Assembly (NCBI RefSeq): GCF_027492855.1
Contig: NZ_JAPUDY010000022.1
Coordinates: 42,628-106,627, forward strand
From: Acidovorax sp.
GTDB taxonomy: Bacteria; Pseudomonadota; Gammaproteobacteria; Burkholderiales; Burkholderiaceae_C
Length of the DNA: 64,000 bases
Reading direction: 5' to 3'
The notes under the pieces were generated by a model. It did not search any database, had not been told where the DNA came from, and saw only the letters and a program-made list of their open reading frames with translations. The position numbers and the translations under genes are program-made. Shown one piece after another: positions 1-64,000 of the stretch (the first letter of the stretch is position 1; every line of letters begins with the position of its first letter).

Positions 1-1
1 C

Positions 2-166
2 GTGAAGATCGGCGAATACAAACGCGGCGGCGACCCCACCACGGACGAAGCCATCGACAAGATCGAAGCCATCCGCAACTTCCTGAAGCAGCGTACCGAC
101 GAGCACTCCAGCATGCAGCAGACGCTGGAACAACTGGCTGCCCTGGTGGCAGGAGGGCGTCGATGA
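2..166 (+). CDS. sctN: Type III secretion ATPase SctN (HrcN/BscN), C-terminal end only
   Basis: The open frame enters from the left edge and gives the last 54 residues of an FliI/YscN-type export ATPase. The visible part starts at the conserved VKIGEYKRGGDP segment and continues into the helical C-terminal domain that closes the hexamer and contacts the stalk protein SctO. The nucleotide-binding core lies outside the window. The stop codon overlaps the start of sctO as ATGA, so the two are translationally coupled. The identification rests on this tail plus the sct genes that follow. Confidence 0.85.
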   Translation: MKIGEYKRGGDPTTDEAIDKIEAIRNFLKQRTDEHSSMQQTLEQLAALVAGGRR

Positions 167-672
167 GCATCTTTCGCGACCTGCTAGCCATCAAGTCCTT
201 TCGCGAGGGCCAGGCCGAGGCTGCGGTGCGCGTGCAGCGCGATTCCCTGCGTGAAGCGCGCGAAGCGCGTGAAGCGGCCGAAGCGCTGCTGCAGCGACTG
301 CTGCAGGAGGGCCTTGCGCATGAGATGCAGCTGTATCGCGACCTCTGCGCGCGCATCGTGCGTTTGCGGGAGATCGAAGACGTGCAGCTGGCCGTGGCCG
401 ACCTGCGCCAGCGTGAAGCCCAACAGCAAGACGCCGTCGCCGCAGCAGCCCAAGCCCAAGAGCAAGCCAGCCAGCGACTTGAAACAGCCCGCGCCGCGCA
501 CCAGGAGGCCACGCGGCAGAAATCCAAGTTCGTGGATCTGGCCCGCAACTACGCCGAAGCGCATATGCGGGAGCTGGAACGCAAGGAAGACCTGGAGATG
601 GAAGAGGCAGCGAGCATCGTGCGCGACCGCGAAGATTGGGAAACCTACGACACGGAGGAGGCTGCGACATGA
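163..672 (+). CDS. sctO: Type III secretion stalk protein SctO (YscO/BscO family)
   Basis: The product has 169 residues and is almost wholly alpha-helical, rich in Glu, Arg, Ala and Gln with heptad-like spacing. This is the long antiparallel coiled coil expected of YscO/FliJ stalk proteins, which sit in the ATPase ring and link it to the export gate. Sequence identity in this family is always low, so the call depends mainly on length, coiled-coil character and position between sctN and sctP. The start overlaps the sctN stop by 4 nt. Confidence 0.75.
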   Translation: MSIFRDLLAIKSFREGQAEAAVRVQRDSLREAREAREAAEALLQRLLQEGLAHEMQLYRDLCARIVRLREIEDVQLAVADLRQREAQQQDAVAAAAQAQEQASQRLETARAAHQEATRQKSKFVDLARNYAEAHMRELERKEDLEMEEAASIVRDREDWETYDTEEAAT

Positions 673-712
673 CACACGGCCTGCGATCTCGTCGAGCCTT
701 TCTGCATCCAAC

Positions 713-771
713 TGCTATTAAAAACATAGCTTATTGCGCTTTATCAATAGGCGCTAGCGGCCTATTTCATT
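713..771. repeat. Dispersed palindromic repeat, copy A
   Basis: An AT-rich stretch between sctO and sctP reads TAGCTTATTGCGC...GCGCTAGCGGCCTA, an imperfect palindrome around a GCGCT core. Related copies occur near 39.5, 49.3, 54.4 and 56.3 kb. It lies between co-directional genes of one operon, so it may form a processing or attenuation hairpin. Confidence 0.5.
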
Positions 772-801
772 CATCCATTGCACCACCCCTGGAGCATTGA
801 C

Positions 802-1419
802 ATGAACACGGAGCGACCGATTCACCTCGACCTGGGCATGCCGTCCTCCACGGCATTCGATGCCCGCACCGGCACCGGCCCGCAAACCGGTGGCGACCCG
901 CGCGGGACCGACACGCTGGATGACGATGCAAAAGCACTGCGGGCTTTGCTGGAGCAGCAGCGCGCGGCACCACCCACCGGCGGGGCGCAGCCCCCCTCGG
1001 CACCACGGCCGTTCGATCTGTTTGGTGGCCCTGCCGCTGTCGCCGCACCGAACCAGATGGCACAAGCGCTGCCCGGCGGGACGCCAGCACCGTCCGATGC
1101 CCCACGCGGCATCGACGAAACCTTGTCGCAAATGGCCCAGCGTTTACTGGTGGCCGACGGCAGCACCGGCCGCAGGGCCGTGCAAATTCAGCTGGCAGAT
1201 GACAACCTGCCGGGAGTGTCCGTGGAAATCTTTGAAGAAGGCGGCCACGTGGTTGCGCAGTTCACCTGCACCCAGGAGTCTTCGCGCGAGCGCCTGGTGC
1301 GCAATGCGCAGTGGCTGGCGGATGGCCTGGCCAGCCGCCTGGCCCAGGGCGTGTCCGTGCGCGTACAAACCGACGACCCGGAAGACCTTTGCCTGGTGGA
1401 GGCGCATGCAGGCATATAA
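802..1419 (+). CDS. sctP: Type III secretion SctP-like needle-length/substrate-switch protein
   Basis: The 205-residue product has a Pro/Gly/Ala-rich, probably disordered N-terminal half and a compact C-terminal part (about residues 100-200) that ends in alternating strands, like the T3S4 domain of YscP/HpaP/FliK. Such proteins sense needle length and switch SctU to late substrates. I chose the ATG at 802 because GGAG lies 7 nt upstream; an earlier in-frame codon at 778 has no good ribosome site. The family is poorly conserved, so position between sctO and sctQ is a large part of the evidence. Confidence 0.7.
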   Translation: MNTERPIHLDLGMPSSTAFDARTGTGPQTGGDPRGTDTLDDDAKALRALLEQQRAAPPTGGAQPPSAPRPFDLFGGPAAVAAPNQMAQALPGGTPAPSDAPRGIDETLSQMAQRLLVADGSTGRRAVQIQLADDNLPGVSVEIFEEGGHVVAQFTCTQESSRERLVRNAQWLADGLASRLAQGVSVRVQTDDPEDLCLVEAHAGI

Positions 1420-1507
1420 CCCAGCATTCCGCCAGAGCATCGACAGCGCTGTGCACCCCGCTTGATCCACTCCATCCACCATCCTGTCGCTTTTTTTCTG
1501 AATCCGA

Positions 1508-2572
1508 ATGTCCTCCCCACACGCCAACACTGCCTTTCAGCCTTTGCGCCTCACACGCAATGAGGCCCAGGCGCGCACCACCATTGCCCAGCGCGCTGCC
1601 GGGCTCCCGCTGCGCATTGGCACCGCTGCGTGGCAGGCCCGCCTGTTTCCTGTGGTGGCCTCGGCCGCAGAGTGGCCCGAGCCTGGATACATCGTCCGGT
1701 TGGAATGGGCAGGAGCTGCCATGGCGCTGCGCCTGCCCGGCACCGCCATTGAGCAAGCGCTGAGTGGCCTGCTGGAAGGAGCATCTCTGCCCACAGCGCC
1801 CTCCCTCCTGGCCGACGCGGTGCTGGAGGCTTGTGTGGATGATCTGCTCCAAGGCCTGCAAAGCCTGGGTCGTGGCGCACCGCAGTTGCAGACATGGGGC
1901 CTTGCATCGGCCAATGACCTGCAGGCACTGCCCCCACACACGTGCGACCTGTATCTGCGCGCGCAAGACGGCCCTCAGGCGATTGCTGGCTCCCTCCACC
2001 TCGATGGCCTGGGCCTGCTGCTCGTGGCGGGCCTCGTTGGCAAGCGCACCCAGCAACCAGGGCCTCTGGACGACAGCGTGCCCCTGGCTTTGCGGGCAGA
2101 GATCGGTGTCACGCGGCTAACCGCCAACGATGCCGCCGCACTGGCCGTTGGCGATGTGGTGCTCATCGATCATTTTTTTGCAGCCGCCGACCGCGCCCTG
2201 TGGCTGAGCCCCGACGGCCGCCACGGCGTTCACGTGCAATGGCCTGCCCCCTCAGATTCGGGACAGCCCCCGTCCCTCACCGTCATCCATCCATGGACCG
2301 AAACCATGCCCGTATCCCCTGAAACATCCTCCGCCGAAGCCGCCACACTGGACGCCGTGCCGGTGCGGCTTTCCTTTGACCTTGGCGAGGTGTCAATGAC
2401 CCTGGCCCAGCTACAAGCCCTGCAGCCTGGCCAAACGGTGGGCCTCGGCCATCCTCTGGCAGGTGCGGTCCGCATCCGTGCCAATGGTGCCTTGGTGGGA
2501 GAAGGAGACCTGGTGGAAATCGACGGCCAGATCGGCGTATCGGTGCGCTACCTCTTTTCCGCCAGCCACTGA
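1508..2572 (+). CDS. sctQ: Type III secretion C-ring (sorting platform) protein SctQ
   Basis: The 354-residue cytoplasmic protein has a variable N-terminal part and a C-terminal SpoA (surface presentation of antigens) domain. The SpoA motif runs from about residue 285: VRLSFDLGEVSMTL, then LQPGQTVGL, then IRANGALVGEGDLVEIDGQIGV. The family forms the pods below the export gate that select substrates. It is a full-length single-chain form, not split into HrcQa/HrcQb as in Pseudomonas syringae. The stop is 8 nt before sctR. An internal start producing a free SpoA domain is known in the family and was not resolved here. Confidence 0.88.
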   Translation: MSSPHANTAFQPLRLTRNEAQARTTIAQRAAGLPLRIGTAAWQARLFPVVASAAEWPEPGYIVRLEWAGAAMALRLPGTAIEQALSGLLEGASLPTAPSLLADAVLEACVDDLLQGLQSLGRGAPQLQTWGLASANDLQALPPHTCDLYLRAQDGPQAIAGSLHLDGLGLLLVAGLVGKRTQQPGPLDDSVPLALRAEIGVTRLTANDAAALAVGDVVLIDHFFAAADRALWLSPDGRHGVHVQWPAPSDSGQPPSLTVIHPWTETMPVSPETSSAEAATLDAVPVRLSFDLGEVSMTLAQLQALQPGQTVGLGHPLAGAVRIRANGALVGEGDLVEIDGQIGVSVRYLFSASH

Positions 2573-2580
2573 ATCTTCCG

Positions 2581-3228
2581 ATGAGCAGCTTTGACCCGAT
2601 CACGCTAGCGGTACTGCTAGCCCTCATGGCGCTGATGCCTACGCTGGTGGTCGTGACCACCTCTTTTCTCAAGATCGCTGTCGTGATGTCATTGCTGCGC
2701 AATGCCCTGGGCGTGCAGCAAATGCCCCCCAATCTGGCGCTGTACGGCATGGCGCTCATCCTGTCGGCCTATGTGATGGCGCCCGTGGGCATGCACATGT
2801 TCGATCGGCTGACCGATCGGCCCGACACGCTCAAGAGCGTGCCAAGCCTCATTGGTACGGTGCGTGAAGGCGCAGAGCCCCTGCGCGAATTCATGCTCAA
2901 GAACAGCCGCGCCGAGCAGCGCGATTTCTTCGTGCGCACGGCCCAGCGCATGTGGGGGCCCAAGCTGTCAGAAGGCATCACTCAGCGCGATTTCATCGTG
3001 CTGATGCCCGCCTTTGTGGTGTCGGAGCTGACGTCGGCCTTCCAAATCGGGTTCCTGCTCTACCTGCCTTTTGTGGTCATTGACCTGATCGTGTCCAACA
3101 TCCTGCTTGCCATGGGGATGATGATGGTTTCGCCGGTCACGATCTCCCTGCCGCTCAAGCTTTTTCTGTTCGTGATGGTCGATGGGTGGTCACGCCTGAT
3201 CCAGGGGCTGGTGCTGACCTACGCCTGA
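2581..3228 (+). CDS. sctR: Type III secretion export gate protein SctR
   Basis: The 215-residue integral membrane protein has the FliP/YscR signature throughout: an early LMALMPTLVVVTTSFLKI segment, the ALGVQQMPPN motif, a soluble middle part, and the C-terminal FLLYLPFVVIDLIVSNILLAMGM hydrophobic stretch split by charged residues. Five copies form the core of the export pore with SctS and SctT. Length and motif order match the family. It lies directly after sctQ and shares its operon. Confidence 0.95.
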   Translation: MSSFDPITLAVLLALMALMPTLVVVTTSFLKIAVVMSLLRNALGVQQMPPNLALYGMALILSAYVMAPVGMHMFDRLTDRPDTLKSVPSLIGTVREGAEPLREFMLKNSRAEQRDFFVRTAQRMWGPKLSEGITQRDFIVLMPAFVVSELTSAFQIGFLLYLPFVVIDLIVSNILLAMGMMMVSPVTISLPLKLFLFVMVDGWSRLIQGLVLTYA

Positions 3229-3273
3229 CCCCATCCACGCACAGCCCCGCCCATTCAGCCCAAAAGGCCCCAC

Positions 3274-3543
3274 ATGCAATCCGTCGACGTCGTCTCGTTC
3301 TTCACCCAGGCCCTGTACCTGGTGCTCTGGCTTTCGCTGCCACCCATCATCGTGGGCTCGGTCGTGGGCACACTGTTCTCTCTGTTCCAGGCACTCACGC
3401 AGATCCAGGAGCAGACGCTGTCGTTCGGCGTCAAGCTGATCGCGGTGTCGGTGACGATTCTCTTGACGGCACGGTGGGTGGGCGGCGAGATGTTCAATTT
3501 CACCGTTCAGATCTTCGACTCCATTCCCCTGCTGGGCCGCTGA
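3274..3543 (+). CDS. sctS: Type III secretion export gate protein SctS
   Basis: An 89-residue protein with two hydrophobic hairpin segments (about residues 15-40 and 50-75) and the FliQ/YscS hallmarks QALTQIQEQTLSF and VKLIAVSV. SctS subunits wrap the SctR-SctT helical pore. Length is typical for the family (85-90 residues). It sits 45 nt downstream of sctR and 39 nt upstream of sctT. Confidence 0.94.
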   Translation: MQSVDVVSFFTQALYLVLWLSLPPIIVGSVVGTLFSLFQALTQIQEQTLSFGVKLIAVSVTILLTARWVGGEMFNFTVQIFDSIPLLGR

Positions 3544-3582
3544 AGGCGACCCAGCAGATTGCCCAGAATAGGACGGAACCCC

Positions 3583-4392
3583 ATGGACTTGCCGGTTACT
3601 TACCAGGAAGCCAAGACGTTCATCGGAACGTTGGCCCTGACACAACCGCGCATCCTGGCCATGTTCATCGCCCTGCCACTTTTCAACACGCAACTGGTGC
3701 CCGGCCTGCTGCGCATAGCCGTGGCCGTGGCATTGGGCATCGTGATGGTGCCTGCGCTGTCGCCCCAAGTGGCGGTGGCGGAACTGCATGCACTGCAAAT
3801 CCTGCTGCTGATCCTCAAAGAGGCATTCATCGGTTTTGTCATCGGCTACATCGCCGCCATTCCGTTCTGGGTGTTCGAGGCCGTCGGGTTTCTTGTGGAC
3901 AACCAGCGCGGCGCAAGCATTGCATCCACGCTCAATCCGCTGACAGGCAATGACTCCTCGCCATTGGGCATCCTGTTCAATCAGGCATTTATCGTTTTCT
4001 TCCTGGTTACCGGCGGTTTCAGCCTGCTGCTTGGCGTGTTGTACGACAGCTTTGGCCTGTGGAGCGTGACCCAGTGGGCGCCCACGCTGCGCCCCGAGTC
4101 GGTGCCCCTGATGCTGGATCAACTCGACCGGCTGGTCCGCATGGCCGTGTTGCTTGCTGCACCTGTGCTGGTGGCGATGTTCCTGGCAGAAATTGGGCTG
4201 GCACTGGTGAGCCGGTTTGCCCCACAACTGCAGGTGTTCTTTATGGCCATGCCCATCAAGAGCGCTTTGGCCATGCTCGTGCTCATGCTCTATGCCGCAT
4301 CGCTTTTCGAGTACGGTGCTGAGCAGGTCGAGTCCATGAAACACATCCTGCCGTTCCTGCGCGAGCAGTGGGCGCCCCCTTCAGGAGGCTGA
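3583..4392 (+). CDS. sctT: Type III secretion export gate protein SctT
   Basis: A polytopic FliR/YscT-type membrane protein of 269 residues. Recognisable stretches are LTQPRILAMFIALPLF near the N-terminus, the EAFIGFVIGY segment, and the VFFMAMPIKSALAMLVL region that leads to the last helices. It completes the R5S4T1 export gate. I prefer the ATG at 3583 (AGGA 9 nt upstream) over a TTG eight codons earlier. Its end lies 8 nt before sctU. Confidence 0.92.
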   Translation: MDLPVTYQEAKTFIGTLALTQPRILAMFIALPLFNTQLVPGLLRIAVAVALGIVMVPALSPQVAVAELHALQILLLILKEAFIGFVIGYIAAIPFWVFEAVGFLVDNQRGASIASTLNPLTGNDSSPLGILFNQAFIVFFLVTGGFSLLLGVLYDSFGLWSVTQWAPTLRPESVPLMLDQLDRLVRMAVLLAAPVLVAMFLAEIGLALVSRFAPQLQVFFMAMPIKSALAMLVLMLYAASLFEYGAEQVESMKHILPFLREQWAPPSGG

Positions 4393-4400
4393 GCAGCACC

Positions 4401-5459
4401 ATGAGCGAAAAGACGGAACAACCCACATCGAAACGCCTGCGCGATTCGCGGCAAAAGGGTGACGTCGCCTACAGCAAAGACTTTACCCAGACGTTTCTGA
4501 TCCTCGCCATCTTTGGCTACCTGCTGGGCAGTGCCAGCCACATGGTGGAGATCATGGGCCAGATGATTCTCTTGCCCAGCACCGTGCTGAAAATGGGGTT
4601 CAACGAGGCGGCCAACACGCTGGTGCAAGAGCTCCTCAAGGAAGCGGCATGGCTCACATTGCCGTTCATCGGCATCGTGCTGGGAGCAGGCATCTTTGCC
4701 GATGCCTTGCAGGTGGGCGTGCTGTTTGCGTTCGAGAAACTCAAGCCATCTGCCAAGAAGCTCGACGTACTATCGAACCTCAAAAATATCTTCTCCAAGA
4801 AGAATCTGATGGAGTTTCTGAAGTCGATTCTCAAGATCGCCTTCCTGTCCATTCTGATCACTCTGCTGATCCGCGATGCATTGCCCATCATGACCAGCAT
4901 TCCGCAGGCCGGATTACCAGGCCTGGGCCAGGTGATGGGCGCGCTTTTGAAAACCATGCTCATCCATATCGGATTGGCCTATGGTGCCATCGCGCTGGCC
5001 GACTTCGCGTGGCAGCGATACACCTACCGCAAGGGGCTGATGATGTCCAAGGACGAGGTCAAGCAAGAGTACAAGGAGATGGAGGGCGACCCCCACATCA
5101 AACATCAGCGCAAACAATTGCACCATGAGATGGCTCAGCAAGGCGCCGTGGACAGCGCGCGCCAGGCGACTGTGGTGGTCACCAACCCCACCCACCTGGC
5201 CGTGGCCTTGCGCTATGACGCAGAAGAAACACCATTGCCCGTCGTGCTCGCCAAGGGTGAGGGCGCCCTGGCCGAGCGCATGATGCAGGCCGCCCGCGAG
5301 GCAGGGGTCCCCGTGATGCAGAACATTCCGCTGGCCCGGGCGCTGACGGAACATGCGGAACCAGGCCAGTACATCCCGTCCGAACTTGTCGAGCCCGTGG
5401 CAGAGTTGCTGCGCCTGTTGCAGCAGATGGACAGCGATCCAACCCAGCCCCGCTACTAA
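4401..5459 (+). CDS. sctU: Type III secretion switch protein SctU (FlhB family)
   Basis: The 352-residue protein begins MSEKTEQPTSKRLRDSRQKGDV, typical of FlhB/YscU, followed by four membrane segments and a cytoplasmic autoprotease domain. The self-cleavage motif NPTH is intact at residues 262-265 (within VVVTNPTHLAVAL). Cleavage there lets the export gate switch substrate class. The C-terminal stretch GVPVMQNIPLARAL is also conserved. The ATG at 4401 follows an AGGAGG that lies within the end of sctT. The system looks functional at this step. Confidence 0.94.
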   Translation: MSEKTEQPTSKRLRDSRQKGDVAYSKDFTQTFLILAIFGYLLGSASHMVEIMGQMILLPSTVLKMGFNEAANTLVQELLKEAAWLTLPFIGIVLGAGIFADALQVGVLFAFEKLKPSAKKLDVLSNLKNIFSKKNLMEFLKSILKIAFLSILITLLIRDALPIMTSIPQAGLPGLGQVMGALLKTMLIHIGLAYGAIALADFAWQRYTYRKGLMMSKDEVKQEYKEMEGDPHIKHQRKQLHHEMAQQGAVDSARQATVVVTNPTHLAVALRYDAEETPLPVVLAKGEGALAERMMQAAREAGVPVMQNIPLARALTEHAEPGQYIPSELVEPVAELLRLLQQMDSDPTQPRY

Positions 5460-5483
5460 TTTCTTGACCGCAAAGAGCCCCTC

Positions 5484-5897
5484 ATGAAGTCGTCTGCCCC
5501 CCCTGATCCCGCGTCGGCCCGGCTGCTGCACGCCTACTCGAGCCAGTTTGGCCTTGCGGCGGCGGACGCCACCAAGTCTTCATCGATCGACATGACGGTG
5601 GATGGCATCTACCGCATCCGTCTGCGAGCGCTGCCTCAGGGCGGTGTCGCGATCTGCGCGCGGCTGCGGGCCTTGCCCGAGCCAGGCCCCGCCCGTGACG
5701 ATATGTTGCTGGGGGTCTCCCGCCTGGCCTGCGGGACCATGAAAGACCAATCCACCAGTTGCGTCATCGATGATCGCGAGCGCGCGATCTGGCTGCAGCA
5801 GGCCGCCCCGGCCACATCCCACCAGGACATCGACGATGCCGTCGGGAGCTTTGTGAATTCTCTCGCTTTCTGGTCCAAGGCCATCACTACCATCTGA
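5484..5897 (+). CDS. Probable type III secretion chaperone (CesT-like), between sctU and sctC
   Basis: A 137-residue protein without signal peptide or membrane segment. Its pattern (amphipathic N-terminal helix, IDMTVDGIYRIRLRAL strand, GGVAICARLRALPE strand, later strand ending in IWLQQA, C-terminal helix with FVNSLAFWSKAI) fits the small acidic class I chaperone fold that keeps secreted substrates unfolded. Bordetella bsc has a small gene, bscW, at the same place between bscU and bscC. Which substrate or component it serves cannot be read from the sequence. Confidence 0.6.
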   Translation: MKSSAPPDPASARLLHAYSSQFGLAAADATKSSSIDMTVDGIYRIRLRALPQGGVAICARLRALPEPGPARDDMLLGVSRLACGTMKDQSTSCVIDDRERAIWLQQAAPATSHQDIDDAVGSFVNSLAFWSKAITTI

Positions 5898-5924
5898 TAC
5901 CGCCACGCGCACGCCCTGAACCCT

Positions 5925-7826
5925 ATGCACGCCAACCTCCTCCCGCCACGGCTTCGCCCGACTACCCGTTTCAAGGTCTGCTCCACTGCCGCGTTGGCAT
6001 GCGCGCTTCTGTGGGGCGCTGCGCCTGCGAGCGCGGGAACACCTCCGTGGACCAATGCGCCATACAGCTACTACGCGGACAACGCTCCCATCGCCAACGT
6101 GCTGCGTGACTTCGCCAGCAGCTTCAGCCTGTCCCTGGAGCTTTCGCCCTTGGTGGATGGCAAGGTCAACGGACGCTTCAACAGCCAGAGCCCCACGGAG
6201 TTCATGGACCGCATGGCCAGCGTCTATGGGCTGACCTGGTTTACGCACGCGGGCACCCTGTTCGTGAGCCGCACCACCGAGATGAGCACGCGCAGCATCA
6301 CCTCTGGCGGCAGCAGCATCGCGGCCGTCCGGCAGGCCCTGAGCAGCCTGGGCGTGCTGGATACCCGGTTTGGATGGGGAGAACTGCCTGAGCAAGGGGT
6401 GGCACTGATTTCCGGCCCTCCCGCCTATGTGTCATTGGTCGAAAGAACCATGGCCTCCTTGCCGCTCATGGCAGGAGGGCAGCAAGTGGCGGTCTTCCGC
6501 CTCAAGCACGCCTCCGTGGACGATCGGACCATTCTCTACCGCGACCGCCAGATCACTACCCCCGGCCTGGCGCAGGTTTTGCGTAACCTCATCAACGGCA
6601 GCGGCGGCACTGCGGGCGTCAACAACGCGCTGCTCTCATCGGTGGCGGCGCAGCAGTCATCATCCGGTCTCACCGGAATGGCGATGGCGAGCAATACGGC
6701 CGGCATCTCGTTCGACCCCGCAAGTTCCGGCATGCCCGTCGGGCCCGCCGCATCCCCCAATGGCACAGCCTCCGGGTCGGGCGCGGCCACTGCGCAGGCT
6801 GGCGGAGGCACGACGGCAGGTGGAAGCCGTGGTGCGGGCAGCGCAACGGGCGTCACATCGGCCCGTCGACTTGCTCCATCCATCCAGGCAGACTCCCGCC
6901 TCAACGCCATCATCGTGCAGGACACGCCCGAGCGCATTCCTCTGTACAAGGCGCTGATCGATCAGTTGGATGTGCCAACGCCTCTGATCGAGATCGAGGC
7001 AATGATCATCGACATCAATTCCAGCAGGCTCGATGAGCTCGGGATTTCCTGGAGCGGCCGCAGGGGTGGAACGGTCGGAGGCTTTGGCAACCTGACACGG
7101 GTCGATGACGGCAATGACCTGGTGCTGGGCGCGTTGCGACGCGGCGCCAGCGTAGACCCCACAAGCCTCGTTGTCAGTTCAGGCAACTTCCTGATCAGCC
7201 GCATACGTGCCCTGGAGGGCACAGGCGACGCATCCATCCAATCCCGCCCTTCCATCCTCACCATCGACAACATCGGCGCCTTGCTCGATTTGTCGGAGAC
7301 GTTCTACATCCGCAGCATCGGGGAGCGCGTAGCCACCATCACACCGATCACTGCGGGCACCACGTTGCGGGTCACGCCACATTTTGTGCAGCGCGCCGAA
7401 GGCCCCGTGATTCAGCTGGACGTGGACATCGAAGACGGCCAGATCCAGGAAACGACGGTAGACACCATCCCCACCGTGCGGCGCAGCGTGGTCAGTACGC
7501 AAGCGATCGTGGGTGAGGGACAAACCCTGGTGATCGGTGGCTACAAGAGCACGCAAAGGACCAATGAGGTCAACCGTGTGCCAGGACTGGGCTCCGTCCC
7601 CCTGGTGGGCGCCCTCTTCTCCAACCGCATCAACAACCAACAGTCGCGGGAACGTGTTTTCATGATCAAGCCGAGATTGGTTTCGCTGCCGTCCAATCTT
7701 GCTTCTGCGGCAGATACCTTGCGGGTAGCGCCACCACCACCACCGCCGCTGGACCTTTCACCACCGCCCCCAGCCGTAGCCTCACCTGTTCAGCTAAGTC
7801 CTGCGTTCCCCCCTGGATACCAGTAG
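5925..7826 (+). CDS. sctC: Type III secretion outer-membrane secretin SctC
   Basis: The 633-residue protein starts with a Sec signal peptide (hydrophobic run to about residue 35, ending APASAG). Next come the periplasmic N0 domain (YYADNAPIANVLRDFASS), an N1-like part and an N3 domain interrupted by a Gly/Ser/Thr-rich insert (about residues 230-310), then the secretin core. The core shows LIEIEAMIIDINSSRLDELGISW, the RPSILTIDN strand and VPGLGSVPLVGALF. A Pro-rich tail (PPPPPPLDLSPPPP) closes it. It is the last gene of the operon and converges with the ECF sigma gene 22 nt away. Confidence 0.94.
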   Translation: MHANLLPPRLRPTTRFKVCSTAALACALLWGAAPASAGTPPWTNAPYSYYADNAPIANVLRDFASSFSLSLELSPLVDGKVNGRFNSQSPTEFMDRMASVYGLTWFTHAGTLFVSRTTEMSTRSITSGGSSIAAVRQALSSLGVLDTRFGWGELPEQGVALISGPPAYVSLVERTMASLPLMAGGQQVAVFRLKHASVDDRTILYRDRQITTPGLAQVLRNLINGSGGTAGVNNALLSSVAAQQSSSGLTGMAMASNTAGISFDPASSGMPVGPAASPNGTASGSGAATAQAGGGTTAGGSRGAGSATGVTSARRLAPSIQADSRLNAIIVQDTPERIPLYKALIDQLDVPTPLIEIEAMIIDINSSRLDELGISWSGRRGGTVGGFGNLTRVDDGNDLVLGALRRGASVDPTSLVVSSGNFLISRIRALEGTGDASIQSRPSILTIDNIGALLDLSETFYIRSIGERVATITPITAGTTLRVTPHFVQRAEGPVIQLDVDIEDGQIQETTVDTIPTVRRSVVSTQAIVGEGQTLVIGGYKSTQRTNEVNRVPGLGSVPLVGALFSNRINNQQSRERVFMIKPRLVSLPSNLASAADTLRVAPPPPPPLDLSPPPPAVASPVQLSPAFPPGYQ

Positions 7827-7848
7827 TTGCAGGCAGGCCAGGAGGCGG

Positions 7849-8622
7849 TCAGAACCCCAACTCAACGCCTCGGGCCTGGAGCCTCACGCGAAGGGCGCTG
7901 CGCGCACGAGAGAGACGACTTCGAACCGTTCCTACGGGCACCGTCAGCAAAGCAGCGGCTTCTTCATAAGACATTTCATCGACAGCCACCATCATCAGAA
8001 TGTCGCGCATGCTCTCGGGAAGCTCCGCCATGGCATCTTGCAGATAACGCATGTGCTGCGCCACCTCGGCGGCCTGTGCGGGCGACAGTTCTTCGCCAGC
8101 CAGTTCGGAGAGCTCAGCCTCATCCGTGAACTCGTAACGCCGGTGGGGTGCGCGGGAGAGGTGATTGCGGACCAGATTCATGGCAATGCCATAGAGCCAG
8201 GTCGAGAGCTCGGACTGCCCTTTGAACGTTTCGTAGGAGCGCACCGCTTCCAAAAAGGCCTGCTGCGCCAAGTCCTCGGCATCCGTTGAGTTGCCAATGT
8301 TCTTGATGATGAATCGATGCAGCCGCACTCCATGGGCCTGCACCAGAGTCCGAAACAAGGTGTCTCGCTCACGCACCTCATGATCCTGCAGCACTTGCGA
8401 GACCGCCCCCGTACTGCTGACGCTCACATCCTCCAGATCGTCCTGGTCGGACAAGCTCTCCGACGACAACGGCGCACAGGGTTGCGCTTCGGAATCGACG
8501 CAACTGACTGAAACGGATCCAGATTGGGCAGGAGATGCTACAAATGGGGAGCGCACCGCTGGGATTCTTACAGAGGAATTACTGCCTGTACAGCAAGAAT
8601 TCCCGTCCTCAAGCCGTACCAC
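7849..8622 (-). CDS. ECF-type RNA polymerase sigma factor (BtrS/HrpL-like role)
   Basis: The protein shows sigma region 2 (NSTDAEDLAQQAFLEAVRSYETFKGQSELSTWLYGIAMNL, about residues 110-150) and region 4 (ELPESMRDILMMVAVDEMSYEEAAALLTVPVGTVRSRLSRARSAL), separated by an acidic linker. About 85 low-complexity residues precede region 2; the GTG start used is 1 nt after the stop of the upstream gene, and a GTG roughly 27 codons further in is an alternative. Position beside a T3SS operon suggests it controls secretion genes, as BtrS does in Bordetella and HrpL in plant pathogens. No anti-sigma gene is recognisable. Confidence 0.85.
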   Translation of the reverse strand: MVRLEDGNSCCTGSNSSVRIPAVRSPFVASPAQSGSVSVSCVDSEAQPCAPLSSESLSDQDDLEDVSVSSTGAVSQVLQDHEVRERDTLFRTLVQAHGVRLHRFIIKNIGNSTDAEDLAQQAFLEAVRSYETFKGQSELSTWLYGIAMNLVRNHLSRAPHRRYEFTDEAELSELAGEELSPAQAAEVAQHMRYLQDAMAELPESMRDILMMVAVDEMSYEEAAALLTVPVGTVRSRLSRARSALRVRLQARGVELGF

Positions 8623-8623
8623 C

Positions 8624-9229
8624 TCAGTCTCGGCGAGAGCCCAAGAGCTTTAGCACCCCCAGCTCTTCGCGCAGCCAGTCCTTCGCTGTCTGCATGGAGA
8701 CGGGGGATGCCCCCTCTCGGGCAGCTGCTTCGAATCGCATCTGCATCGCGGCATCGATCGTTTCGCGCTGCTTGGCATCTACCGCGCTCGGCGGAATACC
8801 ACTGGCCTGGCACATGTCTTTAAAACCAGAAGATTGCCCGACCGCACTCAAAGTCAGTTGAGTCAGAAAATCCACCCCTTGCAGGGTTTGCCTGCTGGTT
8901 TGTGCCATGTCGATGGCTTGCATGACCGTGCGGGAAGACAGCGGTTTACCAGGCGCGGCATCCAACCCCAGTTCTCGCACCACGGATGCCCGGATGCCCT
9001 GAGAGAAACTTTGCTCCAGAGCTCCCACAAAAGCAGAAGTGGAGTCCGTCTCGGGTTCAATCCAGGCCACCGAGCGCTGTGATGGCGTTGTACCTGTCGC
9101 TAGCACCGTCCATTGCGTCCCGTCACGGCTGACGTGAACCCAGTCACCCTGCTGCGCGGCTTGTTGGAACGCATCCAAAGAAGGCCGTGCAACGGGATCT
9201 GCTGGAGAGAGTCTATTGGTGACGTTCAC
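8624..9229 (-). CDS. Hypothetical protein in the T3SS-linked ECF sigma operon
   Basis: Not recognised. The product is about 201 residues from the GTG at 9229 (VTNRLSPADPVARPS); the frame stays open a further 42 codons upstream without a better start. No signal peptide or membrane helix is visible. The C-terminal two thirds look helical (SFSQGIRASVVRELGLD, SRTVMQAIDMAQTSRQTLQGVDFL). It ends one base before the ECF sigma start and is surely co-transcribed with it. It might be a T3SS regulator, a chaperone partner or a secreted protein; nothing in the sequence decides this. Confidence 0.55.
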   Translation of the reverse strand: MNVTNRLSPADPVARPSLDAFQQAAQQGDWVHVSRDGTQWTVLATGTTPSQRSVAWIEPETDSTSAFVGALEQSFSQGIRASVVRELGLDAAPGKPLSSRTVMQAIDMAQTSRQTLQGVDFLTQLTLSAVGQSSGFKDMCQASGIPPSAVDAKQRETIDAAMQMRFEAAAREGASPVSMQTAKDWLREELGVLKLLGSRRD

Positions 9230-9581
9230 AAAAAATAAATGGCGGCGAAGGGCGGGTCGGTAGTTTAGTAACCGAAGGCTCCATGTGGTTCCACCCGATT
9301 GCAAACGATTATCGTCGGGGCGCGAAGCCCCGGAGAGTCTGAGGGCGACTGGCAATTGATCTTCTGATTTACCTCAGCGTTCCTGACTTCATTGTTTCGA
9401 ATATTGGAACAGTCAATTTGCGACTGAGTAGTTTTTCTCTGAACTCCATCGGCGTACAGTTCAACCCATCGATGAGCCGAACCCGCAAGGCGACTCACCG
9501 AACCCAGGGTTGAGGCAGTTTTCTTAGTTGGTTTGCCCCTGGTTTTTTTGAGACGCTTTTTTAACTTTAAGGACTTTGATC
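9230..9581. other. Intergenic region between T3SS-linked operon and DUF4148 gene
   Basis: These 352 bases hold no convincing gene. They contain a GGAACC-N15-TTACTAA element pointing toward the ECF operon, a small GGGGC-GCGAA-GCCCC hairpin near 9317-9331, and an AT-rich leader ending in AAGGA for the small secreted-protein gene at 9582. It must carry divergent promoters for both genes. Confidence 0.5.
9265..9292 (-). promoter_or_regulatory. Possible ECF (hrp-box-like) promoter of the hypothetical-ECF operon
   Basis: On the minus strand the sequence reads GGAACC, 15 bases, TTACTAA. The HrpL-type hrp box is GGAACC-N15/16-CCACNNA, so the -35 half is perfect and the -10 half keeps AC and the final A. 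It lies about 35 bases upstream of the GTG start of the hypothetical gene and would give autoregulation. The match is partial, so this is tentative. Confidence 0.3.
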
Positions 9582-9878
9582 ATGAACACGACCGCACGTT
9601 TCCTCTCCATCGCCGCTGTTGCCGCTTTCGCTTCTTTCGGTGCCTACGCTGACGAAGCCGATGGCTCGCAATTCGCTACCCAGTTTGAAACCAACCGCAC
9701 CCGCGCTGAAGTGGCTGCCGAAGCTTCTACCGTCGCCCAGACCCGCTCCATCGAGCCAGCCGGTTCGCGTGTGACGACATACCAATCCACGGCTGACCGC
9801 TCTGCCGTGCGTGCCCAGGCTGCTGAAGCCGTGCGCACGGGCCAGATTCCTTCGGGCGAAATCGGCAGCATCATGTAG
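9582..9878 (+). CDS. Small secreted DUF4148-like protein
   Basis: A 98-residue protein with a clear Sec signal peptide (TARFLSIAAVAAFASFGAYA, cleavage after AYA near residue 22). The mature part is polar and helical, with TNRTRAEVAAEA and DRSAVRAQAAEAVRTGQIPSGE, the pattern of the DUF4148 family that is abundant in Burkholderiales and often stress-responsive. Its function is unknown. The ATG at 9582 is preceded by AAGGA. A strong stem-loop terminator follows the gene. Confidence 0.75.
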   Translation: MNTTARFLSIAAVAAFASFGAYADEADGSQFATQFETNRTRAEVAAEASTVAQTRSIEPAGSRVTTYQSTADRSAVRAQAAEAVRTGQIPSGEIGSIM

Positions 9879-9942
9879 TAACTCCTGCCGCCCGCATGCG
9901 AACCGCACGCATGCAGGTAGGCTGAGGAGCACAAATGCAATG

Positions 9943-9980
9943 AAAAAGGCCGGAGCCTCGCGAGGGGCTCCGGCCTTTTG
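9943..9980 (+). terminator. Rho-independent terminator
   Basis: A perfect 14-bp stem (AAAAGGCCGGAGCC / GGCTCCGGCCTTTT, arms 9944-9957 and 9966-9979) with an 8-base loop, ending in a short T run. It terminates the DUF4148-like gene; its symmetry would also let it act on the other strand. Confidence 0.85.
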
Positions 9981-10099
9981 CTTTGGCGGGAAGAACAAGC
10001 GCGTTCAGAGTCTCTGCGCTTCCGAGATGGCCATAACCATCCCTCGCAAACATGTGTTCAGCGCTCTCTACATCGTCTGCGCAGAAATCTCAGGGCCAT

Positions 10100-10128
10100 A
10101 AAAAAACCCGGCAGCGCCGGATTTTTTG
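10100..10128 (-). terminator. Terminator of the ATP synthase operon
   Basis: Read on the minus strand this is a CCGGC-GCT-GCCGG hairpin followed by a run of T, 26 bases after the atpC stop. It closes the atp operon. Confidence 0.8.
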
Positions 10129-10153
10129 TATCCAGAAAAGCGAGTCTTCAGGA

Positions 10154-10573
10154 TTATTTCTTCTGACGGAACTTGCGCAGGGCCGCGATCTGGGCAGCCA
10201 TGACCGCCAGTTCAGACTGGGCCCGGGCCAGGTCGATTTCGCTCTTGGCGTTCTTGAGCGCTTCTTCGGCCGATGCCTTGGCAGCGTTGGCCTTCTCGTC
10301 GTCCAGGTCCTTGCCGCGAATAGCGGTGTCGGACAGCACGGTCACGCGGTTGGGCTGCACTTCCAGAATGCCACCGGCCACGAACACGAACTCTTCGCTG
10401 CCGTCGGCCATTTCGATGCGCACCGAGCCCGGCTTGATGCGCGTGATCAGCGGGGTGTGGCGGGGAAAGATGCCCAGTTCGCCAGACTCACCAGGCAGCG
10501 CGACAAAGCGTGCTTCACCGGAGAAGATGGACTCTTCGGCACTGACCACATCAACGTGGATGGTGTTCATCAT
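10154..10573 (-). CDS. atpC: ATP synthase F1 epsilon subunit
   Basis: 139 residues: an N-terminal beta-sandwich ([42 protein letters not shown]) and a C-terminal helical hairpin ([31 protein letters not shown]). The subunit joins the F1 central stalk to the c-ring and inhibits ATP hydrolysis. Last gene of the atp operon. Confidence 0.96.
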
Positions 10574-10651
10574 TGCTCCTAGGAAAAGGGGATGGGTTGC
10601 TTGACTGCAGAGGGCCGAGCCGCCATCGCGGGCTGCTCAGCCACCGGCCCA

Positions 10652-12091
<1,440 letters not shown>

Positions 12092-12958
12092 TTACACAGC
12101 AGCGGCGCCAGCCACGATTTCCGAAAGTTCTTTCGTGATCGCTGCCTGGCGCGTCTTGTTGTAGACCAGCTTCAACTCGCCAATGACGCTGCCGGCGTTG
12201 TCGGTGGCGGCCTTCATGGCCACCATGCGTGCCGACTGCTCGGACGCCATGTTTTCCGCAACGGCCTGGTAGATCAGCGATTCGACATAGCGGACCAGCA
12301 GATCGTCGATCACGGTCTGTGCATCGGGCTCATAGATGTAGTCCCAGCCGTGTTCGGTCTTTTCGGCCTGCATCTGCTCGGACGACAGGGGAAGCAACTG
12401 CTCCACCACCGATTCCTGCTTCATGGTGTTGATGAACTTGGTGTACGAGAGGTACACCGCGTTGATCTTGCCTTCAGCGTAAGCATCGAGCAGCACCTTC
12501 ACGGGGCCGATCAGCTTGTCCAGATGGGGCTTGTCACCCAGGCCCGTCACGTGCGAAACCACCTTGGCACCGACACGGTTCAGGAAACCCAGGCCCTTGT
12601 TGCCGATGGCAACTGCCTCGGTGGACACGCCAGCGCCTTGCAGCTCACGCAGCTTGCCCGTCACGACGCGCAGCACGTTGGTGTTCATGCCACCGCACAG
12701 GCCCTTGTCGGTCGTTACCACGATCACGCCAGCCGTCTTGGCATCGTTCACTTTCATGAACGGATGCACGTATTCCGGATTGGCCTGGCCGAGATTGGCT
12801 GCAATGTTGCGGATCTTCTCGCTGTAAGGGCGGGCAGCCCGCATCCGCTCCTGCGCCTTGCGCATTTTGGATGCAGCCACCATCTCCATGGCTTTGGTGA
12901 TCTTCTTGGTGTTCTCCACCGATTTGATCTTGCCGCGTATTTCCTTGCCTGCTGCCAT
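12092..12958 (-). CDS. atpG: ATP synthase F1 gamma subunit
   Basis: 288 residues. The N-terminal helix ([31 protein letters not shown]) and the C-terminal helix ([29 protein letters not shown]) form the rotating coiled-coil shaft, with a Rossmann-like middle domain containing [10 protein letters not shown]. Standard size and position between atpA and atpD. Confidence 0.97.
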
Positions 12959-12976
12959 GATGGCTCCTCGTCCGGT

Positions 12977-14530
12977 TTAAGCGAACGACTTCTTGAACGC
13001 AGCGACAGCAGCGGTCAATTCGGCTTCAGCGTCCTTGTCCATAGCCTTGGCCTGTTCCAGCTTGGCCAGCAGTGCGGCGTGGCTGGTCTTCAGGAACTGG
13101 TGCAGGCCGTGTTCGAAGTCGAGAACCTTCTTGACGTCGATGTCGTCCATGAAGCCCTTGTTCACAGCGAACAGCGTCGCGCCCATCAGCGAGATGGACA
13201 GGGGGCTGTACTGCGCCTGCTTGAGCAGTTCGGTCACGCGGGCACCGCGGTCCAACTGCTTGCGGGTGGCTTCGTCCAGGTCGGAAGCGAACTGCGCGAA
13301 CGCAGCCAATTCACGGTACTGGGCCAGGTCGGTACGGATACCGCCGGACAGGTTCTTCACCAGCTTGGTCTGGGCGGCACCACCGACGCGCGACACCGAG
13401 ATACCGGCGTTGATGGCGGGGCGGATACCGGCGTTGAACAGCGAGGTTTCCAGGAAGATCTGGCCGTCCGTGATCGAGATCACGTTGGTAGGAACGAAAG
13501 CAGACACGTCGCCAGCTTGCGTTTCGATGATAGGCAGTGCCGTCAGCGAACCCGTCTTGCCCTTGACTTCACCCTTGGTGAAGGCTTCGACGTAGTCGGC
13601 GTTCACGCGGGCAGCGCGCTCCAGCAAGCGGCTGTGGAGATAGAACACGTCGCCAGGGTAGGCTTCGCGGCCTGGTGGGCGGCGCAGCAGCAGAGAAACC
13701 TGGCGGTAGGCCACGGCCTGCTTGGACAGATCGTCATAAACGATCAGAGCGTCCTGGCCACGGTCGCGGAAGTATTCGCCCATGGTGCAGCCGGAGTAGG
13801 CCGAAACGTACTGCATGGCGGCCGATTCAGAAGCCGATGCGGCCACCACAATCGTGTATTCCATGGCACCGGCTTGTTCCAGTGCGCGCACCACGTTCTT
13901 GATCGACGAAGCCTTCTGGCCGATCGCGACGTAGATACAGGTAACGCCCTGGCCCTTCTGGGCGATGATGGCGTCGATGGCCACTGCCGTCTTGCCGGTC
14001 TGGCGGTCACCAATGATCAGCTCGCGCTGGCCACGGCCCACGGGCACCATGGAGTCGATGGACTTCAGGCCGGTCTGCAGGGGTTGGTCCACCGATTTAC
14101 GGGCGATCACGCCCGGAGCGACCTTTTCGATCACGTCGGTGAGCTTGGCGTTGATAGGGCCCTTGCCGTCGATCGGCTGACCCAGGGCGTTCACCACGCG
14201 GCCAACCAGCTCAGGGCCGACCGGCACTTCCAGAATACGGCCCGTGCACTTGACGGTGTCGCCTTCGGAGATGTGTTCGTACTCACCCAAAATCACGGCG
14301 CCGACGGAATCGCGCTCGAGATTCAGGGCCAGGCCGTAGGAGGGCTGGCCGTCCTTGGTGGCGGGGAACTCAAGCATTTCACCGGCCATCACGTCCGACA
14401 GGCCGTGCACGCGCACGATACCGTCGGACACGGAGACCACGGTACCCTGGTTGCGGATATCGCTGCTGGCGGCCAGACCTTCGATGCGGCTCTTGATGAG
14501 TTCAGAAATTTCTGCGGGATTGAGTTGCAT
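12977..14530 (-). CDS. atpA: ATP synthase F1 alpha subunit
   Basis: 517 residues with the nucleotide-binding P-loop GDRQTGKT, the conserved start [15 protein letters not shown], and the signature [14 protein letters not shown]. Alpha subunits alternate with beta in the F1 hexamer and bind nucleotide without catalysis. Length is typical. Confidence 0.98.
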
Positions 14531-14569
14531 GACTCTTTCCTTCTTTCTTTGGTTCGCTGTCCTCGCCGC

Positions 14570-15112
14570 TTATGCGGTAAGGGCCGCTTTCATTTGTTCA
14601 AGACGGGCCTTGACCGAAGTGTCCAGCACCTCGTCACCCACCACTACGCGAATGCCACCGATCAGGGACGCATCCAACTGAACGGTGAGGTTGAGCTTGC
14701 GGCCGAAGCGCTTTTCCAGCGTCGTACCGACTTCAGCCAGCGCTGCAGCATCCATCGGAAATGCGCTGTACACGACAGCATCCGAAGAGCCGCTGCGGCG
14801 ATTCACGAGGGCACGAAACTGCGCTGCGACTTCTGGCAGCGCGTCAAGGCGCCCGTTGTCGATGACCGTGCGCAGGAAGTTCTTGGCCGTATCGGACAGC
14901 GCCGAACGCGCAACACCCGTGACGACGGCAAACACCTGGTCTGCCGTTACCTTGGGGCTGTCCGCCAACTGACGCAGCTGGGGGTTGGCGGCAATCGCCG
15001 CCAGTTCATCGACCCAGTCAGCGGTGCTGGCCAGGTCCATGCCCGCACCCGCAGTAGCGGCCTTGAACAGGGCTTCGGCGTAAGGGCGGGCAATGGTGGC
15101 GAGTTCAGCCAT
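14570..15112 (-). CDS. atpH: ATP synthase F1 delta subunit
   Basis: 180 residues, opening with [15 protein letters not shown], the classic delta/OSCP N-terminal motif, and ending with [22 protein letters not shown], the C-terminal family signature. It connects the peripheral b stalk to the top of F1. Located between atpF and atpA. Confidence 0.96.
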
Positions 15113-15121
15113 GTTGTCCCC

Positions 15122-15592
15122 TTACAGCTCGGTCTTCAGGCGGTTGAGCAGGTCGGCGTGAACGCCGGCATTGACTTCCTTGCGGAGAATCTGCTCAGCA
15201 CCCTTGACGGCCAGCGCGGCGACCTGCTCACGCAGGGCTTCGCGGGCTTGCACCGTTTGCTGCTCGGCTTCGGCACGTGCGGAAGCAACGATCTTGTTGC
15301 CTTCTTCCGTGGCGCGTGCCTTGGCTTCTTCGATGATGGCCTGGGCACGTCGGTCGGCGTCCGCAAGACGCGAGGCCGTTTCGTTGCGCGCCTGTGACAG
15401 TTCCTTTTCGACGCGCTGGTTGGCAGCGGTCAGTTCGGACTTGGCACGGTCGGCAGCAGCGAGGCCTTCGGCGATTTTCTGGGCTCGTTCATCCAACGCC
15501 TTCGCGATCGGGGGCCACACGAATTTCATCGTGAACCACACCAGGATCAGGAAGACGATGGCCTGAATGAACAGGGTCGCGTTGATACTCAC
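15122..15592 (-). CDS. atpF: ATP synthase F0 b subunit
   Basis: 156 residues: one N-terminal membrane helix ([21 protein letters not shown]) followed by a long charged coiled coil ([23 protein letters not shown] and onward) that dimerises as the peripheral stalk. Size matches proteobacterial AtpF. Confidence 0.96.
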
Positions 15593-15626
15593 GGCAACAC
15601 CTTTCTAGAGTGGCGTTGAGTGGGAA

Positions 15627-16819
<1,193 letters not shown>

Positions 16820-16838
16820 CGGACAACTCTTCTCTAAA

Positions 16839-17312
16839 TCAATCGGTTTTTCGGACACCGGGCCGCACCAACAGCGCCACCCAGTACGTTTTCATTGTGA
16901 TCACCATGCCTGCCAGCAAGGCCATCCAGCTCAAGCCCGGCACCAGCCGGGGTGCCGCTGCCAGCAGCGCCACCGTCAACACGATTTTGGCGATTTCCCA
17001 ACCAAAGAACCCCAGCATGGCGGCACGCGGATTGGAGGACGCCTTGTGGCGAAACACTCCCCGTGCAAACAAGCCTGCCGGAACCACCACCGCCAGCGCA
17101 CCGTAAGCTGCAGACCAGCCCACCGATACCCTGCCCGTCAGAGCCCAGGCCACCAGGGCCACCAGCACTCCGACCAGCGCCTGACCTGCCACCACCTTCC
17201 ACACCGAAATGGGTGGATTGCGGCTACGCCACTGATCAGCCTCTTGGGCCGTCAGGGGCTTGAAGTCAGATTCTTCAGCCTCAGTTTCAGTCTCAGGCGC
17301 GATTGTTTTCAT
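16839..17312 (-). CDS. atpI: ATP synthase assembly/ion transport protein AtpI
   Basis: 157 residues: an acidic N-terminal tail, then four predicted membrane segments (WKVVAGQALVGVLVALVAWAL, YGALAVVVPAGLFARGVF, IAKIVLTVALLAAAPRL, WMALLAGMVITMKTYWVALL). This fits the I/UncI protein that opens most proteobacterial atp operons and aids c-ring assembly or ion supply. It is the first gene of the operon. Confidence 0.85.
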   Translation of the reverse strand: MKTIAPETETEAEESDFKPLTAQEADQWRSRNPPISVWKVVAGQALVGVLVALVAWALTGRVSVGWSAAYGALAVVVPAGLFARGVFRHKASSNPRAAMLGFFGWEIAKIVLTVALLAAAPRLVPGLSWMALLAGMVITMKTYWVALLVRPGVRKTD

Positions 17313-17360
17313 TGTTGAATGACGCCCGCGTTACAGACTGCAACTTTCACAAAGCCTCTA

Positions 17361-17366
17361 ATTATA
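17361..17366 (-). promoter_or_regulatory. Likely -10 element of the atp operon promoter
   Basis: On the minus strand a perfect TATAAT lies about 50 bases upstream of atpI in the divergent 289-bp gap to the DUF493 gene. A -35 element is weak (TTGTCG at 19-bp spacing). The gap also holds the promoter for the plus-strand genes, not clearly recognised. Confidence 0.4.
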
Positions 17367-17601
17367 AGTAAAAACCCGTGACGCACGACAAAAAACCCGC
17401 AATCCGGCCCAACGGCTGGTGCGCGAGCATGTTCGGTTGTGGCGATCGGCCAACGCATCTGCGCACGCCCAACGCCGGAAGATGCACCGTTTTCATTCAT
17501 GAGAAACAGGTCAATTTCCATGACCAGAATCGCCTGTAGCGCACAATAGCAAAGCGTGACAAGCTATTGAAACAGAAGCAAAACTCCAGGAGCTATTCAC
17601 C

Positions 17602-17919
17602 ATGACATCCTCGACTCCAACACCCTCCAACGGGCTGGACGAACAGACTACCGATCCGCGCAAAGACTCGCTGATCGAATACCCCTCCAGCTTCCCGATC
17701 AAGGTCATGGGCGCCAAGGTGGACGGTTTTGTGCACGCGGTCACAGAGCTCGCCCGCCAATTTGACCCCACGTTCGATGCCAGCACCATTGAACTGCGCG
17801 ACAGCCGCGCCGGCAATTACCTCGGAGTAACTATCACCATCACCGCGACCAGCCGCGAGCAGCTCGACAACCTGTACAGCGCACTGTCGGCACATCCTCT
17901 GGTCAAGGTGGTGCTGTAA
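17602..17919 (+). CDS. DUF493 (YbeD-like) protein
   Basis: 105 residues. The core LIEYPSSFPIKVMGAKVDGFVHAVTELA, the strand GNYLGVTITITATSREQLDNLY and the closing LSAHPLVKVVL are typical of the ACT-like YbeD fold. E. coli ybeD lies next to lipB, as here, and a link with lipoate metabolism is proposed from context only. The gene starts a three-gene plus-strand run with lipB and lipA. Confidence 0.88.
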   Translation: MTSSTPTPSNGLDEQTTDPRKDSLIEYPSSFPIKVMGAKVDGFVHAVTELARQFDPTFDASTIELRDSRAGNYLGVTITITATSREQLDNLYSALSAHPLVKVVL

Positions 17920-17955
17920 GTAAGCACGGCACCTCCGACGAATCCGCCACCGCCA

Positions 17956-18654
17956 ATGCGCATCAGCCCCGACACCCTGGGCCGGGTGGACTACGCCGCC
18001 ACCGTGCAGGCCATGCAGGACTACACAGCCGCGCGCACGCCCGAAACCCCCGATGTGCTGTGGCTGTGCGAGCACGCGCCCCTGTACACCCAGGGGCTTG
18101 CGGGCAAAAGCGACCATGTCCTGGCCCCTGGCGACATCCCCGTGGTCGCCACCAACCGGGGCGGGCAGGTCACCTTCCATGGCCCGGGCCAGGTGGTGGC
18201 CTACCCGTTGATCGATCTGCAGCGCGCGGGCTACTTCGTCAAGGAATATGTCTACCGCGTCGAAGAAGCCGTGATCCGCACGCTGGCGCACTTCGGCGTT
18301 ACGGGCCACCGGGTGGGCGGCGCGCCGGGCATCTATGTCCGCCTGGACGACCCACACAGCCACGCCCTGCTACCCCAGCGCCCTCAACGGCGCACCGGCA
18401 CCGAAGCCCCGCCAGCCCCCGATTTCGAGGGCCTGGGCAAGATCGCAGCCCTGGGCATCAAGGTCAGCCGACACTGCACCTACCACGGCGTGGCGCTCAA
18501 CGTGGCCATGGACCTGGAGCCCTACTCGCGCATCAACCCTTGCGGTTACGCAGGATTGAAAACGGTGGATCTTTCTACAATCGGGGTCCACACCACCTGG
18601 GCCGATGCCGCGCAGGTGCTGGGCCAACAGCTCAGCATCCGGCTTGCGCCTTGA
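17956..18654 (+). CDS. lipB: Octanoyltransferase LipB
   Basis: 232 residues. Transfers octanoate from acyl carrier protein to lipoyl domains, the first step of de novo lipoylation. Conserved parts are [30 protein letters not shown] with the substrate pocket, and [23 protein letters not shown], which contains the catalytic Lys and the Cys of the Lys-Cys pair. The variable insert around [12 protein letters not shown] is common in beta-proteobacteria. lipA follows 24 nt later. Confidence 0.96.
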
Positions 18655-18678
18655 CCCCCTACCCGCTGCCTACACGCC

Positions 18679-19677
18679 ATGAGCACCCCAGAAGTCGTCC
18701 GCGAAGCGCAATCCGCCGAAACCTACAACCCCCTGGCCAAGCAGAAGGCGGCCGCCAAGCTGTCGCGCATTCCCATCAAGGTGGAACACGGCGAAGTGCT
18801 CAAGAAGCCCGAGTGGATCCGCGTGAAGGCGGGCAGCCCCACCACGCGCTTCTACGAGATCAAGGAGATCCTGCGCGAGCACAAGCTGCACACGGTGTGC
18901 GAAGAGGCCTCCTGCCCCAACATCGGCGAGTGTTTCGGCAAGGGCACGGCCACGTTCATGATCATGGGCGACAAGTGCACGCGCCGCTGCCCGTTCTGCG
19001 ACGTGGGCCATGGCCGCCCTGACCCGCTCGACAAGGACGAGCCGCTGAACCTGGCCAAAACGATTGCCGCGCTCAAGCTCAAGTACGTGGTGATCACCAG
19101 CGTGGACCGCGACGACCTGCGCGACGGCGGCAGCGGCCACTTCGTGAAATGCATCCAGAACATCCGCGAGCTGTCGCCCGCGACGCAGATCGAAATCCTG
19201 GTGCCCGACTTCCGCGGCCGCGATGACCGCGCGCTCGAAATCCTCAAGGCCGCACCGCCCGACGTGATGAACCACAACCTGGAGACCGCGCCCCGCCTGT
19301 ACAAGGAAGCGCGCCCCGGCTCCGACTACCAGTTCAGCCTGAACCTGCTGAAAAAGTTCAAGGCCCTGCACCCCAACGTGCCGACCAAGAGCGGCATCAT
19401 GGTCGGCCTTGGAGAGACGGACGAGGAAATCCTGCAGGTGATGCGCGACATGCGCGAGCACAACATCGACATGCTGACCATCGGCCAGTACCTGTCGCCC
19501 AGCAACAGCCACCTGCCCGTGCGCCGCTACGTGCACCCCGACACCTTCAAGATGTTCGAGCAAGAAGCCTACAAGATGGGCTTCAGCCACGCCGCCGTGG
19601 GCGCCATGGTGCGCAGCAGCTACCACGCAGACCAGCAGGCGCACGCCGCGGGCGTCTGTGTCGATGACTCGAAGTAA
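18679..19677 (+). CDS. lipA: Lipoyl synthase LipA, C-terminus altered by the transposon
   Basis: A 332-residue radical SAM enzyme that inserts two sulfurs into protein-bound octanoate. Both cluster motifs are present: [12 protein letters not shown] (auxiliary 4Fe-4S) and CTRRCPFC (SAM cluster). The original gene ended at GVSTOP: joining the bases either side of the transposon restores GTC-TGA. The insertion replaces that stop with CVDDSK and TAA from the transposon end, so the protein is six residues longer at a tail beyond the active site. Activity is probably kept. Confidence 0.96.
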
Positions 19678-19730
19678 ATGAGAAAATCTCGAAGTAGCTA
19701 AGAAAATATCGAAGGTGATACGAAAAAATC
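19659..19730 (+). repeat. Left end of the Tn7-like element with three tandem sites
   Basis: Terminal TGTC is followed by three similar units of about 20-22 bases: TCGAAGTAAATGAGAAAATC (19669-19688), TCGAAGTAGCTAAGAAAATATC (19689-19710) and TCGAAGGTGATACGAAAAAATC (19709-19730). Tn7 ends carry arrays of 22-bp TnsB sites of this kind. The first 18 bases include the new end of lipA. Confidence 0.85.
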
Positions 19731-19780
19731 AACCCCTTCCGATGGACGCCGCTTAACCGCCGGAAACCCTTCCAAGCCCA

Positions 19781-21502
19781 GTGGAGACGAGCGCCCCCGC
19801 CTTGCGTATTGACGCCTTTCCCAAGGGAAAGGACATATGGCGCATAGACTGGTATGGCCCCATTGCATTTCCCGACCGGATGGCTCGTCGAAGACAGCCT
19901 TCGGTTCTGGTCTACCTGTCCAAGGTAGTTGCCCCCTCTCCCCTCGAAAACCCTTCGGCCCTGTTGCAGCCGAACTGCACACTACCGGCGAGCCAGCAGG
20001 CCAAGAGGTGGGTTAGCGTAGGGACAACGCTCCTGCTGCGTATCGGAGATCTTTGGCAGAACCAGACATTGGTTGCGCGCCCCAGCTACGAGCAGGCCGT
20101 TTTCGAAGATGTCACCATCAACTGGGAACTGACGAGTCTGGTCAAGGCGGGCTTGAGTTCTGATGCTGGCTCATTTCTGCTGCCACTGGCCCATCATCCG
20201 TGGCACCTCAACAACACCCACTCCTATTGCGTACGTGTCGCGCTTCCTGATGACCGAGTCCTGGTCGTGCCCTGCATGGAGCTGGTGCGCTTTTACTTTG
20301 GATCTTCCAGCGAACTCATATCCCGCCTGTTTGCACCGCCCTTGAGCCGAAGCAAGCTTCACCATAGGTCGTTTCTTACCCCGAAGGGTTACATGAGCCT
20401 TGAACTCGCGGAGCGCATCCCGCGCGCGAGTGCTGAAGATGTTGCTCGGATCGCAGGCTGCGATGCAGCTTGGAGAGCGGCAGCCCTCGTTTCGTCGTCA
20501 TGCTTGAAGTCATCTGTCGCAGGCAGAGACATTTATCCGCAAGCAATTTTTCCGTTCGAAGGCACTACAACGCTTCAGGCGAGTGGCTTATGGCTCCCGC
20601 ACGGCGATGTGGAGAACGGCACTTTCCTCGCCTATCAGTTGCACAGTTGCTACCACCCGTTCCCCTTCCGGACGCTGCGCGTCAAACTCCACCAGAACAC
20701 GCCCCCAAAACCTCCGGCGTATCGTCCCAATCTGGAACAGCCAGAGAAGCCAGCGGAGCCGGTTGTTCGCAAGAAGGCGGCCGAGCCTGTACCCGCCGAG
20801 CCGCAGACGCTCCAAGAGCACGATGCGTCGTCCACGCTAGCGCCCACATTACGAACTCAAGCAAGTACACGCCGGTTTCCAGATCTGGATGGCAAGTCCA
20901 TCCACACAGAGCGCCTTCTTCACAAAGACGCGCAACCACAACCCTCGACCTCACCCGCCCTTGTTTCAGAACTTGCTGTGGGGCAACCTGGCTCCGCACG
21001 ACGCATTCGACCTGTTAGCCTGGTTGAGATCAGAACTGGCAGCCGCAAACCGGCCTTGCCTACTTTCCTGCGCTACGCAGTTGGAGCCATGGAGTCCATG
21101 CCAACGCTTGAAGTCCAGGTCCTGACTGCAAGTGACGAAGATGGCTGGACGGTTCCAGTAAGCCTGCTGGCCGATGAAGATGGCGTGATCAACGACGGAT
21201 TCTTTTTTTCGGAAAACGGAAAACCACGGCGCATTGCACTCTTCCTAATCTCTTCTGGGAGTATGAAAGCGCTGCTCACGGTGATGGAAGGGCACGAGCT
21301 TTTTCCGGAGTTCCAACCGCTCAGCGAAATAGAGGCCGCGGATCCAAGCCGCTTGCTCTTGGACAGGCTCGAAGAGCTTGCAAGACCGCGATCCGAGCCG
21401 CCTTTTCGGAGGTGGCGTGTCGCGCCAACCCTGAATGATGCTCAGAAACGCATTGCGCGATGGCTCGCCTATAAATTCCAATCGCCTGATACGGCGACAT
21501 AA
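19781..21502 (+). CDS. TnsE-like transposition protein (tentative)
   Basis: A 573-residue soluble protein with no signal peptide, starting at GTG 122 bases inside the left transposon end. Its N-terminal pattern (KDIWRIDWYGPI, later VLVVPCMELVRFYFGSSSELISRLF) and its C-terminal stretch NGKPRRIALFLISSGSMKALLTVMEG resemble, by memory, the corresponding parts of Tn7 TnsE, including a disordered Pro/Glu/Ala-rich linker between about residues 305 and 420. TnsE directs Tn7 toward replicating DNA. It runs convergent to tnsA, unlike Tn7. The assignment is an inference from faint similarity plus context. Confidence 0.5.
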   Translation: METSAPALRIDAFPKGKDIWRIDWYGPIAFPDRMARRRQPSVLVYLSKVVAPSPLENPSALLQPNCTLPASQQAKRWVSVGTTLLLRIGDLWQNQTLVARPSYEQAVFEDVTINWELTSLVKAGLSSDAGSFLLPLAHHPWHLNNTHSYCVRVALPDDRVLVVPCMELVRFYFGSSSELISRLFAPPLSRSKLHHRSFLTPKGYMSLELAERIPRASAEDVARIAGCDAAWRAAALVSSSCLKSSVAGRDIYPQAIFPFEGTTTLQASGLWLPHGDVENGTFLAYQLHSCYHPFPFRTLRVKLHQNTPPKPPAYRPNLEQPEKPAEPVVRKKAAEPVPAEPQTLQEHDASSTLAPTLRTQASTRRFPDLDGKSIHTERLLHKDAQPQPSTSPALVSELAVGQPGSARRIRPVSLVEIRTGSRKPALPTFLRYAVGAMESMPTLEVQVLTASDEDGWTVPVSLLADEDGVINDGFFFSENGKPRRIALFLISSGSMKALLTVMEGHELFPEFQPLSEIEAADPSRLLLDRLEELARPRSEPPFRRWRVAPTLNDAQKRIARWLAYKFQSPDTAT

Positions 21503-21910
21503 CGTAAGCAAACAGTGAACCGATCCATAGCGGGAGCCAGAATAGCAAGCGAGATGGCGGGTCTCAGCGAAAATTGTTTCCAAAAATGGCTTAGCAAGAG
21601 GAAATTGCTGGCATGGCAACGAAAACTACGCCTCCCAGTGCTGCCCCCCGTTGGGCGGGTGGCGCGCACGCACGCCAGGAGTTCATCGCCGAGTCGTTCG
21701 ATCGCGTAGCTCAAACTCGCGAAGAGGCACTTGCGAGCGCTCGGACCATGGCCTTGAATATGCTTAGTGGCCGGCCCTTGCAGTGCGCGCCTGCTCGGTG
21801 AACGGGCAAGTCCTTCCACCGGTAGCTCTGGGACGCGGCAAGTCTCCCCCCGTGGGGGCGATTCATCGCTCATGCAAGAATCCTTGTGGCAGCAATCGCT
21901 CGTTTTCATC
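21503..21910. other. Poorly coding stretch after the tnsE-like gene
   Basis: About 400 bases without a convincing gene apart from one small frame (21613-21801). Base composition is lower in GC than the neighbours at the start. It may be debris from the lost transposition genes or from cargo insertion. No inverted repeats or promoters stand out. Confidence 0.4.
21613..21801 (+). CDS. Possible small protein, 62 residues
   Basis: Starts at ATG with GAGG about 11 nt upstream. The middle (RQEFIAESFDRVAQTREEALASARTMALNML) looks like a regular amphipathic helix, which argues weakly for real coding. Not recognised; it could equally be the remnant of a longer gene. Confidence 0.25.
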   Translation: MATKTTPPSAAPRWAGGAHARQEFIAESFDRVAQTREEALASARTMALNMLSGRPLQCAPAR

Positions 21911-22510
21911 ATGCTCTTCGTTCGCCTGCCTTACCGCCCCACTGTCCACCTGATCCTGACTCTGGCATTCTTGGCGTCGTTCGTTCTCACGGCGTTGACT
22001 CCCGTGCACGCTGCCCCACCCATCACGTACAGTAAGGACGGGGTGAGTTTCGAACACCCTGCCGCCTGGAAAGTGACCGAAGATGTCGTAGCGCAGGACG
22101 AAACCCGCCTGCGTAGCATCGACCTCGAAGGCCCCAATGAGGCCGTCGTGAGTTTGATGTTCAGCCCTTTCCTTGCAAGTCAGGACATCGAGAAATTCGC
22201 GGCTACAGCTGCCCGCAATCGTGCGGACGCCGCACGAGCCAATACCGCCCAACAGGCTCGAATGGGCCCTGTGACTGTCACACCCGTTACCCGTCAAGTT
22301 GCTGGCAAGGAGAACAAGGGTGTTTCGCAGCGTTTCGTGGTCAGCATGCTGGGCCAGAACCTGCCGCATGAGGCGCGTTTTTTCAAAGCCAATCTGGGCG
22401 AGACCACCGTGATCGTCATGACCCAGGTGGCAGAGGAAGATGCCAAGGCCGCCGAGCCGGGCTTCGTGATGGCGTTGGACACCCTGCGTTACCGCGTAAG
22501 CAAGCGCTAA
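21911..22510 (+). CDS. Hypothetical exported protein (DcrB/PsbP-like fold possible)
   Basis: About 199 residues from the ATG at 21911. An N-terminal signal peptide (PTVHLILTLAFLASFVLTALTPVHA) precedes a mature domain that begins ITYSKDGVSFEHPAAWKVTED, a motif shared by DcrB/DUF1795-type periplasmic proteins. The strands TVTPVTRQVAGKENKGVSQRF and ETTVIVMTQV fit an alpha-beta sandwich. An upstream in-frame ATG at 21872 is less suitable because it lengthens the n-region. Function unknown; first cargo gene of the transposon. Confidence 0.6.
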   Translation: MLFVRLPYRPTVHLILTLAFLASFVLTALTPVHAAPPITYSKDGVSFEHPAAWKVTEDVVAQDETRLRSIDLEGPNEAVVSLMFSPFLASQDIEKFAATAARNRADAARANTAQQARMGPVTVTPVTRQVAGKENKGVSQRFVVSMLGQNLPHEARFFKANLGETTVIVMTQVAEEDAKAAEPGFVMALDTLRYRVSKR

Positions 22511-22737
22511 GCGCTGGAAGGCTTGACTCACTAGCCTCTACTTCCTAACGCTCGCAATCTGTTGCAGCCGCCAGCCGCGGAGGTTCTGGATGCAGCACCT
22601 GCGCAAGTGCAATGAAGCCTGTGAGACATCTGCAACACCTCTTCTCCACTTGGCCCCCAGCGCCATTGCCGCCTTGCCCAGACAAGAAATCCTCGGCACC
22701 ATGGGGCCACGAACACTGCTTAGGCGCGATCATCAGC

Positions 22738-23160
22738 ATGCCCTTGCCTCCGGTTCTTGACCGATTTCTGCAAGCCCAAGAGCCTGTCTGGGCGCGCGTG
22801 CTCGCCGAACTCAGAGCTGGCAAAAAGCGCACACACTGGATGTGGTTTGTGTTTCCGCAGTTCAAAGGCCTGGGGCATAGCGACATGGCAACACGCTATG
22901 CCATCCAGTCCTACGCCGAGGCGCAGGCCTACCTCGCACACCCCGTGCTCGGGGGCCGCCTCCTGGAGTGCTGCCAGATCCTGCTTGAGCTGGAGACCTC
23001 TTCTGCCCTGGATGTCTTCGGCACTCCGGACGACCTCAAGCTGCGCTCGAGCATCACCCTGTTTGGCAAAGCGTCATCCAAGGGCAATGTGTTTGAAGCC
23101 TTGCTTCAGAAGTATTTCGGCGGTCTGCCAGATGCTCGCACGATTGAATTGCTCAAGTAG
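22738..23160 (+). CDS. DUF1810 family protein
   Basis: About 140 residues from the ATG at 22738, the usual size of the family; the frame is open 42 codons further upstream but without family similarity. Conserved parts are DRFLQAQEPVWARVLAELRAGKKRTHWMWFVFPQ, then AYLAHPVLGGRLLECCQILL, DVFGTPDDLKLRSSITLF and FGGLPDARTIELL. The biochemical role of DUF1810 (YpfI/calpastatin-annotated) proteins is not known. It is an isolated plus-strand gene in the transposon cargo. Confidence 0.85.
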   Translation: MPLPPVLDRFLQAQEPVWARVLAELRAGKKRTHWMWFVFPQFKGLGHSDMATRYAIQSYAEAQAYLAHPVLGGRLLECCQILLELETSSALDVFGTPDDLKLRSSITLFGKASSKGNVFEALLQKYFGGLPDARTIELLK

Positions 23161-23182
23161 CCAGGTCCTGCTGGCAACTAAA

Positions 23183-23890
23183 TTAGTGCGAGTGTTCATT
23201 GAGTTCCGCGAGGGACGTTTGCCTTTGTGCAAGAGCCTTCACTGCCAGACCAAAACGGCGAAGCTCTTCGTAGTTTGTCTTGATCTCCGCAGCTACCTTG
23301 CATTGGGATTCAGGTCTCTCATCGGCTTGGTAGTCCGTAGCTAGCTGAACATAGACTCCGACCGTACCCGTGCCACCAATGGGATAAAACCTGAGACCGA
23401 CATGCAGTTGCTCAATGGAGTCTCCTGTACGGCTCCAGTAGCCGCCCACCAGCTCAATCGGCCTCTCTTTCGCAAGCGGGAACGTTTCCGCAAGGCGCGT
23501 GCCGAACTCAGTCAACCTCGTGGCATCAAACCAAGCCGATGCCCTGCCAGTGAATGCCGGGTGCAAAAGCTCGACGAATAGCTCCGCAGTTCCATCAGGA
23601 TCGTGCTCGATGCGCAGACGCAGGACTGGGTTCACCGGGGTACTTTGGGCGTGAAATTGAAGAGGAGCGAGGACGAAGCGATTGTCTCCGAACGTCGTCA
23701 CGCAGCCGAAGTTGGCGTTACCGAAGGTCACCGGGTCATTGTGAAGTGACTCGGTATCAATACTTCGCAGCCGTTCGCCGAAACGCTGGGTAGTGACGCC
23801 TCTTAACAGACGGTCAACGATTGGCGAGAGATGTTGCTGATCAACATGAAGTCCACTTTGCAGCGAGTGCAGCAGATCAAAATCACGCAT
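23183..23890 (-). CDS. Hypothetical protein, 235 residues
   Basis: Not recognised. The reading frame has normal codon structure and no signal peptide or membrane helix. The product is beta-rich (FGCVTTFGDNRFVLAPLQF, ELFVELLHPAFTGRA, LHVGLRFYPIGGTGTVGVYVQLATDY) with a helical C-terminus (TNYEELRRFGLAVKALAQRQTS). It lies alone, convergent to the DUF1810 gene, and its upstream side abuts a MITE-like repeat. Confidence 0.55.
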   Translation of the reverse strand: MRDFDLLHSLQSGLHVDQQHLSPIVDRLLRGVTTQRFGERLRSIDTESLHNDPVTFGNANFGCVTTFGDNRFVLAPLQFHAQSTPVNPVLRLRIEHDPDGTAELFVELLHPAFTGRASAWFDATRLTEFGTRLAETFPLAKERPIELVGGYWSRTGDSIEQLHVGLRFYPIGGTGTVGVYVQLATDYQADERPESQCKVAAEIKTNYEELRRFGLAVKALAQRQTSLAELNEHSH

Positions 23891-23926
23891 AGTGCGTCCG
23901 CTTTGGGCACATAGCGGACACTGGCG

Positions 23927-24073
23927 GGCTGTTGAAAAACCACGGAGGATTCCACTTGATCAAAAAATTGATCACATAGAACGGCCTACCAGCGATTCTG
24001 TTTGATCAGATAGGGGTGGACGAGCCCTCAAAACCATCAAAAACTCTCACTTGGAATCGGTTTTTCAACAGCC
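23927..24073. repeat. MITE-like element, 147 bp
   Basis: Bounded by perfect 15-bp inverted repeats GGCTGTTGAAAAACC / GGTTTTTCAACAGCC; inside them GATTCCA recurs on both sides. It has no coding capacity, is AT-rich, and contains TTGATCA repeats. Such GGCTGTTGAAAA ends are seen on several insertion sequences, so it may be a non-autonomous derivative. No exact target duplication was found next to it. It sits just upstream of the LysR gene and could carry its promoter. Confidence 0.55.
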
Positions 24074-24106
24074 TGCGAGAGCAGGAACTTGCACAAGGGA
24101 AACAGA

Positions 24107-25042
24107 ATGGATCGGTTGTTGCTGTCGATGCGGGTTTTTGAGCGGGTCGTGACCGAAGGTGGCTTTGCTTCTGCCGCGCGGGCGCTAGACATGTCCCCAC
24201 CGGTGGTCACGCGCTTGGTGGCCGACTTGGAAGATCACCTTGGAACCCGATTGTTGCAGCGTAGTACCCGGCGCCTATCGCTCACCGAAGCAGGCCAGTC
24301 TTACCTAGACAGGGTACGCCACATCTTGCAGGACATCGAGGAAGCGCATGCGGTGGCCAGTGCCCACACCCAAGAAATGGTCGGTACATTGCGCATACAC
24401 GCGCTGCCAGTGCTGGCTACTCATGTGATCTCACCCCTGCTGCCAGGTTTTTTCGCGCGCTATCCTAGGATCCGCATTGATCTGGACGTCGAAACAAGGC
24501 GCGAACTACCTATCGAGGACTTCGATCTCACGCTCATTGGCACAAGGGAAGGATTCGACGCCAATGTGGTCGCCCGCAAAGTTGCAGACTCTGAGGCGAT
24601 CTTGGTGGCCTCCCCAATTTACGTGAAACGCAAGGGGCTGCCAAGTGCGCCGAACGATTTGCCCCAGCACGCCTGCCTGATGCATGCACTCGCCCTCGGC
24701 AGAGCGAGTGGCTGGAGCATGTGGTGCTCAGAGAATCCCACCCAGTCGGTATCAGTGGCAGTGGAGCCCATAATGGTCTCCAATCACACAGACTCGCTAG
24801 TACAGGCCGCCCTGGACGGTGTTGGTATCGCTTCGGTCGCCATAAACCTTGTGGCGCCCTACCTTACGCGTGGTGAACTGGTGCGGGTACTCAGCCCCTG
24901 GGTTACCGGTCGTTTCTCCCTGTACGCTGCGATGCCCAGTCGCAAGTTCGTACCTCAACGCACCCGCGTGTTCCTGGACTATCTGATCGAGCAAACCCAA
25001 GAGCAGACTGCTCGCGCACTGCAAGCCTGCAAAGCCGTATAG
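24107..25042 (+). CDS. LysR-type transcriptional regulator
   Basis: 311 residues. The N-terminal winged helix-turn-helix spans about residues 1-60 (MRVFERVVTEGGFASAARALDMSPPVVTRLVADLEDHLGTRLLQRSTRRLSLTEAG), followed by a linker helix and a periplasmic-binding-like effector domain (ILVASPIYVKRKGLP, LVQAALDGVGIASVAINL). The ATG at 24107 has AAGGGA upstream and is preferred over a GTG six codons earlier. No obvious divergent target gene adjoins it, because a MITE-like repeat occupies the upstream gap. Confidence 0.92.
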   Translation: MDRLLLSMRVFERVVTEGGFASAARALDMSPPVVTRLVADLEDHLGTRLLQRSTRRLSLTEAGQSYLDRVRHILQDIEEAHAVASAHTQEMVGTLRIHALPVLATHVISPLLPGFFARYPRIRIDLDVETRRELPIEDFDLTLIGTREGFDANVVARKVADSEAILVASPIYVKRKGLPSAPNDLPQHACLMHALALGRASGWSMWCSENPTQSVSVAVEPIMVSNHTDSLVQAALDGVGIASVAINLVAPYLTRGELVRVLSPWVTGRFSLYAAMPSRKFVPQRTRVFLDYLIEQTQEQTARALQACKAV

Positions 25043-25087
25043 CCCGTCGCATAACGTTGGCCCGGGCGGCTGTTATCTTGGCACTCC

Positions 25088-25118
25088 TTGACAATGAACT
25101 CCACTTCAAGGTTAAGGT
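25088..25118 (+). promoter_or_regulatory. MerR-type promoter of the PfpI-like gene
   Basis: TTGACA and TAAGGT are separated by 19 bases, the over-long spacer that MerR-family activators untwist. The spacer ATGAACTCCACTTCAAGGT matches the spacer of the second promoter (28808-28826) at most positions and shares the ACTTCAA half-site. A ribosome site AAGGAGA precedes the ATG at 25143. Confidence 0.7.
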
Positions 25119-25142
25119 GCTGAGCCAAGGAGAACCTTCGGC

Positions 25143-25829
25143 ATGACCCACCGCATCCTGCACGTTGTCAGCAACGTTTCCCACTACGACGATCCGGCCG
25201 AGCCCACCGGCCTGTGGCTGTCGGAGCTGACCCATGCCTGGCATGTGTTTGCGGCCGCAGGCCATGAACAGAGGCTCGTGAGCCCATCGGGCGGCCTTTC
25301 CCCGCTGGAGCCGCGGTCGCTGAAGTGGCCGAACATTGACGCCACCGCGAAGGACTGGCTGGCCGACGCGACGCGCATGGCGTTGCTGTCGAACACCGCC
25401 CGGCCCGATGAGATCGATCCGGCGGACTTCGGCGCGGTCTACTTCACCGGCGGGCACGCCGTCATGTGGGACTTTCCGGACGCGCACGGGCTGCAGCGCA
25501 TCACCCGCGAGATCTACGAGCGCGGCGGCATCGTCTCCTCGGTGTGCCACGGCTACTGCGGCCTGCTGAACACGGCGCTGTCGGATGGCGCGCTGCTGGT
25601 TGCCGGGCGGCGGCTCACCGGCTTTTCCTGGCGCGAGGAAGTGCTGGCCGGCGTCGCCCGCAAGGTTCCGTACAACGCCGAGGAGGAGATGCGGCGGCGC
25701 GGCGCCCTCTATGAAAAGGCGTGGCTGCCCTTCCTCTCCAAGGTCGTGGTCGATGGAAGGCTGGTGACCGGCCAGAACCCGCAGTCGGCCAAGGCGACGG
25801 CCGAGCAGGTGGCGGCCATGCTTCGCTGA
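25143..25829 (+). CDS. DJ-1/PfpI superfamily protein (type 1 glutamine amidotransferase-like)
   Basis: 228 residues. The nucleophile elbow is VSSVCHGYCG, with the reactive Cys at residue 135 and an adjacent His; the acidic partner may be the Glu in LWLSEL (residue 28). Also visible is YFTGGHAVMWDF. The order resembles Hsp31/YajL-type proteins, which include glyoxalase-III or deglycase candidates that act on reactive aldehydes. The MerR-type promoter upstream links it to the aldehyde dehydrogenase operon. Confidence 0.85.
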   Translation: MTHRILHVVSNVSHYDDPAEPTGLWLSELTHAWHVFAAAGHEQRLVSPSGGLSPLEPRSLKWPNIDATAKDWLADATRMALLSNTARPDEIDPADFGAVYFTGGHAVMWDFPDAHGLQRITREIYERGGIVSSVCHGYCGLLNTALSDGALLVAGRRLTGFSWREEVLAGVARKVPYNAEEEMRRRGALYEKAWLPFLSKVVVDGRLVTGQNPQSAKATAEQVAAMLR

Positions 25830-25857
25830 TACACAGGCAGGCGCCCTGAATAGGCCG

Positions 25858-26322
25858 TCAAGGCCAGTTCAGGGCCGAGCGGGTCGCCTGGGGGGTAGGC
25901 AGCGTCCCGTCAGCATCAGCATCCAGTTTCATTTCCGACAGCACGCGCTTGGCGTTGGCGGCGCAGTCCATGTCAGAGGGCTTGGCTTCAATCTGGGCCA
26001 TCAATTCGACCAGGTGCGCCTTGCTCTCGGCAAGCTGCGTCTCCAGTGCCTCGATGTCCTGCACCTTGCGGCGCAAGGTGCCGATCAGGACGCCATGCTC
26101 CCAGGAGGCCAGCCCACTGGGCAGCAGCGTGCGCAGCTCATCCAGGCTGAAGCCCGCCTTTTGCGCGGTCGTGATCAGCCTGAGCACGAGGACGGCATCT
26201 TCGGAATAGCTGCGGTAGCCGTTGGCCTGCCGTTCCACCGCCTTCAGCAGGCCGATACGTTCATAGAAGCGTATGCGCGAAGGCGCAAGGCCGGTGCGCT
26301 GGGCGAGTTCTCCGATCTTCAT
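25858..26322 (-). CDS. MerR-family transcriptional regulator
   Basis: 154 residues. Classic N-terminal domain (MKIGELAQRTGLAPSRIRFYERIGLL, then NGYRSYSEDAVLVLRLI) followed by a coiled-coil dimer helix and a short C-terminal sensor with one Cys near residue 118 (SDMDCAANAKRV). The start overlaps the dehydrogenase stop by 4 nt (ATGA), so it is the last gene of a three-gene operon. It most likely acts on the two 19-bp-spacer promoters in this region. The inducer is unknown; an aldehyde is a reasonable guess. Confidence 0.9.
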   Translation of the reverse strand: MKIGELAQRTGLAPSRIRFYERIGLLKAVERQANGYRSYSEDAVLVLRLITTAQKAGFSLDELRTLLPSGLASWEHGVLIGTLRRKVQDIEALETQLAESKAHLVELMAQIEAKPSDMDCAANAKRVLSEMKLDADADGTLPTPQATRSALNWP

Positions 26323-27752
26323 GATGACGACGCCTTGGCTTTGCCTAGCGTGAGCGAAACCGCCCTGTCGGCGAGCTTGCCGAACGGCGCATGCAACAAA
26401 CCGGGGAAATTCCAGCGCCCCTGTACGAACACACCCTTGGCATGGCTCATCGCCCGGAAGCCCTCGACGCCATGGTAGGCCCCCATGCCGCTCGGGCCAA
26501 CACCGCCGAAAGGCAGGTCGTCCTGCGCCACGTGCATCAGCGTGTTGTTGATGCCCACGTTGCCGGAGGTGGTACGCGCGAGCAGCTGGGCGCAGTCGCT
26601 GTCCTCCGCACCGAAGTAGTAGAGCGCAAGGGGGCGGGGCCGCGCGTTCACGTAGGCGATGGCTTCATCGATCTGGCGGTAGGTGCGCACCGGCAGGACC
26701 GGGCCGAAGATTTCCTCCTGCATCAGGGGTGCGTCGTCGCCCGCGTTGACGACGAGCGTCGGCACCAGGGTGCGCTGGCGCCCGGCCGCCTGGACGGGGC
26801 GCTCTCCCACCTCGATCACGCGGGCACCGCGGCGGCGCGCGTCTTCGACCAGCCCGCGCAGCCGGTCGTAGTGGCGGTCGCTGACGATGGTCGTGTAGTC
26901 GAGGCTTCCGAAACCCTCCGGATAGAAGCGCTGAACGGTGGTGGCGTATTGGGCGATGAAGGCCTCCAGGTCGCCTTCGTGCACCAGGGCGTAGTCTGGC
27001 GCCACGCAGGTCTGACCGGCATTGGACAGCTTGCCGTACACGATGCTTTGCAGAGTGCGTGCGTTTGCGTGGCCACGCGCCACGATGGCAGGGCTTTTGC
27101 CGCCCAACTCCAGGGTCACGGGCACCAGGTTGTCGCTGGCGGCACGCATCACCTTGCGGCCGACCTGCGTGCTGCCCGTGAACAGCAGGTGGTCGAACGG
27201 CAGGGCGCTGAACGCAGCGCCGACCTCGGGGCCGCCCAGCACCACGGCCACTTCCTCTTCGGTGAAAACCTCGGCCAGCATGCGCCGCATCGCCTCGCTG
27301 GTGCGCGGGGTCAGCTCCGAGGGCTTGAGCATGGCGCGGTTTCCTGCCGCCAGGGCGGTGGCCAGCGGCACCAGCGTGAGGGAGATGGGGTAGTTCCACG
27401 GCGCCATCACGCCCACGACGCCCAGCGGCTGGTATTCCACATAGGCACGCGCGGAGCGGAAGAAGAAAGGCACATGGCGGCGCTCGCGCTTCATGAAGCG
27501 GCGCAGGTGGCTGGAGAGGTAGTCGATGGCCTGGATGACGCAGGACAGCTCCATGATGTCGGTCTCGTGGCGCGAGCGGTTGCCGAAATCGGCGCTGACC
27601 GCGTCCTTCAGCGCTTCGCGGTGCTTGAGCACCGCTGTACGCAGTCGGGCGAGGTGGGCCTTGCGCAACGTCAGACTCGGCGGGCCTTCGTGGAGGAAAG
27701 CGCTGCGCTGCCGGTTCAGCAGGGTGGCCATGCGGGTGCTGTCTTCAGTCAT
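26319..27752 (-). CDS. Coniferyl-aldehyde-type aldehyde dehydrogenase
   Basis: 477 residues of the class 3-like aldehyde dehydrogenase branch. Motifs in order: PLGVVGVMAPWNYPISL, LKPSELTP, LLFTGSTQVGRKV, the catalytic Glu in TLELGGKSPAIV, the catalytic Cys in GQTCVAPDYALV, EEIFGPVLPVRTY and PFGGVGPSGMGAYHG. It oxidises an aldehyde to its acid with NAD(P). The overall pattern is that of bacterial coniferyl aldehyde dehydrogenases, but the true substrate is not decided by sequence. It lies between the ADC-like gene and the MerR gene. Confidence 0.9.
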   Translation of the reverse strand: MTEDSTRMATLLNRQRSAFLHEGPPSLTLRKAHLARLRTAVLKHREALKDAVSADFGNRSRHETDIMELSCVIQAIDYLSSHLRRFMKRERRHVPFFFRSARAYVEYQPLGVVGVMAPWNYPISLTLVPLATALAAGNRAMLKPSELTPRTSEAMRRMLAEVFTEEEVAVVLGGPEVGAAFSALPFDHLLFTGSTQVGRKVMRAASDNLVPVTLELGGKSPAIVARGHANARTLQSIVYGKLSNAGQTCVAPDYALVHEGDLEAFIAQYATTVQRFYPEGFGSLDYTTIVSDRHYDRLRGLVEDARRRGARVIEVGERPVQAAGRQRTLVPTLVVNAGDDAPLMQEEIFGPVLPVRTYRQIDEAIAYVNARPRPLALYYFGAEDSDCAQLLARTTSGNVGINNTLMHVAQDDLPFGGVGPSGMGAYHGVEGFRAMSHAKGVFVQGRWNFPGLLHAPFGKLADRAVSLTLGKAKASSS

Positions 27753-27782
27753 GGAGTCTCTCCCGGTTCCTGCGCGGCGCGG

Positions 27783-28766
27783 TTACTTGGTGGCGGAAGA
27801 GGACTTCAGCGGCTTGGGCGCGTACAGCGCCGCCTGGAAGTCGGGCACGTACTCGTACTTGACCATCTTGCCCAGCTTCAGCGACTCAATGAAGCGCGAG
27901 AGGCTGCCATCCGCGAGCGTGAGCTGCACGGCGTCCGAACTGGACGTGCTGGCATGGCGCAACTGGCGCGAGGTGGTATAGCCTGTGGTCAGTTGCCCTT
28001 GCTGGTCGATGTTGGTGAAACTGTTCGTGACAAGGCTTTCCCTGGCTGAGGTGACGTCGAGCTTCTGGGTCTCCAGCGTCACGTCCAGCTTCTTGGTTTC
28101 GCTGTCAAAGATTTTGACAACAACGTTGCTGTCGTTCTCGCTGTAGTCGATGCGCGTGAGCCACTTGGGCAGGTTGTAGCCCACCACGCCACGCACCCGT
28201 GCCAGTTCGGTATCGACGGGCAGCTTGAGCACGTAGCCCCAGAAGCTATCTGCCGAGGACTGGCGCATCAGGGTGAACGGCCCCCAGTTGGAGTTGCCTG
28301 GCTGGTTGGTGACCACGGACAGGCCGATTTCGTTGTAGCTGTCGTTGTCGCAGTAGTGGTAGGCGTACGCAGTCAGGGCGACCACACCCCGGCCCGGCCA
28401 CACCTGCAGCGGCTGCACCTGCTCCAACACCTGGGCGGGAATCAACTCGCGCAGCCGCGCCAGGTCGGCCGTGAAGATGGCCGTGATACGGCTGTTCTTG
28501 TAATAGAAGTTGGGCGAATAGCTTTCAAAGCCGATATCGACCTTCTCCTTGGCGATGCCCTTGAACCAGCTCAGATCGGTGCCTGGCGCCTCGGCTGCGA
28601 TGACGGACAGCGGCGGGTTGGAGCGGAAGCGGTCGTACAGGCCGCCTTTCACCACGGGTACATCGTGGTCACCGATCTTGATCATGGTGGTTTCGGCCGC
28701 CTGCGCGAGTGGGGCTACGGCCAGCAGGCATGCGCCGAAGACAGGGGCCAGGGAAGTACTTTTCAT
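27783..28766 (-). CDS. Exported acetoacetate decarboxylase-like (ADC) protein
   Basis: 327 residues from the ATG at 28766 (AAGG 7 nt upstream). A signal peptide (APVFGACLLAVAPLAQAAE) is followed by a beta-rich domain with FYYKNSRITAIFTADLARLRELIP, VALTAYAYHYCDNDSYNEIGLSV and PKWLTRIDYSENDSNV, resembling the ADC/ADC-like superfamily. Cytoplasmic acetoacetate decarboxylases have no signal peptide, so this is probably not a true ADC; related proteins bind or convert hydrophobic carbonyl compounds. It is the first gene of the MerR-regulated operon. Confidence 0.75.
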   Translation of the reverse strand: MKSTSLAPVFGACLLAVAPLAQAAETTMIKIGDHDVPVVKGGLYDRFRSNPPLSVIAAEAPGTDLSWFKGIAKEKVDIGFESYSPNFYYKNSRITAIFTADLARLRELIPAQVLEQVQPLQVWPGRGVVALTAYAYHYCDNDSYNEIGLSVVTNQPGNSNWGPFTLMRQSSADSFWGYVLKLPVDTELARVRGVVGYNLPKWLTRIDYSENDSNVVVKIFDSETKKLDVTLETQKLDVTSARESLVTNSFTNIDQQGQLTTGYTTSRQLRHASTSSSDAVQLTLADGSLSRFIESLKLGKMVKYEYVPDFQAALYAPKPLKSSSATK

Positions 28767-28801
28767 GGTGTTGCCTTGGAGGTGGAATGACATCGCCGCG
28801 A

Positions 28802-28832
28802 AGCATAAGTTTGAAGTTGACTTCAATGTCAA
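28802..28832 (-). promoter_or_regulatory. MerR-type promoter and operator of the ADC-ALDH-merR operon
   Basis: On the minus strand TTGACA, a 19-base spacer, then TATGCT. The spacer begins with the near-perfect palindrome TTGAAGT-CA-ACTTCAA. This is the canonical layout for MerR-family activation. It lies 36 bases upstream of the ADC-like start and implies autoregulation by the MerR protein encoded at the end of the operon. Confidence 0.8.
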
Positions 28833-28885
28833 TCGCTTCGCGTGGGTGCTGGGTTCAATGGTGTATTCAGCCTCGACGGCAGTGC

Positions 28886-29530
28886 TCAACTGAAGACAAG
28901 AGACACTCCGGTCATGCCTTGAAGCGCCTCCGGCGATACGCCATCCGCGATCTCCACGACTTTCAGGCCATGGGGCGTGACATCGAGGACGCACAGGTCG
29001 GTGATGATGCGGCTCACAACGCCAACCCCCGTCAGCGGCAGCGTGCACCGGGGGAGGATCTTCGGCTCCCAGCCTCCGTCCTTGCGACGGGCAACGTGCT
29101 CCATCAGCACGATGACCCGGGCCACTCCGGCGACGAGGTCCATGGCGCCGCCCATGCCCTTGACCATCTTCCCCGGGATCATCCAGTTCGCGAGGTCCCC
29201 GCTTTCGCTGACCTGAAGCGCCCCGAGGATCGACAAGTCCATCTTTCCGCCTCGGATCATCGCAAAGCTCTCATGCGATGCAACGATGCTGGTGCCGGGT
29301 ATCGTCGTCACCGTTTCCTTGCCGGCGTTGATCACATCTGGATCGACTTCCTGCTCGGTGGGATAGGGCCCGATGCCGAGCATGCCGTTTTCGCTCTGCA
29401 GCCAGACTTCCATGTCATTGGCGACGAAGTTTGCGACCTTGGTTGGAAGGCCGATTCCAAGATTGACGTAGAAGCCGTCCTGCAGTTCGCGGGCTGCGCG
29501 CAGCGCCATCTGATCGTGGTTCCAGGCCAT
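28886..29530 (-). CDS. 3-oxoacid CoA-transferase, beta subunit
   Basis: 214 residues from ATG, which shares one base with the alpha subunit stop (TGATG). The catalytic glutamate is Glu47 in [10 protein letters not shown], and [19 protein letters not shown] is also conserved. With the alpha subunit it moves CoA from succinyl-CoA to a 3-oxoacid, as in ScoB, PcaJ, CatJ or AtoA. Sequence alone does not separate acetoacetate from 3-oxoadipate enzymes. It ends the long ABC transporter operon. Confidence 0.92.
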
Positions 29531-30240
29531 CACCAAGCTCCTGCTGCAGCCCGCACCGTGCGGCGTTCAATTCTCTTTTCGGGCATGGCATTCACGACGA
29601 TGCGGTGCACATAGACCCCCGGCAGATGGATTTCATCAGGGTCCAGATCGCCCGTTTCAACCAGATGCTCTACCTCGGCCACGGACCGTTTTCCCGCCAT
29701 CGCGACCGCTGGATTGAAATTGCGCGCCGTTCGCCGAAACACCAGGTTGCCCGCACGATCGGCCTTCCAGGCCTTGACGAGTGCGAGATCCGGAACCAGG
29801 GACTCTTCGAGCAGGTAGGTCCTGCCACCGAACTCACGCAACTCCTTGCCCTGCGCCACCACCGTTCCGACGCCAGTCCGGGTGAAGAAGGCCGGGATGC
29901 CCGCTCCGCCAGCGCGCAGCTTTTCGGCCAGCGTGCCTTGCGGCGTGAATTCCAGCTCCAGTTCTCCGGCCAGATACTGGCGCTCGAACTCCTTGTTCTC
30001 GCCCACATAGCTGGCGATCATCTTCTTGATCTGCCGCGAACGAAGCAGCTTGCCAAGCCCGAAGTCATCCACCCCTGCATTGTTGGAGACAGCCGTGAGG
30101 TTTTGCACTCCGGACTGCAGGAGCGCATCGATCAATGCTTCCGGGATGCCACACAGGCCGAAGCCTCCGACCGCGACCAACTGGCCGTCCCGCACCAGCC
30201 CAGAAAGCGCTTCCTGTGCGCTGGAAAAGACTTTCTCCAT
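29530..30240 (-). CDS. 3-oxoacid CoA-transferase, alpha subunit
   Basis: 236 residues. The glycine-rich CoA-binding motif [15 protein letters not shown] near the N-terminus and the [37 protein letters not shown] and [25 protein letters not shown] segments are those of ScoA/PcaI/AtoD proteins. It is followed without gap by the beta subunit. It lies 73 nt downstream of the binding-protein gene, so the transporter and transferase are probably one transcript and act on the same substrate. Confidence 0.92.
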
Positions 30241-30313
30241 CTATGCATCCTCTATTGCAAAAAAAATCAGATTGACTGGATAACCTGCGGAACTGCCCTG
30301 GCGTTTCGGAGGG

Positions 30314-31558
30314 TCACGCCCAGGCCTTGCCCTTCTTCCACTCCGCCTCCAGCTCCAGGATCAGCTTCCAGTCACCCGCTACCGGCGAGGGCATGTAGGG
30401 CTCCGTCGTGGTCAGCCCTCCCCAGCCGGTGGCATAGCCAATCAGCGTGTGGTCCTGCGCACGCAGCGTGAGTTCGCCGTTGGCGCCGAAAGGTGACGGG
30501 ATCCTCATCCCCCGCAGCGCCTCGGAGAGCTTCTTGCCATCCGTGCTCTGCGCCGCCTTCAGCGCGACCGCGAGAAAGCTGATGGCCGATGCGTTGGCCC
30601 AGCTCCAGTTGGTGGGCATCTCGCGGTTCTTTGCCAGGTACGCATCCGCCCAGCCCTGGTTGGCCGGCGTGCTCGGAAAGCCACGCAGGTACCGGTTGCC
30701 GGAGTGGATGCTGGGCGGGACATACTTCGTCGCAGCGAGGACCGTGTAGTCGGCCATGTTCGGCGAAAAGAATTCCAGCCTGTTGAAGAAGCCGAAGATG
30801 TTCCCCTGGTCGATGAACGCCGCGAGGTCCCCGCCCCACAGCGCCGAATAGACGGCCTGCACCTTGCTCAGGACGATGCGCGCCAGCTCCCTGCTGTAGT
30901 CCGGCTGCATGAACTGGGGCCAGAACTCGCCGATCACTTCGACATCCTTGTTGAAGCGCCGCAGGTAGGTCAGGAACTCCGCCGTGGTGTCGCGCCCGTA
31001 GGCGTAGTCCGGCGAGCAGGTCATCCAGTGGCGCACGCCCTTGTCGCGGGAGACCTTCGCGGCATAGGCCCCGCCGACGATGGCGTCGTGAATGGCCATG
31101 CGCGCGCACCGGAAGGCAGTGGGCACGTGCAGCTTCGGGTCCGCCGTCAGCGAGGATGCCTCCGACACCGTGTGCAGGCACAGCACGCCCAGTTCGCGCG
31201 CCACCTCGTGCACGGCCAGGGCGCCGGAGGACGGCTCCGCATCCACCAGGATCTCGCAGCCCTCCCTGGTCACCAGCTCGCGTGCGTTGCGGGCCGCCTC
31301 CTGCGGCTGGCCCTTGGAGTCGCGCACGACGATCTCGATGCGCCGGCCGTTCAGGCCGCCCGCGGCATTAAACTTCTCGGCCTCCTGCATCGCGCCGTTG
31401 CGCGAGGACCTGCCCATCATCGCAATGCGCCCCGTGAGGACCGTCGGCATGCCGATCCTGATCGGCTTGTTCTGCGCGAGTGAGATGCCCGGCCAGCCCA
31501 CCGCGGCGCCCGCCAGGGCCGTGGCGCCCTGCAGCAACCTGCGGCGTAACCTAGGCAT
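30314..31558 (-). CDS. ABC transporter substrate-binding protein (LivK-like), first copy
   Basis: About 414 residues. It starts with a twin-arginine-like signal (PRLRRRLLQGATALAGAAVGWPGISLAQ) and the mature part is a periplasmic-binding type 1 domain (IRIGMPTVLTGRIAMMGRSSRNGAMQEAEKFNAAGGLNGRRI). The start overlaps the end of livF by 8 nt; ATG codons 9 and 15 bases upstream are alternatives. Such proteins bind amino acids, but also amides, urea, aromatic acids or other small acids. Adjacent CoA-transferase genes suggest a carboxylic acid ligand. Confidence 0.88.
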   Translation of the reverse strand: MPRLRRRLLQGATALAGAAVGWPGISLAQNKPIRIGMPTVLTGRIAMMGRSSRNGAMQEAEKFNAAGGLNGRRIEIVVRDSKGQPQEAARNARELVTREGCEILVDAEPSSGALAVHEVARELGVLCLHTVSEASSLTADPKLHVPTAFRCARMAIHDAIVGGAYAAKVSRDKGVRHWMTCSPDYAYGRDTTAEFLTYLRRFNKDVEVIGEFWPQFMQPDYSRELARIVLSKVQAVYSALWGGDLAAFIDQGNIFGFFNRLEFFSPNMADYTVLAATKYVPPSIHSGNRYLRGFPSTPANQGWADAYLAKNREMPTNWSWANASAISFLAVALKAAQSTDGKKLSEALRGMRIPSPFGANGELTLRAQDHTLIGYATGWGGLTTTEPYMPSPVAGDWKLILELEAEWKKGKAWA

Positions 31559-32204
31559 GGACTGCATCGGCATTCGCGCCGCGCTCGATGGTGTACTCCG
31601 CCTCAACGACGCGCCGCGAGTGGTTCAGGTCGCTCTGCGAGATGAGGATGGACAGGTCGCTGGACTTAAGCTTCAGGATCACGTCCGCCAGGCGCTTGCT
31701 GAGTGCGGGTGCGACGCCTTCGAAAGGTTCGTCGAGCAGCAGCAGCTTCGTGCCAGCGGCGAGCGCGCGCCCGAGTGCGACCAGCTTTTGCTGCCCGCCA
31801 GACAGAAGCAGTGCCCTGCGGTCCCGCATCTCCTTCACCTCCGGGAGAATGCCGTAGACGAATGCCAGGCGTTCGGCCTCCGAGAGCTTGCGGTTCGTCC
31901 ACACGGGCAACAGGATGTTCTCTTCGACGGTCAGCTCCGGCACCAGGCCGCGGTCCTCCGGCATGTAGCCGATGCCCAGCAGGGCGCGCTCGTGCGGCGC
32001 CAGGGCGCAGAGGTCGTGGCCGTGGAATCGGATATGGCCCTGGGACGGGCGCAGATGCCCCATCAGCGAACGCATCAGGGTGGTTTTTCCCGCACCGTTG
32101 CGCCCGACGAGCCCGACCAAGGAGCGCTCGGGCACGCTCAGGGACAGCCCGCGCAACACCGCGACGGATTGGATGGATACATGGATGCCTTGGATTTCGA
32201 GCAT
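31551..32204 (-). CDS. livF: Branched-chain-type ABC transporter ATPase LivF
   Basis: About 217 residues, starting at the ATG that follows GGAG by 9 nt; a GTG three codons earlier overlaps the livG stop. Walker A is GRNGAGKTT, the signature is LLSGGQQKLVALGRAL, Walker B is LLLLDEPFEGVAPAL. It pairs with LivG to drive uptake through LivH-LivM. A slightly short C-terminus is within family range. Confidence 0.93.
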   Translation of the reverse strand: MLEIQGIHVSIQSVAVLRGLSLSVPERSLVGLVGRNGAGKTTLMRSLMGHLRPSQGHIRFHGHDLCALAPHERALLGIGYMPEDRGLVPELTVEENILLPVWTNRKLSEAERLAFVYGILPEVKEMRDRRALLLSGGQQKLVALGRALAAGTKLLLLDEPFEGVAPALSKRLADVILKLKSSDLSILISQSDLNHSRRVVEAEYTIERGANADAVHA

Positions 32205-32209
32205 GCTGG

Positions 32210-32965
32210 TCACTCCGCAGAGAGTTCGCCCGTGACGTACCGGCGCACGTCGTTCTGGGCAAGGACAGACGCGGGCACGTCGTCTGCAATGATGCGGCCG
32301 CTGTAGAACGCGATCACGCGCGTGGCGTGCCGGCCGATGATGTCCATGTCGTGTTCGACAAAGAGCACGGGCGTGTCCGGATCTTCCTCCAGCGCGGACA
32401 TGATGGTGTCCATCATCTGGAACTTCTCATCGGCGGCGACCGCGCTGGTCGGCTCGTCCAGCAGCAGCAGCTTGGGCCGGGCCGTCAACGCCATTGCGAT
32501 GTCCAGCAACTTGCGCACGCCACCCGGCAGTTCGCTGACGCGCCTGCGGCGGTGTTCCAGCAGGCGGAAACGCCGCAGCAGGTCGTCCGCCTGCTCGACG
32601 CGCACGGGATCCCGGGCAGACCGCAGGAAGCTGGAGCCGCCATTGCGGCAGGCCAGCGCCACCAGCATGTTCTCAAGCACGGACAGTTCGCCGAAAAGCT
32701 GCGGAATCTGAAAGGATCGGGCGACGCCAAGCGTATTGATGGCACGGGGCGTCAGGCGCGTGATGTCGGTACCGGCCAGCTTGATCTGCCCTTCATCGGG
32801 CTTGAGATAGCCGGTGATCATGTTGACGAAGGTGGTCTTGCCCGCACCGTTGCTGCCGATGAGACCGACGCGCTCGCCAGGTCCAATCTTGACCGTGATG
32901 TCCGAGGCCGCTACCACGGCACCGAAACGCTTGGCGACGCCATGGGCTTCAAGAATGGCTTGCAT
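32210..32965 (-). CDS. livG: Branched-chain-type ABC transporter ATPase LivG
   Basis: 251 residues from the ATG that overlaps the livM stop by one base (TGATG). Walker A is GSNGAGKTT, and the LivG-specific TRLTPRAINTLGVARSFQIPQLF segment is present. The signature helix is modified to ELPGGVRKLLDIAMAL, with PGG in place of the usual SGG/SYG. Walker B is LLLLDEPTSAV. The longer open frame upstream reads the livM region out of frame and is not real. Confidence 0.93.
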   Translation of the reverse strand: MQAILEAHGVAKRFGAVVAASDITVKIGPGERVGLIGSNGAGKTTFVNMITGYLKPDEGQIKLAGTDITRLTPRAINTLGVARSFQIPQLFGELSVLENMLVALACRNGGSSFLRSARDPVRVEQADDLLRRFRLLEHRRRRVSELPGGVRKLLDIAMALTARPKLLLLDEPTSAVAADEKFQMMDTIMSALEEDPDTPVLFVEHDMDIIGRHATRVIAFYSGRIIADDVPASVLAQNDVRRYVTGELSAE

Positions 32966-33948
32966 CAGCGTGCCTCCCGTGTCCAAAGAGAGCCGATGCC
33001 CTGCGGCAGGAACCGGATGACCAGCAGCAGGAACAGGCCGAGCGCAAGCTGCCAGGTGTTGGGAAAGTAGGCGCTGGAGAACGAGCGCACGATCTCCAGC
33101 AGGAAACTGGCGACGAATACCGCCGGCACGCTGCGGTATCCCGCCAGGACGGCGATGAAGACGAACTCGCCCGAAGTGGTCCAGTAGCTGAAAGCGGGCT
33201 CGACGTGACCCAACGAGAGCACGACCAGGGCACCGCCCACGCCGCCGAAGAACGCGGCGATCAGGAAGTTGGCACCGATCAGCCGCCGCACCGAGGCGCC
33301 CAGGTACTCCACGCGCAGTTCGTTGTCCCGCGCGGCCAGGGTGACCAGTCCGGCGGGCGAAGCGAAATAGGTCCGCGCCAGGAACCCGATCACCGCCGCG
33401 AATGCCATCGTGAGCAGGAACAGCCGGTAGGAGCCGGCCGGCCCATCGAGCCGCTCGCCCAGCAAGGTCGGCCTGCCGACGGTGAAGCCGTCCGATCCAC
33501 CGAGTTCCGGCCATTTCATCAGCACGCCATAGGCGACCATGGACAGCGCCAGCGTGAGCGTTGCGAAGAAGATGCCGCGGTAGCGTGCAAGCAGCGGCGC
33601 GAAGGGCAAGGCCAAGAGCATGGCCAGCGCCCCGCCGGAGATTGCCAGCGCCAGGGCGTCCGTCCATCCCACATGGGTGAACAGCAGGGCCGCCCCGTAG
33701 CCGCCCGCCGCGAAGAACATGCCCTGCCCGAAGGAGACCACGCCCCCGCGCATCAGCGTCACGATGCCGAGCGAGACGAGCGCATTGCCTGCCGCGATCG
33801 TGACCAGATAGGTCAGCCAGGCGGGGGCGTACAGGCCGGCCACGGCGAGTACGGCCAATGTCCCGGCCGTGGCAGCCAGCGCATGCAAAGAGCGCGATGG
33901 CCTTTGCGACCCTCGCACGAGGGCCATTGAGTCGATGATGGTGTTCAT
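32965..33948 (-). CDS. livM: Branched-chain-type ABC transporter permease LivM
   Basis: 327 residues with eight to ten hydrophobic segments. Family motifs: AGNALVSLGIVTLMRGGVVSFGQGMFFAAGGYGAA, the LivM loop GGSDGFT, and the permease coupling region AARDNELRVEYLGASVRRLIGANFLIAAFFGGVGGAL. The start (MNTIIDSMALVRG) was chosen because the upstream frame reads across livH in the wrong frame. Gap to livH is 11 nt. Confidence 0.93.
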   Translation of the reverse strand: MNTIIDSMALVRGSQRPSRSLHALAATAGTLAVLAVAGLYAPAWLTYLVTIAAGNALVSLGIVTLMRGGVVSFGQGMFFAAGGYGAALLFTHVGWTDALALAISGGALAMLLALPFAPLLARYRGIFFATLTLALSMVAYGVLMKWPELGGSDGFTVGRPTLLGERLDGPAGSYRLFLLTMAFAAVIGFLARTYFASPAGLVTLAARDNELRVEYLGASVRRLIGANFLIAAFFGGVGGALVVLSLGHVEPAFSYWTTSGEFVFIAVLAGYRSVPAVFVASFLLEIVRSFSSAYFPNTWQLALGLFLLLVIRFLPQGIGSLWTREAR

Positions 33949-33959
33949 GTGAAATTGAC

Positions 33960-34856
33960 TTAGATCTTGCGTGCCTGGATGCGCTGGAACAGGCCCTCGG
34001 GCCGGAACACCAGCACGCCCGCCATGACGGCGTAGATGACAAAGAGTTCGGCCGCGGGTGCCAGGTGCACTGCGGCGGACCGGGCCAGCCCCACCAGCAG
34101 CGCGCCGATGGCCGCGCCCTCGATGCTGCCCAGGCCGCCGATGATCACGACCGCGAACGACAGCACCACCACGCTGACCGACAGGCCGGGCTGGACCGAG
34201 ATCATCGGCGCGGTAAAGGCTCCCGCGAGGGCCGCCAGGAACACGCCTGCCCCGAAAGCCAGCGTGTAGACGCGAGAGACGTGGACGCCCATGCTGGAGG
34301 CCACCTCCGCGCTGTGAATCACGGCCAGCACGATCTTGCCCTGGCGTGTGCGGTTCAGGGCCCACCACGCCGCCAGCCCGGCCGCCACCGCCAGGCCCCA
34401 AAGCGCGAAGTCGTAGCCGACGTAGGACATCGACCCGAAATCAACACTGCCGAACAGGCCATAGGGCTCGGTCACGAAGTAGGGGTTGGCGCCCCAGACC
34501 AGTTTGGTCACGTCCTCCATGACGAGGAACAGGGCGTAGGTGACGAGCACCAGCAGCACCTCGTCCCGGCCGTAGAAGAAGCGCAGCAGGCCGCGCTCAA
34601 TGGCGGGCGCCACCACCATTGCCACCGCAACGGCCGCCAGCAGCATGGCGGCGAGCGACGTCCAGGGCGACCATTCCATGCCCGCCGCCCAGCCGACGAA
34701 GCTGGCGGCGGCATAGGCGCCGAGGGCGTAGAAACTGCCGTGGGCGATGTTGAGGATCTTCAGTACGCCAAAAACCAGCGTCAGGCCAAGGGAAACGATG
34801 AACAGCCACGAAGCGTAGTTCAGGCCGTCGATGAGCAGGGTCAGCAGACCATCCAT
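33960..34856 (-). CDS. livH: Branched-chain-type ABC transporter permease LivH
   Basis: 298 residues of polytopic membrane protein. Early GLNYASWLFIVSLGLTLVFGVLKILNIAHGSFYALGAYAA is the LivH hallmark, and SSMGVHVSRVYTLAFGAGVFLAALAGAFTAPM is the coupling region. It forms the channel with LivM. It is flanked by a second binding-protein gene 28 nt upstream. Confidence 0.94.
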   Translation of the reverse strand: MDGLLTLLIDGLNYASWLFIVSLGLTLVFGVLKILNIAHGSFYALGAYAAASFVGWAAGMEWSPWTSLAAMLLAAVAVAMVVAPAIERGLLRFFYGRDEVLLVLVTYALFLVMEDVTKLVWGANPYFVTEPYGLFGSVDFGSMSYVGYDFALWGLAVAAGLAAWWALNRTRQGKIVLAVIHSAEVASSMGVHVSRVYTLAFGAGVFLAALAGAFTAPMISVQPGLSVSVVVLSFAVVIIGGLGSIEGAAIGALLVGLARSAAVHLAPAAELFVIYAVMAGVLVFRPEGLFQRIQARKI

Positions 34857-34884
34857 GTGCGGGCTCCTAGAGGAAAGGATGTGG

Positions 34885-36195
34885 TCAGGGGCAGTTCTTG
34901 GCGCCGGGGAAGCCCGCCTTGATCCATGCCTCCGCCGTGGTGCCGGCGGGCGGGTTCACGCATTCCGCAGGGAAGTGCGCGATGTCTTCGAGCACCACCT
35001 TCTTGCTGGCGGCGTCGTAGCGGGTGCGCGCAATGGCCGTGTCCTGGATGGCCTGGTGCCCGTCGGCCAGCGCCATGCGGATGCGGCCGCCCGGCGAATC
35101 CCACTCGCTGCCGCGCAGCGCGGCGGCCAACTGCTCCGGCGAAGGCTTCTTGCCCCCGTTGGCGGCCATGGCCTTTTCTGCCGCGAGCTTGAGCCCCAGC
35201 AGGGCCTGCGCCATGCGGTAGGGCGAATGCAACGGCTGCTGGCCGTTGTTGGCCTTCGCATAGACCTCGTTCCACCAGTCGTTCAGTGCGGACTTGGGCG
35301 CCATCTGCCCGTAGGCTCCGCGCGCGCCCAGGATCACGCCGTCGGGCATGCGCTGGCCCAGCACGGGCAGCACGTGGTCGCCCGCTGAGATCACCAGTTG
35401 CGTGCGCTTGAACAGGCCGCGCGGCCCGGCCTGCAGCATCAGCGCCTGCAGGTCGCCGCCCCACAGGCTGGTGTGCGTCACGTCGGCGGGCTTGGACAGC
35501 AAGGCCGATATCTCCGTGCCGTACTGCCCTGCGCCGAACTTGGGCAGCAGGTCCTGGCCAACCGTGGCAGCGGGATAGAACTGGCCCATGGCGGCGGTGA
35601 AATCGGCCTTGGCGTCATGGCCCCAGGCGTAGTCCTGGTTGATGAGGTTGATGGAACCTGCCTTGACATTGCGCGCCTTCAGATAGCGCGCCAGCGCCAC
35701 GTTGTCCATCGTGGCGTGGGATGCGGTCCGAAAGACGTAGGAGAACTTGTTGTCCTCAAAGATGCGCGGCGTGCCGCAGTCGTGCAGGATCAGGAAGCGC
35801 TTGAGTTCCTCGGCCACAGGCGCCACAGCCAGGCAGTCGCCCGAGCCGACGTAGCCGACGACGGCATCGACCTTCTCGCGGTCGTAAAGCGTGCGCAGCT
35901 CCTGCACCTGCTTGGTCGCTCCCCCGGCCTCATCGACGTAGACCGCCTCGATCTTCAGGCCGCCGATGCCCTTCTTGTCATACGGCGCAGGCGCGGCGCC
36001 CCGGTTGAACGCATCCACCAGCACCTTGGCGCCGTTGACGGCGGGAATACCGAAGCTCTCGGCCGCCTGGCCCGAGAGAAAGGTCACGACGCCGATCTTG
36101 AAAGACTCCTGCGCCTGCGCAGCGGCACCGCAAAGCAGCAGGGCCGCGCCGGCGGCGGCAGAGAGAAGGGAGCGGAACGGTGGATGGAAATGCAT
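34885..36195 (-). CDS. ABC transporter substrate-binding protein (LivK-like), second copy
   Basis: 436 residues with a Sec signal (SLLSAAAGAALLLCGAAAQAQ) and a mature type 1 binding domain that opens FKIGVVTFLSGQAAESFGIPAVNGAKVLVDAFN. The ATG at 36195 has GGAG 7 nt upstream. It heads the operon livK-H-M-G-F-livK'-CoA transferase. It differs clearly from the other binding protein at the operon's far side, so the transporter may accept two ligands or one copy may sense rather than feed it. Confidence 0.9.
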   Translation of the reverse strand: MHFHPPFRSLLSAAAGAALLLCGAAAQAQESFKIGVVTFLSGQAAESFGIPAVNGAKVLVDAFNRGAAPAPYDKKGIGGLKIEAVYVDEAGGATKQVQELRTLYDREKVDAVVGYVGSGDCLAVAPVAEELKRFLILHDCGTPRIFEDNKFSYVFRTASHATMDNVALARYLKARNVKAGSINLINQDYAWGHDAKADFTAAMGQFYPAATVGQDLLPKFGAGQYGTEISALLSKPADVTHTSLWGGDLQALMLQAGPRGLFKRTQLVISAGDHVLPVLGQRMPDGVILGARGAYGQMAPKSALNDWWNEVYAKANNGQQPLHSPYRMAQALLGLKLAAEKAMAANGGKKPSPEQLAAALRGSEWDSPGGRIRMALADGHQAIQDTAIARTRYDAASKKVVLEDIAHFPAECVNPPAGTTAEAWIKAGFPGAKNCP

Positions 36196-36418
36196 GGTTT
36201 GTCTCCTTCGTTGGGGGTTGGAACTTGAAGAGCCACGAGCGTAGGGGCGCGTGCCTCGCAAACGCCCCCCTCCGATGGGGAGGGCTGGGGAAGACCCGCC
36301 CCCCCACCAGCCTCCCCGCGCGGATGCACCTCCACAGGCCAGTGCTTCCTAGAATTTTTTGCACGCAAGACCTTTTGCAAGACACCCTCACACCAACGAC
36401 AGAAAGCACGCACTTCTC

Positions 36419-37432
36419 ATGCAAGACACCGCCCTCCCTACCACCATGCAACGGGTGGAGATCACCCGCTTCGGCGGCCCCGAGGTACTGCAAGCACGGC
36501 AGGCGCCCGTGCCCGCGCCCTCCCCGGACGAACTGCTCATCCGCGTCCAGGCCGCGGGCGTCAACCGTCCCGACGTCATGCAGCGCACGGGCACCTACCC
36601 CATGCCGCCCGGCGTCACGCCTATCCCGGGCCTGGAGGTGGCGGGGCGCGTCGTGGCGGTGGGCGAGCGTGTCACGGGGTTCCAGGTGGGCGACCTGGTC
36701 TGCGGCCTGACCGAGGGCGGCGGCTACGCCGAATACTGCGTGGTGCCCGCCACGCAGGCGCTGCCCGTGCCCAGCAACGTGGATGTGCTGCACGCCGCCG
36801 CCATCCCCGAGACCTTCTTCACCGTCTGGGCCAACGTCTTCCAGCGCGGCCACATCGCACCCGGCAGCACGCTGCTGGTGCACGGCGGGACCAGCGGCAT
36901 TGGCTCAACGACGCTGATGCTGGCCAAGGAGTTCGGCATCCGCACCCTCGCCACCGATTCCGGAGCCGACAAGCTCGCGGCGGCGCTGCGCTTCGGCGCG
37001 CAGGAGGCGATCGACTACGCCGAATGCGACTTCGTGGAGGTGGCACGCGAATGGACGGGCGGCCGGGGCGTCGATGCCATCCTGGACATCGTGGGCGGCG
37101 CCTACTTCGAGCGCAACGTGGCGGCGCTGGCCAAGGATGGGCGGCTGCTGCTCATCGGCTTCCTGGGTGGCGAGGTGGCGCCCAGCGTCAACCTGCTCAC
37201 CCTGGCCGTCAAGCGGTTGACGGTGACGGGCTCGACCCTGCGCGCGCGCTCGGTCGATGAGAAAGCGGAAATCGCCCGCGACCTGCAGGCCAAGGTGTGG
37301 CCGCTGCTTGAAGCGGGCCGCTGCCTGCCCACCGTCCATGCCCAGTTCCCCCTGGAGCGCGCGGCGGATGCGCACCGGCTGATGGAAAGCGGCAGCCACA
37401 TCGGCAAGATCATCCTGCGCGTAGCCGGCTAG
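36419..37432 (+). CDS. NAD(P)H-quinone oxidoreductase, zinc-free MDR family
   Basis: 337 residues. N-terminal GroES-like domain (VQAAGVNRPDVMQRTGTYPMPPGVTPIPGLEVAGRVVAVG) and a Rossmann domain with the NADPH motif LLVHGGTSGIGSTTLMLAKEFG. It lacks the zinc ligands of alcohol dehydrogenases, and the opening MQRVEITRFGGPEVLQ is typical of PIG3/quinone reductases. The start at 36419 is preferred over one 20 codons upstream in the GC-rich divergent gap. It is divergent from the ABC operon. Confidence 0.9.
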   Translation: MQDTALPTTMQRVEITRFGGPEVLQARQAPVPAPSPDELLIRVQAAGVNRPDVMQRTGTYPMPPGVTPIPGLEVAGRVVAVGERVTGFQVGDLVCGLTEGGGYAEYCVVPATQALPVPSNVDVLHAAAIPETFFTVWANVFQRGHIAPGSTLLVHGGTSGIGSTTLMLAKEFGIRTLATDSGADKLAAALRFGAQEAIDYAECDFVEVAREWTGGRGVDAILDIVGGAYFERNVAALAKDGRLLLIGFLGGEVAPSVNLLTLAVKRLTVTGSTLRARSVDEKAEIARDLQAKVWPLLEAGRCLPTVHAQFPLERAADAHRLMESGSHIGKIILRVAG

Positions 37433-37455
37433 TTCAACCCAACCACGGAGACTCC

Positions 37456-37938
37456 ATGCATCCATCCAGTCAGTCCACAACGGCTATTTTTGTGCGCGCC
37501 GTCCTTTCAGCGGCCTTGCTGGCGGGCACCGCATCCATGGCGGCGGGCCCCGGGCACGGCACCAGGGACGAGGCTATCGCGATGACCAAGAAGGCCGTCG
37601 CGCATTTCAAGAGCGAGGGGAAAGACAAGGCGCTGGCCGACTTTTCGCGCAAGGGCGGCGCGTTCGTTGACCGCGACCTCTATGTGTTCGTCCTCGACCT
37701 GAATGGAAAGAACATCGCGCATGCCACCAACGAGAAGATGATCGGCCGGGACCTGCTGCAGCTCAAGGACGCGGACGGCAAGTCCTATGTCATTGAGATG
37801 GTCGAGAAGGCCAAGACCGGAAAACCGGCCTGGATCGACTACAAGTGGCCCAACCCGCTGACCAAGGAAATCGAGGCCAAAAGCTCGTACTGCGAGCCTG
37901 TGGACGGCGGCCTGATCTGCGTCGGGGTCTACAAGTGA
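37456..37938 (+). CDS. Periplasmic single Cache-domain protein
   Basis: 160 residues. A signal peptide ([21 protein letters not shown]) precedes one sCache_2-type domain: [101 protein letters not shown]. It has no membrane anchor or output domain. Its stop overlaps the start of the chemoreceptor gene as GTGA, so the two are translationally coupled and may work as a binding-protein/receptor pair. Confidence 0.85.
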
Positions 37939-39515
37939 CAGTGAGCGTATCCCGCCACGCGCCGCCGTCCGGCCGATGGACGGTCTCGCGGCGGCTGGCG
38001 GCGGGCTTTGGCACGATGGCGCTGCTGCTGCTCTCGGTCTGCGTGATGGGATACCTCAACATCGTCCGTACCCAGAAGCTGGTCAGCGAAGACCTGGCCT
38101 CGTCGCGACAAAGGCTGGCGGGCGCGAACCACATGGTCCAGCTGGTTTTGGAGCAGGACATGCGGTTGCGGCAGGTAGGCCTGCTGACGGACGTGAGCCA
38201 GATGCAGGCCCAGGCGGCTGCGGCCCGCGCGGCGGGCAAGGCGCTGACCGCCACGCTGGACCAGTTGGCGCAGGATCGCCAGACCGGTGCCGAGCAGGCG
38301 ATGCTGGAGCAGGCCCGGGCGCTCGACCAGCGCAGCAAGCCGGTGGTGGACAAGGCCGTCAACATGGCGCTTGCGCTTCAATCCCAGGACGCGGCGGACA
38401 TCCTGGTCCAGCAGCTCGACCCGCTGTCGCAGCAGCGCCGGGAGCGCCTGGCGGAGTTTGCGAGGCTGCAGCAGGAGCAGGCGGACACGGCGGAGCAGCG
38501 GGTGCTGGCCGAAGGCCGCTCGGCCACCCGGCTGATGGCGGCCAGCGCGCTGGCGGGCCTGCTCCTGGCCGGGCTCGCCGGCTGGCTGGTCTCGCGCTCG
38601 GTCGTGCGGCCGCTGCGCCGTGCCGTGGCCGCTGCGGAGAGAGTGGCCGAGGGCGACCTCACGGTGCGCCTGCCCCACGCCAGCGGCGACGAGATCGGCG
38701 AACTGCTCGCCGCACTGAACCGGATGGCCGACAGCCTGCGAAGCGTCATCAGCGCCATGCGCAGCTCGTCGGACTCGGTGCTGCTGGCCTCCGGCGAAAT
38801 CGCGGCGGGCAACCATGACCTGTCGGTGCGCACGGAAAGCCAAGCCAGCAGCCTGCAGGCCACCGCGTCCACCATCGAGCAGATGAGCGAATCGATCCGC
38901 AGCAACGCCGAGGCCGCGCTCCAGGCGGCACGCCTGGCCGTCGATGCCTCGGGGATAGCCAGCCAGGGCAGCCGGCACATGGACCAGGTGGTGGCGACCA
39001 TGGACGCGATCAGGCTCAGCTCGCACCGGATCGCCGACATCATCGGTGCCATCGACGGCATCGCCTTTCAGACCAATATCCTGGCATTGAATGCAGCCGT
39101 GGAGGCCGCGCGGGCCGGGGAGCAGGGGCGAGGATTTGCTGTGGTGGCCGGGGAGGTTCGCGCCCTGGCCCGCCGGGCCGCCGAAGCGGCGCGCGAGATC
39201 AAGGACCTGATCACGGCGAACGTGGAAAAGGTCGAGTCGGGCAGCCGCCTCGTAGCGGACGCAGGCAGCACCATGTCGAACATCGTGCAATCCTCGCAGC
39301 ATGTGGCGGCCATCATCCAGGAGATCAACCATGCCACCCAGGAGCAGTCCGCCGGGCTGGAGCAGATCAACCGCTCCATCCTGGCCCTCGACGAAGCGAC
39401 CCAGCAGACCGCCGCGCTGGTGGAGCAGAGCGCGGCGGCGGCCAGTAGCCTGGAGGTGCAGACGCAGGCGCTCAACCAGGCCGTGAGCGTCTTTCGCATG
39501 GCCGAGAGTGCCTAG
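37935..39515 (+). CDS. Methyl-accepting chemotaxis protein
   Basis: 526 residues from GTG. First membrane helix about residues 20-40 ([21 protein letters not shown]), a periplasmic four-helix-bundle sensor, second helix near 200-220 ([19 protein letters not shown]), HAMP domain, then a signalling domain of the short 36H type with the tip [30 protein letters not shown]. No C-terminal CheR tether pentapeptide is visible. The preceding Cache protein could deliver ligand to it. Confidence 0.92.
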
Positions 39516-39517
39516 GG

Positions 39518-39583
39518 AATTTTTCAAGCGAAAAATGCCTTCAGCGCTTATGCAGCAAGCGCAAGCAGCTATTTAATTGGGAG
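39518..39583. repeat. Dispersed palindromic repeat, copy B (inside the transposon)
   Basis: Contains CAGCGCTTATGCAGCAAGCGCAAGCAGCTATTT, a degenerate form of the element seen best at 49.3 kb. It lies in the 71-bp gap between the convergent chemoreceptor and MalT-like genes and may end both transcripts. Its presence in the cargo suggests that the cargo came from a related host. Confidence 0.5.
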
Positions 39584-39586
39584 CAC

Positions 39587-42313
39587 TCACCCCTTACCCA
39601 AAGGCGCCAGGCCCAACCCGGCCTGCACGGCCTCAAGGCGCGAGCCAACATTGAGCTTCTCGAAGATGTTCTTGAGGTGCCATTTGACGGTCTCGGGGGC
39701 CACGCTCAGCGCCCGGGCAATTTCCTTGTTGGACTGGCCGCGCGCAATGTGTTCGAGGATTTCGACCTCGCGCGCGCTCAGCAACGTGGCCGCGCGGGCC
39801 AGGCCGGGTGAAGGTTGCTGCAGGGGCACGGCCACCTGCTGCGGGCTGCCTTCCAGCCAGCCGTCCAGCAGGGGCAGGTAGAGCTGGCCGATGGACCGGG
39901 AAGCACGGCGCAGCCTGTCCATCAATTGCAACAGCGGCGCGCCTTCGTCGGTGAAGCTGCTGGCCATGGGCTCGGCGCACGCGTAACGCAGCGCGGCCTC
40001 CAGCGCCCCCAGGGCCGCATCGCCCTCGCCCTGCTGTTGCCAGGCCAGCGCCAGCAGCAGCGACGCGCAGGCGCTCAGATAGCGCATGCCCGCCGCGTCC
40101 AACTGCCCGCGCAGTTGCTGGAGCAAATCCACGGCGGCTTCGGAACGGCCCTGGGCCAGGGCCACGCGCGCCGAGGCGCAGCAGAAGCTGCTCCAGGTTT
40201 CCAGAAAGCTCCCCAGGGGCTGCGGGCGCCGCGCGGGCATCAGTCCATTCAGCTCCACCAGCACCTGCTGCGCGTCGGTCAGCCGCCCGGCCTGCAGCAA
40301 GAGGCGGATGGCCTCGGCATCGCAGCCGGCGCGCAGGCGCAGCCAATGGCGCTCGGCGGCCACCTCGCGGGCCTCTTCCAGCACCACCAGCGCCGAGGCC
40401 ACATCGCCCTGGCGCGCGTACACGCGTGCGCTGCCCAGGCAAAAGCGCAGCAGCGAGCCCAGCGGGCATGCTTCCTTGGCCAGCGCGATGCGCCCGTCCA
40501 TCACGCGGGCGGCGGCGGCCATGTCGCCGCGCTCGCAGTGCAGCGCCACGAGGTAGCCCGAGGGCACGGCGGCCGCCGCCGAGTCTCGGCCCACGGCGGT
40601 TTCGGCGCGCAGCAGCGCGCTCTCGAAGATGCGGGCGGCATCGGCCAGCCGCCCCTCCACCATCGCGCCCAGCCCGACCATGCTCTGCCGGTAGACGCTG
40701 GAATAGACGGGCTCGCCATCGGCCATCTCCTGCGGCGTGGCGGCGCGGCGGCGCACCTCGCCGAACTGCCCGTCATAGGCCAGGCCGAAGACCAGCGCGG
40801 TCTGCGCGAAGCGCTGCGCCCAGCGCGAGACGGGCACGGGCGACTGCTCCACACGGCGCCCCAGTTCCAGCGAGCGCGGCGTGTCGTCGGCGAAGCCCGC
40901 GATGAGCGCGCTGACTGACGCCAGTTCGGCGGGCAGAGGGCTGTCGGCGCAGCCATCCTGGACCGCGATCTCGTCGCCGATTTCCTGCACCAGGCGCTCG
41001 GCCTCGGGGATGCGGAAGGACAGGGTCAAGCCCCAGGCCTTGGCGATGCGCAGCCGCAGGCTGCGCTGCACCAGATCGACGGGCAGCTGCGAGAACCAGC
41101 CCAGAAGCGTGGGAATGTCGCTGCGGTCGATCAGCGCGGCCGCGCAGCCCTCGGCCCACTGCACGGCCTGCTCCACGTCGCCCGCCGCTATCGCATGGCG
41201 CACGGCCTCGGGCCACAGCCGCTGGCCCGCGAACCAGCGGCTGGCGCGGCGGTGCAGCGCGGTCAGCTCGCCGCCCAGCTGCACTTCGGCCCGGCGGCGC
41301 AGCGCGTCAGCCATGAGGGTGTGGAAGCGGAACCAGCGCTGCTCGTCGTCGAGCGCACGGAGGAACATGTTGTGCTGCTGCAGCCATTCCAGCTTTTCCC
41401 AGCTGCGCCCGCCGGGCTTGACCATCGCGTCGCACACGTCGCTGCAAAAGCGCTCCAGCACCGACACGCGCAGCGCGAACTGCAGCACCGGCGCGGGCAT
41501 GCGCGAGAGCACGACCTCGTACAGGTAGGCGTCGCCGATCAGCTTCTTGCCCGCCAGCTCGCGCGCCAGCCGCGCCGGTTCGTCGGCATTGCGCAGGGCC
41601 AGCGCCGCCAGCTGCAGGCCGGTGACCCAGCCTTCGGACGCGCTGTTGATGAGTTCGATGCCGGGCCGGTCGAGCGCCACGCCGTGCGCACGCGCGAAGA
41701 AGGCCAGCGCGTCGTCGTTGGAAAAGCGCAGTGCGGCGGCGTCCAAGGTCACGGCCTGCTCCGGCAGAGCCCAGGCGCCCAGCGGCAGGCCCGGATCGCG
41801 GCGCGTGCCGATGCAGACGTGGAAGTTGGCCGGCGCATAGCGCAACAGTCGCGTGACCAGCGCGAGGCTGGCGCGTGAGCCGATGCGCTCGAAGTCGTCG
41901 AGGAACAGGAATACCTCGCGGCCCGCCTGCGCGATCTCGTTGAGCAGCACCGCCTGCACGGTCTTGATGGGCGTGAGCGGGTCGTGTTGCAGCAACTCGG
42001 CGGCCCGGCGGCCCACACCGCGCAGGGCCGAGACGAGGTAGTGCCCGAGCTGCTGCGCATCGTCGTCATCCTCGTCCAGCGTCAGCCACGCCACCGCATC
42101 GCCGCGCTGGCGCAGGGCTTCGTGCCACTCCGTCATCAGCGTGGTCTTGCCAAATCCGGCGGGCGCGACGATGGCCGTGAGCCGCTTGTCCGCCACTTGA
42201 GCCAGCCGCTCCAGCAAAGCCGGCCGTCCCACGGGTTCACCCGCCAGGCGCGGCGGCGTCATCTTGGTGTGGATGAGGGCCAGGCTCCAGCCGCCCCCGC
42301 CGCCGGTGTCCAT
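39587..42313 (-). CDS. MalT-like LuxR-family transcriptional regulator (LAL type)
   Basis: 908 residues. An N-terminal STAND NTPase module (Walker A APAGFGKTT near residue 53, Walker B VFLFLDDFERI), a winged-helix and helical-repeat sensor region, and a C-terminal LuxR helix-turn-helix (LSAREVEILEHIARGQSNKEIARALSVAPETVKWHLKNIFEKLNV). These activators bind ATP and a small inducer. The ATG overlaps the phosphotransferase stop by one base, so the regulator is made from the catabolic operon itself. A longer upstream frame is out of family. Confidence 0.92.
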   Translation of the reverse strand: MDTGGGGGWSLALIHTKMTPPRLAGEPVGRPALLERLAQVADKRLTAIVAPAGFGKTTLMTEWHEALRQRGDAVAWLTLDEDDDDAQQLGHYLVSALRGVGRRAAELLQHDPLTPIKTVQAVLLNEIAQAGREVFLFLDDFERIGSRASLALVTRLLRYAPANFHVCIGTRRDPGLPLGAWALPEQAVTLDAAALRFSNDDALAFFARAHGVALDRPGIELINSASEGWVTGLQLAALALRNADEPARLARELAGKKLIGDAYLYEVVLSRMPAPVLQFALRVSVLERFCSDVCDAMVKPGGRSWEKLEWLQQHNMFLRALDDEQRWFRFHTLMADALRRRAEVQLGGELTALHRRASRWFAGQRLWPEAVRHAIAAGDVEQAVQWAEGCAAALIDRSDIPTLLGWFSQLPVDLVQRSLRLRIAKAWGLTLSFRIPEAERLVQEIGDEIAVQDGCADSPLPAELASVSALIAGFADDTPRSLELGRRVEQSPVPVSRWAQRFAQTALVFGLAYDGQFGEVRRRAATPQEMADGEPVYSSVYRQSMVGLGAMVEGRLADAARIFESALLRAETAVGRDSAAAAVPSGYLVALHCERGDMAAAARVMDGRIALAKEACPLGSLLRFCLGSARVYARQGDVASALVVLEEAREVAAERHWLRLRAGCDAEAIRLLLQAGRLTDAQQVLVELNGLMPARRPQPLGSFLETWSSFCCASARVALAQGRSEAAVDLLQQLRGQLDAAGMRYLSACASLLLALAWQQQGEGDAALGALEAALRYACAEPMASSFTDEGAPLLQLMDRLRRASRSIGQLYLPLLDGWLEGSPQQVAVPLQQPSPGLARAATLLSAREVEILEHIARGQSNKEIARALSVAPETVKWHLKNIFEKLNVGSRLEAVQAGLGLAPLGKG

Positions 42314-43347
42314 CACCGTGCCATGTAGCGCTGGGCGGCCTGCCAGCCCAGTTCGGCCAGCGGGCCGGCCTTGCGGCCATTGTCCGCCGCGTCCTCGGCC
42401 GTGGCGTTGCCCTCCGCCGCGCGCTGGGCGATGCCGTGCAGGATGGCCGCCATGCGGAACAGGTTGTAGGCGATGTAGAAATCCCAGTGCCCGGCCGCCT
42501 GCCGGCCCGTGGCCTGCTCGTACCAGGCGATGTATTCGGCCTCCTGCGGAATGCCCAAGGCGGCCAGGTCCAGCCCTGCGATGCCGCGCCACAGGCTGGG
42601 CGGGATGCGCCAGGCCATGCACTGGTAGGCCAGGTCGGCCAGCGGGTGGCCGAGGGTCGACAGCTCCCAGTCCAGTGCGCCGATGACACGCGGCTCGGTG
42701 GGATGGAAGACGAGGTTGTCCAGCCGGTAGTCGCCGTGCACCAGCGTGGTCTCGTCGCCCGCGGGCAAGTGCGCGGGCAGCCAGTCCATGAGGTGGTGCA
42801 TGGCCTCATTCATGGGCACGGTGGATTCGCGGCACTGGCGCGACCAGCGGGCGATCTGGCGGCCCACATAGTTGCCCTCCTTTCCGTAGTCGCCCAGGCC
42901 CACGGCGCGGTAGTCCACGGCGTGCAGCGCGGCGATGACGCGGTTCATCTCGCGGTAGATGGCGTGGCGCTCGACGGGCTGCATGCCGGGCAGGGACTGG
43001 TCCATGAGCACGCGGCCCTGGAGGAAATCCATCACGTAGAACGGCGTGCCCAGCAGCTCGCCGCTCTCGCAGTAGTGCAGCATGCGCGGCACGGGCACAT
43101 CGGTGCCTGCCAGCGCTTTCATCACGCGGTATTCGCGGTCGATGGCGTGGGCCGATGCGATCAGCGTGCCCGGCGGCTTCTTGCGCAGCACGTAGTCGCG
43201 GCCTTCGCCGGCCGTGATGCGGTAGGTGGGGTTGGACTGGCCGCCCGCGAGCACGCGCACCTCCAGCGGCGCGCTGCCCGCGAGGCCCTGGGCGCGCAGG
43301 TAATCACCGAGCGCTTCCACCGGCAAGGGATTCGCTGGGCCGCTCAT
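42313..43347 (-). CDS. Phosphotransferase (APH-like), ACAD10/YcbJ type
   Basis: 344 residues with an aminoglycoside-phosphotransferase kinase fold: SNPTYRITAGEGRDYVLRKKPPG, the catalytic loop VHGDYRLDNLVFHP and the metal-binding VIGALDWELSTLGHPLADLAYQ. Members encoded with acyl-CoA dehydrogenases (as in ACAD10/11) are thought to phosphorylate hydroxy-acyl substrates so that the dehydrogenase partner can process them. The neighbouring ACAD and SDR support that reading over antibiotic resistance. Overlaps SDR by 4 nt. Confidence 0.88.
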   Translation of the reverse strand: MSGPANPLPVEALGDYLRAQGLAGSAPLEVRVLAGGQSNPTYRITAGEGRDYVLRKKPPGTLIASAHAIDREYRVMKALAGTDVPVPRMLHYCESGELLGTPFYVMDFLQGRVLMDQSLPGMQPVERHAIYREMNRVIAALHAVDYRAVGLGDYGKEGNYVGRQIARWSRQCRESTVPMNEAMHHLMDWLPAHLPAGDETTLVHGDYRLDNLVFHPTEPRVIGALDWELSTLGHPLADLAYQCMAWRIPPSLWRGIAGLDLAALGIPQEAEYIAWYEQATGRQAAGHWDFYIAYNLFRMAAILHGIAQRAAEGNATAEDAADNGRKAGPLAELGWQAAQRYMAR

Positions 43348-44117
43348 AGCGAACTCACCAGGTGCGCGCCATCGACGGCCAGCGTGGCGCCCGACATGGC
43401 CGCTCCCGCATCGGAGGCCAGCAGCAGCAGCGGGCCGTCCAGGTCCGCCACCTCGCCAAAGCGGCGGCTGGGGATGCGTACGCGCAGCTTGTCGCCCTGC
43501 TCGCTCGTGAGGAAGTCGCGGTTCAGATCGGTGACCACGTAGCCGGGCAGCAGCGCGTTCACTCGGATGCCGTGGCGCGCCAGCTCCAGCGCCAGGGCCT
43601 TGGTGGCCTGCACCACGCCGGCCTTGGAGATGGCGTATGGCGCCACGCCGCCCGCCACGCGCTCGCCGAGGATGGAGGCCACGTTGACGATGCTGCCGCC
43701 ACGGCCCGCGGCCACCATGCGGCGCGCGGCCTCGGTGGCCACGAGCCAGTTGCCCTTGAGGTTGGTGCCGAGCACGTGGTCGAAGTCCTGTTCGGTCTGC
43801 TCCAGCACGGAACGCGTCACCGTCACCCCCGCGTTGTTGACCACCACGTCGGGCCGCCCCCAAGCGCACAGCGCGTCGAAGCAGGCGCGCACGCTGGCGT
43901 TGTCGGTCACGTCGAGCGCGAAGGCGCGCGCCTCGCCGCCCTGCGCGGCGATGGCGTCCACCACGCCCTGCAGCTTGTCCACGCGGCGCGCGGCCAGGGC
44001 CACGCGGGCGCCGGCGGCGGCCAGCACTTCTGCGAAGTGCGTGCCCAGACCACTGGAGGCGCCAGTCACGAGCGCCAGCTTGCCTTGCAGGCTGAACTGA
44101 TCCATCACGGCGCTCAT
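43344..44117 (-). CDS. Short-chain dehydrogenase/reductase
   Basis: 257 residues. Cofactor motif VTGASSGLG, NNAG motif VVVNNAGV, catalytic Ser in VNVASILGER and the YxxxK motif in YAISK. A classical SDR acting on a hydroxyl or keto group of an unknown substrate. The ATG overlaps the acyl-CoA dehydrogenase stop by 4 nt and the stop overlaps the phosphotransferase start by 4 nt, giving strict coupling. Confidence 0.93.
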   Translation of the reverse strand: MSAVMDQFSLQGKLALVTGASSGLGTHFAEVLAAAGARVALAARRVDKLQGVVDAIAAQGGEARAFALDVTDNASVRACFDALCAWGRPDVVVNNAGVTVTRSVLEQTEQDFDHVLGTNLKGNWLVATEAARRMVAAGRGGSIVNVASILGERVAGGVAPYAISKAGVVQATKALALELARHGIRVNALLPGYVVTDLNRDFLTSEQGDKLRVRIPSRRFGEVADLDGPLLLLASDAGAAMSGATLAVDGAHLVSSL

Positions 44118-45316
44118 GCCACACCTCCTTCGCGCAGCAGTTCGGCCTCGGCCTTCTCGGCCATGTGGGCGAGCTTGCGCGCCATGCTCCAGCGGTGCAC
44201 CTCGCTCGGGCCGTCGTAGATGCGGAAGGCGCGCATGTCGGTGAAGATGCGCATCACCGGCGTCTCGCCCGTCACGCCCTGGCCGCCGAGCATCTGCACG
44301 CTGCGGTCCACCACGCGCCATTCGGCCTCGGAGCACACGACCTTGGCACGGCTCGACTCGAAGTTGCACTTCTCGCCCTGGTCCAGCAGCCAGGCCGTGT
44401 GCCAGATGTGCAGGCGCGCGGTGTGCAGGTCCATGTCGTTGTCGGCCACCATGAAGCCCACGCCCTCGTGCTCCACCAGCGGTTTGCCGAAGGCGTGGCG
44501 CTTGCGCACGTAGTTCAATGCCGTGTCGTGCGCGCGGCGCGCCTGGCCCAGCCAGCGCATGCAGTGCGTGAGGCGCGCGGGCGCCAGGCGCACCTGCGCG
44601 TAACGAAAGCCCTTGCCCACCTCGCCGAGCACGTCGGCGGCGGGCACGCGCAGGTCGTGAAAGCGCAGCACGCCGTGGCCGCCGGTGAAGCAGGCGTCCA
44701 TCGCGTCCATGTTGCGCTCCAGGGTGATGCCGGGGCGGTCCATGTCCGAGAGGAACATGGTGGCCGAACCGTCTTCCATGCGCGCCATGATGATGGCGTA
44801 GTCCGCTCCGTCGGCGCCGGTGATGAACCACTTGAGGCCGTTGATGACGTAGTCGTCGCCGTCGCGCACCGCGGTGGTCTGCAGCATGGACGGATCGGCC
44901 CCCGCGCCGGGCGAAGGCTCGGTCATCGCGAAGCACGAGCGTAGCTCGCCCGCCACCTGCGGGCGCAGCCAGCGCTCCTTCTGCGCGGGCGTGGCCACCT
45001 CCTCCATCAGGTGGATGTTGCCCTCGTCGGGCGCGTGGATGTTGAGCGCCGTGGGCCCCAGGCGCGAGTAGCCCGCCTCCTCGAACACTACGGCCTTCTC
45101 CACGTGCGTGAGGCCCATGCCGCCCATCTCGCGCGAGGCGTGGGGCGTGAGCAGGCCCGCCGCCCTGGCGCGCGCCACCAACTCGCGGCGCAGCGACTCA
45201 TCGGGGCCGTGGTGCGACTGGCGCGGGTCGTTTTCCAGCGGGATCACCTGCTCTGCGATGAATTGCCGGGTCTTGTCGCGCAGGGCGTGCAACTCGGGGG
45301 AGATAGAAAAATCCAT
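44114..45316 (-). CDS. Acyl-CoA dehydrogenase (ACAD10/11-like)
   Basis: 400 residues with a complete acyl-CoA dehydrogenase fold: FAMTEPSPGAGADPSMLQTTAVRDGDDYVINGLKWFITGA is the FAD-binding middle part, and the C-terminal helix region includes KVVCSEAEWRVVDRSVQMLGGQGVTGETPVMRIFTDMRAFRIYDGPSEVHRWSMARK. The position of the catalytic base near the end looks like the class that pairs with APH-like kinases. First gene of the minus-strand operon ACAD-SDR-APH-MalT-like. Confidence 0.93.
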   Translation of the reverse strand: MDFSISPELHALRDKTRQFIAEQVIPLENDPRQSHHGPDESLRRELVARARAAGLLTPHASREMGGMGLTHVEKAVVFEEAGYSRLGPTALNIHAPDEGNIHLMEEVATPAQKERWLRPQVAGELRSCFAMTEPSPGAGADPSMLQTTAVRDGDDYVINGLKWFITGADGADYAIIMARMEDGSATMFLSDMDRPGITLERNMDAMDACFTGGHGVLRFHDLRVPAADVLGEVGKGFRYAQVRLAPARLTHCMRWLGQARRAHDTALNYVRKRHAFGKPLVEHEGVGFMVADNDMDLHTARLHIWHTAWLLDQGEKCNFESSRAKVVCSEAEWRVVDRSVQMLGGQGVTGETPVMRIFTDMRAFRIYDGPSEVHRWSMARKLAHMAEKAEAELLREGGVA

Positions 45317-45333
45317 GTGGCCCTTGATTCATT

Positions 45334-45366
45334 GATCTACAAAATTGTTGGACAATATTGTAGATC
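45334..45366. promoter_or_regulatory. Palindromic operator between ACAD operon and GntR gene
   Basis: A nearly perfect 33-bp palindrome, GATCTACAA-A-ATTGT-TGG-ACAAT-A-TTGTAGATC, centred on base 45350 in the 139-bp divergent gap. The inner and outer arms share one centre, and only the two central-flank A bases break symmetry. It lies 18-50 bases upstream of the ACAD start. It is the likely site for the GntR-family regulator encoded next door, which would control both directions. Confidence 0.75.
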
Positions 45367-45455
45367 GATAAACATTACAATCGCAACCTCCAAAGGGCGC
45401 TCTGCGTCTTACCTCCCTCAACTGCCTCCTTGACCTATGCAGGAATCCTCAACCC

Positions 45456-46124
45456 ATGCGCTTCGATGAAGCCGCCGCCAGCGCATCGAGCGCGGTGTTC
45501 TACGGGATCATGAACGGCTTGGCCGAGCAGAAACTCGTTCCAGGCCAACGGCTCGTGGAGGTCGATCTGGCGGAGCAATACCAGGTGAGCCGCAATTCCG
45601 TACGGGAGGCACTGCAGCAACTTGCGGCGCAAGGCGTCGTCGAGATACCGCGCAACAAGGGCGCGGCGATCCGGTCGCTGAGCCTGCAGGAAACCCTAGA
45701 AGTCCTGGACGTGGCTGAGCGCATGACCGGGCTGCTCGCCAGGAGCGCCGCCCTGGGCATTGCCGCCGGCCAGGCGGGCGACTGCATCCGCGAGTCGCTC
45801 ATCGAACTCGACCAAGCCAATGCCGCCCAGGATCCCGACGCCTTCGCGCGGGCGCGGCGCAGGCTGTACCGCGCGCTGCTCCATGCCAGCGGCAGCCGAG
45901 AGTTGAAGCGACTTTTTCCATCCATCCAGATGCCCATCGTCTATGCGCAGCATCGTCCTTCGACCCTGCAGAAGGTTCGCATGCGCGATTACCAAGCCAT
46001 GTGCGACGCCGTGCTTCGTGGCGACGCGCAGGCCGCGGACGCGGCGGGCATGGCGCACGTGCAGAACGTACGCGAGGCCATCGTCCGCCAGCTTTCCAGC
46101 AGCATTGGCAGAACCGATCAGTAA
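45456..46124 (+). CDS. GntR-family (FadR/FCD subgroup) transcriptional regulator
   Basis: 222 residues. The winged helix (PGQRLVEVDLAEQYQVSRNSVREALQQLAAQGVVEIPRNKGAAIRSLS) is followed by an all-helical FCD effector domain (QETLEVLDVAERMTGLLARSAAL ... RDYQAMCDAVLRGDAQAADAAGMAHVQNVREAIV). FCD regulators respond to carboxylic acids. It is divergent from the ACAD operon across a strong palindrome and lies 9 nt before the epimerase gene. Confidence 0.92.
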   Translation: MRFDEAAASASSAVFYGIMNGLAEQKLVPGQRLVEVDLAEQYQVSRNSVREALQQLAAQGVVEIPRNKGAAIRSLSLQETLEVLDVAERMTGLLARSAALGIAAGQAGDCIRESLIELDQANAAQDPDAFARARRRLYRALLHASGSRELKRLFPSIQMPIVYAQHRPSTLQKVRMRDYQAMCDAVLRGDAQAADAAGMAHVQNVREAIVRQLSSSIGRTDQ

Positions 46125-46133
46125 GGAGATGAG

Positions 46134-47051
46134 ATGCAAACGATATTGGGCGCGAACGGCCAGATCGCAGTGGAACTGGCGCGGGAACTGCAACGCAAAT
46201 ACCCCGGTGAACTGAGGCTCGTCAGCCGCAATCCGCGCAAGGTCCACGACACCGACAGCCTGGTGTCCGCCAACCTCCTCGATGCGGGCCAGACCTTGGA
46301 TGCGGTCAGGGGCAGCAGCGTGGTCTATTTCACCGCGGGCCTGCCGCCAAACACCGAGCTGTGGGAAACGCAGTTCCCCGTGATGCTGCAAAACGCCCTG
46401 GATGCATGCCGGGCGGCAGGCGCGAAGTTCGCCTATTTCGACAACACCTACATGTACCCGCAGGACGACCGGCTGCAGACGGAGGCAACGCCCTTCGCGC
46501 CGGTCGGGCGCAAGGGCAAGGTGCGCGCGGCGATGGCGTCCATGGTGCTTAAAGAGATGGCGCGCGGGGAGATCCCGGTCCTCATCGGCCGAGCGCCTGA
46601 GTTCTATGGCCCGGGCAAGACGCAGAGCTTCACGAACGCGCTGGTGATCGAGAGGCTCCAGGCGGGCCAAAAACCCCGCGTGCCGGTGCGCGACGACACG
46701 CGGCGAACGCTCATCTGGACACCCGACGCGAGCCGCGCGCTGGCGGCCCTAGGCAATGCGCCGGATGCGTTCGGGCAGACCTGGCACCTGCCTTGCTGCG
46801 ATGACCGGCCGACCTACCGGGAGTTCGTCGCCATGGCCAGCGAGGTCTTCGGCCGGGATGCCGCCTACACGATCATCGGCCGGTGGACCCTGGCCGCCGC
46901 CAGCCTCTTCTCCAGCCAGGTGCGCGAGATCAAGGAGCTGCTGCCCCGGTACGGGCAGGACAACCTCTTCGATTCCACCAAGTTCAAGTGCCGCTTCCCG
47001 GATTTCGAGGTGACCACGTACAGGGAAGGTCTTGACTTGATTCGACAGTAG
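46134..47051 (+). CDS. NAD-dependent epimerase/dehydratase-family protein
   Basis: 305 residues of the extended SDR type. It starts almost directly at the Rossmann motif (TILGANGQIAVELARELQ), so the usual first beta strand is minimal. YFDNTYMYP holds the active-site Tyr environment, and APEFYGPGKTQSFTNAL is the C-terminal substrate region. Probably one transcript with the GntR gene. Its last codons run up to the break in tnsA, so the cargo insertion or deletion edge lies at its stop; whether its natural end is kept is unclear. Confidence 0.82.
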   Translation: MQTILGANGQIAVELARELQRKYPGELRLVSRNPRKVHDTDSLVSANLLDAGQTLDAVRGSSVVYFTAGLPPNTELWETQFPVMLQNALDACRAAGAKFAYFDNTYMYPQDDRLQTEATPFAPVGRKGKVRAAMASMVLKEMARGEIPVLIGRAPEFYGPGKTQSFTNALVIERLQAGQKPRVPVRDDTRRTLIWTPDASRALAALGNAPDAFGQTWHLPCCDDRPTYREFVAMASEVFGRDAAYTIIGRWTLAAASLFSSQVREIKELLPRYGQDNLFDSTKFKCRFPDFEVTTYREGLDLIRQ

Positions 47052-47489
47052 CTGGAGCGCAAGTAGATACCCACGCAAGAACTTGATGTTGGCGAGCCGC
47101 GGCGTACGGATTTCCTTCTCAGTTCTCTTTTGAAATCGCCAGCCCTTCTCCAGCACATACGCGTTTGCAGCGGCAAACTTTGCCGCATATTCGTCAGCGT
47201 AGCGATCCAGGAATGCCTGGGTTTTGACCTCCACGAGGTCTCGAGGAGGCTCAACCCCATCCGATCCCGGATGAAACCGCACAAGCAGATCTGGGACATA
47301 CGAGCGCCCGTCAGGCAAAGGGATCTCAACAGGCTGTGCTTCATACCCCGACACACGGGGATCGAAGTCCAAAAGGAGCATGAAATCCTTCTCAAGTGTG
47401 GACTCGAATTCCACCATTTCCGCGGAAAGGGCTGTTGCATGGCGGCCAGTGACGAAGAGATAATTCTTTGGAACTTTGCGAACGGGCAT
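47046..47489 (-). pseudogene. tnsA: tnsA fragment: Tn7-like TnsA endonuclease, C-terminally truncated
   Basis: About 145 residues of TnsA-type sequence from the ATG at 47489. The restriction-like nuclease core is intact: FESTLEKDFMLLLDFDPRV (residues 28-46, active-site Glu33), YEAQPVEIPLPDGRSYVPD (Asp67) and LVEVK (Glu87, Lys89), then NIKFLRGYL. Past that point the frame simply reads the antisense of the epimerase gene for 90 residues, so the TnsC-binding C-terminus is lost. It is transcribed inward from the right transposon end, as tnsA is in Tn7. Confidence 0.82.
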
Positions 47490-47524
47490 GCATGGCCCTC
47501 CCGGCCAACCAGCGCGACCGATCC

Positions 47525-47617
47525 AGTCGCACCTACTTCGCTACTAATTCTCACCTACTTCGAGCTAGCATGCCAAATATTTCACGCGATTTTCTCATTA
47601 ACTTCGAAACGAAGACA
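47525..47617 (-). repeat. Right end of the Tn7-like element with three sites
   Basis: Read inward on the minus strand: TGTCTTCGTT, then TCGAAGTTAATGAGAAAATC (47588-47607), then after a gap TCGAAGTAGGTGAGAATTA (47545-47563) and CGAAGTAGGTGCGACT (47525-47540). The first unit matches the left terminal unit at 19 of 20 bases. The sites are spaced further apart than at the left end, an asymmetry also seen in Tn7. Confidence 0.85.
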
Positions 47618-47671
47618 GTCTGAGAGATTGGGCACCCGGCCTCTCCCCGCATCGCAAAAAAGGGCAGCACC

Positions 47672-48376
47672 ATGAACGCCCTCGACCAGATCTCCCTGCG
47701 CCGCTATGGCGCCTCTCCCGGCAGCCACAGCCACGACCATTTCCAGGTCCTGCTGGGCCTGTCCGGCGCGCTGGAACTGGAAGTCGAAGGGCGTGGCGTG
47801 CGGGTCGCATCCGGCAGCGGCTGTGTGATTGCCCCTGGGTACCGCCACGACTTTGAATCCACCCATGGCAGCCTGTGCCTGGTGCTCGACAGCGCGCACC
47901 CGGCCTGGGCACAGTGTGCGGGCCTGCGCGGTGCCGTGGTGCCCCCGGCCCAGGCGCTACCGCTGGTGCACTACCTGGCCAGCGCGCTGCAGCAGGGCCG
48001 CCCGCTGGCGCAGGCCCATGGCCCGGCGCTGCTGCGCGAGGCCTGGCTGGCCGATGGCCCTGAGCCCGCACCACTATCCTCAGCACGCCGCCGCACCGTG
48101 GACTGGCATGCGCTGCAGCAATGGGCGGCCCGGCAGTGGCACACCGATCTGACGGTGGCCGACCTGGCTGCGCAGGTACATCTGAGCCCCAGCCAATTTG
48201 CCGCGCGCTGCCGCGACGAACAAGGCATGGGCGCCATGGCCTGGCTGCGCAGCCAGCGCCTGGCGCAGGCCCGGCTGCTGCGCGGCAGTGGCATGGCGGT
48301 GGCCGAAGTGGCCCGGCGCACGGGCTACCACTCGCCGTCGGCACTGACCGCCGCGCTGCGCCGCACCGGCCATTGA
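47672..48376 (+). CDS. AraC-family transcriptional regulator
   Basis: 234 residues: an N-terminal cupin-like sensor (SHSHDHFQVLLGLSGALELEVEGRGVRVASGSGCVIAPGYRHDF) and a C-terminal pair of helix-turn-helix motifs (LTVADLAAQVHLSPSQFAARCRDEQGMGAMAWLRSQRLAQARLLRGSGMAVAEVARRTGYHSPSALTAALRRTG). It is the first chromosomal gene after the transposon and lies about 50 bases from the original lipA end. It probably regulates the exporter gene that follows. Confidence 0.92.
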   Translation: MNALDQISLRRYGASPGSHSHDHFQVLLGLSGALELEVEGRGVRVASGSGCVIAPGYRHDFESTHGSLCLVLDSAHPAWAQCAGLRGAVVPPAQALPLVHYLASALQQGRPLAQAHGPALLREAWLADGPEPAPLSSARRRTVDWHALQQWAARQWHTDLTVADLAAQVHLSPSQFAARCRDEQGMGAMAWLRSQRLAQARLLRGSGMAVAEVARRTGYHSPSALTAALRRTGH

Positions 48377-48447
48377 TGCCATTAGCGCCATTAGTGCGCG
48401 ACGATTCACCATCGTTGCGCGACGGCCCGCGCGCTTAAGCTCAGGCC

Positions 48448-49281
48448 ATGCAAGCCAACCTCTATGCCCTGGGCGCCATCATCTTGTGGGCCTCTCTCGC
48501 TTCGCTGGGTGTGTCGCTCACCCACGTTCCGCCGTTCCTGCTCACGGGCATCGCACTCATCATCGGCAGCGTGCCGGCCTGGCCATTCGTGCTGCGCGAT
48601 CCATCGCAGTGGCGCATTCCGTTGCGCACGCTGGCTCTGGGGGTGTATGGGCTGTTCGCGTACCACTTTCTGCTGTTCATCGCGCTGCGCCATGCGCCGC
48701 CGGTCGAGGCCAACCTGGTCAACTACCTGTGGCCGCTGTTCATCGTGGTGCTGTCGCCCGTGGTGCTGCCCGGTGTGGCGCTGCGCCTGCCACATGTGTT
48801 GGCGGCGCTGCTGGGTTTTGGGGGTGCGGCCATCGCCATCGTGGGCGGGCGCGAGCTGAGCGGCACACTGGCCTGGGGCTATCTGCCCGCGCTGGCGGCG
48901 GCGTTCATCTGGTCCACGTATTCGCTGCTCACCAAACGCGTGGCGGCCTTTCCGACCACGGCCATTGGGCTGTTCGGGCTGGTGTCGGGCGTGCTGTCGC
49001 TGCTGTGCCATGTGGCGCTAGAGCCCGCCGCAAGCCTGCAGTCGCGCGACTGGGCGCTGCTGGCCGCAATGGGCCTGGGGCCGCTGGGGGCGTCGTTCTT
49101 TCTGTGGGACAAGGCGCTCAAGCTCGGGGATGCGCGCCACATCGGCATCCTGAGCTACCTCACGCCGCTGCTGTCCACCGCGCTGCTGATTGTGGTGAGT
49201 GGCCGCCCCTTTACCTGGAGCATTGCGCTGGCGACGGTGATGATCATCAGCGCCGCCATCATGGGCATGCGGGCGCGCTGA
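48448..49281 (+). CDS. EamA/DMT-family transporter
   Basis: 277 residues with ten predicted membrane helices in two EamA repeats. ALGAIILWASLASLGVSL opens the first, PALAAAFIWSTYSLLTKRV opens the second, and LGPLGASFFLWDKALKLGDARHIGILSYLTPLLSTALLIV is the typical end. The order of motifs resembles YddG-like aromatic amino acid or metabolite exporters. Substrate not known. It is co-directional with the AraC gene. Confidence 0.9.
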   Translation: MQANLYALGAIILWASLASLGVSLTHVPPFLLTGIALIIGSVPAWPFVLRDPSQWRIPLRTLALGVYGLFAYHFLLFIALRHAPPVEANLVNYLWPLFIVVLSPVVLPGVALRLPHVLAALLGFGGAAIAIVGGRELSGTLAWGYLPALAAAFIWSTYSLLTKRVAAFPTTAIGLFGLVSGVLSLLCHVALEPAASLQSRDWALLAAMGLGPLGASFFLWDKALKLGDARHIGILSYLTPLLSTALLIVVSGRPFTWSIALATVMIISAAIMGMRAR

Positions 49282-49345
49282 ATTTTCAAGAAAAATAGGC
49301 TGCCAGCGCTTATCCAATAAGCGCTAGCAGCTATCAATTTTGATG
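49282..49345. repeat. Dispersed palindromic repeat, copy C (best-preserved copy)
   Basis: AAAATAGGCTGCCAGCGCTTATCCAATAAGCGCTAGCAGCTATCAATTTTGAT. The core CAGCGCTTAT-CCA-ATAAGCGCTAG forms a perfect hairpin and the outer ATAGGCTGC/GCAGCTAT pairs too. It fills the gap between the convergent exporter and ptsI genes, so it probably serves as a two-way terminator. Confidence 0.7.
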
Positions 49346-49349
49346 ATCC

Positions 49350-51107
49350 TTACGACGCCAGCAGCGCCGCAGGTTCATCGCCGTCGAGCACCTGCTGCGC
49401 CCAGGGCGCGAGCTTGCGGGTGTCGGCGCGCAGCACTTCCTGCTTGACGGCCAGTATCTGCGCGGGGTGCATGGAGAAGCTGCGCAGGCCCAGGCCCAGC
49501 AGCAGGCGCGTCATGCTCACGTCGCCCGCCGTTTCACCACACACACACACGCTTTTGCCCTGGCGCTCGCCCTCGGCGATCACATCGCCCACCAGGCGCA
49601 GCACGGCGGGGTGCAGGGGGTCGTACAGGTGGGCCACGGCCTCATCGGCGCGGTCGATGGCCAGGGTGTACTGGATCAGGTCGTTGGTGCCGATGGACAA
49701 AAAGTCGAAATACTTGAGAAAGGTGCGCACCATGAGCGCGGCGGCGGGCACTTCGATCATCGCGCCCAGTTGCACCGGGCCATAGGGCTCGCCGCGCGCG
49801 TCCAGCTCGGCGCGGGCCAGGTCGACCTGGGCGAGCGTCTGCTGGATCTCGTGCGTGTGCGCCAGCATGGGGAACAGCAGGTTGACCTTGCCATGCGCCG
49901 CCGCACGCAGCACAGCGCGCAGTTGGGTGCGGAACATGGCCGGGTCTGCCAGGCTCCAGCGGATGGCGCGCAGGCCCAGGGCCGGGTTCAGGTAGTTGTC
50001 CTTGTGGGCCTTGTTGTCGAGCGGCTTGTCGGCCCCCACGTCGATGGTGCGGATGGTGACGGGCAGGCCTTGCATGCCGTCGATGGCCTCGCAGTAAGCG
50101 CTGTATTGTTCGTCTTCGCCGGGCAGGTTGCCCGTTTTGCCCATGAACAGGAATTCGCTGCGGAACAGGCCCACACCCAGGGCCCCGGCGCGCACGGCGG
50201 TGGCAGCGTCGCCAGGTTGTTCGATGTTGGCCAACAGCTCGATCTTGTGGCCGTCGAGGGTGATGGCGGGCGTGTGGCGCAGCCGCGCCAGGCGCTCGCG
50301 CTCCAGCTCCACCTGGCGCTGGCGAAAGCCATATTCGGCCAGGATGATGGGCGAGGGGTCAACGATGACCACGCCCGCGTCGCCGTCGATGATGACCCAG
50401 TCGTCTTGCCGCACCAGTTGGCTCGCGGCACGCGCGCCGACCACGGCGGGGATGTCCATGCTGCGCGCGACGATGGCGGTGTGGCTGGTCTTGCCACCCA
50501 CGTCGGTCACGAAACCGGCGAACACGCTTTGTTTGAACTGCAGCATGTCGGCGGGCGAGAGGTCGTGCGCCACCAGCACCAGGGGCACGTCTACCGTGTC
50601 GTCGAGCAGCAAATCTTGCTGCGTCTTGCGGCGCGGGCTGCTGGCGGGCGGCGCCACGGGGCTGGCCACGCCTTTCATGTAGCGCAGGATGCGTTCGACC
50701 ACCTGTTCGAGGTCGGCCTTGCGCTCGCGCAGGTACTCGTCTTCCATCTCGTCGAACTGGCGCGCGATGACTTCGAGCTGCGTGGTCAGCGCCCACTCGG
50801 CGTTGTACAGGCGTTCGGTGATCCAGTGCTTGACGCCGCCCGTGAGGGCCTCGTCCTGCAGCAGCATCAGGTGCACGTCGAGCAGCGCGGTGAGCTCGTG
50901 CGGCGCATCGGTGGGCATGTCGGTCTGCAGGCGCTGCAGTTCCTCGACCACGGCATTGCGGCCCTGGCGCACCCGCTCGATCTCGCGCTCGATCTGGTCG
51001 GGCTCTACGAAATAATGCGCAACGTCCACACGGCTCGATGCCACCAACACCGCACGCCCAATGGCAATGCCGCGCGCGACTGCAAGACCGTGGACGGAGA
51101 AGGTCAT
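49350..51107 (-). CDS. ptsI: PTS phosphoenolpyruvate-protein phosphotransferase (enzyme I)
   Basis: 585 residues. Phosphorylates HPr from phosphoenolpyruvate. The phospho-histidine loop is GGKTSHTAIVARSM, the substrate-binding domain has GLFRSEFLFMG, and the Mg/PEP site includes the C-terminal FFSIGTNDLIQYTLAIDRADE-like stretch and CVCGETAGD. It is encoded with HPr and an EIIA but no EIIB/EIIC gene, consistent with a regulatory PTS. Confidence 0.96.
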   Translation of the reverse strand: MTFSVHGLAVARGIAIGRAVLVASSRVDVAHYFVEPDQIEREIERVRQGRNAVVEELQRLQTDMPTDAPHELTALLDVHLMLLQDEALTGGVKHWITERLYNAEWALTTQLEVIARQFDEMEDEYLRERKADLEQVVERILRYMKGVASPVAPPASSPRRKTQQDLLLDDTVDVPLVLVAHDLSPADMLQFKQSVFAGFVTDVGGKTSHTAIVARSMDIPAVVGARAASQLVRQDDWVIIDGDAGVVIVDPSPIILAEYGFRQRQVELERERLARLRHTPAITLDGHKIELLANIEQPGDAATAVRAGALGVGLFRSEFLFMGKTGNLPGEDEQYSAYCEAIDGMQGLPVTIRTIDVGADKPLDNKAHKDNYLNPALGLRAIRWSLADPAMFRTQLRAVLRAAAHGKVNLLFPMLAHTHEIQQTLAQVDLARAELDARGEPYGPVQLGAMIEVPAAALMVRTFLKYFDFLSIGTNDLIQYTLAIDRADEAVAHLYDPLHPAVLRLVGDVIAEGERQGKSVCVCGETAGDVSMTRLLLGLGLRSFSMHPAQILAVKQEVLRADTRKLAPWAQQVLDGDEPAALLAS

Positions 51108-51154
51108 GTTTTTATGGGTTCACAACAGGGCCAAAAAATACGGGGCTGGCAGAC

Positions 51155-51424
51155 TCATTCGCCTTCGCCAAACTTGTCGTTGATCAGCGCCAGCAGGGCA
51201 TCCATGGCCTCCTGCTCGCGGTCGCCGTTGGTTTCCAGCTCCACTTCAGAGCCCATGCCCGCGGCCAGCATCATCACGCCCATGATGCTCTTGGCGTTGA
51301 TGCGGCGCTCGCCACGGCTCATGAAAACGTCGCAGGGGAAGCTGCCCGCCAGCTTGGTGAGCTTGGCTGAGGCGCGGGCATGCAGGCCCAATTTATTGCT
51401 GATGGTCGTACGGGTCTTGATCAT
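51155..51424 (-). CDS. ptsH: PTS phosphocarrier protein HPr
   Basis: 89 residues. The active His lies in NKLGLHARASAKL and the regulatory Ser in NAKSIMGVMMLA. HPr passes phosphate from enzyme I to EIIA. The start lies 32 nt inside the end of the EIIA gene, so the two are read in different frames across the overlap. Confidence 0.96.
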   Translation of the reverse strand: MIKTRTTISNKLGLHARASAKLTKLAGSFPCDVFMSRGERRINAKSIMGVMMLAAGMGSEVELETNGDREQEAMDALLALINDKFGEGE

Positions 51425-51845
51425 GTCGGTTTCGGCGGTTCTGGTTCTGCGGCGCGGAGATGGCCACCTGCATCACCCCTTGCGTGCCACCCACCACGGC
51501 GCGGGTGACCACGGAGTCGAGTGGCTCGGCCCGGTAGCTCACGGCACGCAGCAGCATTGGCAGGTTGACGCCCGTGACCAGGCGCGAGCGCACGCCATCC
51601 ACCAGGCGCTGCGCAACGTTGCAGGGCGTGGCGCCAAATACATCGGTCAGCACCAGGGTGGTGTCCGTGCCCAATTGCTCCAGAAGGATGCGTGCCTGGG
51701 CCAGCGACTCTTCAGGGGGCTGGTTGGGCAACACGTCCAGGGCGGCCACGCTGTCGCCACTGTCGGGAAACACGTGCAGCGCACATTCGCGCAGCGCGTG
51801 GGCCAGCGGGGCGTGGGCAATGATGAGGATGCTGGTGGTGCTCAT
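51393..51845 (-). CDS. PTS EIIA component, mannose/fructose family
   Basis: 150 residues. The phospho-His is in LIIAHAPLAHAL near residue 10, and TTLVLTDVFGATPCNVAQRL is the family's second signature. In beta-proteobacteria such EIIA proteins, coded beside HPr and enzyme I without permeases, are thought to sense carbon or nitrogen state. The start overlaps the MFS stop by 4 nt. The Asn/Arg/Gln-rich tail arises where the gene overlaps ptsH. Confidence 0.9.
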   Translation of the reverse strand: MSTTSILIIAHAPLAHALRECALHVFPDSGDSVAALDVLPNQPPEESLAQARILLEQLGTDTTLVLTDVFGATPCNVAQRLVDGVRSRLVTGVNLPMLLRAVSYRAEPLDSVVTRAVVGGTQGVMQVAISAPQNQNRRNRHDQDPYDHQQ

Positions 51846-53098
51846 GGTGCAGGGGTTGACAGCACATTATGGCGCCGCCCCCGCAGCAGGAACCACGCAT
51901 AGGCGCTGGCGTTGCACGCCAGGTACACCGCCATGGCCGCCTTAAAGGCGGGCACCGTGTCCAAACCGGCAGCGGCAAAGGCATCCACCGCCAGGCCAAT
52001 GCCCCACTGCACCACAAACACGCCCGCAAAAATCACCAGGTTGTAGGCCGACAGCGCACGCCCCGCCAGCGCCTGCGGAAACGCCATCGCCACGGCAGGC
52101 TGCGACAGCGACACGAAGGTGCACGACACGCAGAACAAGGCCCAGGCACCGCCCCCCGCCTGCGGCCCGGCCAGGATGATGCCCAGCAACACCACCAGGC
52201 ACAGCGGCAGGCCCATTGCCATGAGCCGATCGGCGCCAAAACCCTTGCGCAGCAGCCAGGGGTTGAGCATGCCCCAGCTCCAGAACGTGCACAGCATGGA
52301 CACATTGATCCAGAACAGCCCGGTGGCCGCCTCCAGGGCGGTGTAACCCGCCACACGCTGCATCCACGGCCCGGCCCACAGCGTCTGCATGGCGACCATG
52401 CCGCCGTAGCAAAAGAAACCCAGGGGCGCCAGGCGCTGAAAATAGGGATGGCGCCACACCACGCCGTAACCCTGGGGCACGGCAACAGCATCGGCATCGG
52501 CAGGTTTTTCGCTGGCCGCGCCCCAGCCTGGCACCCAGATGGCGATGACCACCATCGACAGTGCGATCAGCACCGCCAGCCCCCAGAACAGCGGGCGCCA
52601 GCCCACCAGCGGCAGCGCCCATTGCACCGGCAGGGTAGAGGCCACCATACCCAGCGAACCGGTCATCAGCATCCACGAATTCGCCCGCATCTGGGCCACG
52701 GGCTCCAGCCAGCGGCGATAGCCCGTGAGCGGCGCCATCAGGCAGGCGCTGACACCCGCGCCGCACAGCACGCGCCCGGCCAGCAGACCAGAGAAGCCGG
52801 TGGCGGCCGAGAACACAAAGCTGCCCACCACGGCCACGCCCAGAAAGCCCAGCGCCACCTTCTTGGGGCCATGGCGGTCCAACCAGGCACCCAGCGGCAG
52901 TTGCGTGGCCGCAAAGCCCAGAAAATACCCACCCGCCAGCAACCCCAGGTCGCGGGCCTGCAGGCTGAACTCCTCTGCCAGCGTGGGCGCCAAGGTGGCC
53001 GTGACGGCCCGCACCAGCGCCGACAGAAAGTAGGCAAAGGCAAATGCCAGGAAAACGATGATGGCCGCACGCCGCGGCAGCACGCTGCTGCCGCTCAT
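51842..53098 (-). CDS. MFS transporter
   Basis: 418 residues with twelve hydrophobic segments. The A-motif loop between helices 2 and 3 is GAWLDRHGPKKVALG, and RVLCGAGVSACLMAPLTGYRRW corresponds to the helix 4-5 region. The closest general group is the nitrate/sugar/phthalate-like MFS set (ACS type), but the substrate is unknown. It is coupled by 4-nt overlaps to the lipoprotein gene before it and the EIIA gene after it. Confidence 0.88.
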   Translation of the reverse strand: MSGSSVLPRRAAIIVFLAFAFAYFLSALVRAVTATLAPTLAEEFSLQARDLGLLAGGYFLGFAATQLPLGAWLDRHGPKKVALGFLGVAVVGSFVFSAATGFSGLLAGRVLCGAGVSACLMAPLTGYRRWLEPVAQMRANSWMLMTGSLGMVASTLPVQWALPLVGWRPLFWGLAVLIALSMVVIAIWVPGWGAASEKPADADAVAVPQGYGVVWRHPYFQRLAPLGFFCYGGMVAMQTLWAGPWMQRVAGYTALEAATGLFWINVSMLCTFWSWGMLNPWLLRKGFGADRLMAMGLPLCLVVLLGIILAGPQAGGGAWALFCVSCTFVSLSQPAVAMAFPQALAGRALSAYNLVIFAGVFVVQWGIGLAVDAFAAAGLDTVPAFKAAMAVYLACNASAYAWFLLRGRRHNVLSTPAP

Positions 53099-53631
53099 GG
53101 CAACACCAGTCCGGCGAAGAACTGGTCGGCCACCTCAGGCCGGGGCTTTGGGCTATAGACCACCGCGTGGTACAGCCGCACCTGGGTGCCCGCCGCACGC
53201 GCAAACCACACGGCCTGCGCCGTGACCGCGCTGCCGTCGGCACGTTGCCCCTGGGCCACGGTGCGCACCGATTGCGGCAGCGCCAAGGTGCCGCGCGGCG
53301 CGTAGGGTATGTCTTTGGCACTGGCGGCCGCGCCAGCGCCCAGCCGCGCCAAAGCAGCAGCCCGCCAGTGTGTGAGCGCCGTGCCCACCTGGGCCGGGTC
53401 GGCCAGCACCGCGTGGGACACCGCAAACGTCGCGCCGTCAGCATCGCAGCCCGCCATGCTCAGCTCCACGGGCACACCAGCCAGCTCCACAGTGCGGGTG
53501 GCCTGGTCGGGTTTGCACGGCAGGGTGATGGTGAGGTCCGCCTCGGGCAGCGGCACGGTGCGCCAATTCAGCGCGGGGCTGCAGCCCGCGAGCAACAGCA
53601 GGGCAGCAGCCCCGGTCAGTGTCCATTTCAT
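53095..53631 (-). CDS. Hypothetical lipoprotein
   Basis: 178 residues from the ATG at 53631. The signal peptide ends in the lipobox LLAGC (Cys17), so the mature protein should be membrane-anchored. The rest is a mixed alpha-beta domain (DLTITLPCKPDQATRTVELAGVPVELSMAGCDADGATFAVSHAVL ... QVRLYHAVVYSPKPRPEVADQFFAGLVL). Not recognised. It begins the operon with the MFS, EIIA, HPr and enzyme I genes. A longer upstream frame lacks the signal context. Confidence 0.7.
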   Translation of the reverse strand: MKWTLTGAAALLLLAGCSPALNWRTVPLPEADLTITLPCKPDQATRTVELAGVPVELSMAGCDADGATFAVSHAVLADPAQVGTALTHWRAAALARLGAGAAASAKDIPYAPRGTLALPQSVRTVAQGQRADGSAVTAQAVWFARAAGTQVRLYHAVVYSPKPRPEVADQFFAGLVLP

Positions 53632-53780
53632 CGGGGAATTATCGGCAGTGCGGCCCCAGGCCGTGTGCCGCCTCGCGCTTTGCCCCCGAACTTTCGCGGG
53701 CGGGCTGACTCCACCCTTGCTGGGCGCCCCCTCCGGCACAATAACGGGCGGGGTCTCAGCCCCTTCGTTTTTTGGGATGG

Positions 53781-54296
53781 ATGGTGAAAGTCATGGCGAT
53801 CAAACATTGGGCAGCAGGTGTGGCAGTGGCGGCGTTCGTGGCCGTGGGCGCCTATGTGTACCTGGACACGGGCCGCGCAGAAGCGCCCGCATCGACCTTC
53901 GTGCTGCTGGACGGCACGAGCCAGTCCACCGCCGACATGAAGGGCAAGGTCACCCTGGTGAATTTCTGGGCCACAAGCTGCACCACCTGCGTGGCCGAGA
54001 TGCCCGAGATCATCGCCACCTACAACAAATACAACAGCAAGGGCTTCGACACCCTGGCCGTGGCCATGAGCTATGACCCGCCCAGCTACGTGGTGAACTT
54101 TGCCGAAACGCGCAAGCTGCCGTTCAAGGTGGCCATCGACAACACCGGCAACGTGGCCAAGGCCTGGGGCGACGTGCGGCTCACGCCCTCAACCTTCATC
54201 GTCAACAAACGCGGCGAAATCGTCAAAACCTACGTGGGCGCGCCCAACTTCCCCGAGCTGCACCAGCTCATCGAGAAGCTGCTGGCCGAGACCTGA
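53781..54296 (+). CDS. TlpA-like thioredoxin-fold protein
   Basis: About 171 residues. An N-terminal membrane anchor or signal (AAGVAVAAFVAVGAYVYL) is followed by a thioredoxin domain with the redox motif WATSCTTC (Cys67 and Cys70), the cis-Pro loop RLTPSTFIV and a C-terminal helix. It should act in the periplasm on disulfides, for example in cytochrome c maturation. The cytochrome genes downstream fit that role. An ATG four codons later is an equal alternative start. Confidence 0.9.
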   Translation: MVKVMAIKHWAAGVAVAAFVAVGAYVYLDTGRAEAPASTFVLLDGTSQSTADMKGKVTLVNFWATSCTTCVAEMPEIIATYNKYNSKGFDTLAVAMSYDPPSYVVNFAETRKLPFKVAIDNTGNVAKAWGDVRLTPSTFIVNKRGEIVKTYVGAPNFPELHQLIEKLLAET

Positions 54297-54323
54297 CGAA
54301 GGCCACGCGCCCTGCCCATACAA

Positions 54324-54357
54324 CAAGGGGCTGATTTCGCATGAAATCAGCCCCTTG
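54324..54357 (+). terminator. Stem-loop terminator after the TlpA-like gene
   Basis: A perfect 15-bp stem, CAAGGGGCTGATTTC / GAAATCAGCCCCTTG, with a 4-base loop GCAT. There is no T run directly after it, but copy D of the palindromic repeat follows. It separates the gene from the convergent cytochrome c' gene. Confidence 0.6.
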
Positions 54358-54403
54358 CGCTTGATGAATAAGCGCTAACAGCTATTTATTTGATAGCAAA
54401 TTA
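54358..54403. repeat. Dispersed palindromic repeat, copy D
   Basis: GCGCTTGATGAATAAGCGCTAACAGCTATTTATTTGATAGCAAA. The GCGCTT...AAGCGC hairpin and the following AGCTATT...AATAGC-like part match copy C. It sits between convergent genes. Confidence 0.6.
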
Positions 54404-54856
54404 CTTGCCACGGTAGCTGTCGTGGCAGGCCTTGCAGCTGCCTGCGGTCGCACCAAAGGCGGTCTTGAGGTTGTCCAGGCTGCCCGTCTTGGCAGCGGCA
54501 GCGAGCTTGACGGCCTCGGCCTCCAGCTTGTCGGCATGCTCCTTGAACTTGGCCTGCTCGGTCCAGATCTCGGGCAGGGCCTTGGTGGGCGCGCCCTTGT
54601 CGGTGCCCGCACCAAAGCCCGCCCAAGGCAGCTTGGCCATCTGGGCCACCACCTCGGCATTCTCTTGCGCGGCCTTGGCATCAAACGGCGCGCGGCCGTT
54701 GGCCATGGCCCCAATGCGGCCAAAGTGCTGGCCCATCACAAAAAGCGCGCTCTGGCGGTATTTGATGGCGTCTTCGGCCTTGGCGAACTGGGCCGAGGCC
54801 GGGGCCGACAGCGTCAGCGTGGCGGCGGCGAGAGCAATTGCGGCAAATGCTTTCAT
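54401..54856 (-). CDS. Cytochrome c' (class II cytochrome c)
   Basis: 151 residues with a signal peptide (AAIALAAATLTLSAPASA). The mature part is a four-helix bundle (EDAIKYRQSALFVMGQHFGRIGAMANG is helix 1) with the haem-attachment motif CKACH near the C-terminus, the class II arrangement. Such proteins bind NO or CO or carry electrons in the periplasm. The neighbouring cytochrome b561, divergent from it, is a frequent partner. Confidence 0.94.
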   Translation of the reverse strand: MKAFAAIALAAATLTLSAPASAQFAKAEDAIKYRQSALFVMGQHFGRIGAMANGRAPFDAKAAQENAEVVAQMAKLPWAGFGAGTDKGAPTKALPEIWTEQAKFKEHADKLEAEAVKLAAAAKTGSLDNLKTAFGATAGSCKACHDSYRGK

Positions 54857-55005
54857 GGGAGATTTCCTTTGTCGTGAGGTGAATCAATATTTTTCTTCCC
54901 GATCGGAGTATGCCAATTTGCGGGCGATTTCGCAGACGGCGATCTTCCAGACGAGGCCAACCACCTTCACAATGCGGCCATCCGCCCTTCCCCACCCCTG
55001 CCGCC

Positions 55006-55689
55006 ATGACGACGCAACACACCGTACGCATCTGGGACCTCCCCACCCGCCTGTTTCACTGGACGCTGGCCATCTGCGTGGTGGCACTGGTCATCACCGC
55101 CAAGGTGGGCGGCAACGCCATGGAATGGCACTTTCGGCTGGGCTACACGGTGCTGGCGCTGCTGCTGTTCCGTCTGGTCTGGGGGCTGATCGGCGGGCGC
55201 TGGTCGCGGTTCTCGGCCTTTCTGTATTCGCCAGCACGGCTGGTGCGCTACCTGCGCGGCACACCACACCCAGAGGACGGCGTGGGACACAGCCCACTGG
55301 GCGCCCTGTCGGTGTTCGCACTGCTGGCCGTGCTGATGGCGCAGGTGGGCACCGGCTTGCTCAGCGACGACGAAATCGCCTTTGCGGGCCCGCTGACCCG
55401 TTTTGTTTCGAACGCAGTGGTCGGCCAGGCCACCGGTTACCACAAGGACATCGGCCAGTACCTCGTGCTGGGGCTGGTGGCCCTGCATGTGCTGGCCATC
55501 ATCTTCTACGCGCGGGTGCGCAGGCAACCACTCGTCAAACCCATGCTGGGCGGCGACAAAACGCTCCCCGCGCCCGCCACGCCGTCGCGCGACGATGCCC
55601 CAAGCCGCCTTCTGGCCTTGGCCGTGCTGGCCCTCTGCGCGGGTGTGGCCTGGTGGGTGTCATCGCTGGGCATGGCGGCAGGCTTCTGA
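55006..55689 (+). CDS. Cytochrome b561 family membrane protein
   Basis: 227 residues from the ATG at 55006. Four to five membrane helices; RIWDLPTRLFHWTLAICVVALVI carries the first haem His, WHFRLGYTVLALLLFRLVWGLIGGRWSRF the second, and GLVALHVLAIIFYARVRRQPLVKPMLGG the last. It passes electrons between the quinone pool and periplasmic partners, here perhaps cytochrome c'. The upstream frame lacks similarity. Confidence 0.93.
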   Translation: MTTQHTVRIWDLPTRLFHWTLAICVVALVITAKVGGNAMEWHFRLGYTVLALLLFRLVWGLIGGRWSRFSAFLYSPARLVRYLRGTPHPEDGVGHSPLGALSVFALLAVLMAQVGTGLLSDDEIAFAGPLTRFVSNAVVGQATGYHKDIGQYLVLGLVALHVLAIIFYARVRRQPLVKPMLGGDKTLPAPATPSRDDAPSRLLALAVLALCAGVAWWVSSLGMAAGF

Positions 55690-55743
55690 GCGAAATCGCT
55701 ACACTGCGGGTTCCGTCTTTGTTGATTTCGAATCCCCAGCGCC

Positions 55744-56235
55744 TTGGACAAGCCCTCTATCACCCTGCGGATCGCCAACTCGCCCGCCGAGATGGACGCC
55801 GTCCGTGACATCTTCCGCGAGTACGCCAGCACGCTGAGCGTGGACTTGTGTTTTCAAGACTTCGAAAACGAGCTCGCCGAATTGCCCGGCGACTACGCAG
55901 AGCCACGCGGGGCCTTGCTGCTGGCGGAGGTGGAGGGCTCCATAGCCGGCTGCTGCGCCCTGAGGCCGCTGGACACGGCCGACTACCCCAACGCCAGCGA
56001 GATGAAACGCCTGTATGTGCGCAAGGCGTTCCGGGGGTTTGGCCTGGGGCGCGAGCTGGCCGAAGCCATGCTTGACCGCGCCCGGCAAGCGGGCTACGCC
56101 TGCGTTTTGCTCGACACGCTGGACGAAATGGAATCAGCGCGCGCGCTGTACACCGACCTGGGCTTTGAAGAGATCCCGCCCTACTACCACAACCCCATTG
56201 CGGGGGCGCATTACCTTAAGGTCGACATTTTTTAG
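55744..56235 (+). CDS. GNAT-family N-acetyltransferase
   Basis: 163 residues from a TTG start. Acetyl-CoA-binding motif A is seen in MKRLYVRKAFRGFGLGRELAEAMLDRARQAGY (R/Q-x-x-G-x-G/A as RGFGLG), followed by LLDTLDEMESARALYTDLGFEEIPPYYHNP. Substrate unknown. No ATG lies near the beginning, so the TTG seems to be the true start. Confidence 0.9.
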   Translation: MDKPSITLRIANSPAEMDAVRDIFREYASTLSVDLCFQDFENELAELPGDYAEPRGALLLAEVEGSIAGCCALRPLDTADYPNASEMKRLYVRKAFRGFGLGRELAEAMLDRARQAGYACVLLDTLDEMESARALYTDLGFEEIPPYYHNPIAGAHYLKVDIF

Positions 56236-56261
56236 CCTTTTTGTGCTTTGGGGCGCATTGG

Positions 56262-56303
56262 GCATGCACCGATAGCTATTATTTTGGCAGCAAGCATAAA
56301 ATC
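56262..56303. repeat. Dispersed palindromic repeat, copy E (partial)
   Basis: GATAGCTATTATTTTGGCAGCAAGC preserves one side of the element seen at 49.3 and 54.4 kb. It lies between the GNAT gene and the retron RNA and may terminate the former. Confidence 0.4.
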
Positions 56304-56307
56304 ACAG

Positions 56308-56462
56308 CGGCCTGGTGCCAAGCATTTCGAGCCTGTTAGGGTTCGAGCCGTGGGGCAGCCTCACGGTGTTTTATTGAAACGCGCTCATTGCGGCGCGCGA
56401 ACCATCTGCCACGCATGGCAAGCAGTTCGCGCCCAACCCGCTGGTTGGTGCCAGGCCAACCC
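56308..56462 (+). ncRNA. Candidate retron msr-msd RNA
   Basis: The region before the reverse transcriptase folds in the order expected of a retron RNA. Outer a1/a2 repeats GGCCTGG (56309-56315) and CCAGGCC (56451-56457) pair and extend by four more pairs with wobbles. Inside are a stem at 56326-56333/56340-56347, an 8-bp stem with CAG loop at 56348-56366, and a longer hairpin, GCGCGAAC (56395-56402) with GTTCGCGC (56425-56432), containing an inner TGCCA/TGGCA stem, suited to an msd. The priming guanosine cannot be assigned with certainty. The call is structural, not by similarity. Confidence 0.55.
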
Positions 56463-56483
56463 ACTGCAGTAGCACACCATTTC

Positions 56484-58052
56484 GTGATCATTCCCCCACG
56501 CGCCCGCGCACTGGCCAAGGCCTTGTCCATGGCCGTGCTGGCCGATTCCGCGCCCCCCGAGGGCCGCACGATCCGGGCACTGGCTGCGCGGGCAGGAAAC
56601 TGCCTTGGCCATACCACCCCAGGGCAAGACCCACGCCCCCTGCCCGAAGCTCTGTTCGAGCAATTACGCCGCGTATCCATCGTGTCCACATCCGAATGGG
56701 CTCGGCTGGAGCCGGAAGACCTGGCGACGTGGTTTTGCTGCGGCTACTGGCGGCGCAAGGCGGGGGTGCGCGGTGGCTCGGTACAGCCCCTGGCGCCAGA
56801 AGACGCGGACCTAGAGGCCGAAGACTGGCACGACGGCCTGGCCGATGAGGACGACGCACATCCCACCTTGCCATTGCATCAATGGACCGCCCTCGAACTC
56901 GCCCAAGCATTTCGCACCTGGGCCGCCACTCCGCGCTCAGGCATGCCCCTGCGCTGGCTGCTGCGGCCAGGCACAGCGGGTCCACATCCTGCATGGATGG
57001 GACGCGACAGCAAAACGCCTGTGCTTGCATCAGCACATGACGTCACGCAGGCCCTGGGTGTGCCACAGGAGGATCTGCTGTGGCTCGCGCCCGAACATGC
57101 GCAATGGCGCGAGCGGCAAGACGGAGGCCACGCGCTGCCCTCTTCGCATTACCGCTACCGCCTGCTGCCCAAGCCGAGTGGCGGCTTACGCTTGCTGGAG
57201 GCGCCACGCCCGCGCCTCGCCGTCGCCCAGCGTCGCATCCTCGACACCTTGTTGGCAGGAGTTCCAACCCACGAGGCCGCGCACGGCTTTGTGCGCGGCC
57301 GCAGCGTGGGCAGCCACGCACAGGTTCACACGAACCAAGCGGTGGTGATCCGTTTCGATTTGGCCGATTTTTTTACAAGCATCAATGCCACGCGCGTGCG
57401 AGCACTGTGGCGCGCGCTGGGGCATGGCCGCTCTGCCGCCGACTTGCTGACGCGCCTGACCACCACACGCACACCCCAGGCCATTCGCGAACGCCTGCTG
57501 GAAACAACGCCGATTCCGCCACAGGCCATTGCGCAGCGCCGGGCCATCGCCATACGCCTGGCGCAGCCCCATCTGCCGCAAGGTGCTCCCACATCGCCGA
57601 ATCTGGCCAATCTGTGCGCCTTCGAGCTGGACCTGCGGCTGCATGCGCTGGCTCAACGCTTTGGCGCGTGTTACACACGCTATGCCGACGACCTTGTGTT
57701 CTCCGGCCCCAAGGCGTTGCGCGGCCAGTTTGGAGCGCTGCGCGCCTGGGTAAGCGCCATTGCGCAGGATGAGGGCTTCACACTGCGTGTGGATAAAACC
57801 CGCGTGATGCCCGCGCACCAGCGGCAGTACGTCACGGGCTTGGTGGTCAATCAGCGCGCGAACTACAGCCGCGCCCAGTACGACACGCTCAAGGCACGGC
57901 TACATCGGCTGGCGAACCTGTCTCAGGTGGACGCAAACGAGCGCGCCCAGGTTGCTGGAGAACTCCACTGGGCCGGTCAGTGGCTGGCATCGACGCGCAA
58001 GGACAAGTTGATGCGCCTGTTCGATACCATCCGATTTACAACGACGACTTAG
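56484..58052 (+). CDS. Retron-type reverse transcriptase with N-terminal extension
   Basis: 522 residues from GTG. About 230 residues of helical N-terminal extension (RARALAKALSMAVLAD onward, HDVTQALGVPQEDLLWLAPEH) precede the RT domain. RT motifs: YRLLPKPSGGLRLLEAPRPRLAVAQRRIL, AHGFVRGRS, catalytic DLADFFTSI, PQGAPTSPNLANLCAFELD, TRYADDLVFSG (Asp pair at the active site) and TRVMPAHQRQYVTGLVVN, the retron-typical VTGLVVN. The layout recalls myxobacterial retron enzymes. No effector gene follows; the next gene is a convergent peroxiredoxin. Start could also be ATG 56529. Confidence 0.88.
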   Translation: MIIPPRARALAKALSMAVLADSAPPEGRTIRALAARAGNCLGHTTPGQDPRPLPEALFEQLRRVSIVSTSEWARLEPEDLATWFCCGYWRRKAGVRGGSVQPLAPEDADLEAEDWHDGLADEDDAHPTLPLHQWTALELAQAFRTWAATPRSGMPLRWLLRPGTAGPHPAWMGRDSKTPVLASAHDVTQALGVPQEDLLWLAPEHAQWRERQDGGHALPSSHYRYRLLPKPSGGLRLLEAPRPRLAVAQRRILDTLLAGVPTHEAAHGFVRGRSVGSHAQVHTNQAVVIRFDLADFFTSINATRVRALWRALGHGRSAADLLTRLTTTRTPQAIRERLLETTPIPPQAIAQRRAIAIRLAQPHLPQGAPTSPNLANLCAFELDLRLHALAQRFGACYTRYADDLVFSGPKALRGQFGALRAWVSAIAQDEGFTLRVDKTRVMPAHQRQYVTGLVVNQRANYSRAQYDTLKARLHRLANLSQVDANERAQVAGELHWAGQWLASTRKDKLMRLFDTIRFTTTT

Positions 58053-58065
58053 GGCAACGCTAGCC

Positions 58066-58575
58066 TCAAGCCTTTTGGGCCTGCTGGAGCAGCGTGGCGG
58101 CGTCGCTCACCTCGAACTTGCCAGGGGCTTCCACGTTGAGCGTGACCACCTTGCCATCGCGCACCAGCATCGAGTAGCGGTTGCTGCGCAGCCCCAGGCC
58201 CTTGCCGGTCAGGTCCAGCGTGAGGCCGGTGGCCTTGGCAAACGTGGCATCGCCGTCGCCCAGCATGCGCACCTTGCCGTCGGTCTTCTGGTCGCGCGCC
58301 CAAGCGCCCATCACGAAGGCGTCGTTCACGCTCACGCACCAGATTTCATCCACGCCAGCGGCCTTGAACTCGGCCACTTTTTCCACATAGCCTGGCACAT
58401 GTTTGGCCGAGCAGGTGGGCGTGAAGGCGCCGGGCAGCGCGAACAGGGCAATCGTCTTGCCCGCCGTGGCCTTGTCCACTGGCACGGGGTTTGGGCCAAT
58501 GCTGCAGCCTTCGCCCTCCACTTCCGAATACTCCATTAGCGTGCTGGCTGGCAGGGTGTCACCGACTTTGATCAT
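58066..58575 (-). CDS. Peroxiredoxin, Prx5/AhpE-like thiol peroxidase
   Basis: 169 residues from the ATG at 58575 (GGAG 7 nt upstream). The peroxidatic Cys is in LPGAFTPTCSAKHVPGY, the Prx5 signature, and VSVNDAFVMGAW is the next conserved stretch. It reduces hydroperoxides in the cytoplasm with glutathione/glutaredoxin or thioredoxin. A longer upstream frame crosses the terminator hairpin and is not real. Confidence 0.94.
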   Translation of the reverse strand: MIKVGDTLPASTLMEYSEVEGEGCSIGPNPVPVDKATAGKTIALFALPGAFTPTCSAKHVPGYVEKVAEFKAAGVDEIWCVSVNDAFVMGAWARDQKTDGKVRMLGDGDATFAKATGLTLDLTGKGLGLRSNRYSMLVRDGKVVTLNVEAPGKFEVSDAATLLQQAQKA

Positions 58576-58676
58576 TGTTGTCTCCTTGGAAATAAATGCG
58601 TGAATGAGTGGGGCCATCGGAAGCGATGGAGCCCAGGAATCTGCAGGGGCCGCCGAAAAAACGGCGCCCACAAAGC

Positions 58677-58703
58677 AAAACGACCCACATTGTGGGTCGT
58701 TTT
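58677..58703 (-). terminator. Terminator after the S10 operon
   Basis: AAAACGACCCACA-T-TGTGGGTCGTTTT, an almost perfect 27-base palindrome ending in T residues on either strand, 53 bases beyond the rpsQ stop. It ends the ribosomal operon and lies upstream of the peroxiredoxin promoter region. Confidence 0.8.
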
Positions 58704-58755
58704 GAAGGGCCTTGCAGTCCAGGGTTTTGCCCCGGACTTCAATGCAGCGCTGCGA

Positions 58756-59025
58756 TTACAGCAGGCCAGCCTTTTGCACCAAGCGGGTAGCAACCCAGTT
58801 CTTGGTCTTGGAGAGCGGACGGCTCTCGGTGATTTCGATCGTGTCGCCCAGCTTGTACTCGCCCTTTTCGTCATGGGCGTGGTACTTGCTCGACTTGGCC
58901 ACGATCTTGCCGTAGAGCTCGTGTTTCACACGGCGCTCGACCAGCACGGTCACAGTCTTTTGACGCTTGTCGCTGACCACCTTGCCAACCAAGGTGCGCT
59001 TGAGGGATTTTTTAGGTTCCGTCAT
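58756..59025 (-). CDS. rpsQ: 30S ribosomal protein S17
   Basis: 89 residues. [46 protein letters not shown] is the S17 OB-fold with its 16S-binding loop, and [18 protein letters not shown] the closing signature. Last gene of the S10 operon, as in most bacteria. Confidence 0.97.
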
Positions 59026-59034
59026 GTGGGCTCC

Positions 59035-59229
59035 TTACTTGGCGGCTTGCTTTTCAGCAAGAATGGTCTTGGCACGGGCGATATCGCGGCGGGTGGTGCG
59101 CAGCGTGTTGGTGTTACCCAATTGCTGCGTAGCCTTCTGCATGCGCAGGCCGAAATGGGCCTTTTGCAGAGCCTTGATTTCGGCTTCGATACCGGCGACG
59201 TCTTTTTGGCGCAGTTCAGTAGTCTTCAT
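59035..59229 (-). CDS. rpmC: 50S ribosomal protein L29
   Basis: 64 residues from the ATG at 59229. Two-helix protein: [35 protein letters not shown] then [17 protein letters not shown], the L29 signature. It sits at the exit of the peptide tunnel. The longer upstream frame runs antisense across rplP and is not real. Confidence 0.96.
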
Positions 59230-59245
59230 TGCTTGTTCTCCTGAA

Positions 59246-59662
59246 TTACGCGCCAAGGTGACGGCTGACGAACGTGGTGCGCAGCGGCAGCTTGGCAGCA
59301 GCCAGGCGGAACGCTTCACGGGCCAGTTCTTCGGGCACACCGACGATCTCGAAAACGATCTTGCCGGGCTGGATTTCGGCCACGTAGTACTCGGGGTTGC
59401 CCTTACCGTTACCCATACGCACTTCTGCGGGCTTGGTAGAGATTGGCTTGTCCGGGAACACGCGGATCCAGATACGGCCGCCACGCTTGACGTGACGGGA
59501 AATCGCACGGCGTGCAGCTTCGATCTGGCGGGCCGTCAGACGGCCACGATCGGTGCACTTCAGACCGAAATCACCGAACGCAACGGAGGCACCCCGCGTT
59601 GCGACACCGGTATTACGGCCCTTTTGCTCCTTGCGGTACTTGCGGCGAGCAGGTTGCAGCAT
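59246..59662 (-). CDS. rplP: 50S ribosomal protein L16
   Basis: 138 residues, beginning [19 protein letters not shown]. The signature [26 protein letters not shown] is intact. L16 lies near the peptidyl-transferase centre. Two nucleotides separate it from rpsC. Confidence 0.97.
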
Positions 59663-59664
59663 AC

Positions 59665-60546
59665 TTATTCTCCTTTTCCGTCCGCTGCTGTAGCGGGCGC
59701 GGCGACTTTGCGTACGCGCTTAACGGCGGTGTTATCAGCGCCACCAGCTTCCGCTGGCTTGTCGCTGCCGTCGGCCGGAGCGGTGTTGCCACCGACAGGA
59801 CGACGTGGGCCACGGCCTGCGCCTGGACGGTCGCCACCTGGGCGGCCATCACGGCGTGGGCCGCGTGGGCGGCGCTCTTCGTCTGGACGAGGCGTTTCCA
59901 CGGCGGGCAGGTCATTGCGGCCCAGCGTGTCACCCTTGTAGACCCAGACCTTGACGCCGATCACACCATAGGTGGTCTTGGCTTCAGAGGTGCCGTAGTC
60001 GATGTCAGCGCGCAGCGTGTGAAGTGGCACGCGGCCTTCGCGGTACCACTCGCAGCGAGCGATTTCGATACCGTTCAGACGGCCGGACGACATGATCTTG
60101 ATGCCCTGGGCACCCAGACGCATGGCGTTTTGCATGGCACGCTTCATGGCGCGGCGGAACATGATCCGCTTTTCGAGCTGTTGCGTGATGCTGTCGGCGA
60201 TCAGCTTGGCATCGATTTCGGGCTTACGCACTTCTTCGATGTTCACTGCGACGGGCACGCCCAGGCGAGCAGCGAGTTCCTTCTTGAGGTTCTCAATGTC
60301 TTCACCCTTCTTGCCGATCACCACACCAGGACGTGCCGAGTAAATGGTGATGCGGGCGTTCTTGGCAGGACGCTCGATCAGGATGCGCGACACGGCGGCG
60401 TTCTTCAACTTGGCCTTCAGGTACTCGCGCACCTTGATGTCTTCGGCCAGCATGCCCGCGAAGTCGCGGTTGCTAGCGTACCAACGGCTGGACCAGTTGC
60501 GGCTGACCGCAAGGCGGAAGCCGGTAGGATGGATTTTTTGTCCCAT
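59665..60546 (-). CDS. rpsC: 30S ribosomal protein S3 with a long charged tail
   Basis: 293 residues from the ATG at 60546. The KH domain ([29 protein letters not shown]) and C-terminal domain ([43 protein letters not shown]) are normal. About 70 residues of Arg/Gly/Pro-rich sequence ([18 protein letters not shown] and on) follow the point where E. coli S3 ends (233 residues). Such tails occur in several Burkholderiales. S3 forms the mRNA entry tunnel. Confidence 0.97.
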
Positions 60547-60560
60547 AGTCTTCCGAGCCT

Positions 60561-60893
60561 TTAGTTGCCAACCGTCACGTACACATGGCACGTGGGCTTG
60601 CTGATGCGGTTGCCGCGGCCTTTGGCGCGCGCGGTGAAGCGCTTGAGCGTGGTGCCTTGTTCGACGTAGATGGTCTTGACCTTCAATTCGTCGATGTCAG
60701 CGCCATCGTTGTGTTCGGCGTTGGCGATGGCCGACTCCAGAACCTTCTTGACGATTCCCGCAGCTTTTTTCTGCGTGAAGTTCAGGATGTTCAGAGCCTG
60801 GTCCACCTTCTTGCCGCGGATCAGATCGGCGACCAGACGGCCCTTGTCGACCGACAGACGGACGCCCCGGAGGACTGCACGTGTTTCAGACAT
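60561..60893 (-). CDS. rplV: 50S ribosomal protein L22
   Basis: 110 residues. [35 protein letters not shown] opens the protein and [24 protein letters not shown] is the beta-hairpin that lines the exit tunnel. Standard S10 operon position between rpsS and rpsC. Confidence 0.97.
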
Positions 60894-60902
60894 GGTCGTT
60901 CC

Positions 60903-61178
60903 TTACTTCTTCGCTTTTTTGTCAGCGGGGTGACCCTTGAAGGTGCGCGTCAGGGCGAATTCGCCCAGCTTGTGGCCCACCATCTGGTCGGTGACATAGA
61001 CAGGTACGTGCTGCTTGCCGTTGTGCACGGCAATGGTCAGACCGATGAACTCGGGCAGAACCATGGAGCGACGCGACCAGGTCTTGACTGGTTTCTTGTC
61101 CTTGGTGGCGACGGCCTTTTCGACCTTGGCCAGCAAGTGATGGTCAACAAATGGACCCTTTTTAAGAGAGCGAGTCAT
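60903..61178 (-). CDS. rpsS: 30S ribosomal protein S19
   Basis: 91 residues: [68 protein letters not shown]. All S19 signatures are present. It binds 16S rRNA with S13 in the head of the small subunit. Confidence 0.97.
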
Positions 61179-61188
61179 CTGTTACCCC

Positions 61189-62013
61189 TTACTTCTTGCG
61201 ACGCGACACGATCATGATCTGTGTGCGCTTGTTGTTACGGGTGCGATAACCCTTGGTCAGATTGCCCCAAGGATCGACTGCATGGCGGCCTTCGCCGGTG
61301 CGGCCTTCGCCACCACCGTGAGGGTGATCCACTGGGTTCATGGCAACGCCGCGAACCGTTGGGCGAATACCCATCCAGCGCTTCACACCGGCCTTGCCCA
61401 GTTGGCGCAGGCTGTGTTCTTCGTTGGCCACTTCACCAATGGTGGCGCGGCATTCGATGTGGATCTTGCGCACTTCACCCGAGCGCATACGCACCTGAGC
61501 GTAGACGCCTTCACGGGCCAGCAGCGTTGCCGAAGCACCGGCCGAGCGTGCGATCTGTGCACCGGCACCGGGCTTGAGCTCGATGCAGTGGATGGTCGAA
61601 CCCACGGGGATGTTGCGGATAGGCAGCGTGTTGCCAGCGCGGATCGGGGCTTCCGAACCGGACAGCAGGGTTGCGCCCACTTCCAGGTTGCGGGGAGCGA
61701 TGATGTAGCGACGCTCGCCGTCGGCATAGCACACCAGAGCGATGTGGGCCGTACGGTTGGGGTCGTACTCAATGCGCTCAACCTTGGCTGGAATGCCGTC
61801 CTTGTTGCGCTTGAAGTCCACCACACGGTAGTGGTGCTTGTGACCACCGCCCTTGTGACGGGTAGTGATGTGACCGTTGTTGTTACGACCGGCCTTCTGG
61901 AATTGTGGCTCCAGCAGGGGGGCGTAAGCTTCACCCTTGTACAGGTGGTCACGCGTGACCTTCACCACGGCACGTTGGCCGGGCGAGGTTGGTTTCATCT
62001 TTACGACAGCCAT
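61189..62013 (-). CDS. rplB: 50S ribosomal protein L2
   Basis: 274 residues. The RNA-binding core ([24 protein letters not shown]) and the conserved C-terminal loop [20 protein letters not shown] with the functionally important His are present. L2 helps organise the peptidyl-transferase region. Confidence 0.98.
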
Positions 62014-62015
62014 GA

Positions 62016-62330
62016 TTACGCGGCCTCCCCGGAGAGGTTCAGCTCTTGACCTGGCTGCAGCGTGACGTATGCCTTGCGAACGTTGTCGCGGCGGCCCACG
62101 GTCTTGCCGAAGCGCTTGGTCTTGCCTTTGGTGTTCACCACGGAAACGCCCTTGACCTCAACCTTGAACATCAATTCCACAGCGGCCTTGATTTCTGGCT
62201 TGGTAGCGTTCTGCAGCACCTTGAACGTCACAGCATTGGACTTTTCAGCAACCATGGTGGCCTTTTCGGACACGATGGGAGCGACCAGCACTTGCATCAG
62301 ACGACCTTCGTCAAACTTGAGCGTGCTCAT
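62016..62330 (-). CDS. rplW: 50S ribosomal protein L23
   Basis: 104 residues: [60 protein letters not shown]. Forms the docking site for trigger factor and SRP at the tunnel exit. It overlaps the rplD stop by 4 nt. Confidence 0.97.
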
Positions 62331-62947
62331 GCGAACATCTCCTTGAGTTTGTCGATTGCACCCTTGGTGACGAGCACTTTCTTGAATCGGACCAGCGACA
62401 CGGGATCGGCGTAACGGGGCTCGACGACGAGCACGTTCACCAGATTGCGCGAAGCCAGGTACAGGTTTTCGTCCACTTCTTCGGCGATCACCATCACCGA
62501 TTGCAGGTTCATCGCCTTGAACTTGTCGGCCAGGACCTTGGTCTTGGGCGAGTCAAGCTTCAGCGAATCGACCACTGCCAGACGGCCTTCGCGGGCCAGC
62601 TGCGACAAGATGGCAGACATACCGGCGCGGTACATCTTCTTGTTGATCTTTTGCGTGAAGTTTTCGTCAGGCATGTTCGGGAAAATCCGACCGCCCCCGC
62701 GCCACAGTGGCGAAGAGGTCATACCTGCACGTGCGTTACCCGTACCCTTTTGCTTGAAAGGCTTCTTGGTCGAGTGACGGACTTGCTCGCGGTCCTTCTG
62801 GGCGCGAGTGCCTTGGCGTGCGTTGGCTTGATAAGCCACCACGATCTGGTGAACCAGATCTTCGTTGTATTCACGACCGAACACGGTTTCAGGAACATCC
62901 AGCTTGGACGCGCCTTGGCCTTGGTCATTCAGGAGTTCGAGCTGCAT
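62327..62947 (-). CDS. rplD: 50S ribosomal protein L4
   Basis: 206 residues. The extended loop that reaches the exit tunnel is seen in [33 protein letters not shown], and [19 protein letters not shown] follows. In E. coli L4 represses the S10 operon; whether that holds here cannot be told. Its ATG shares one base with the rplC stop. Confidence 0.97.
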
Positions 62948-63621
62948 TAGTTCGCTCCTTTGGAGGCTTTGGCCTTGATCGCTGGACGCACCGTCACGAA
63001 CCCGCCCTTGGAGCCCGGAATAGCGCCCTTGATCAAGAGCAGTTGACGCGCTTCGTCGATGCGGATGACATCGAGGTTTTGCGTGGTCTTGGTGACGTCG
63101 CCGAGGTGGCCCGTCATGCGCTTACCGGGGAACACGCGACCAGGGTCTTGTGCCATACCGATAGAGCCAGGCACGTTGTGCGAACGGCTGTTACCGTGCG
63201 ACGCGCGCTGCGAGCTCATGTTGTGGCGCTTGATGGTACCGGCGTAGCCCTTACCGATCGAGGTGCCTTGCACGTCGACCTTTTGGCCCACGGCAAACAC
63301 ATCGGAGGCAGGAACAGCAGCACCAGCGGCGTACTTGCCGGCGGTTTCTGCGGTCACGCGGAATTCCTGGATGATTTCACCGGCTTCCACACCTGCCTTG
63401 GCAAGGTGGCCGGCTTCTGGCTTGGTCACACGCGATGCCTTGCGCGAACCGAACGTGACCTGCAGGGCCACGTAGCCATCGTTCTCTTGGGTTTTGACCT
63501 GGGTAACGCGGTTGTTGGACACATCCACCACCGTGACAGGCACTGCGTCCCCATCATCGGTGAACAGACGCATCATGCCCACTTTGCGACCCAGCAACCC
63601 GAGGGAGTTGCTCAGACTCAT
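62947..63621 (-). CDS. rplC: 50S ribosomal protein L3
   Basis: 224 residues from the ATG at 63621 (GGAG upstream). [28 protein letters not shown] at the start and [47 protein letters not shown], the L3 signature with the methylated Gln region, later. It is separated from rpsJ by an unusually long gap that carries a promoter. Confidence 0.97.
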
Positions 63622-63753
63622 TTGTTTCTCCAAAACTTCCACCGCCGCAACTTCAATTGGCTACGGCGTTGCACTTGCGTGCATGAAAGAGGGTTATTAA
63701 AACTCCACTCCTGCGCGCGCCAAAAAGCGCACACAAATTGAGCGAAGCCCTAA

Positions 63754-63782
63754 AGTATAACGCGAACTGCTTTTGCAAGCAA
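63754..63782 (-). promoter_or_regulatory. Promoter in the rpsJ-rplC gap, overlapped by a hairpin
   Basis: On the minus strand TTGCTT, 17 bases, TATACT, about 130 bases upstream of rplC. A 12-bp perfect inverted repeat ATAACGCGAACT / AGTTCGCGTTAT (63757-63793) covers most of the same bases, so it could serve as operator, attenuator or processing site. The hairpin is not followed by T residues on the minus strand, which argues against a simple terminator. Confidence 0.6.
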
Positions 63783-63835
63783 GTTCGCGTTATTTGAGAC
63801 ATCGCGAGGCGGGCGAACCCACCTCGCAACGGCCA

Positions 63836-64000
63836 TTACTGCAGCTTGATCTCGACGTCCACGCCAGCAGGCAGGTCGAGCTTCATCAGTGCGTCCACCG
63901 TCTTGTCGGTAGGGTCCACGATGTCCATCAGACGCTGGTGCGTGCGGATTTCGAGCTGGTCGCGGCTGGTCTTGTTGACGTGCGGCGAGCGCAGGATGTC
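63836..64000 (-). CDS. rpsJ: 30S ribosomal protein S10, C-terminal part
   Basis: The last 54 residues are visible, including [54 protein letters not shown]-type sequence with the S10 signature [13 protein letters not shown]-like loop. The N-terminus lies past the right edge. First gene of the S10 operon; S10 also acts with NusB in antitermination. Confidence 0.95.

Follow-up and report, generated by a model that had tools for sequence, protein, structure and literature searches.

A decayed Tn7-like element in Acidovorax belongs to a family recurrently inserted at the 3' end of lipA, with TniQ as the candidate site reader

The window, a 64,000-nucleotide stretch of an Acidovorax sp. contig, contains a Tn7-like element that interrupts the 3' end of lipA. 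The lipA frame, which encodes lipoyl synthase (Pfam Radical_SAM and LIAS_N), spans 332 codons on the + strand (18679..19677); its host part ends at position 19658, and the transposon end, together with the junction, supplies its last six codons (CVDDSK) and stop codon. The element proper occupies positions 19659-47617 and is bordered directly outside each end by one copy of GTCTG (19654..19658 and 47618..47622, + strand). A preliminary description of this DNA had given the span as 19654-47622, which is right to the base but includes both GTCTG copies, which as target duplications lie outside the element. The left transposon end (19659..19728, + strand) consists of TGTC and three TnsB-like sites (19669-19688, 19689-19708 and 19709-19728), and the right end (47544..47617, - strand) of TGTC and sites at 47588-47607 and 47544-47563. 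When the two termini are compared in inverted orientation, 24 of the 30 outermost bases are identical, as are 19 of the 20 positions of the 20-mer. On the left, this 20-mer is present in three head-to-tail copies that begin 11, 31 and 51 bases in from the tip and match at 20, 16 and 13 of 20 positions, and on the right it starts 11 and 55 bases from the tip (19 and 14 of 20), together with a partial copy, CGAAGTAGGTGCG. TGT-type termini with inverted arrays of ~20-bp TnsB-like sites are thus present, similar ends occur in relatives, and the earlier assignment of these ends as Tn7-like, made from TGTC and an inverted 20-base block with more copies inward, is confirmed by the sequence. In a scan of the 4.6-Mb genome, CGAAGTNNNTGAGAAAAT was found without mismatch only at the two element ends and with one mismatch at three further places, one of which is the second left-end copy, while a control with CGAAGTNNNTGAGAAAAT reversed gave no matches in the same genome. 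A longer end pattern (two or fewer mismatches) matched 8 of 399 host-family genomes, the window strain's own among them, and its control gave one match in one genome; six of the eight also carry the TnsE-like gene described below, and the matches in the two without it (G265 and G298) look like chance.

Beyond the right end lies a host AraC-family gene (47672..48376, + strand; Pfam HTH_18), which directly follows lipA in relatives with an empty site. Rejoining the flanks in silico with a single GTCTG restores a lipA that ends ...HAAGV-stop, a form found in relatives, and an empty-site search showed that congeners have exactly this ending followed by araC. The proposals that GTCTG is a 5-bp duplication and that removal of the element rejoins lipA are both borne out in this way, and a natural CVDDSK ending was seen at none of the lipA junctions of relatives that were examined.

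Inside the lipA-side end, the element encodes a conserved 573-aa TnsE-like protein (19781..21502, + strand), whose gene adjoins this end in most members of the family. It is followed by ~25 kb of cargo (21767..47051), which stands in place of the tnsB-tnsC-tniQ genes of its siblings, and by a tnsA remnant (47064..47489, - strand) that encodes residues 1-142 only and then runs into cargo. The remnant scores 42.2 bits against the N-terminal TnsA domain of Pfam, above the cut-off of 26.5, and is 76% identical over residues 1-142 to the TnsA of a relative, G247. The cargo, named from Pfam matches and by eye from translations, is largely catabolic. Pfam identifies DUF1810, GntR, epimerase and DJ-1/PfpI proteins, a CoA-transferase pair, a periplasmic binding protein, a MalT/LuxR regulator (MalT/GerE), an APH-like kinase and an acyl-CoA dehydrogenase, and an acetoacetate-decarboxylase-like protein matches Pfam ADC below the cut-off; LysR- and MerR-like regulators, an aldehyde dehydrogenase and an SDR were named by eye, and the ABC transporter is of the branched-chain amino-acid type. 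No convincing direct repeats that could explain the replacement of tnsB-tnsC-tniQ were present among those listed. A tblastn search of the window with the C46 element's TnsB, TnsC and TniQ gave no match, and the sole match of the lipA-type TnsB in the strain's own genome is the C46 TnsB, at 36% identity. With a tnsA fragment as its only core gene, the window copy should not move by itself and is a decayed and probably non-autonomous member of its family, which must have arrived at a time when its own or a helper's full machinery still existed. The phrase 'complete boundaries', under which the transposon was originally presented, therefore holds for the boundaries but not for the contents.

Whether lipA is a new target or was hit by chance had been left as a question, along with the suggestion to list the insertion sites of related elements. 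We gathered 45 loci via the TnsE-like gene in a second genome collection, some genomes of which are shared with the 399. In this set 31 loci lie at the lipA stop codon, one is tentative (L111, where lipA is 2.9 kb from the TnsE-like gene and the end pattern was not found), 11 belong to genomes with a free lipA end and two are undecided; because of how they were gathered, these counts would miss lipA elements that lack the TnsE-like gene. Four further members, the window copy among them, were found apart from the 45 loci. Members are inserted at the lipA stop codon or only a few bases from it, usually at the identical base, and in all 11 members with tnsA on the same contig it is the tnsA-distal end that points to lipA. 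In 25 of the 31 lipA loci the transposon end provides the stop codon, so that LipA is left intact apart from a short tail. The lipA end thus recurs, which rules out a chance insertion and makes lipA a recurrent target for this Tn7-like family, mainly in beta-proteobacteria and mainly across Burkholderiales. Close relatives of lipA members are also sited elsewhere (L076, L107 and a second copy in G117). Firm 5-bp duplications are present in the window copy and G247, both GTCTG, and in three more left-right pairs; no matching duplication was found for 11 of 16 left-right pairs, and the matches in L082 and L111, where the paired pieces come from separate contigs, may be chance. At G157 an araC homolog after GTGGC forms the right flank, and lipA was not found leftward within the fetched stretch; this copy was excluded from the insertion count.

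One old insertion at lipA that was passed down vertically could mimic such recurrence, and the lipA label is indeed clustered on a tree of TnsE-like proteins (9 changes against a shuffle mean of 13.6, with 4 of 500 shuffles as low), in which frames under 450 aa were left out and L110 was labelled 'other' before its site was later reassessed. Yet the congeners of the window strain keep the empty site, the TnsE-like gene occurs in only 12 of the 399 host-family genomes, its own included, the duplications are not the same from host to host, and Variovorax elements encode TnsE-like proteins that are 39-41% identical in hosts whose LipA proteins are 92-94% identical, all of which makes common descent from one insertion hardly credible. 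We give just as little credence to the idea that the lipA end attracts recombination in general and that the Tn7-like machinery has no preference of its own: some sequence close to the copies in G422 and G157 looks tandem or rearranged, but it is mostly the same base that is used and the same kind of transposon end that faces lipA.

The siblings have tnsA-tnsB-tnsC-tniQ at the far end and, as a rule, the TnsE-like gene close to the end that faces lipA, and all four Tn7-like core genes are present in the family (G422, L095 and others). The proteins match Pfam TniQ and TniB, and a TnsA-like match falls below the NCBIfam cut-off. TniQ is 336-378 aa long where complete, and the frame in the L091 genome is short (178 aa). 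In both G247 and G157 tnsB is fragmented, which may leave these copies inactive as well, and in L082, L101 and L102 tniQ is on a different contig from lipA, which makes its tie to the lipA copy presumptive. Searched against plasmids, TnsB and TniQ gave only matches under 60% identity, and the TnsE-like protein gave one weak match. A compact member with open frames is the Massilia frigida element of ~8.5 kb (L095/L154); the larger frames between its ends encode the TnsE-like protein, a protein of 462 aa, TniQ, TnsC, TnsB and TnsA. The predicted TniQ structure aligns with the TniQ proteins of I-F3 and I-B CASTs over residues 25-353, and CASTs with guides to conserved genes are known (PMC11406308), so that RNA-guided targeting of lipA, by an unseen CRISPR or some other guide, might be considered. 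This we hold to be very unlikely, as none of the larger frames of the Massilia element is Cas-like by eye, no Cas gene was seen next to the family's tniQ, and an Rfam scan of the window at gathering score, like a tRNA scan, gave no match.

A further comparison is offered by Ralstonia relatives that are not at lipA, in which TniQ has diverged, above all at its C-terminus, with no such divergence in TnsB, TnsC or the TnsE-like protein. The comparison took 15 TniQ rows as lipA members, G157 included, and 7 labelled otherwise (L110 among them); the partial TniQ proteins of L091, L097 and L111 were omitted, as was L100, whose C-terminus bears the motif R-Y/H-N-h-L-x-K/R-D-F ... P-x-W/F-Y that is carried by the C-terminal helical module. 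Over residues 286-353, the lowest lipA-lipA pair is 25% identical and the best Ralstonia-lipA pair 26%. As the Ralstonia case is one lineage, few independent changes tie TniQ to the site; relatives that sit elsewhere, Ralstonia aside, are distant in all of the proteins compared. From these patterns we infer that TniQ reads lipA. The short TniQ, via its C-terminal helical module, would recognise the conserved lipA 3' coding sequence, alone or with a host factor, and would bring in TnsC and the TnsAB transposase, while the TnsE-like protein would serve a second route to other DNA. A wobble-position signal, a possible mark of recognised DNA, was not seen among 33 distinct lipA 3' ends.

The TnsE-like protein belongs to no Pfam or NCBIfam family, and a Foldseek search by itself found nothing at E <= 0.001; in a structural second look, TnsE is the best match of its predicted C-terminal domain. 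Four weak PDB sequence-profile matches were taken as spurious. It is conceivable that this protein is itself the lipA selector, a TnsE diverted from replication forks to one fixed target, and that the short TniQ only bridges to TnsC. Its model combines OB-like folds with the TnsE-like domain, both of nucleic-acid-binding types, and PMC10293859 describes a short TniQ as a hallmark of elements with an additional selector; by that standard it would be unusual for a short TniQ to read DNA on its own. Its gene also adjoins lipA in most copies, though all of those copies were found via that gene, and the adjacency arises because the gene lies at the lipA-facing end. Nevertheless, the TnsE-like protein of the Ralstonia elements, which sit elsewhere, resembles those of the lipA members roughly as much as these resemble one another, and TnsE-like genes that accompany a long TniQ were not seen at lipA (C46, with no lipA in the fetched 20 kb, and L106, with a free lipA end). 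We therefore hold selection by the TnsE-like protein to be unlikely. That the window element is a decayed member of a Tn7-like family attached at the lipA 3' end, with TniQ as the recogniser, is a reading in which we have good confidence. For the stronger proposal, that a small CAST-type TniQ, a kind known from descriptions to work with Cas or TnsF as partner, alone would read a fixed chromosomal site via an exchangeable ~70-residue C-terminal module in a compact, protein-only system of TnsABC and a ~350-aa TniQ, we put the chances at about even.

With Tn6022 and AbaR-type elements the family shares TnsA, TnsB, TnsC, a short TniQ (369 aa there) and a TnsE that is encoded close to the left end, remote from the core genes (PMC10293859). 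It differs in that these elements, by description, have TnsF beside TniQ and insert into comM, inactivating it, whereas lipA members preserve LipA and show by eye, in the translations of those listed, no TnsF-like or other conserved gene after tniQ. Like Tn7, the family inserts where a conserved gene has its 3' end, with a 5-bp duplication, controlled orientation, arrays of TnsB sites and TnsE. In Tn7 the tnsA end faces glmS, whereas the lipA family turns the end away from tnsA toward its gene, and insertion at the lipA 3' end in this orientation, which is found here, is proposed as the mark of the family. Tn7 relies on a long TnsD that binds DNA through a C-terminal domain of its own (PMC11406308), in place of which the lipA family has a ~350-aa TniQ. 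Tn6230 is also Tn7-like with a fixed chromosomal site, yhiN rather than lipA, and the molecular detail of its targeting is described as unknown (PMC11406308). The attachment sites that this source describes are few (glmS, comM, yhiN, parE and tRNA genes); lipA as a Tn7-like site was not seen among the titles and abstract openings listed from the open-licence PMC literature, though it may be recorded elsewhere, and no open-licence PMC paper combined 'Tn7-like' with 'lipoyl synthase'. A conserved metabolic gene serving as a landing site, mainly across Burkholderiales, accounts for the entry points of islands with catabolic and other cargo and gives a rule for finding them. The family also offers a compact case, with a natural change in TniQ, for learning how TniQ proteins choose targets, and its transposon end would double as the replacement 3' end of the target gene.

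The element lodged at the lipA stop codon is flanked by GTCTG on both sides, as its left junction reads ...GCGGGC-GTCTG-TGTCGATGACTCGAAGTAAATGAGAAAATC... at lipA and its right junction, 28 kb on, reads ...GATTTTCTCATTAACTTCGAAACGAAGACA-GTCTG-AGAG.... A preliminary description placed its boundaries at 19654..47622; the flanking GTCTG copies stand, but both are host bases, and the element proper spans 19659-47617. The proposed sharing of end sequence is borne out, as 24 of the outer 30 bases are shared between the two ends and further copies of the 20-mer are present in each. In a zero-mismatch search of the whole genome (a 4.6-Mb draft of 110 contigs, with the window on contig 22), the CGAAGTNNNTGAGAAAAT pattern was found at just these two ends. 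The empty site was sought in same-genus genomes using the araC gene to the right of the element as the query. The 20 loci fetched with araC comprise the window, 14 in which lipA lies next to araC and five whose fetched stretch lacks lipA. In all eight of the junctions printed, lipA keeps its native stop codon, and the match to araC starts 43-75 bp past LipA residue 325. Excising the element with one GTCTG rejoins lipA, as previously claimed, and restores this same arrangement. Thus, nothing in these sequences suggests that lipA ended in CVDDSK, its last six codons in the window, prior to insertion.

The lipA end recurs as an insertion site, a matter earlier left open between a new target and a chance insertion. 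The TnsE-like gene that follows the left end encodes a 573-aa protein that matches no Pfam or NCBIfam family. Homologs of this gene are present in 12 of 399 family genomes (own genome counted), and the end pattern occurs in eight, six of which also contain the gene. A scan of named genomes for the TnsE-like gene yielded 45 loci, with Comamonadaceae, Oxalobacteraceae, Sphaerotilaceae and Burkholderiaceae among them. In 29 of these loci the lipA match stops upstream of the TnsE-like one, less than 200 bp away, and all 29 have the transposon-end pattern at lipA. Locus L086 also has the end pattern at lipA, with the TnsE-like gene 5.9 kb inside; L110 has lipA on the same contig followed by TGT and end repeats, with the gene ~6 kb inside; and insertion at lipA is tentative for L111. 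Together with insertions found separately in the window and genomes G247, G117 and G422, the total is 35 firm lipA insertions and one tentative (L111), all members having been found via the TnsE-like gene, such that members without it would escape. The lipA end is apparently free, having no end pattern within 110 bases, in the genomes of 11 loci (L076, L078, L079, L080, L106, L107, L108, L114, L117, L118 and L119). Two loci are counted as neither: L092, at a contig edge, and L109, whose genome has end-like repeats after lipA near a contig end (L177). The L177 repeats differ in sequence type and may represent a further Tn7-like lineage at lipA. Judged from sequence, the lipA elements most probably form a Tn7-like family that is specific for one attachment site, lipA, and the window copy is a decayed member; the family is new as far as full-text searches of the main text of open-licence papers show. 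G422 carries a second, split TnsE-like copy ~7 kb past the tnsA of its lipA element (L068 ~1558-3029), a hint that several elements can accumulate at one lipA end.

Insertion is similarly positioned and oriented among the members. Specifically, the transposon starts 17 nt past LipA residue 321 in 18 of the 31 lipA loci examined, as it does in the window, and 13 to 23 nt past it in 29; one of the others starts at 36, and in L111 the start was not found by pattern. Wherever tnsA is on the same contig, it lies on the side away from lipA (G247, G422, G117, L083, L084, L085, L086, L088, L090, L095 and L103). Searches recovered tnsA from 16 of 20 lipA genomes versus neither of two others, and from three of six further family genomes (three of the six being the genomes of L076, L086 and L107 again). 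Matching 5-base duplications flank the element in the window and in G247, and also in L090, L085 and L086, three firm matches that border end-like sequence on one contig; those of L082 and L111 connect different contigs. No duplication match was present in 11 of the 16 left-right pairs tested, and by a rough estimate about one match is expected by chance. In the window, as in 25 of 31 loci, the LipA frame closes within the transposon end, which leaves LipA with a tail such as VYVNDSK or VDVNNQ. This supply of a stop codon need not be a special adaptation, since the window's left end, as read from its sequence, has stops in all three frames within ~30 bases.

A candidate for the protein that reads lipA emerges from the Ralstonia elements L078-L080, whose genomes have free lipA ends. 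Median identities between L078 and the lipA members (TnsC 59%, TnsB 54%, TnsE-like 39%) are close to those among the lipA members themselves (57%, 52% and 41%, respectively), whereas for TniQ the median falls from 49% among lipA members to 34%. The fall is steepest at residues 286-353 (18% for Ralstonia-lipA pairs versus 42% for lipA-lipA pairs), although the extremes overlap, with the best Ralstonia pair at 26% and the lowest lipA pair at 25%. A motif near R-Y/H-N-h-L-x-K/R-D-F ... P-x-W/F-Y in this segment is common, with single-position exceptions, to the 15 TniQ rows taken as lipA members, of which L082, L101 and L102 have a lipA link limited by contig breaks. Four other elements not seen at lipA (L106, L114, L117 and C46, on contig 46) have TniQ C-terminal medians of 14-21%. 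The TniQ C-terminus of L110 is lipA-like (44%); this locus was first labelled non-lipA because lipA was outside the fetched stretch, but its lipA was later found on the same contig, ending in a transposon end. As TniQ has diverged in the Ralstonia elements and TnsC, TnsB and the TnsE-like protein have not, we infer that TniQ is the probable lipA reader, within the limits of one Ralstonia lineage and contig breaks in three TniQ rows.

Copies also occur away from lipA. In G117, a second copy (G117:C1 near 3654600, L063) has a lipA-type left end and a TnsE-like gene whose product is identical at 563 of 576 residues; by eye, it borders the end of a reverse-transcriptase-like frame, and L076 adjoins an IS3-like frame. 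These two locations fit, without proving, a second, less specific insertion route like that provided by TnsE in Tn7.

The window copy retains a tnsA fragment just inside its right end, which keeps the N-terminal domain (76% identity to a relative's TnsA across residues 1-142) before its frame continues into cargo. Searches of the window recovered no tnsB, tnsC or tniQ, and searching its genome for a lipA-type TnsB returned solely the contig 46 TnsB, which is 36% identical and belongs to a different Tn7-like element. The copy should therefore be immobile without help. That second element (L024:10229-16998) has the operon tnsA-tnsB-tnsC-TniQ (533 aa)-TnsE-like; the fetched 20 kb contains no lipA, and neither the ends of this element nor its insertion site turned up there. 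The window's cargo is mostly catabolic (Pfam and by eye). Its CoA-transferase genes match relatives at no more than 74% in long matches and sequences elsewhere in the same genome at 73%, and at 79% over 263 bases, levels that fit a foreign origin. Within the cargo, a 21-bp inverted repeat of GGTTTTTCAACAGCC type (23921-23941 / 24059-24079; 90% complementary, 117 bp apart) resembles the termini of a small remnant insertion sequence. In the compact Massilia element, the only larger cargo frame is a 462-aa gene (L095:7303-8691), with a product that by eye looks AlbA/RecG-type.
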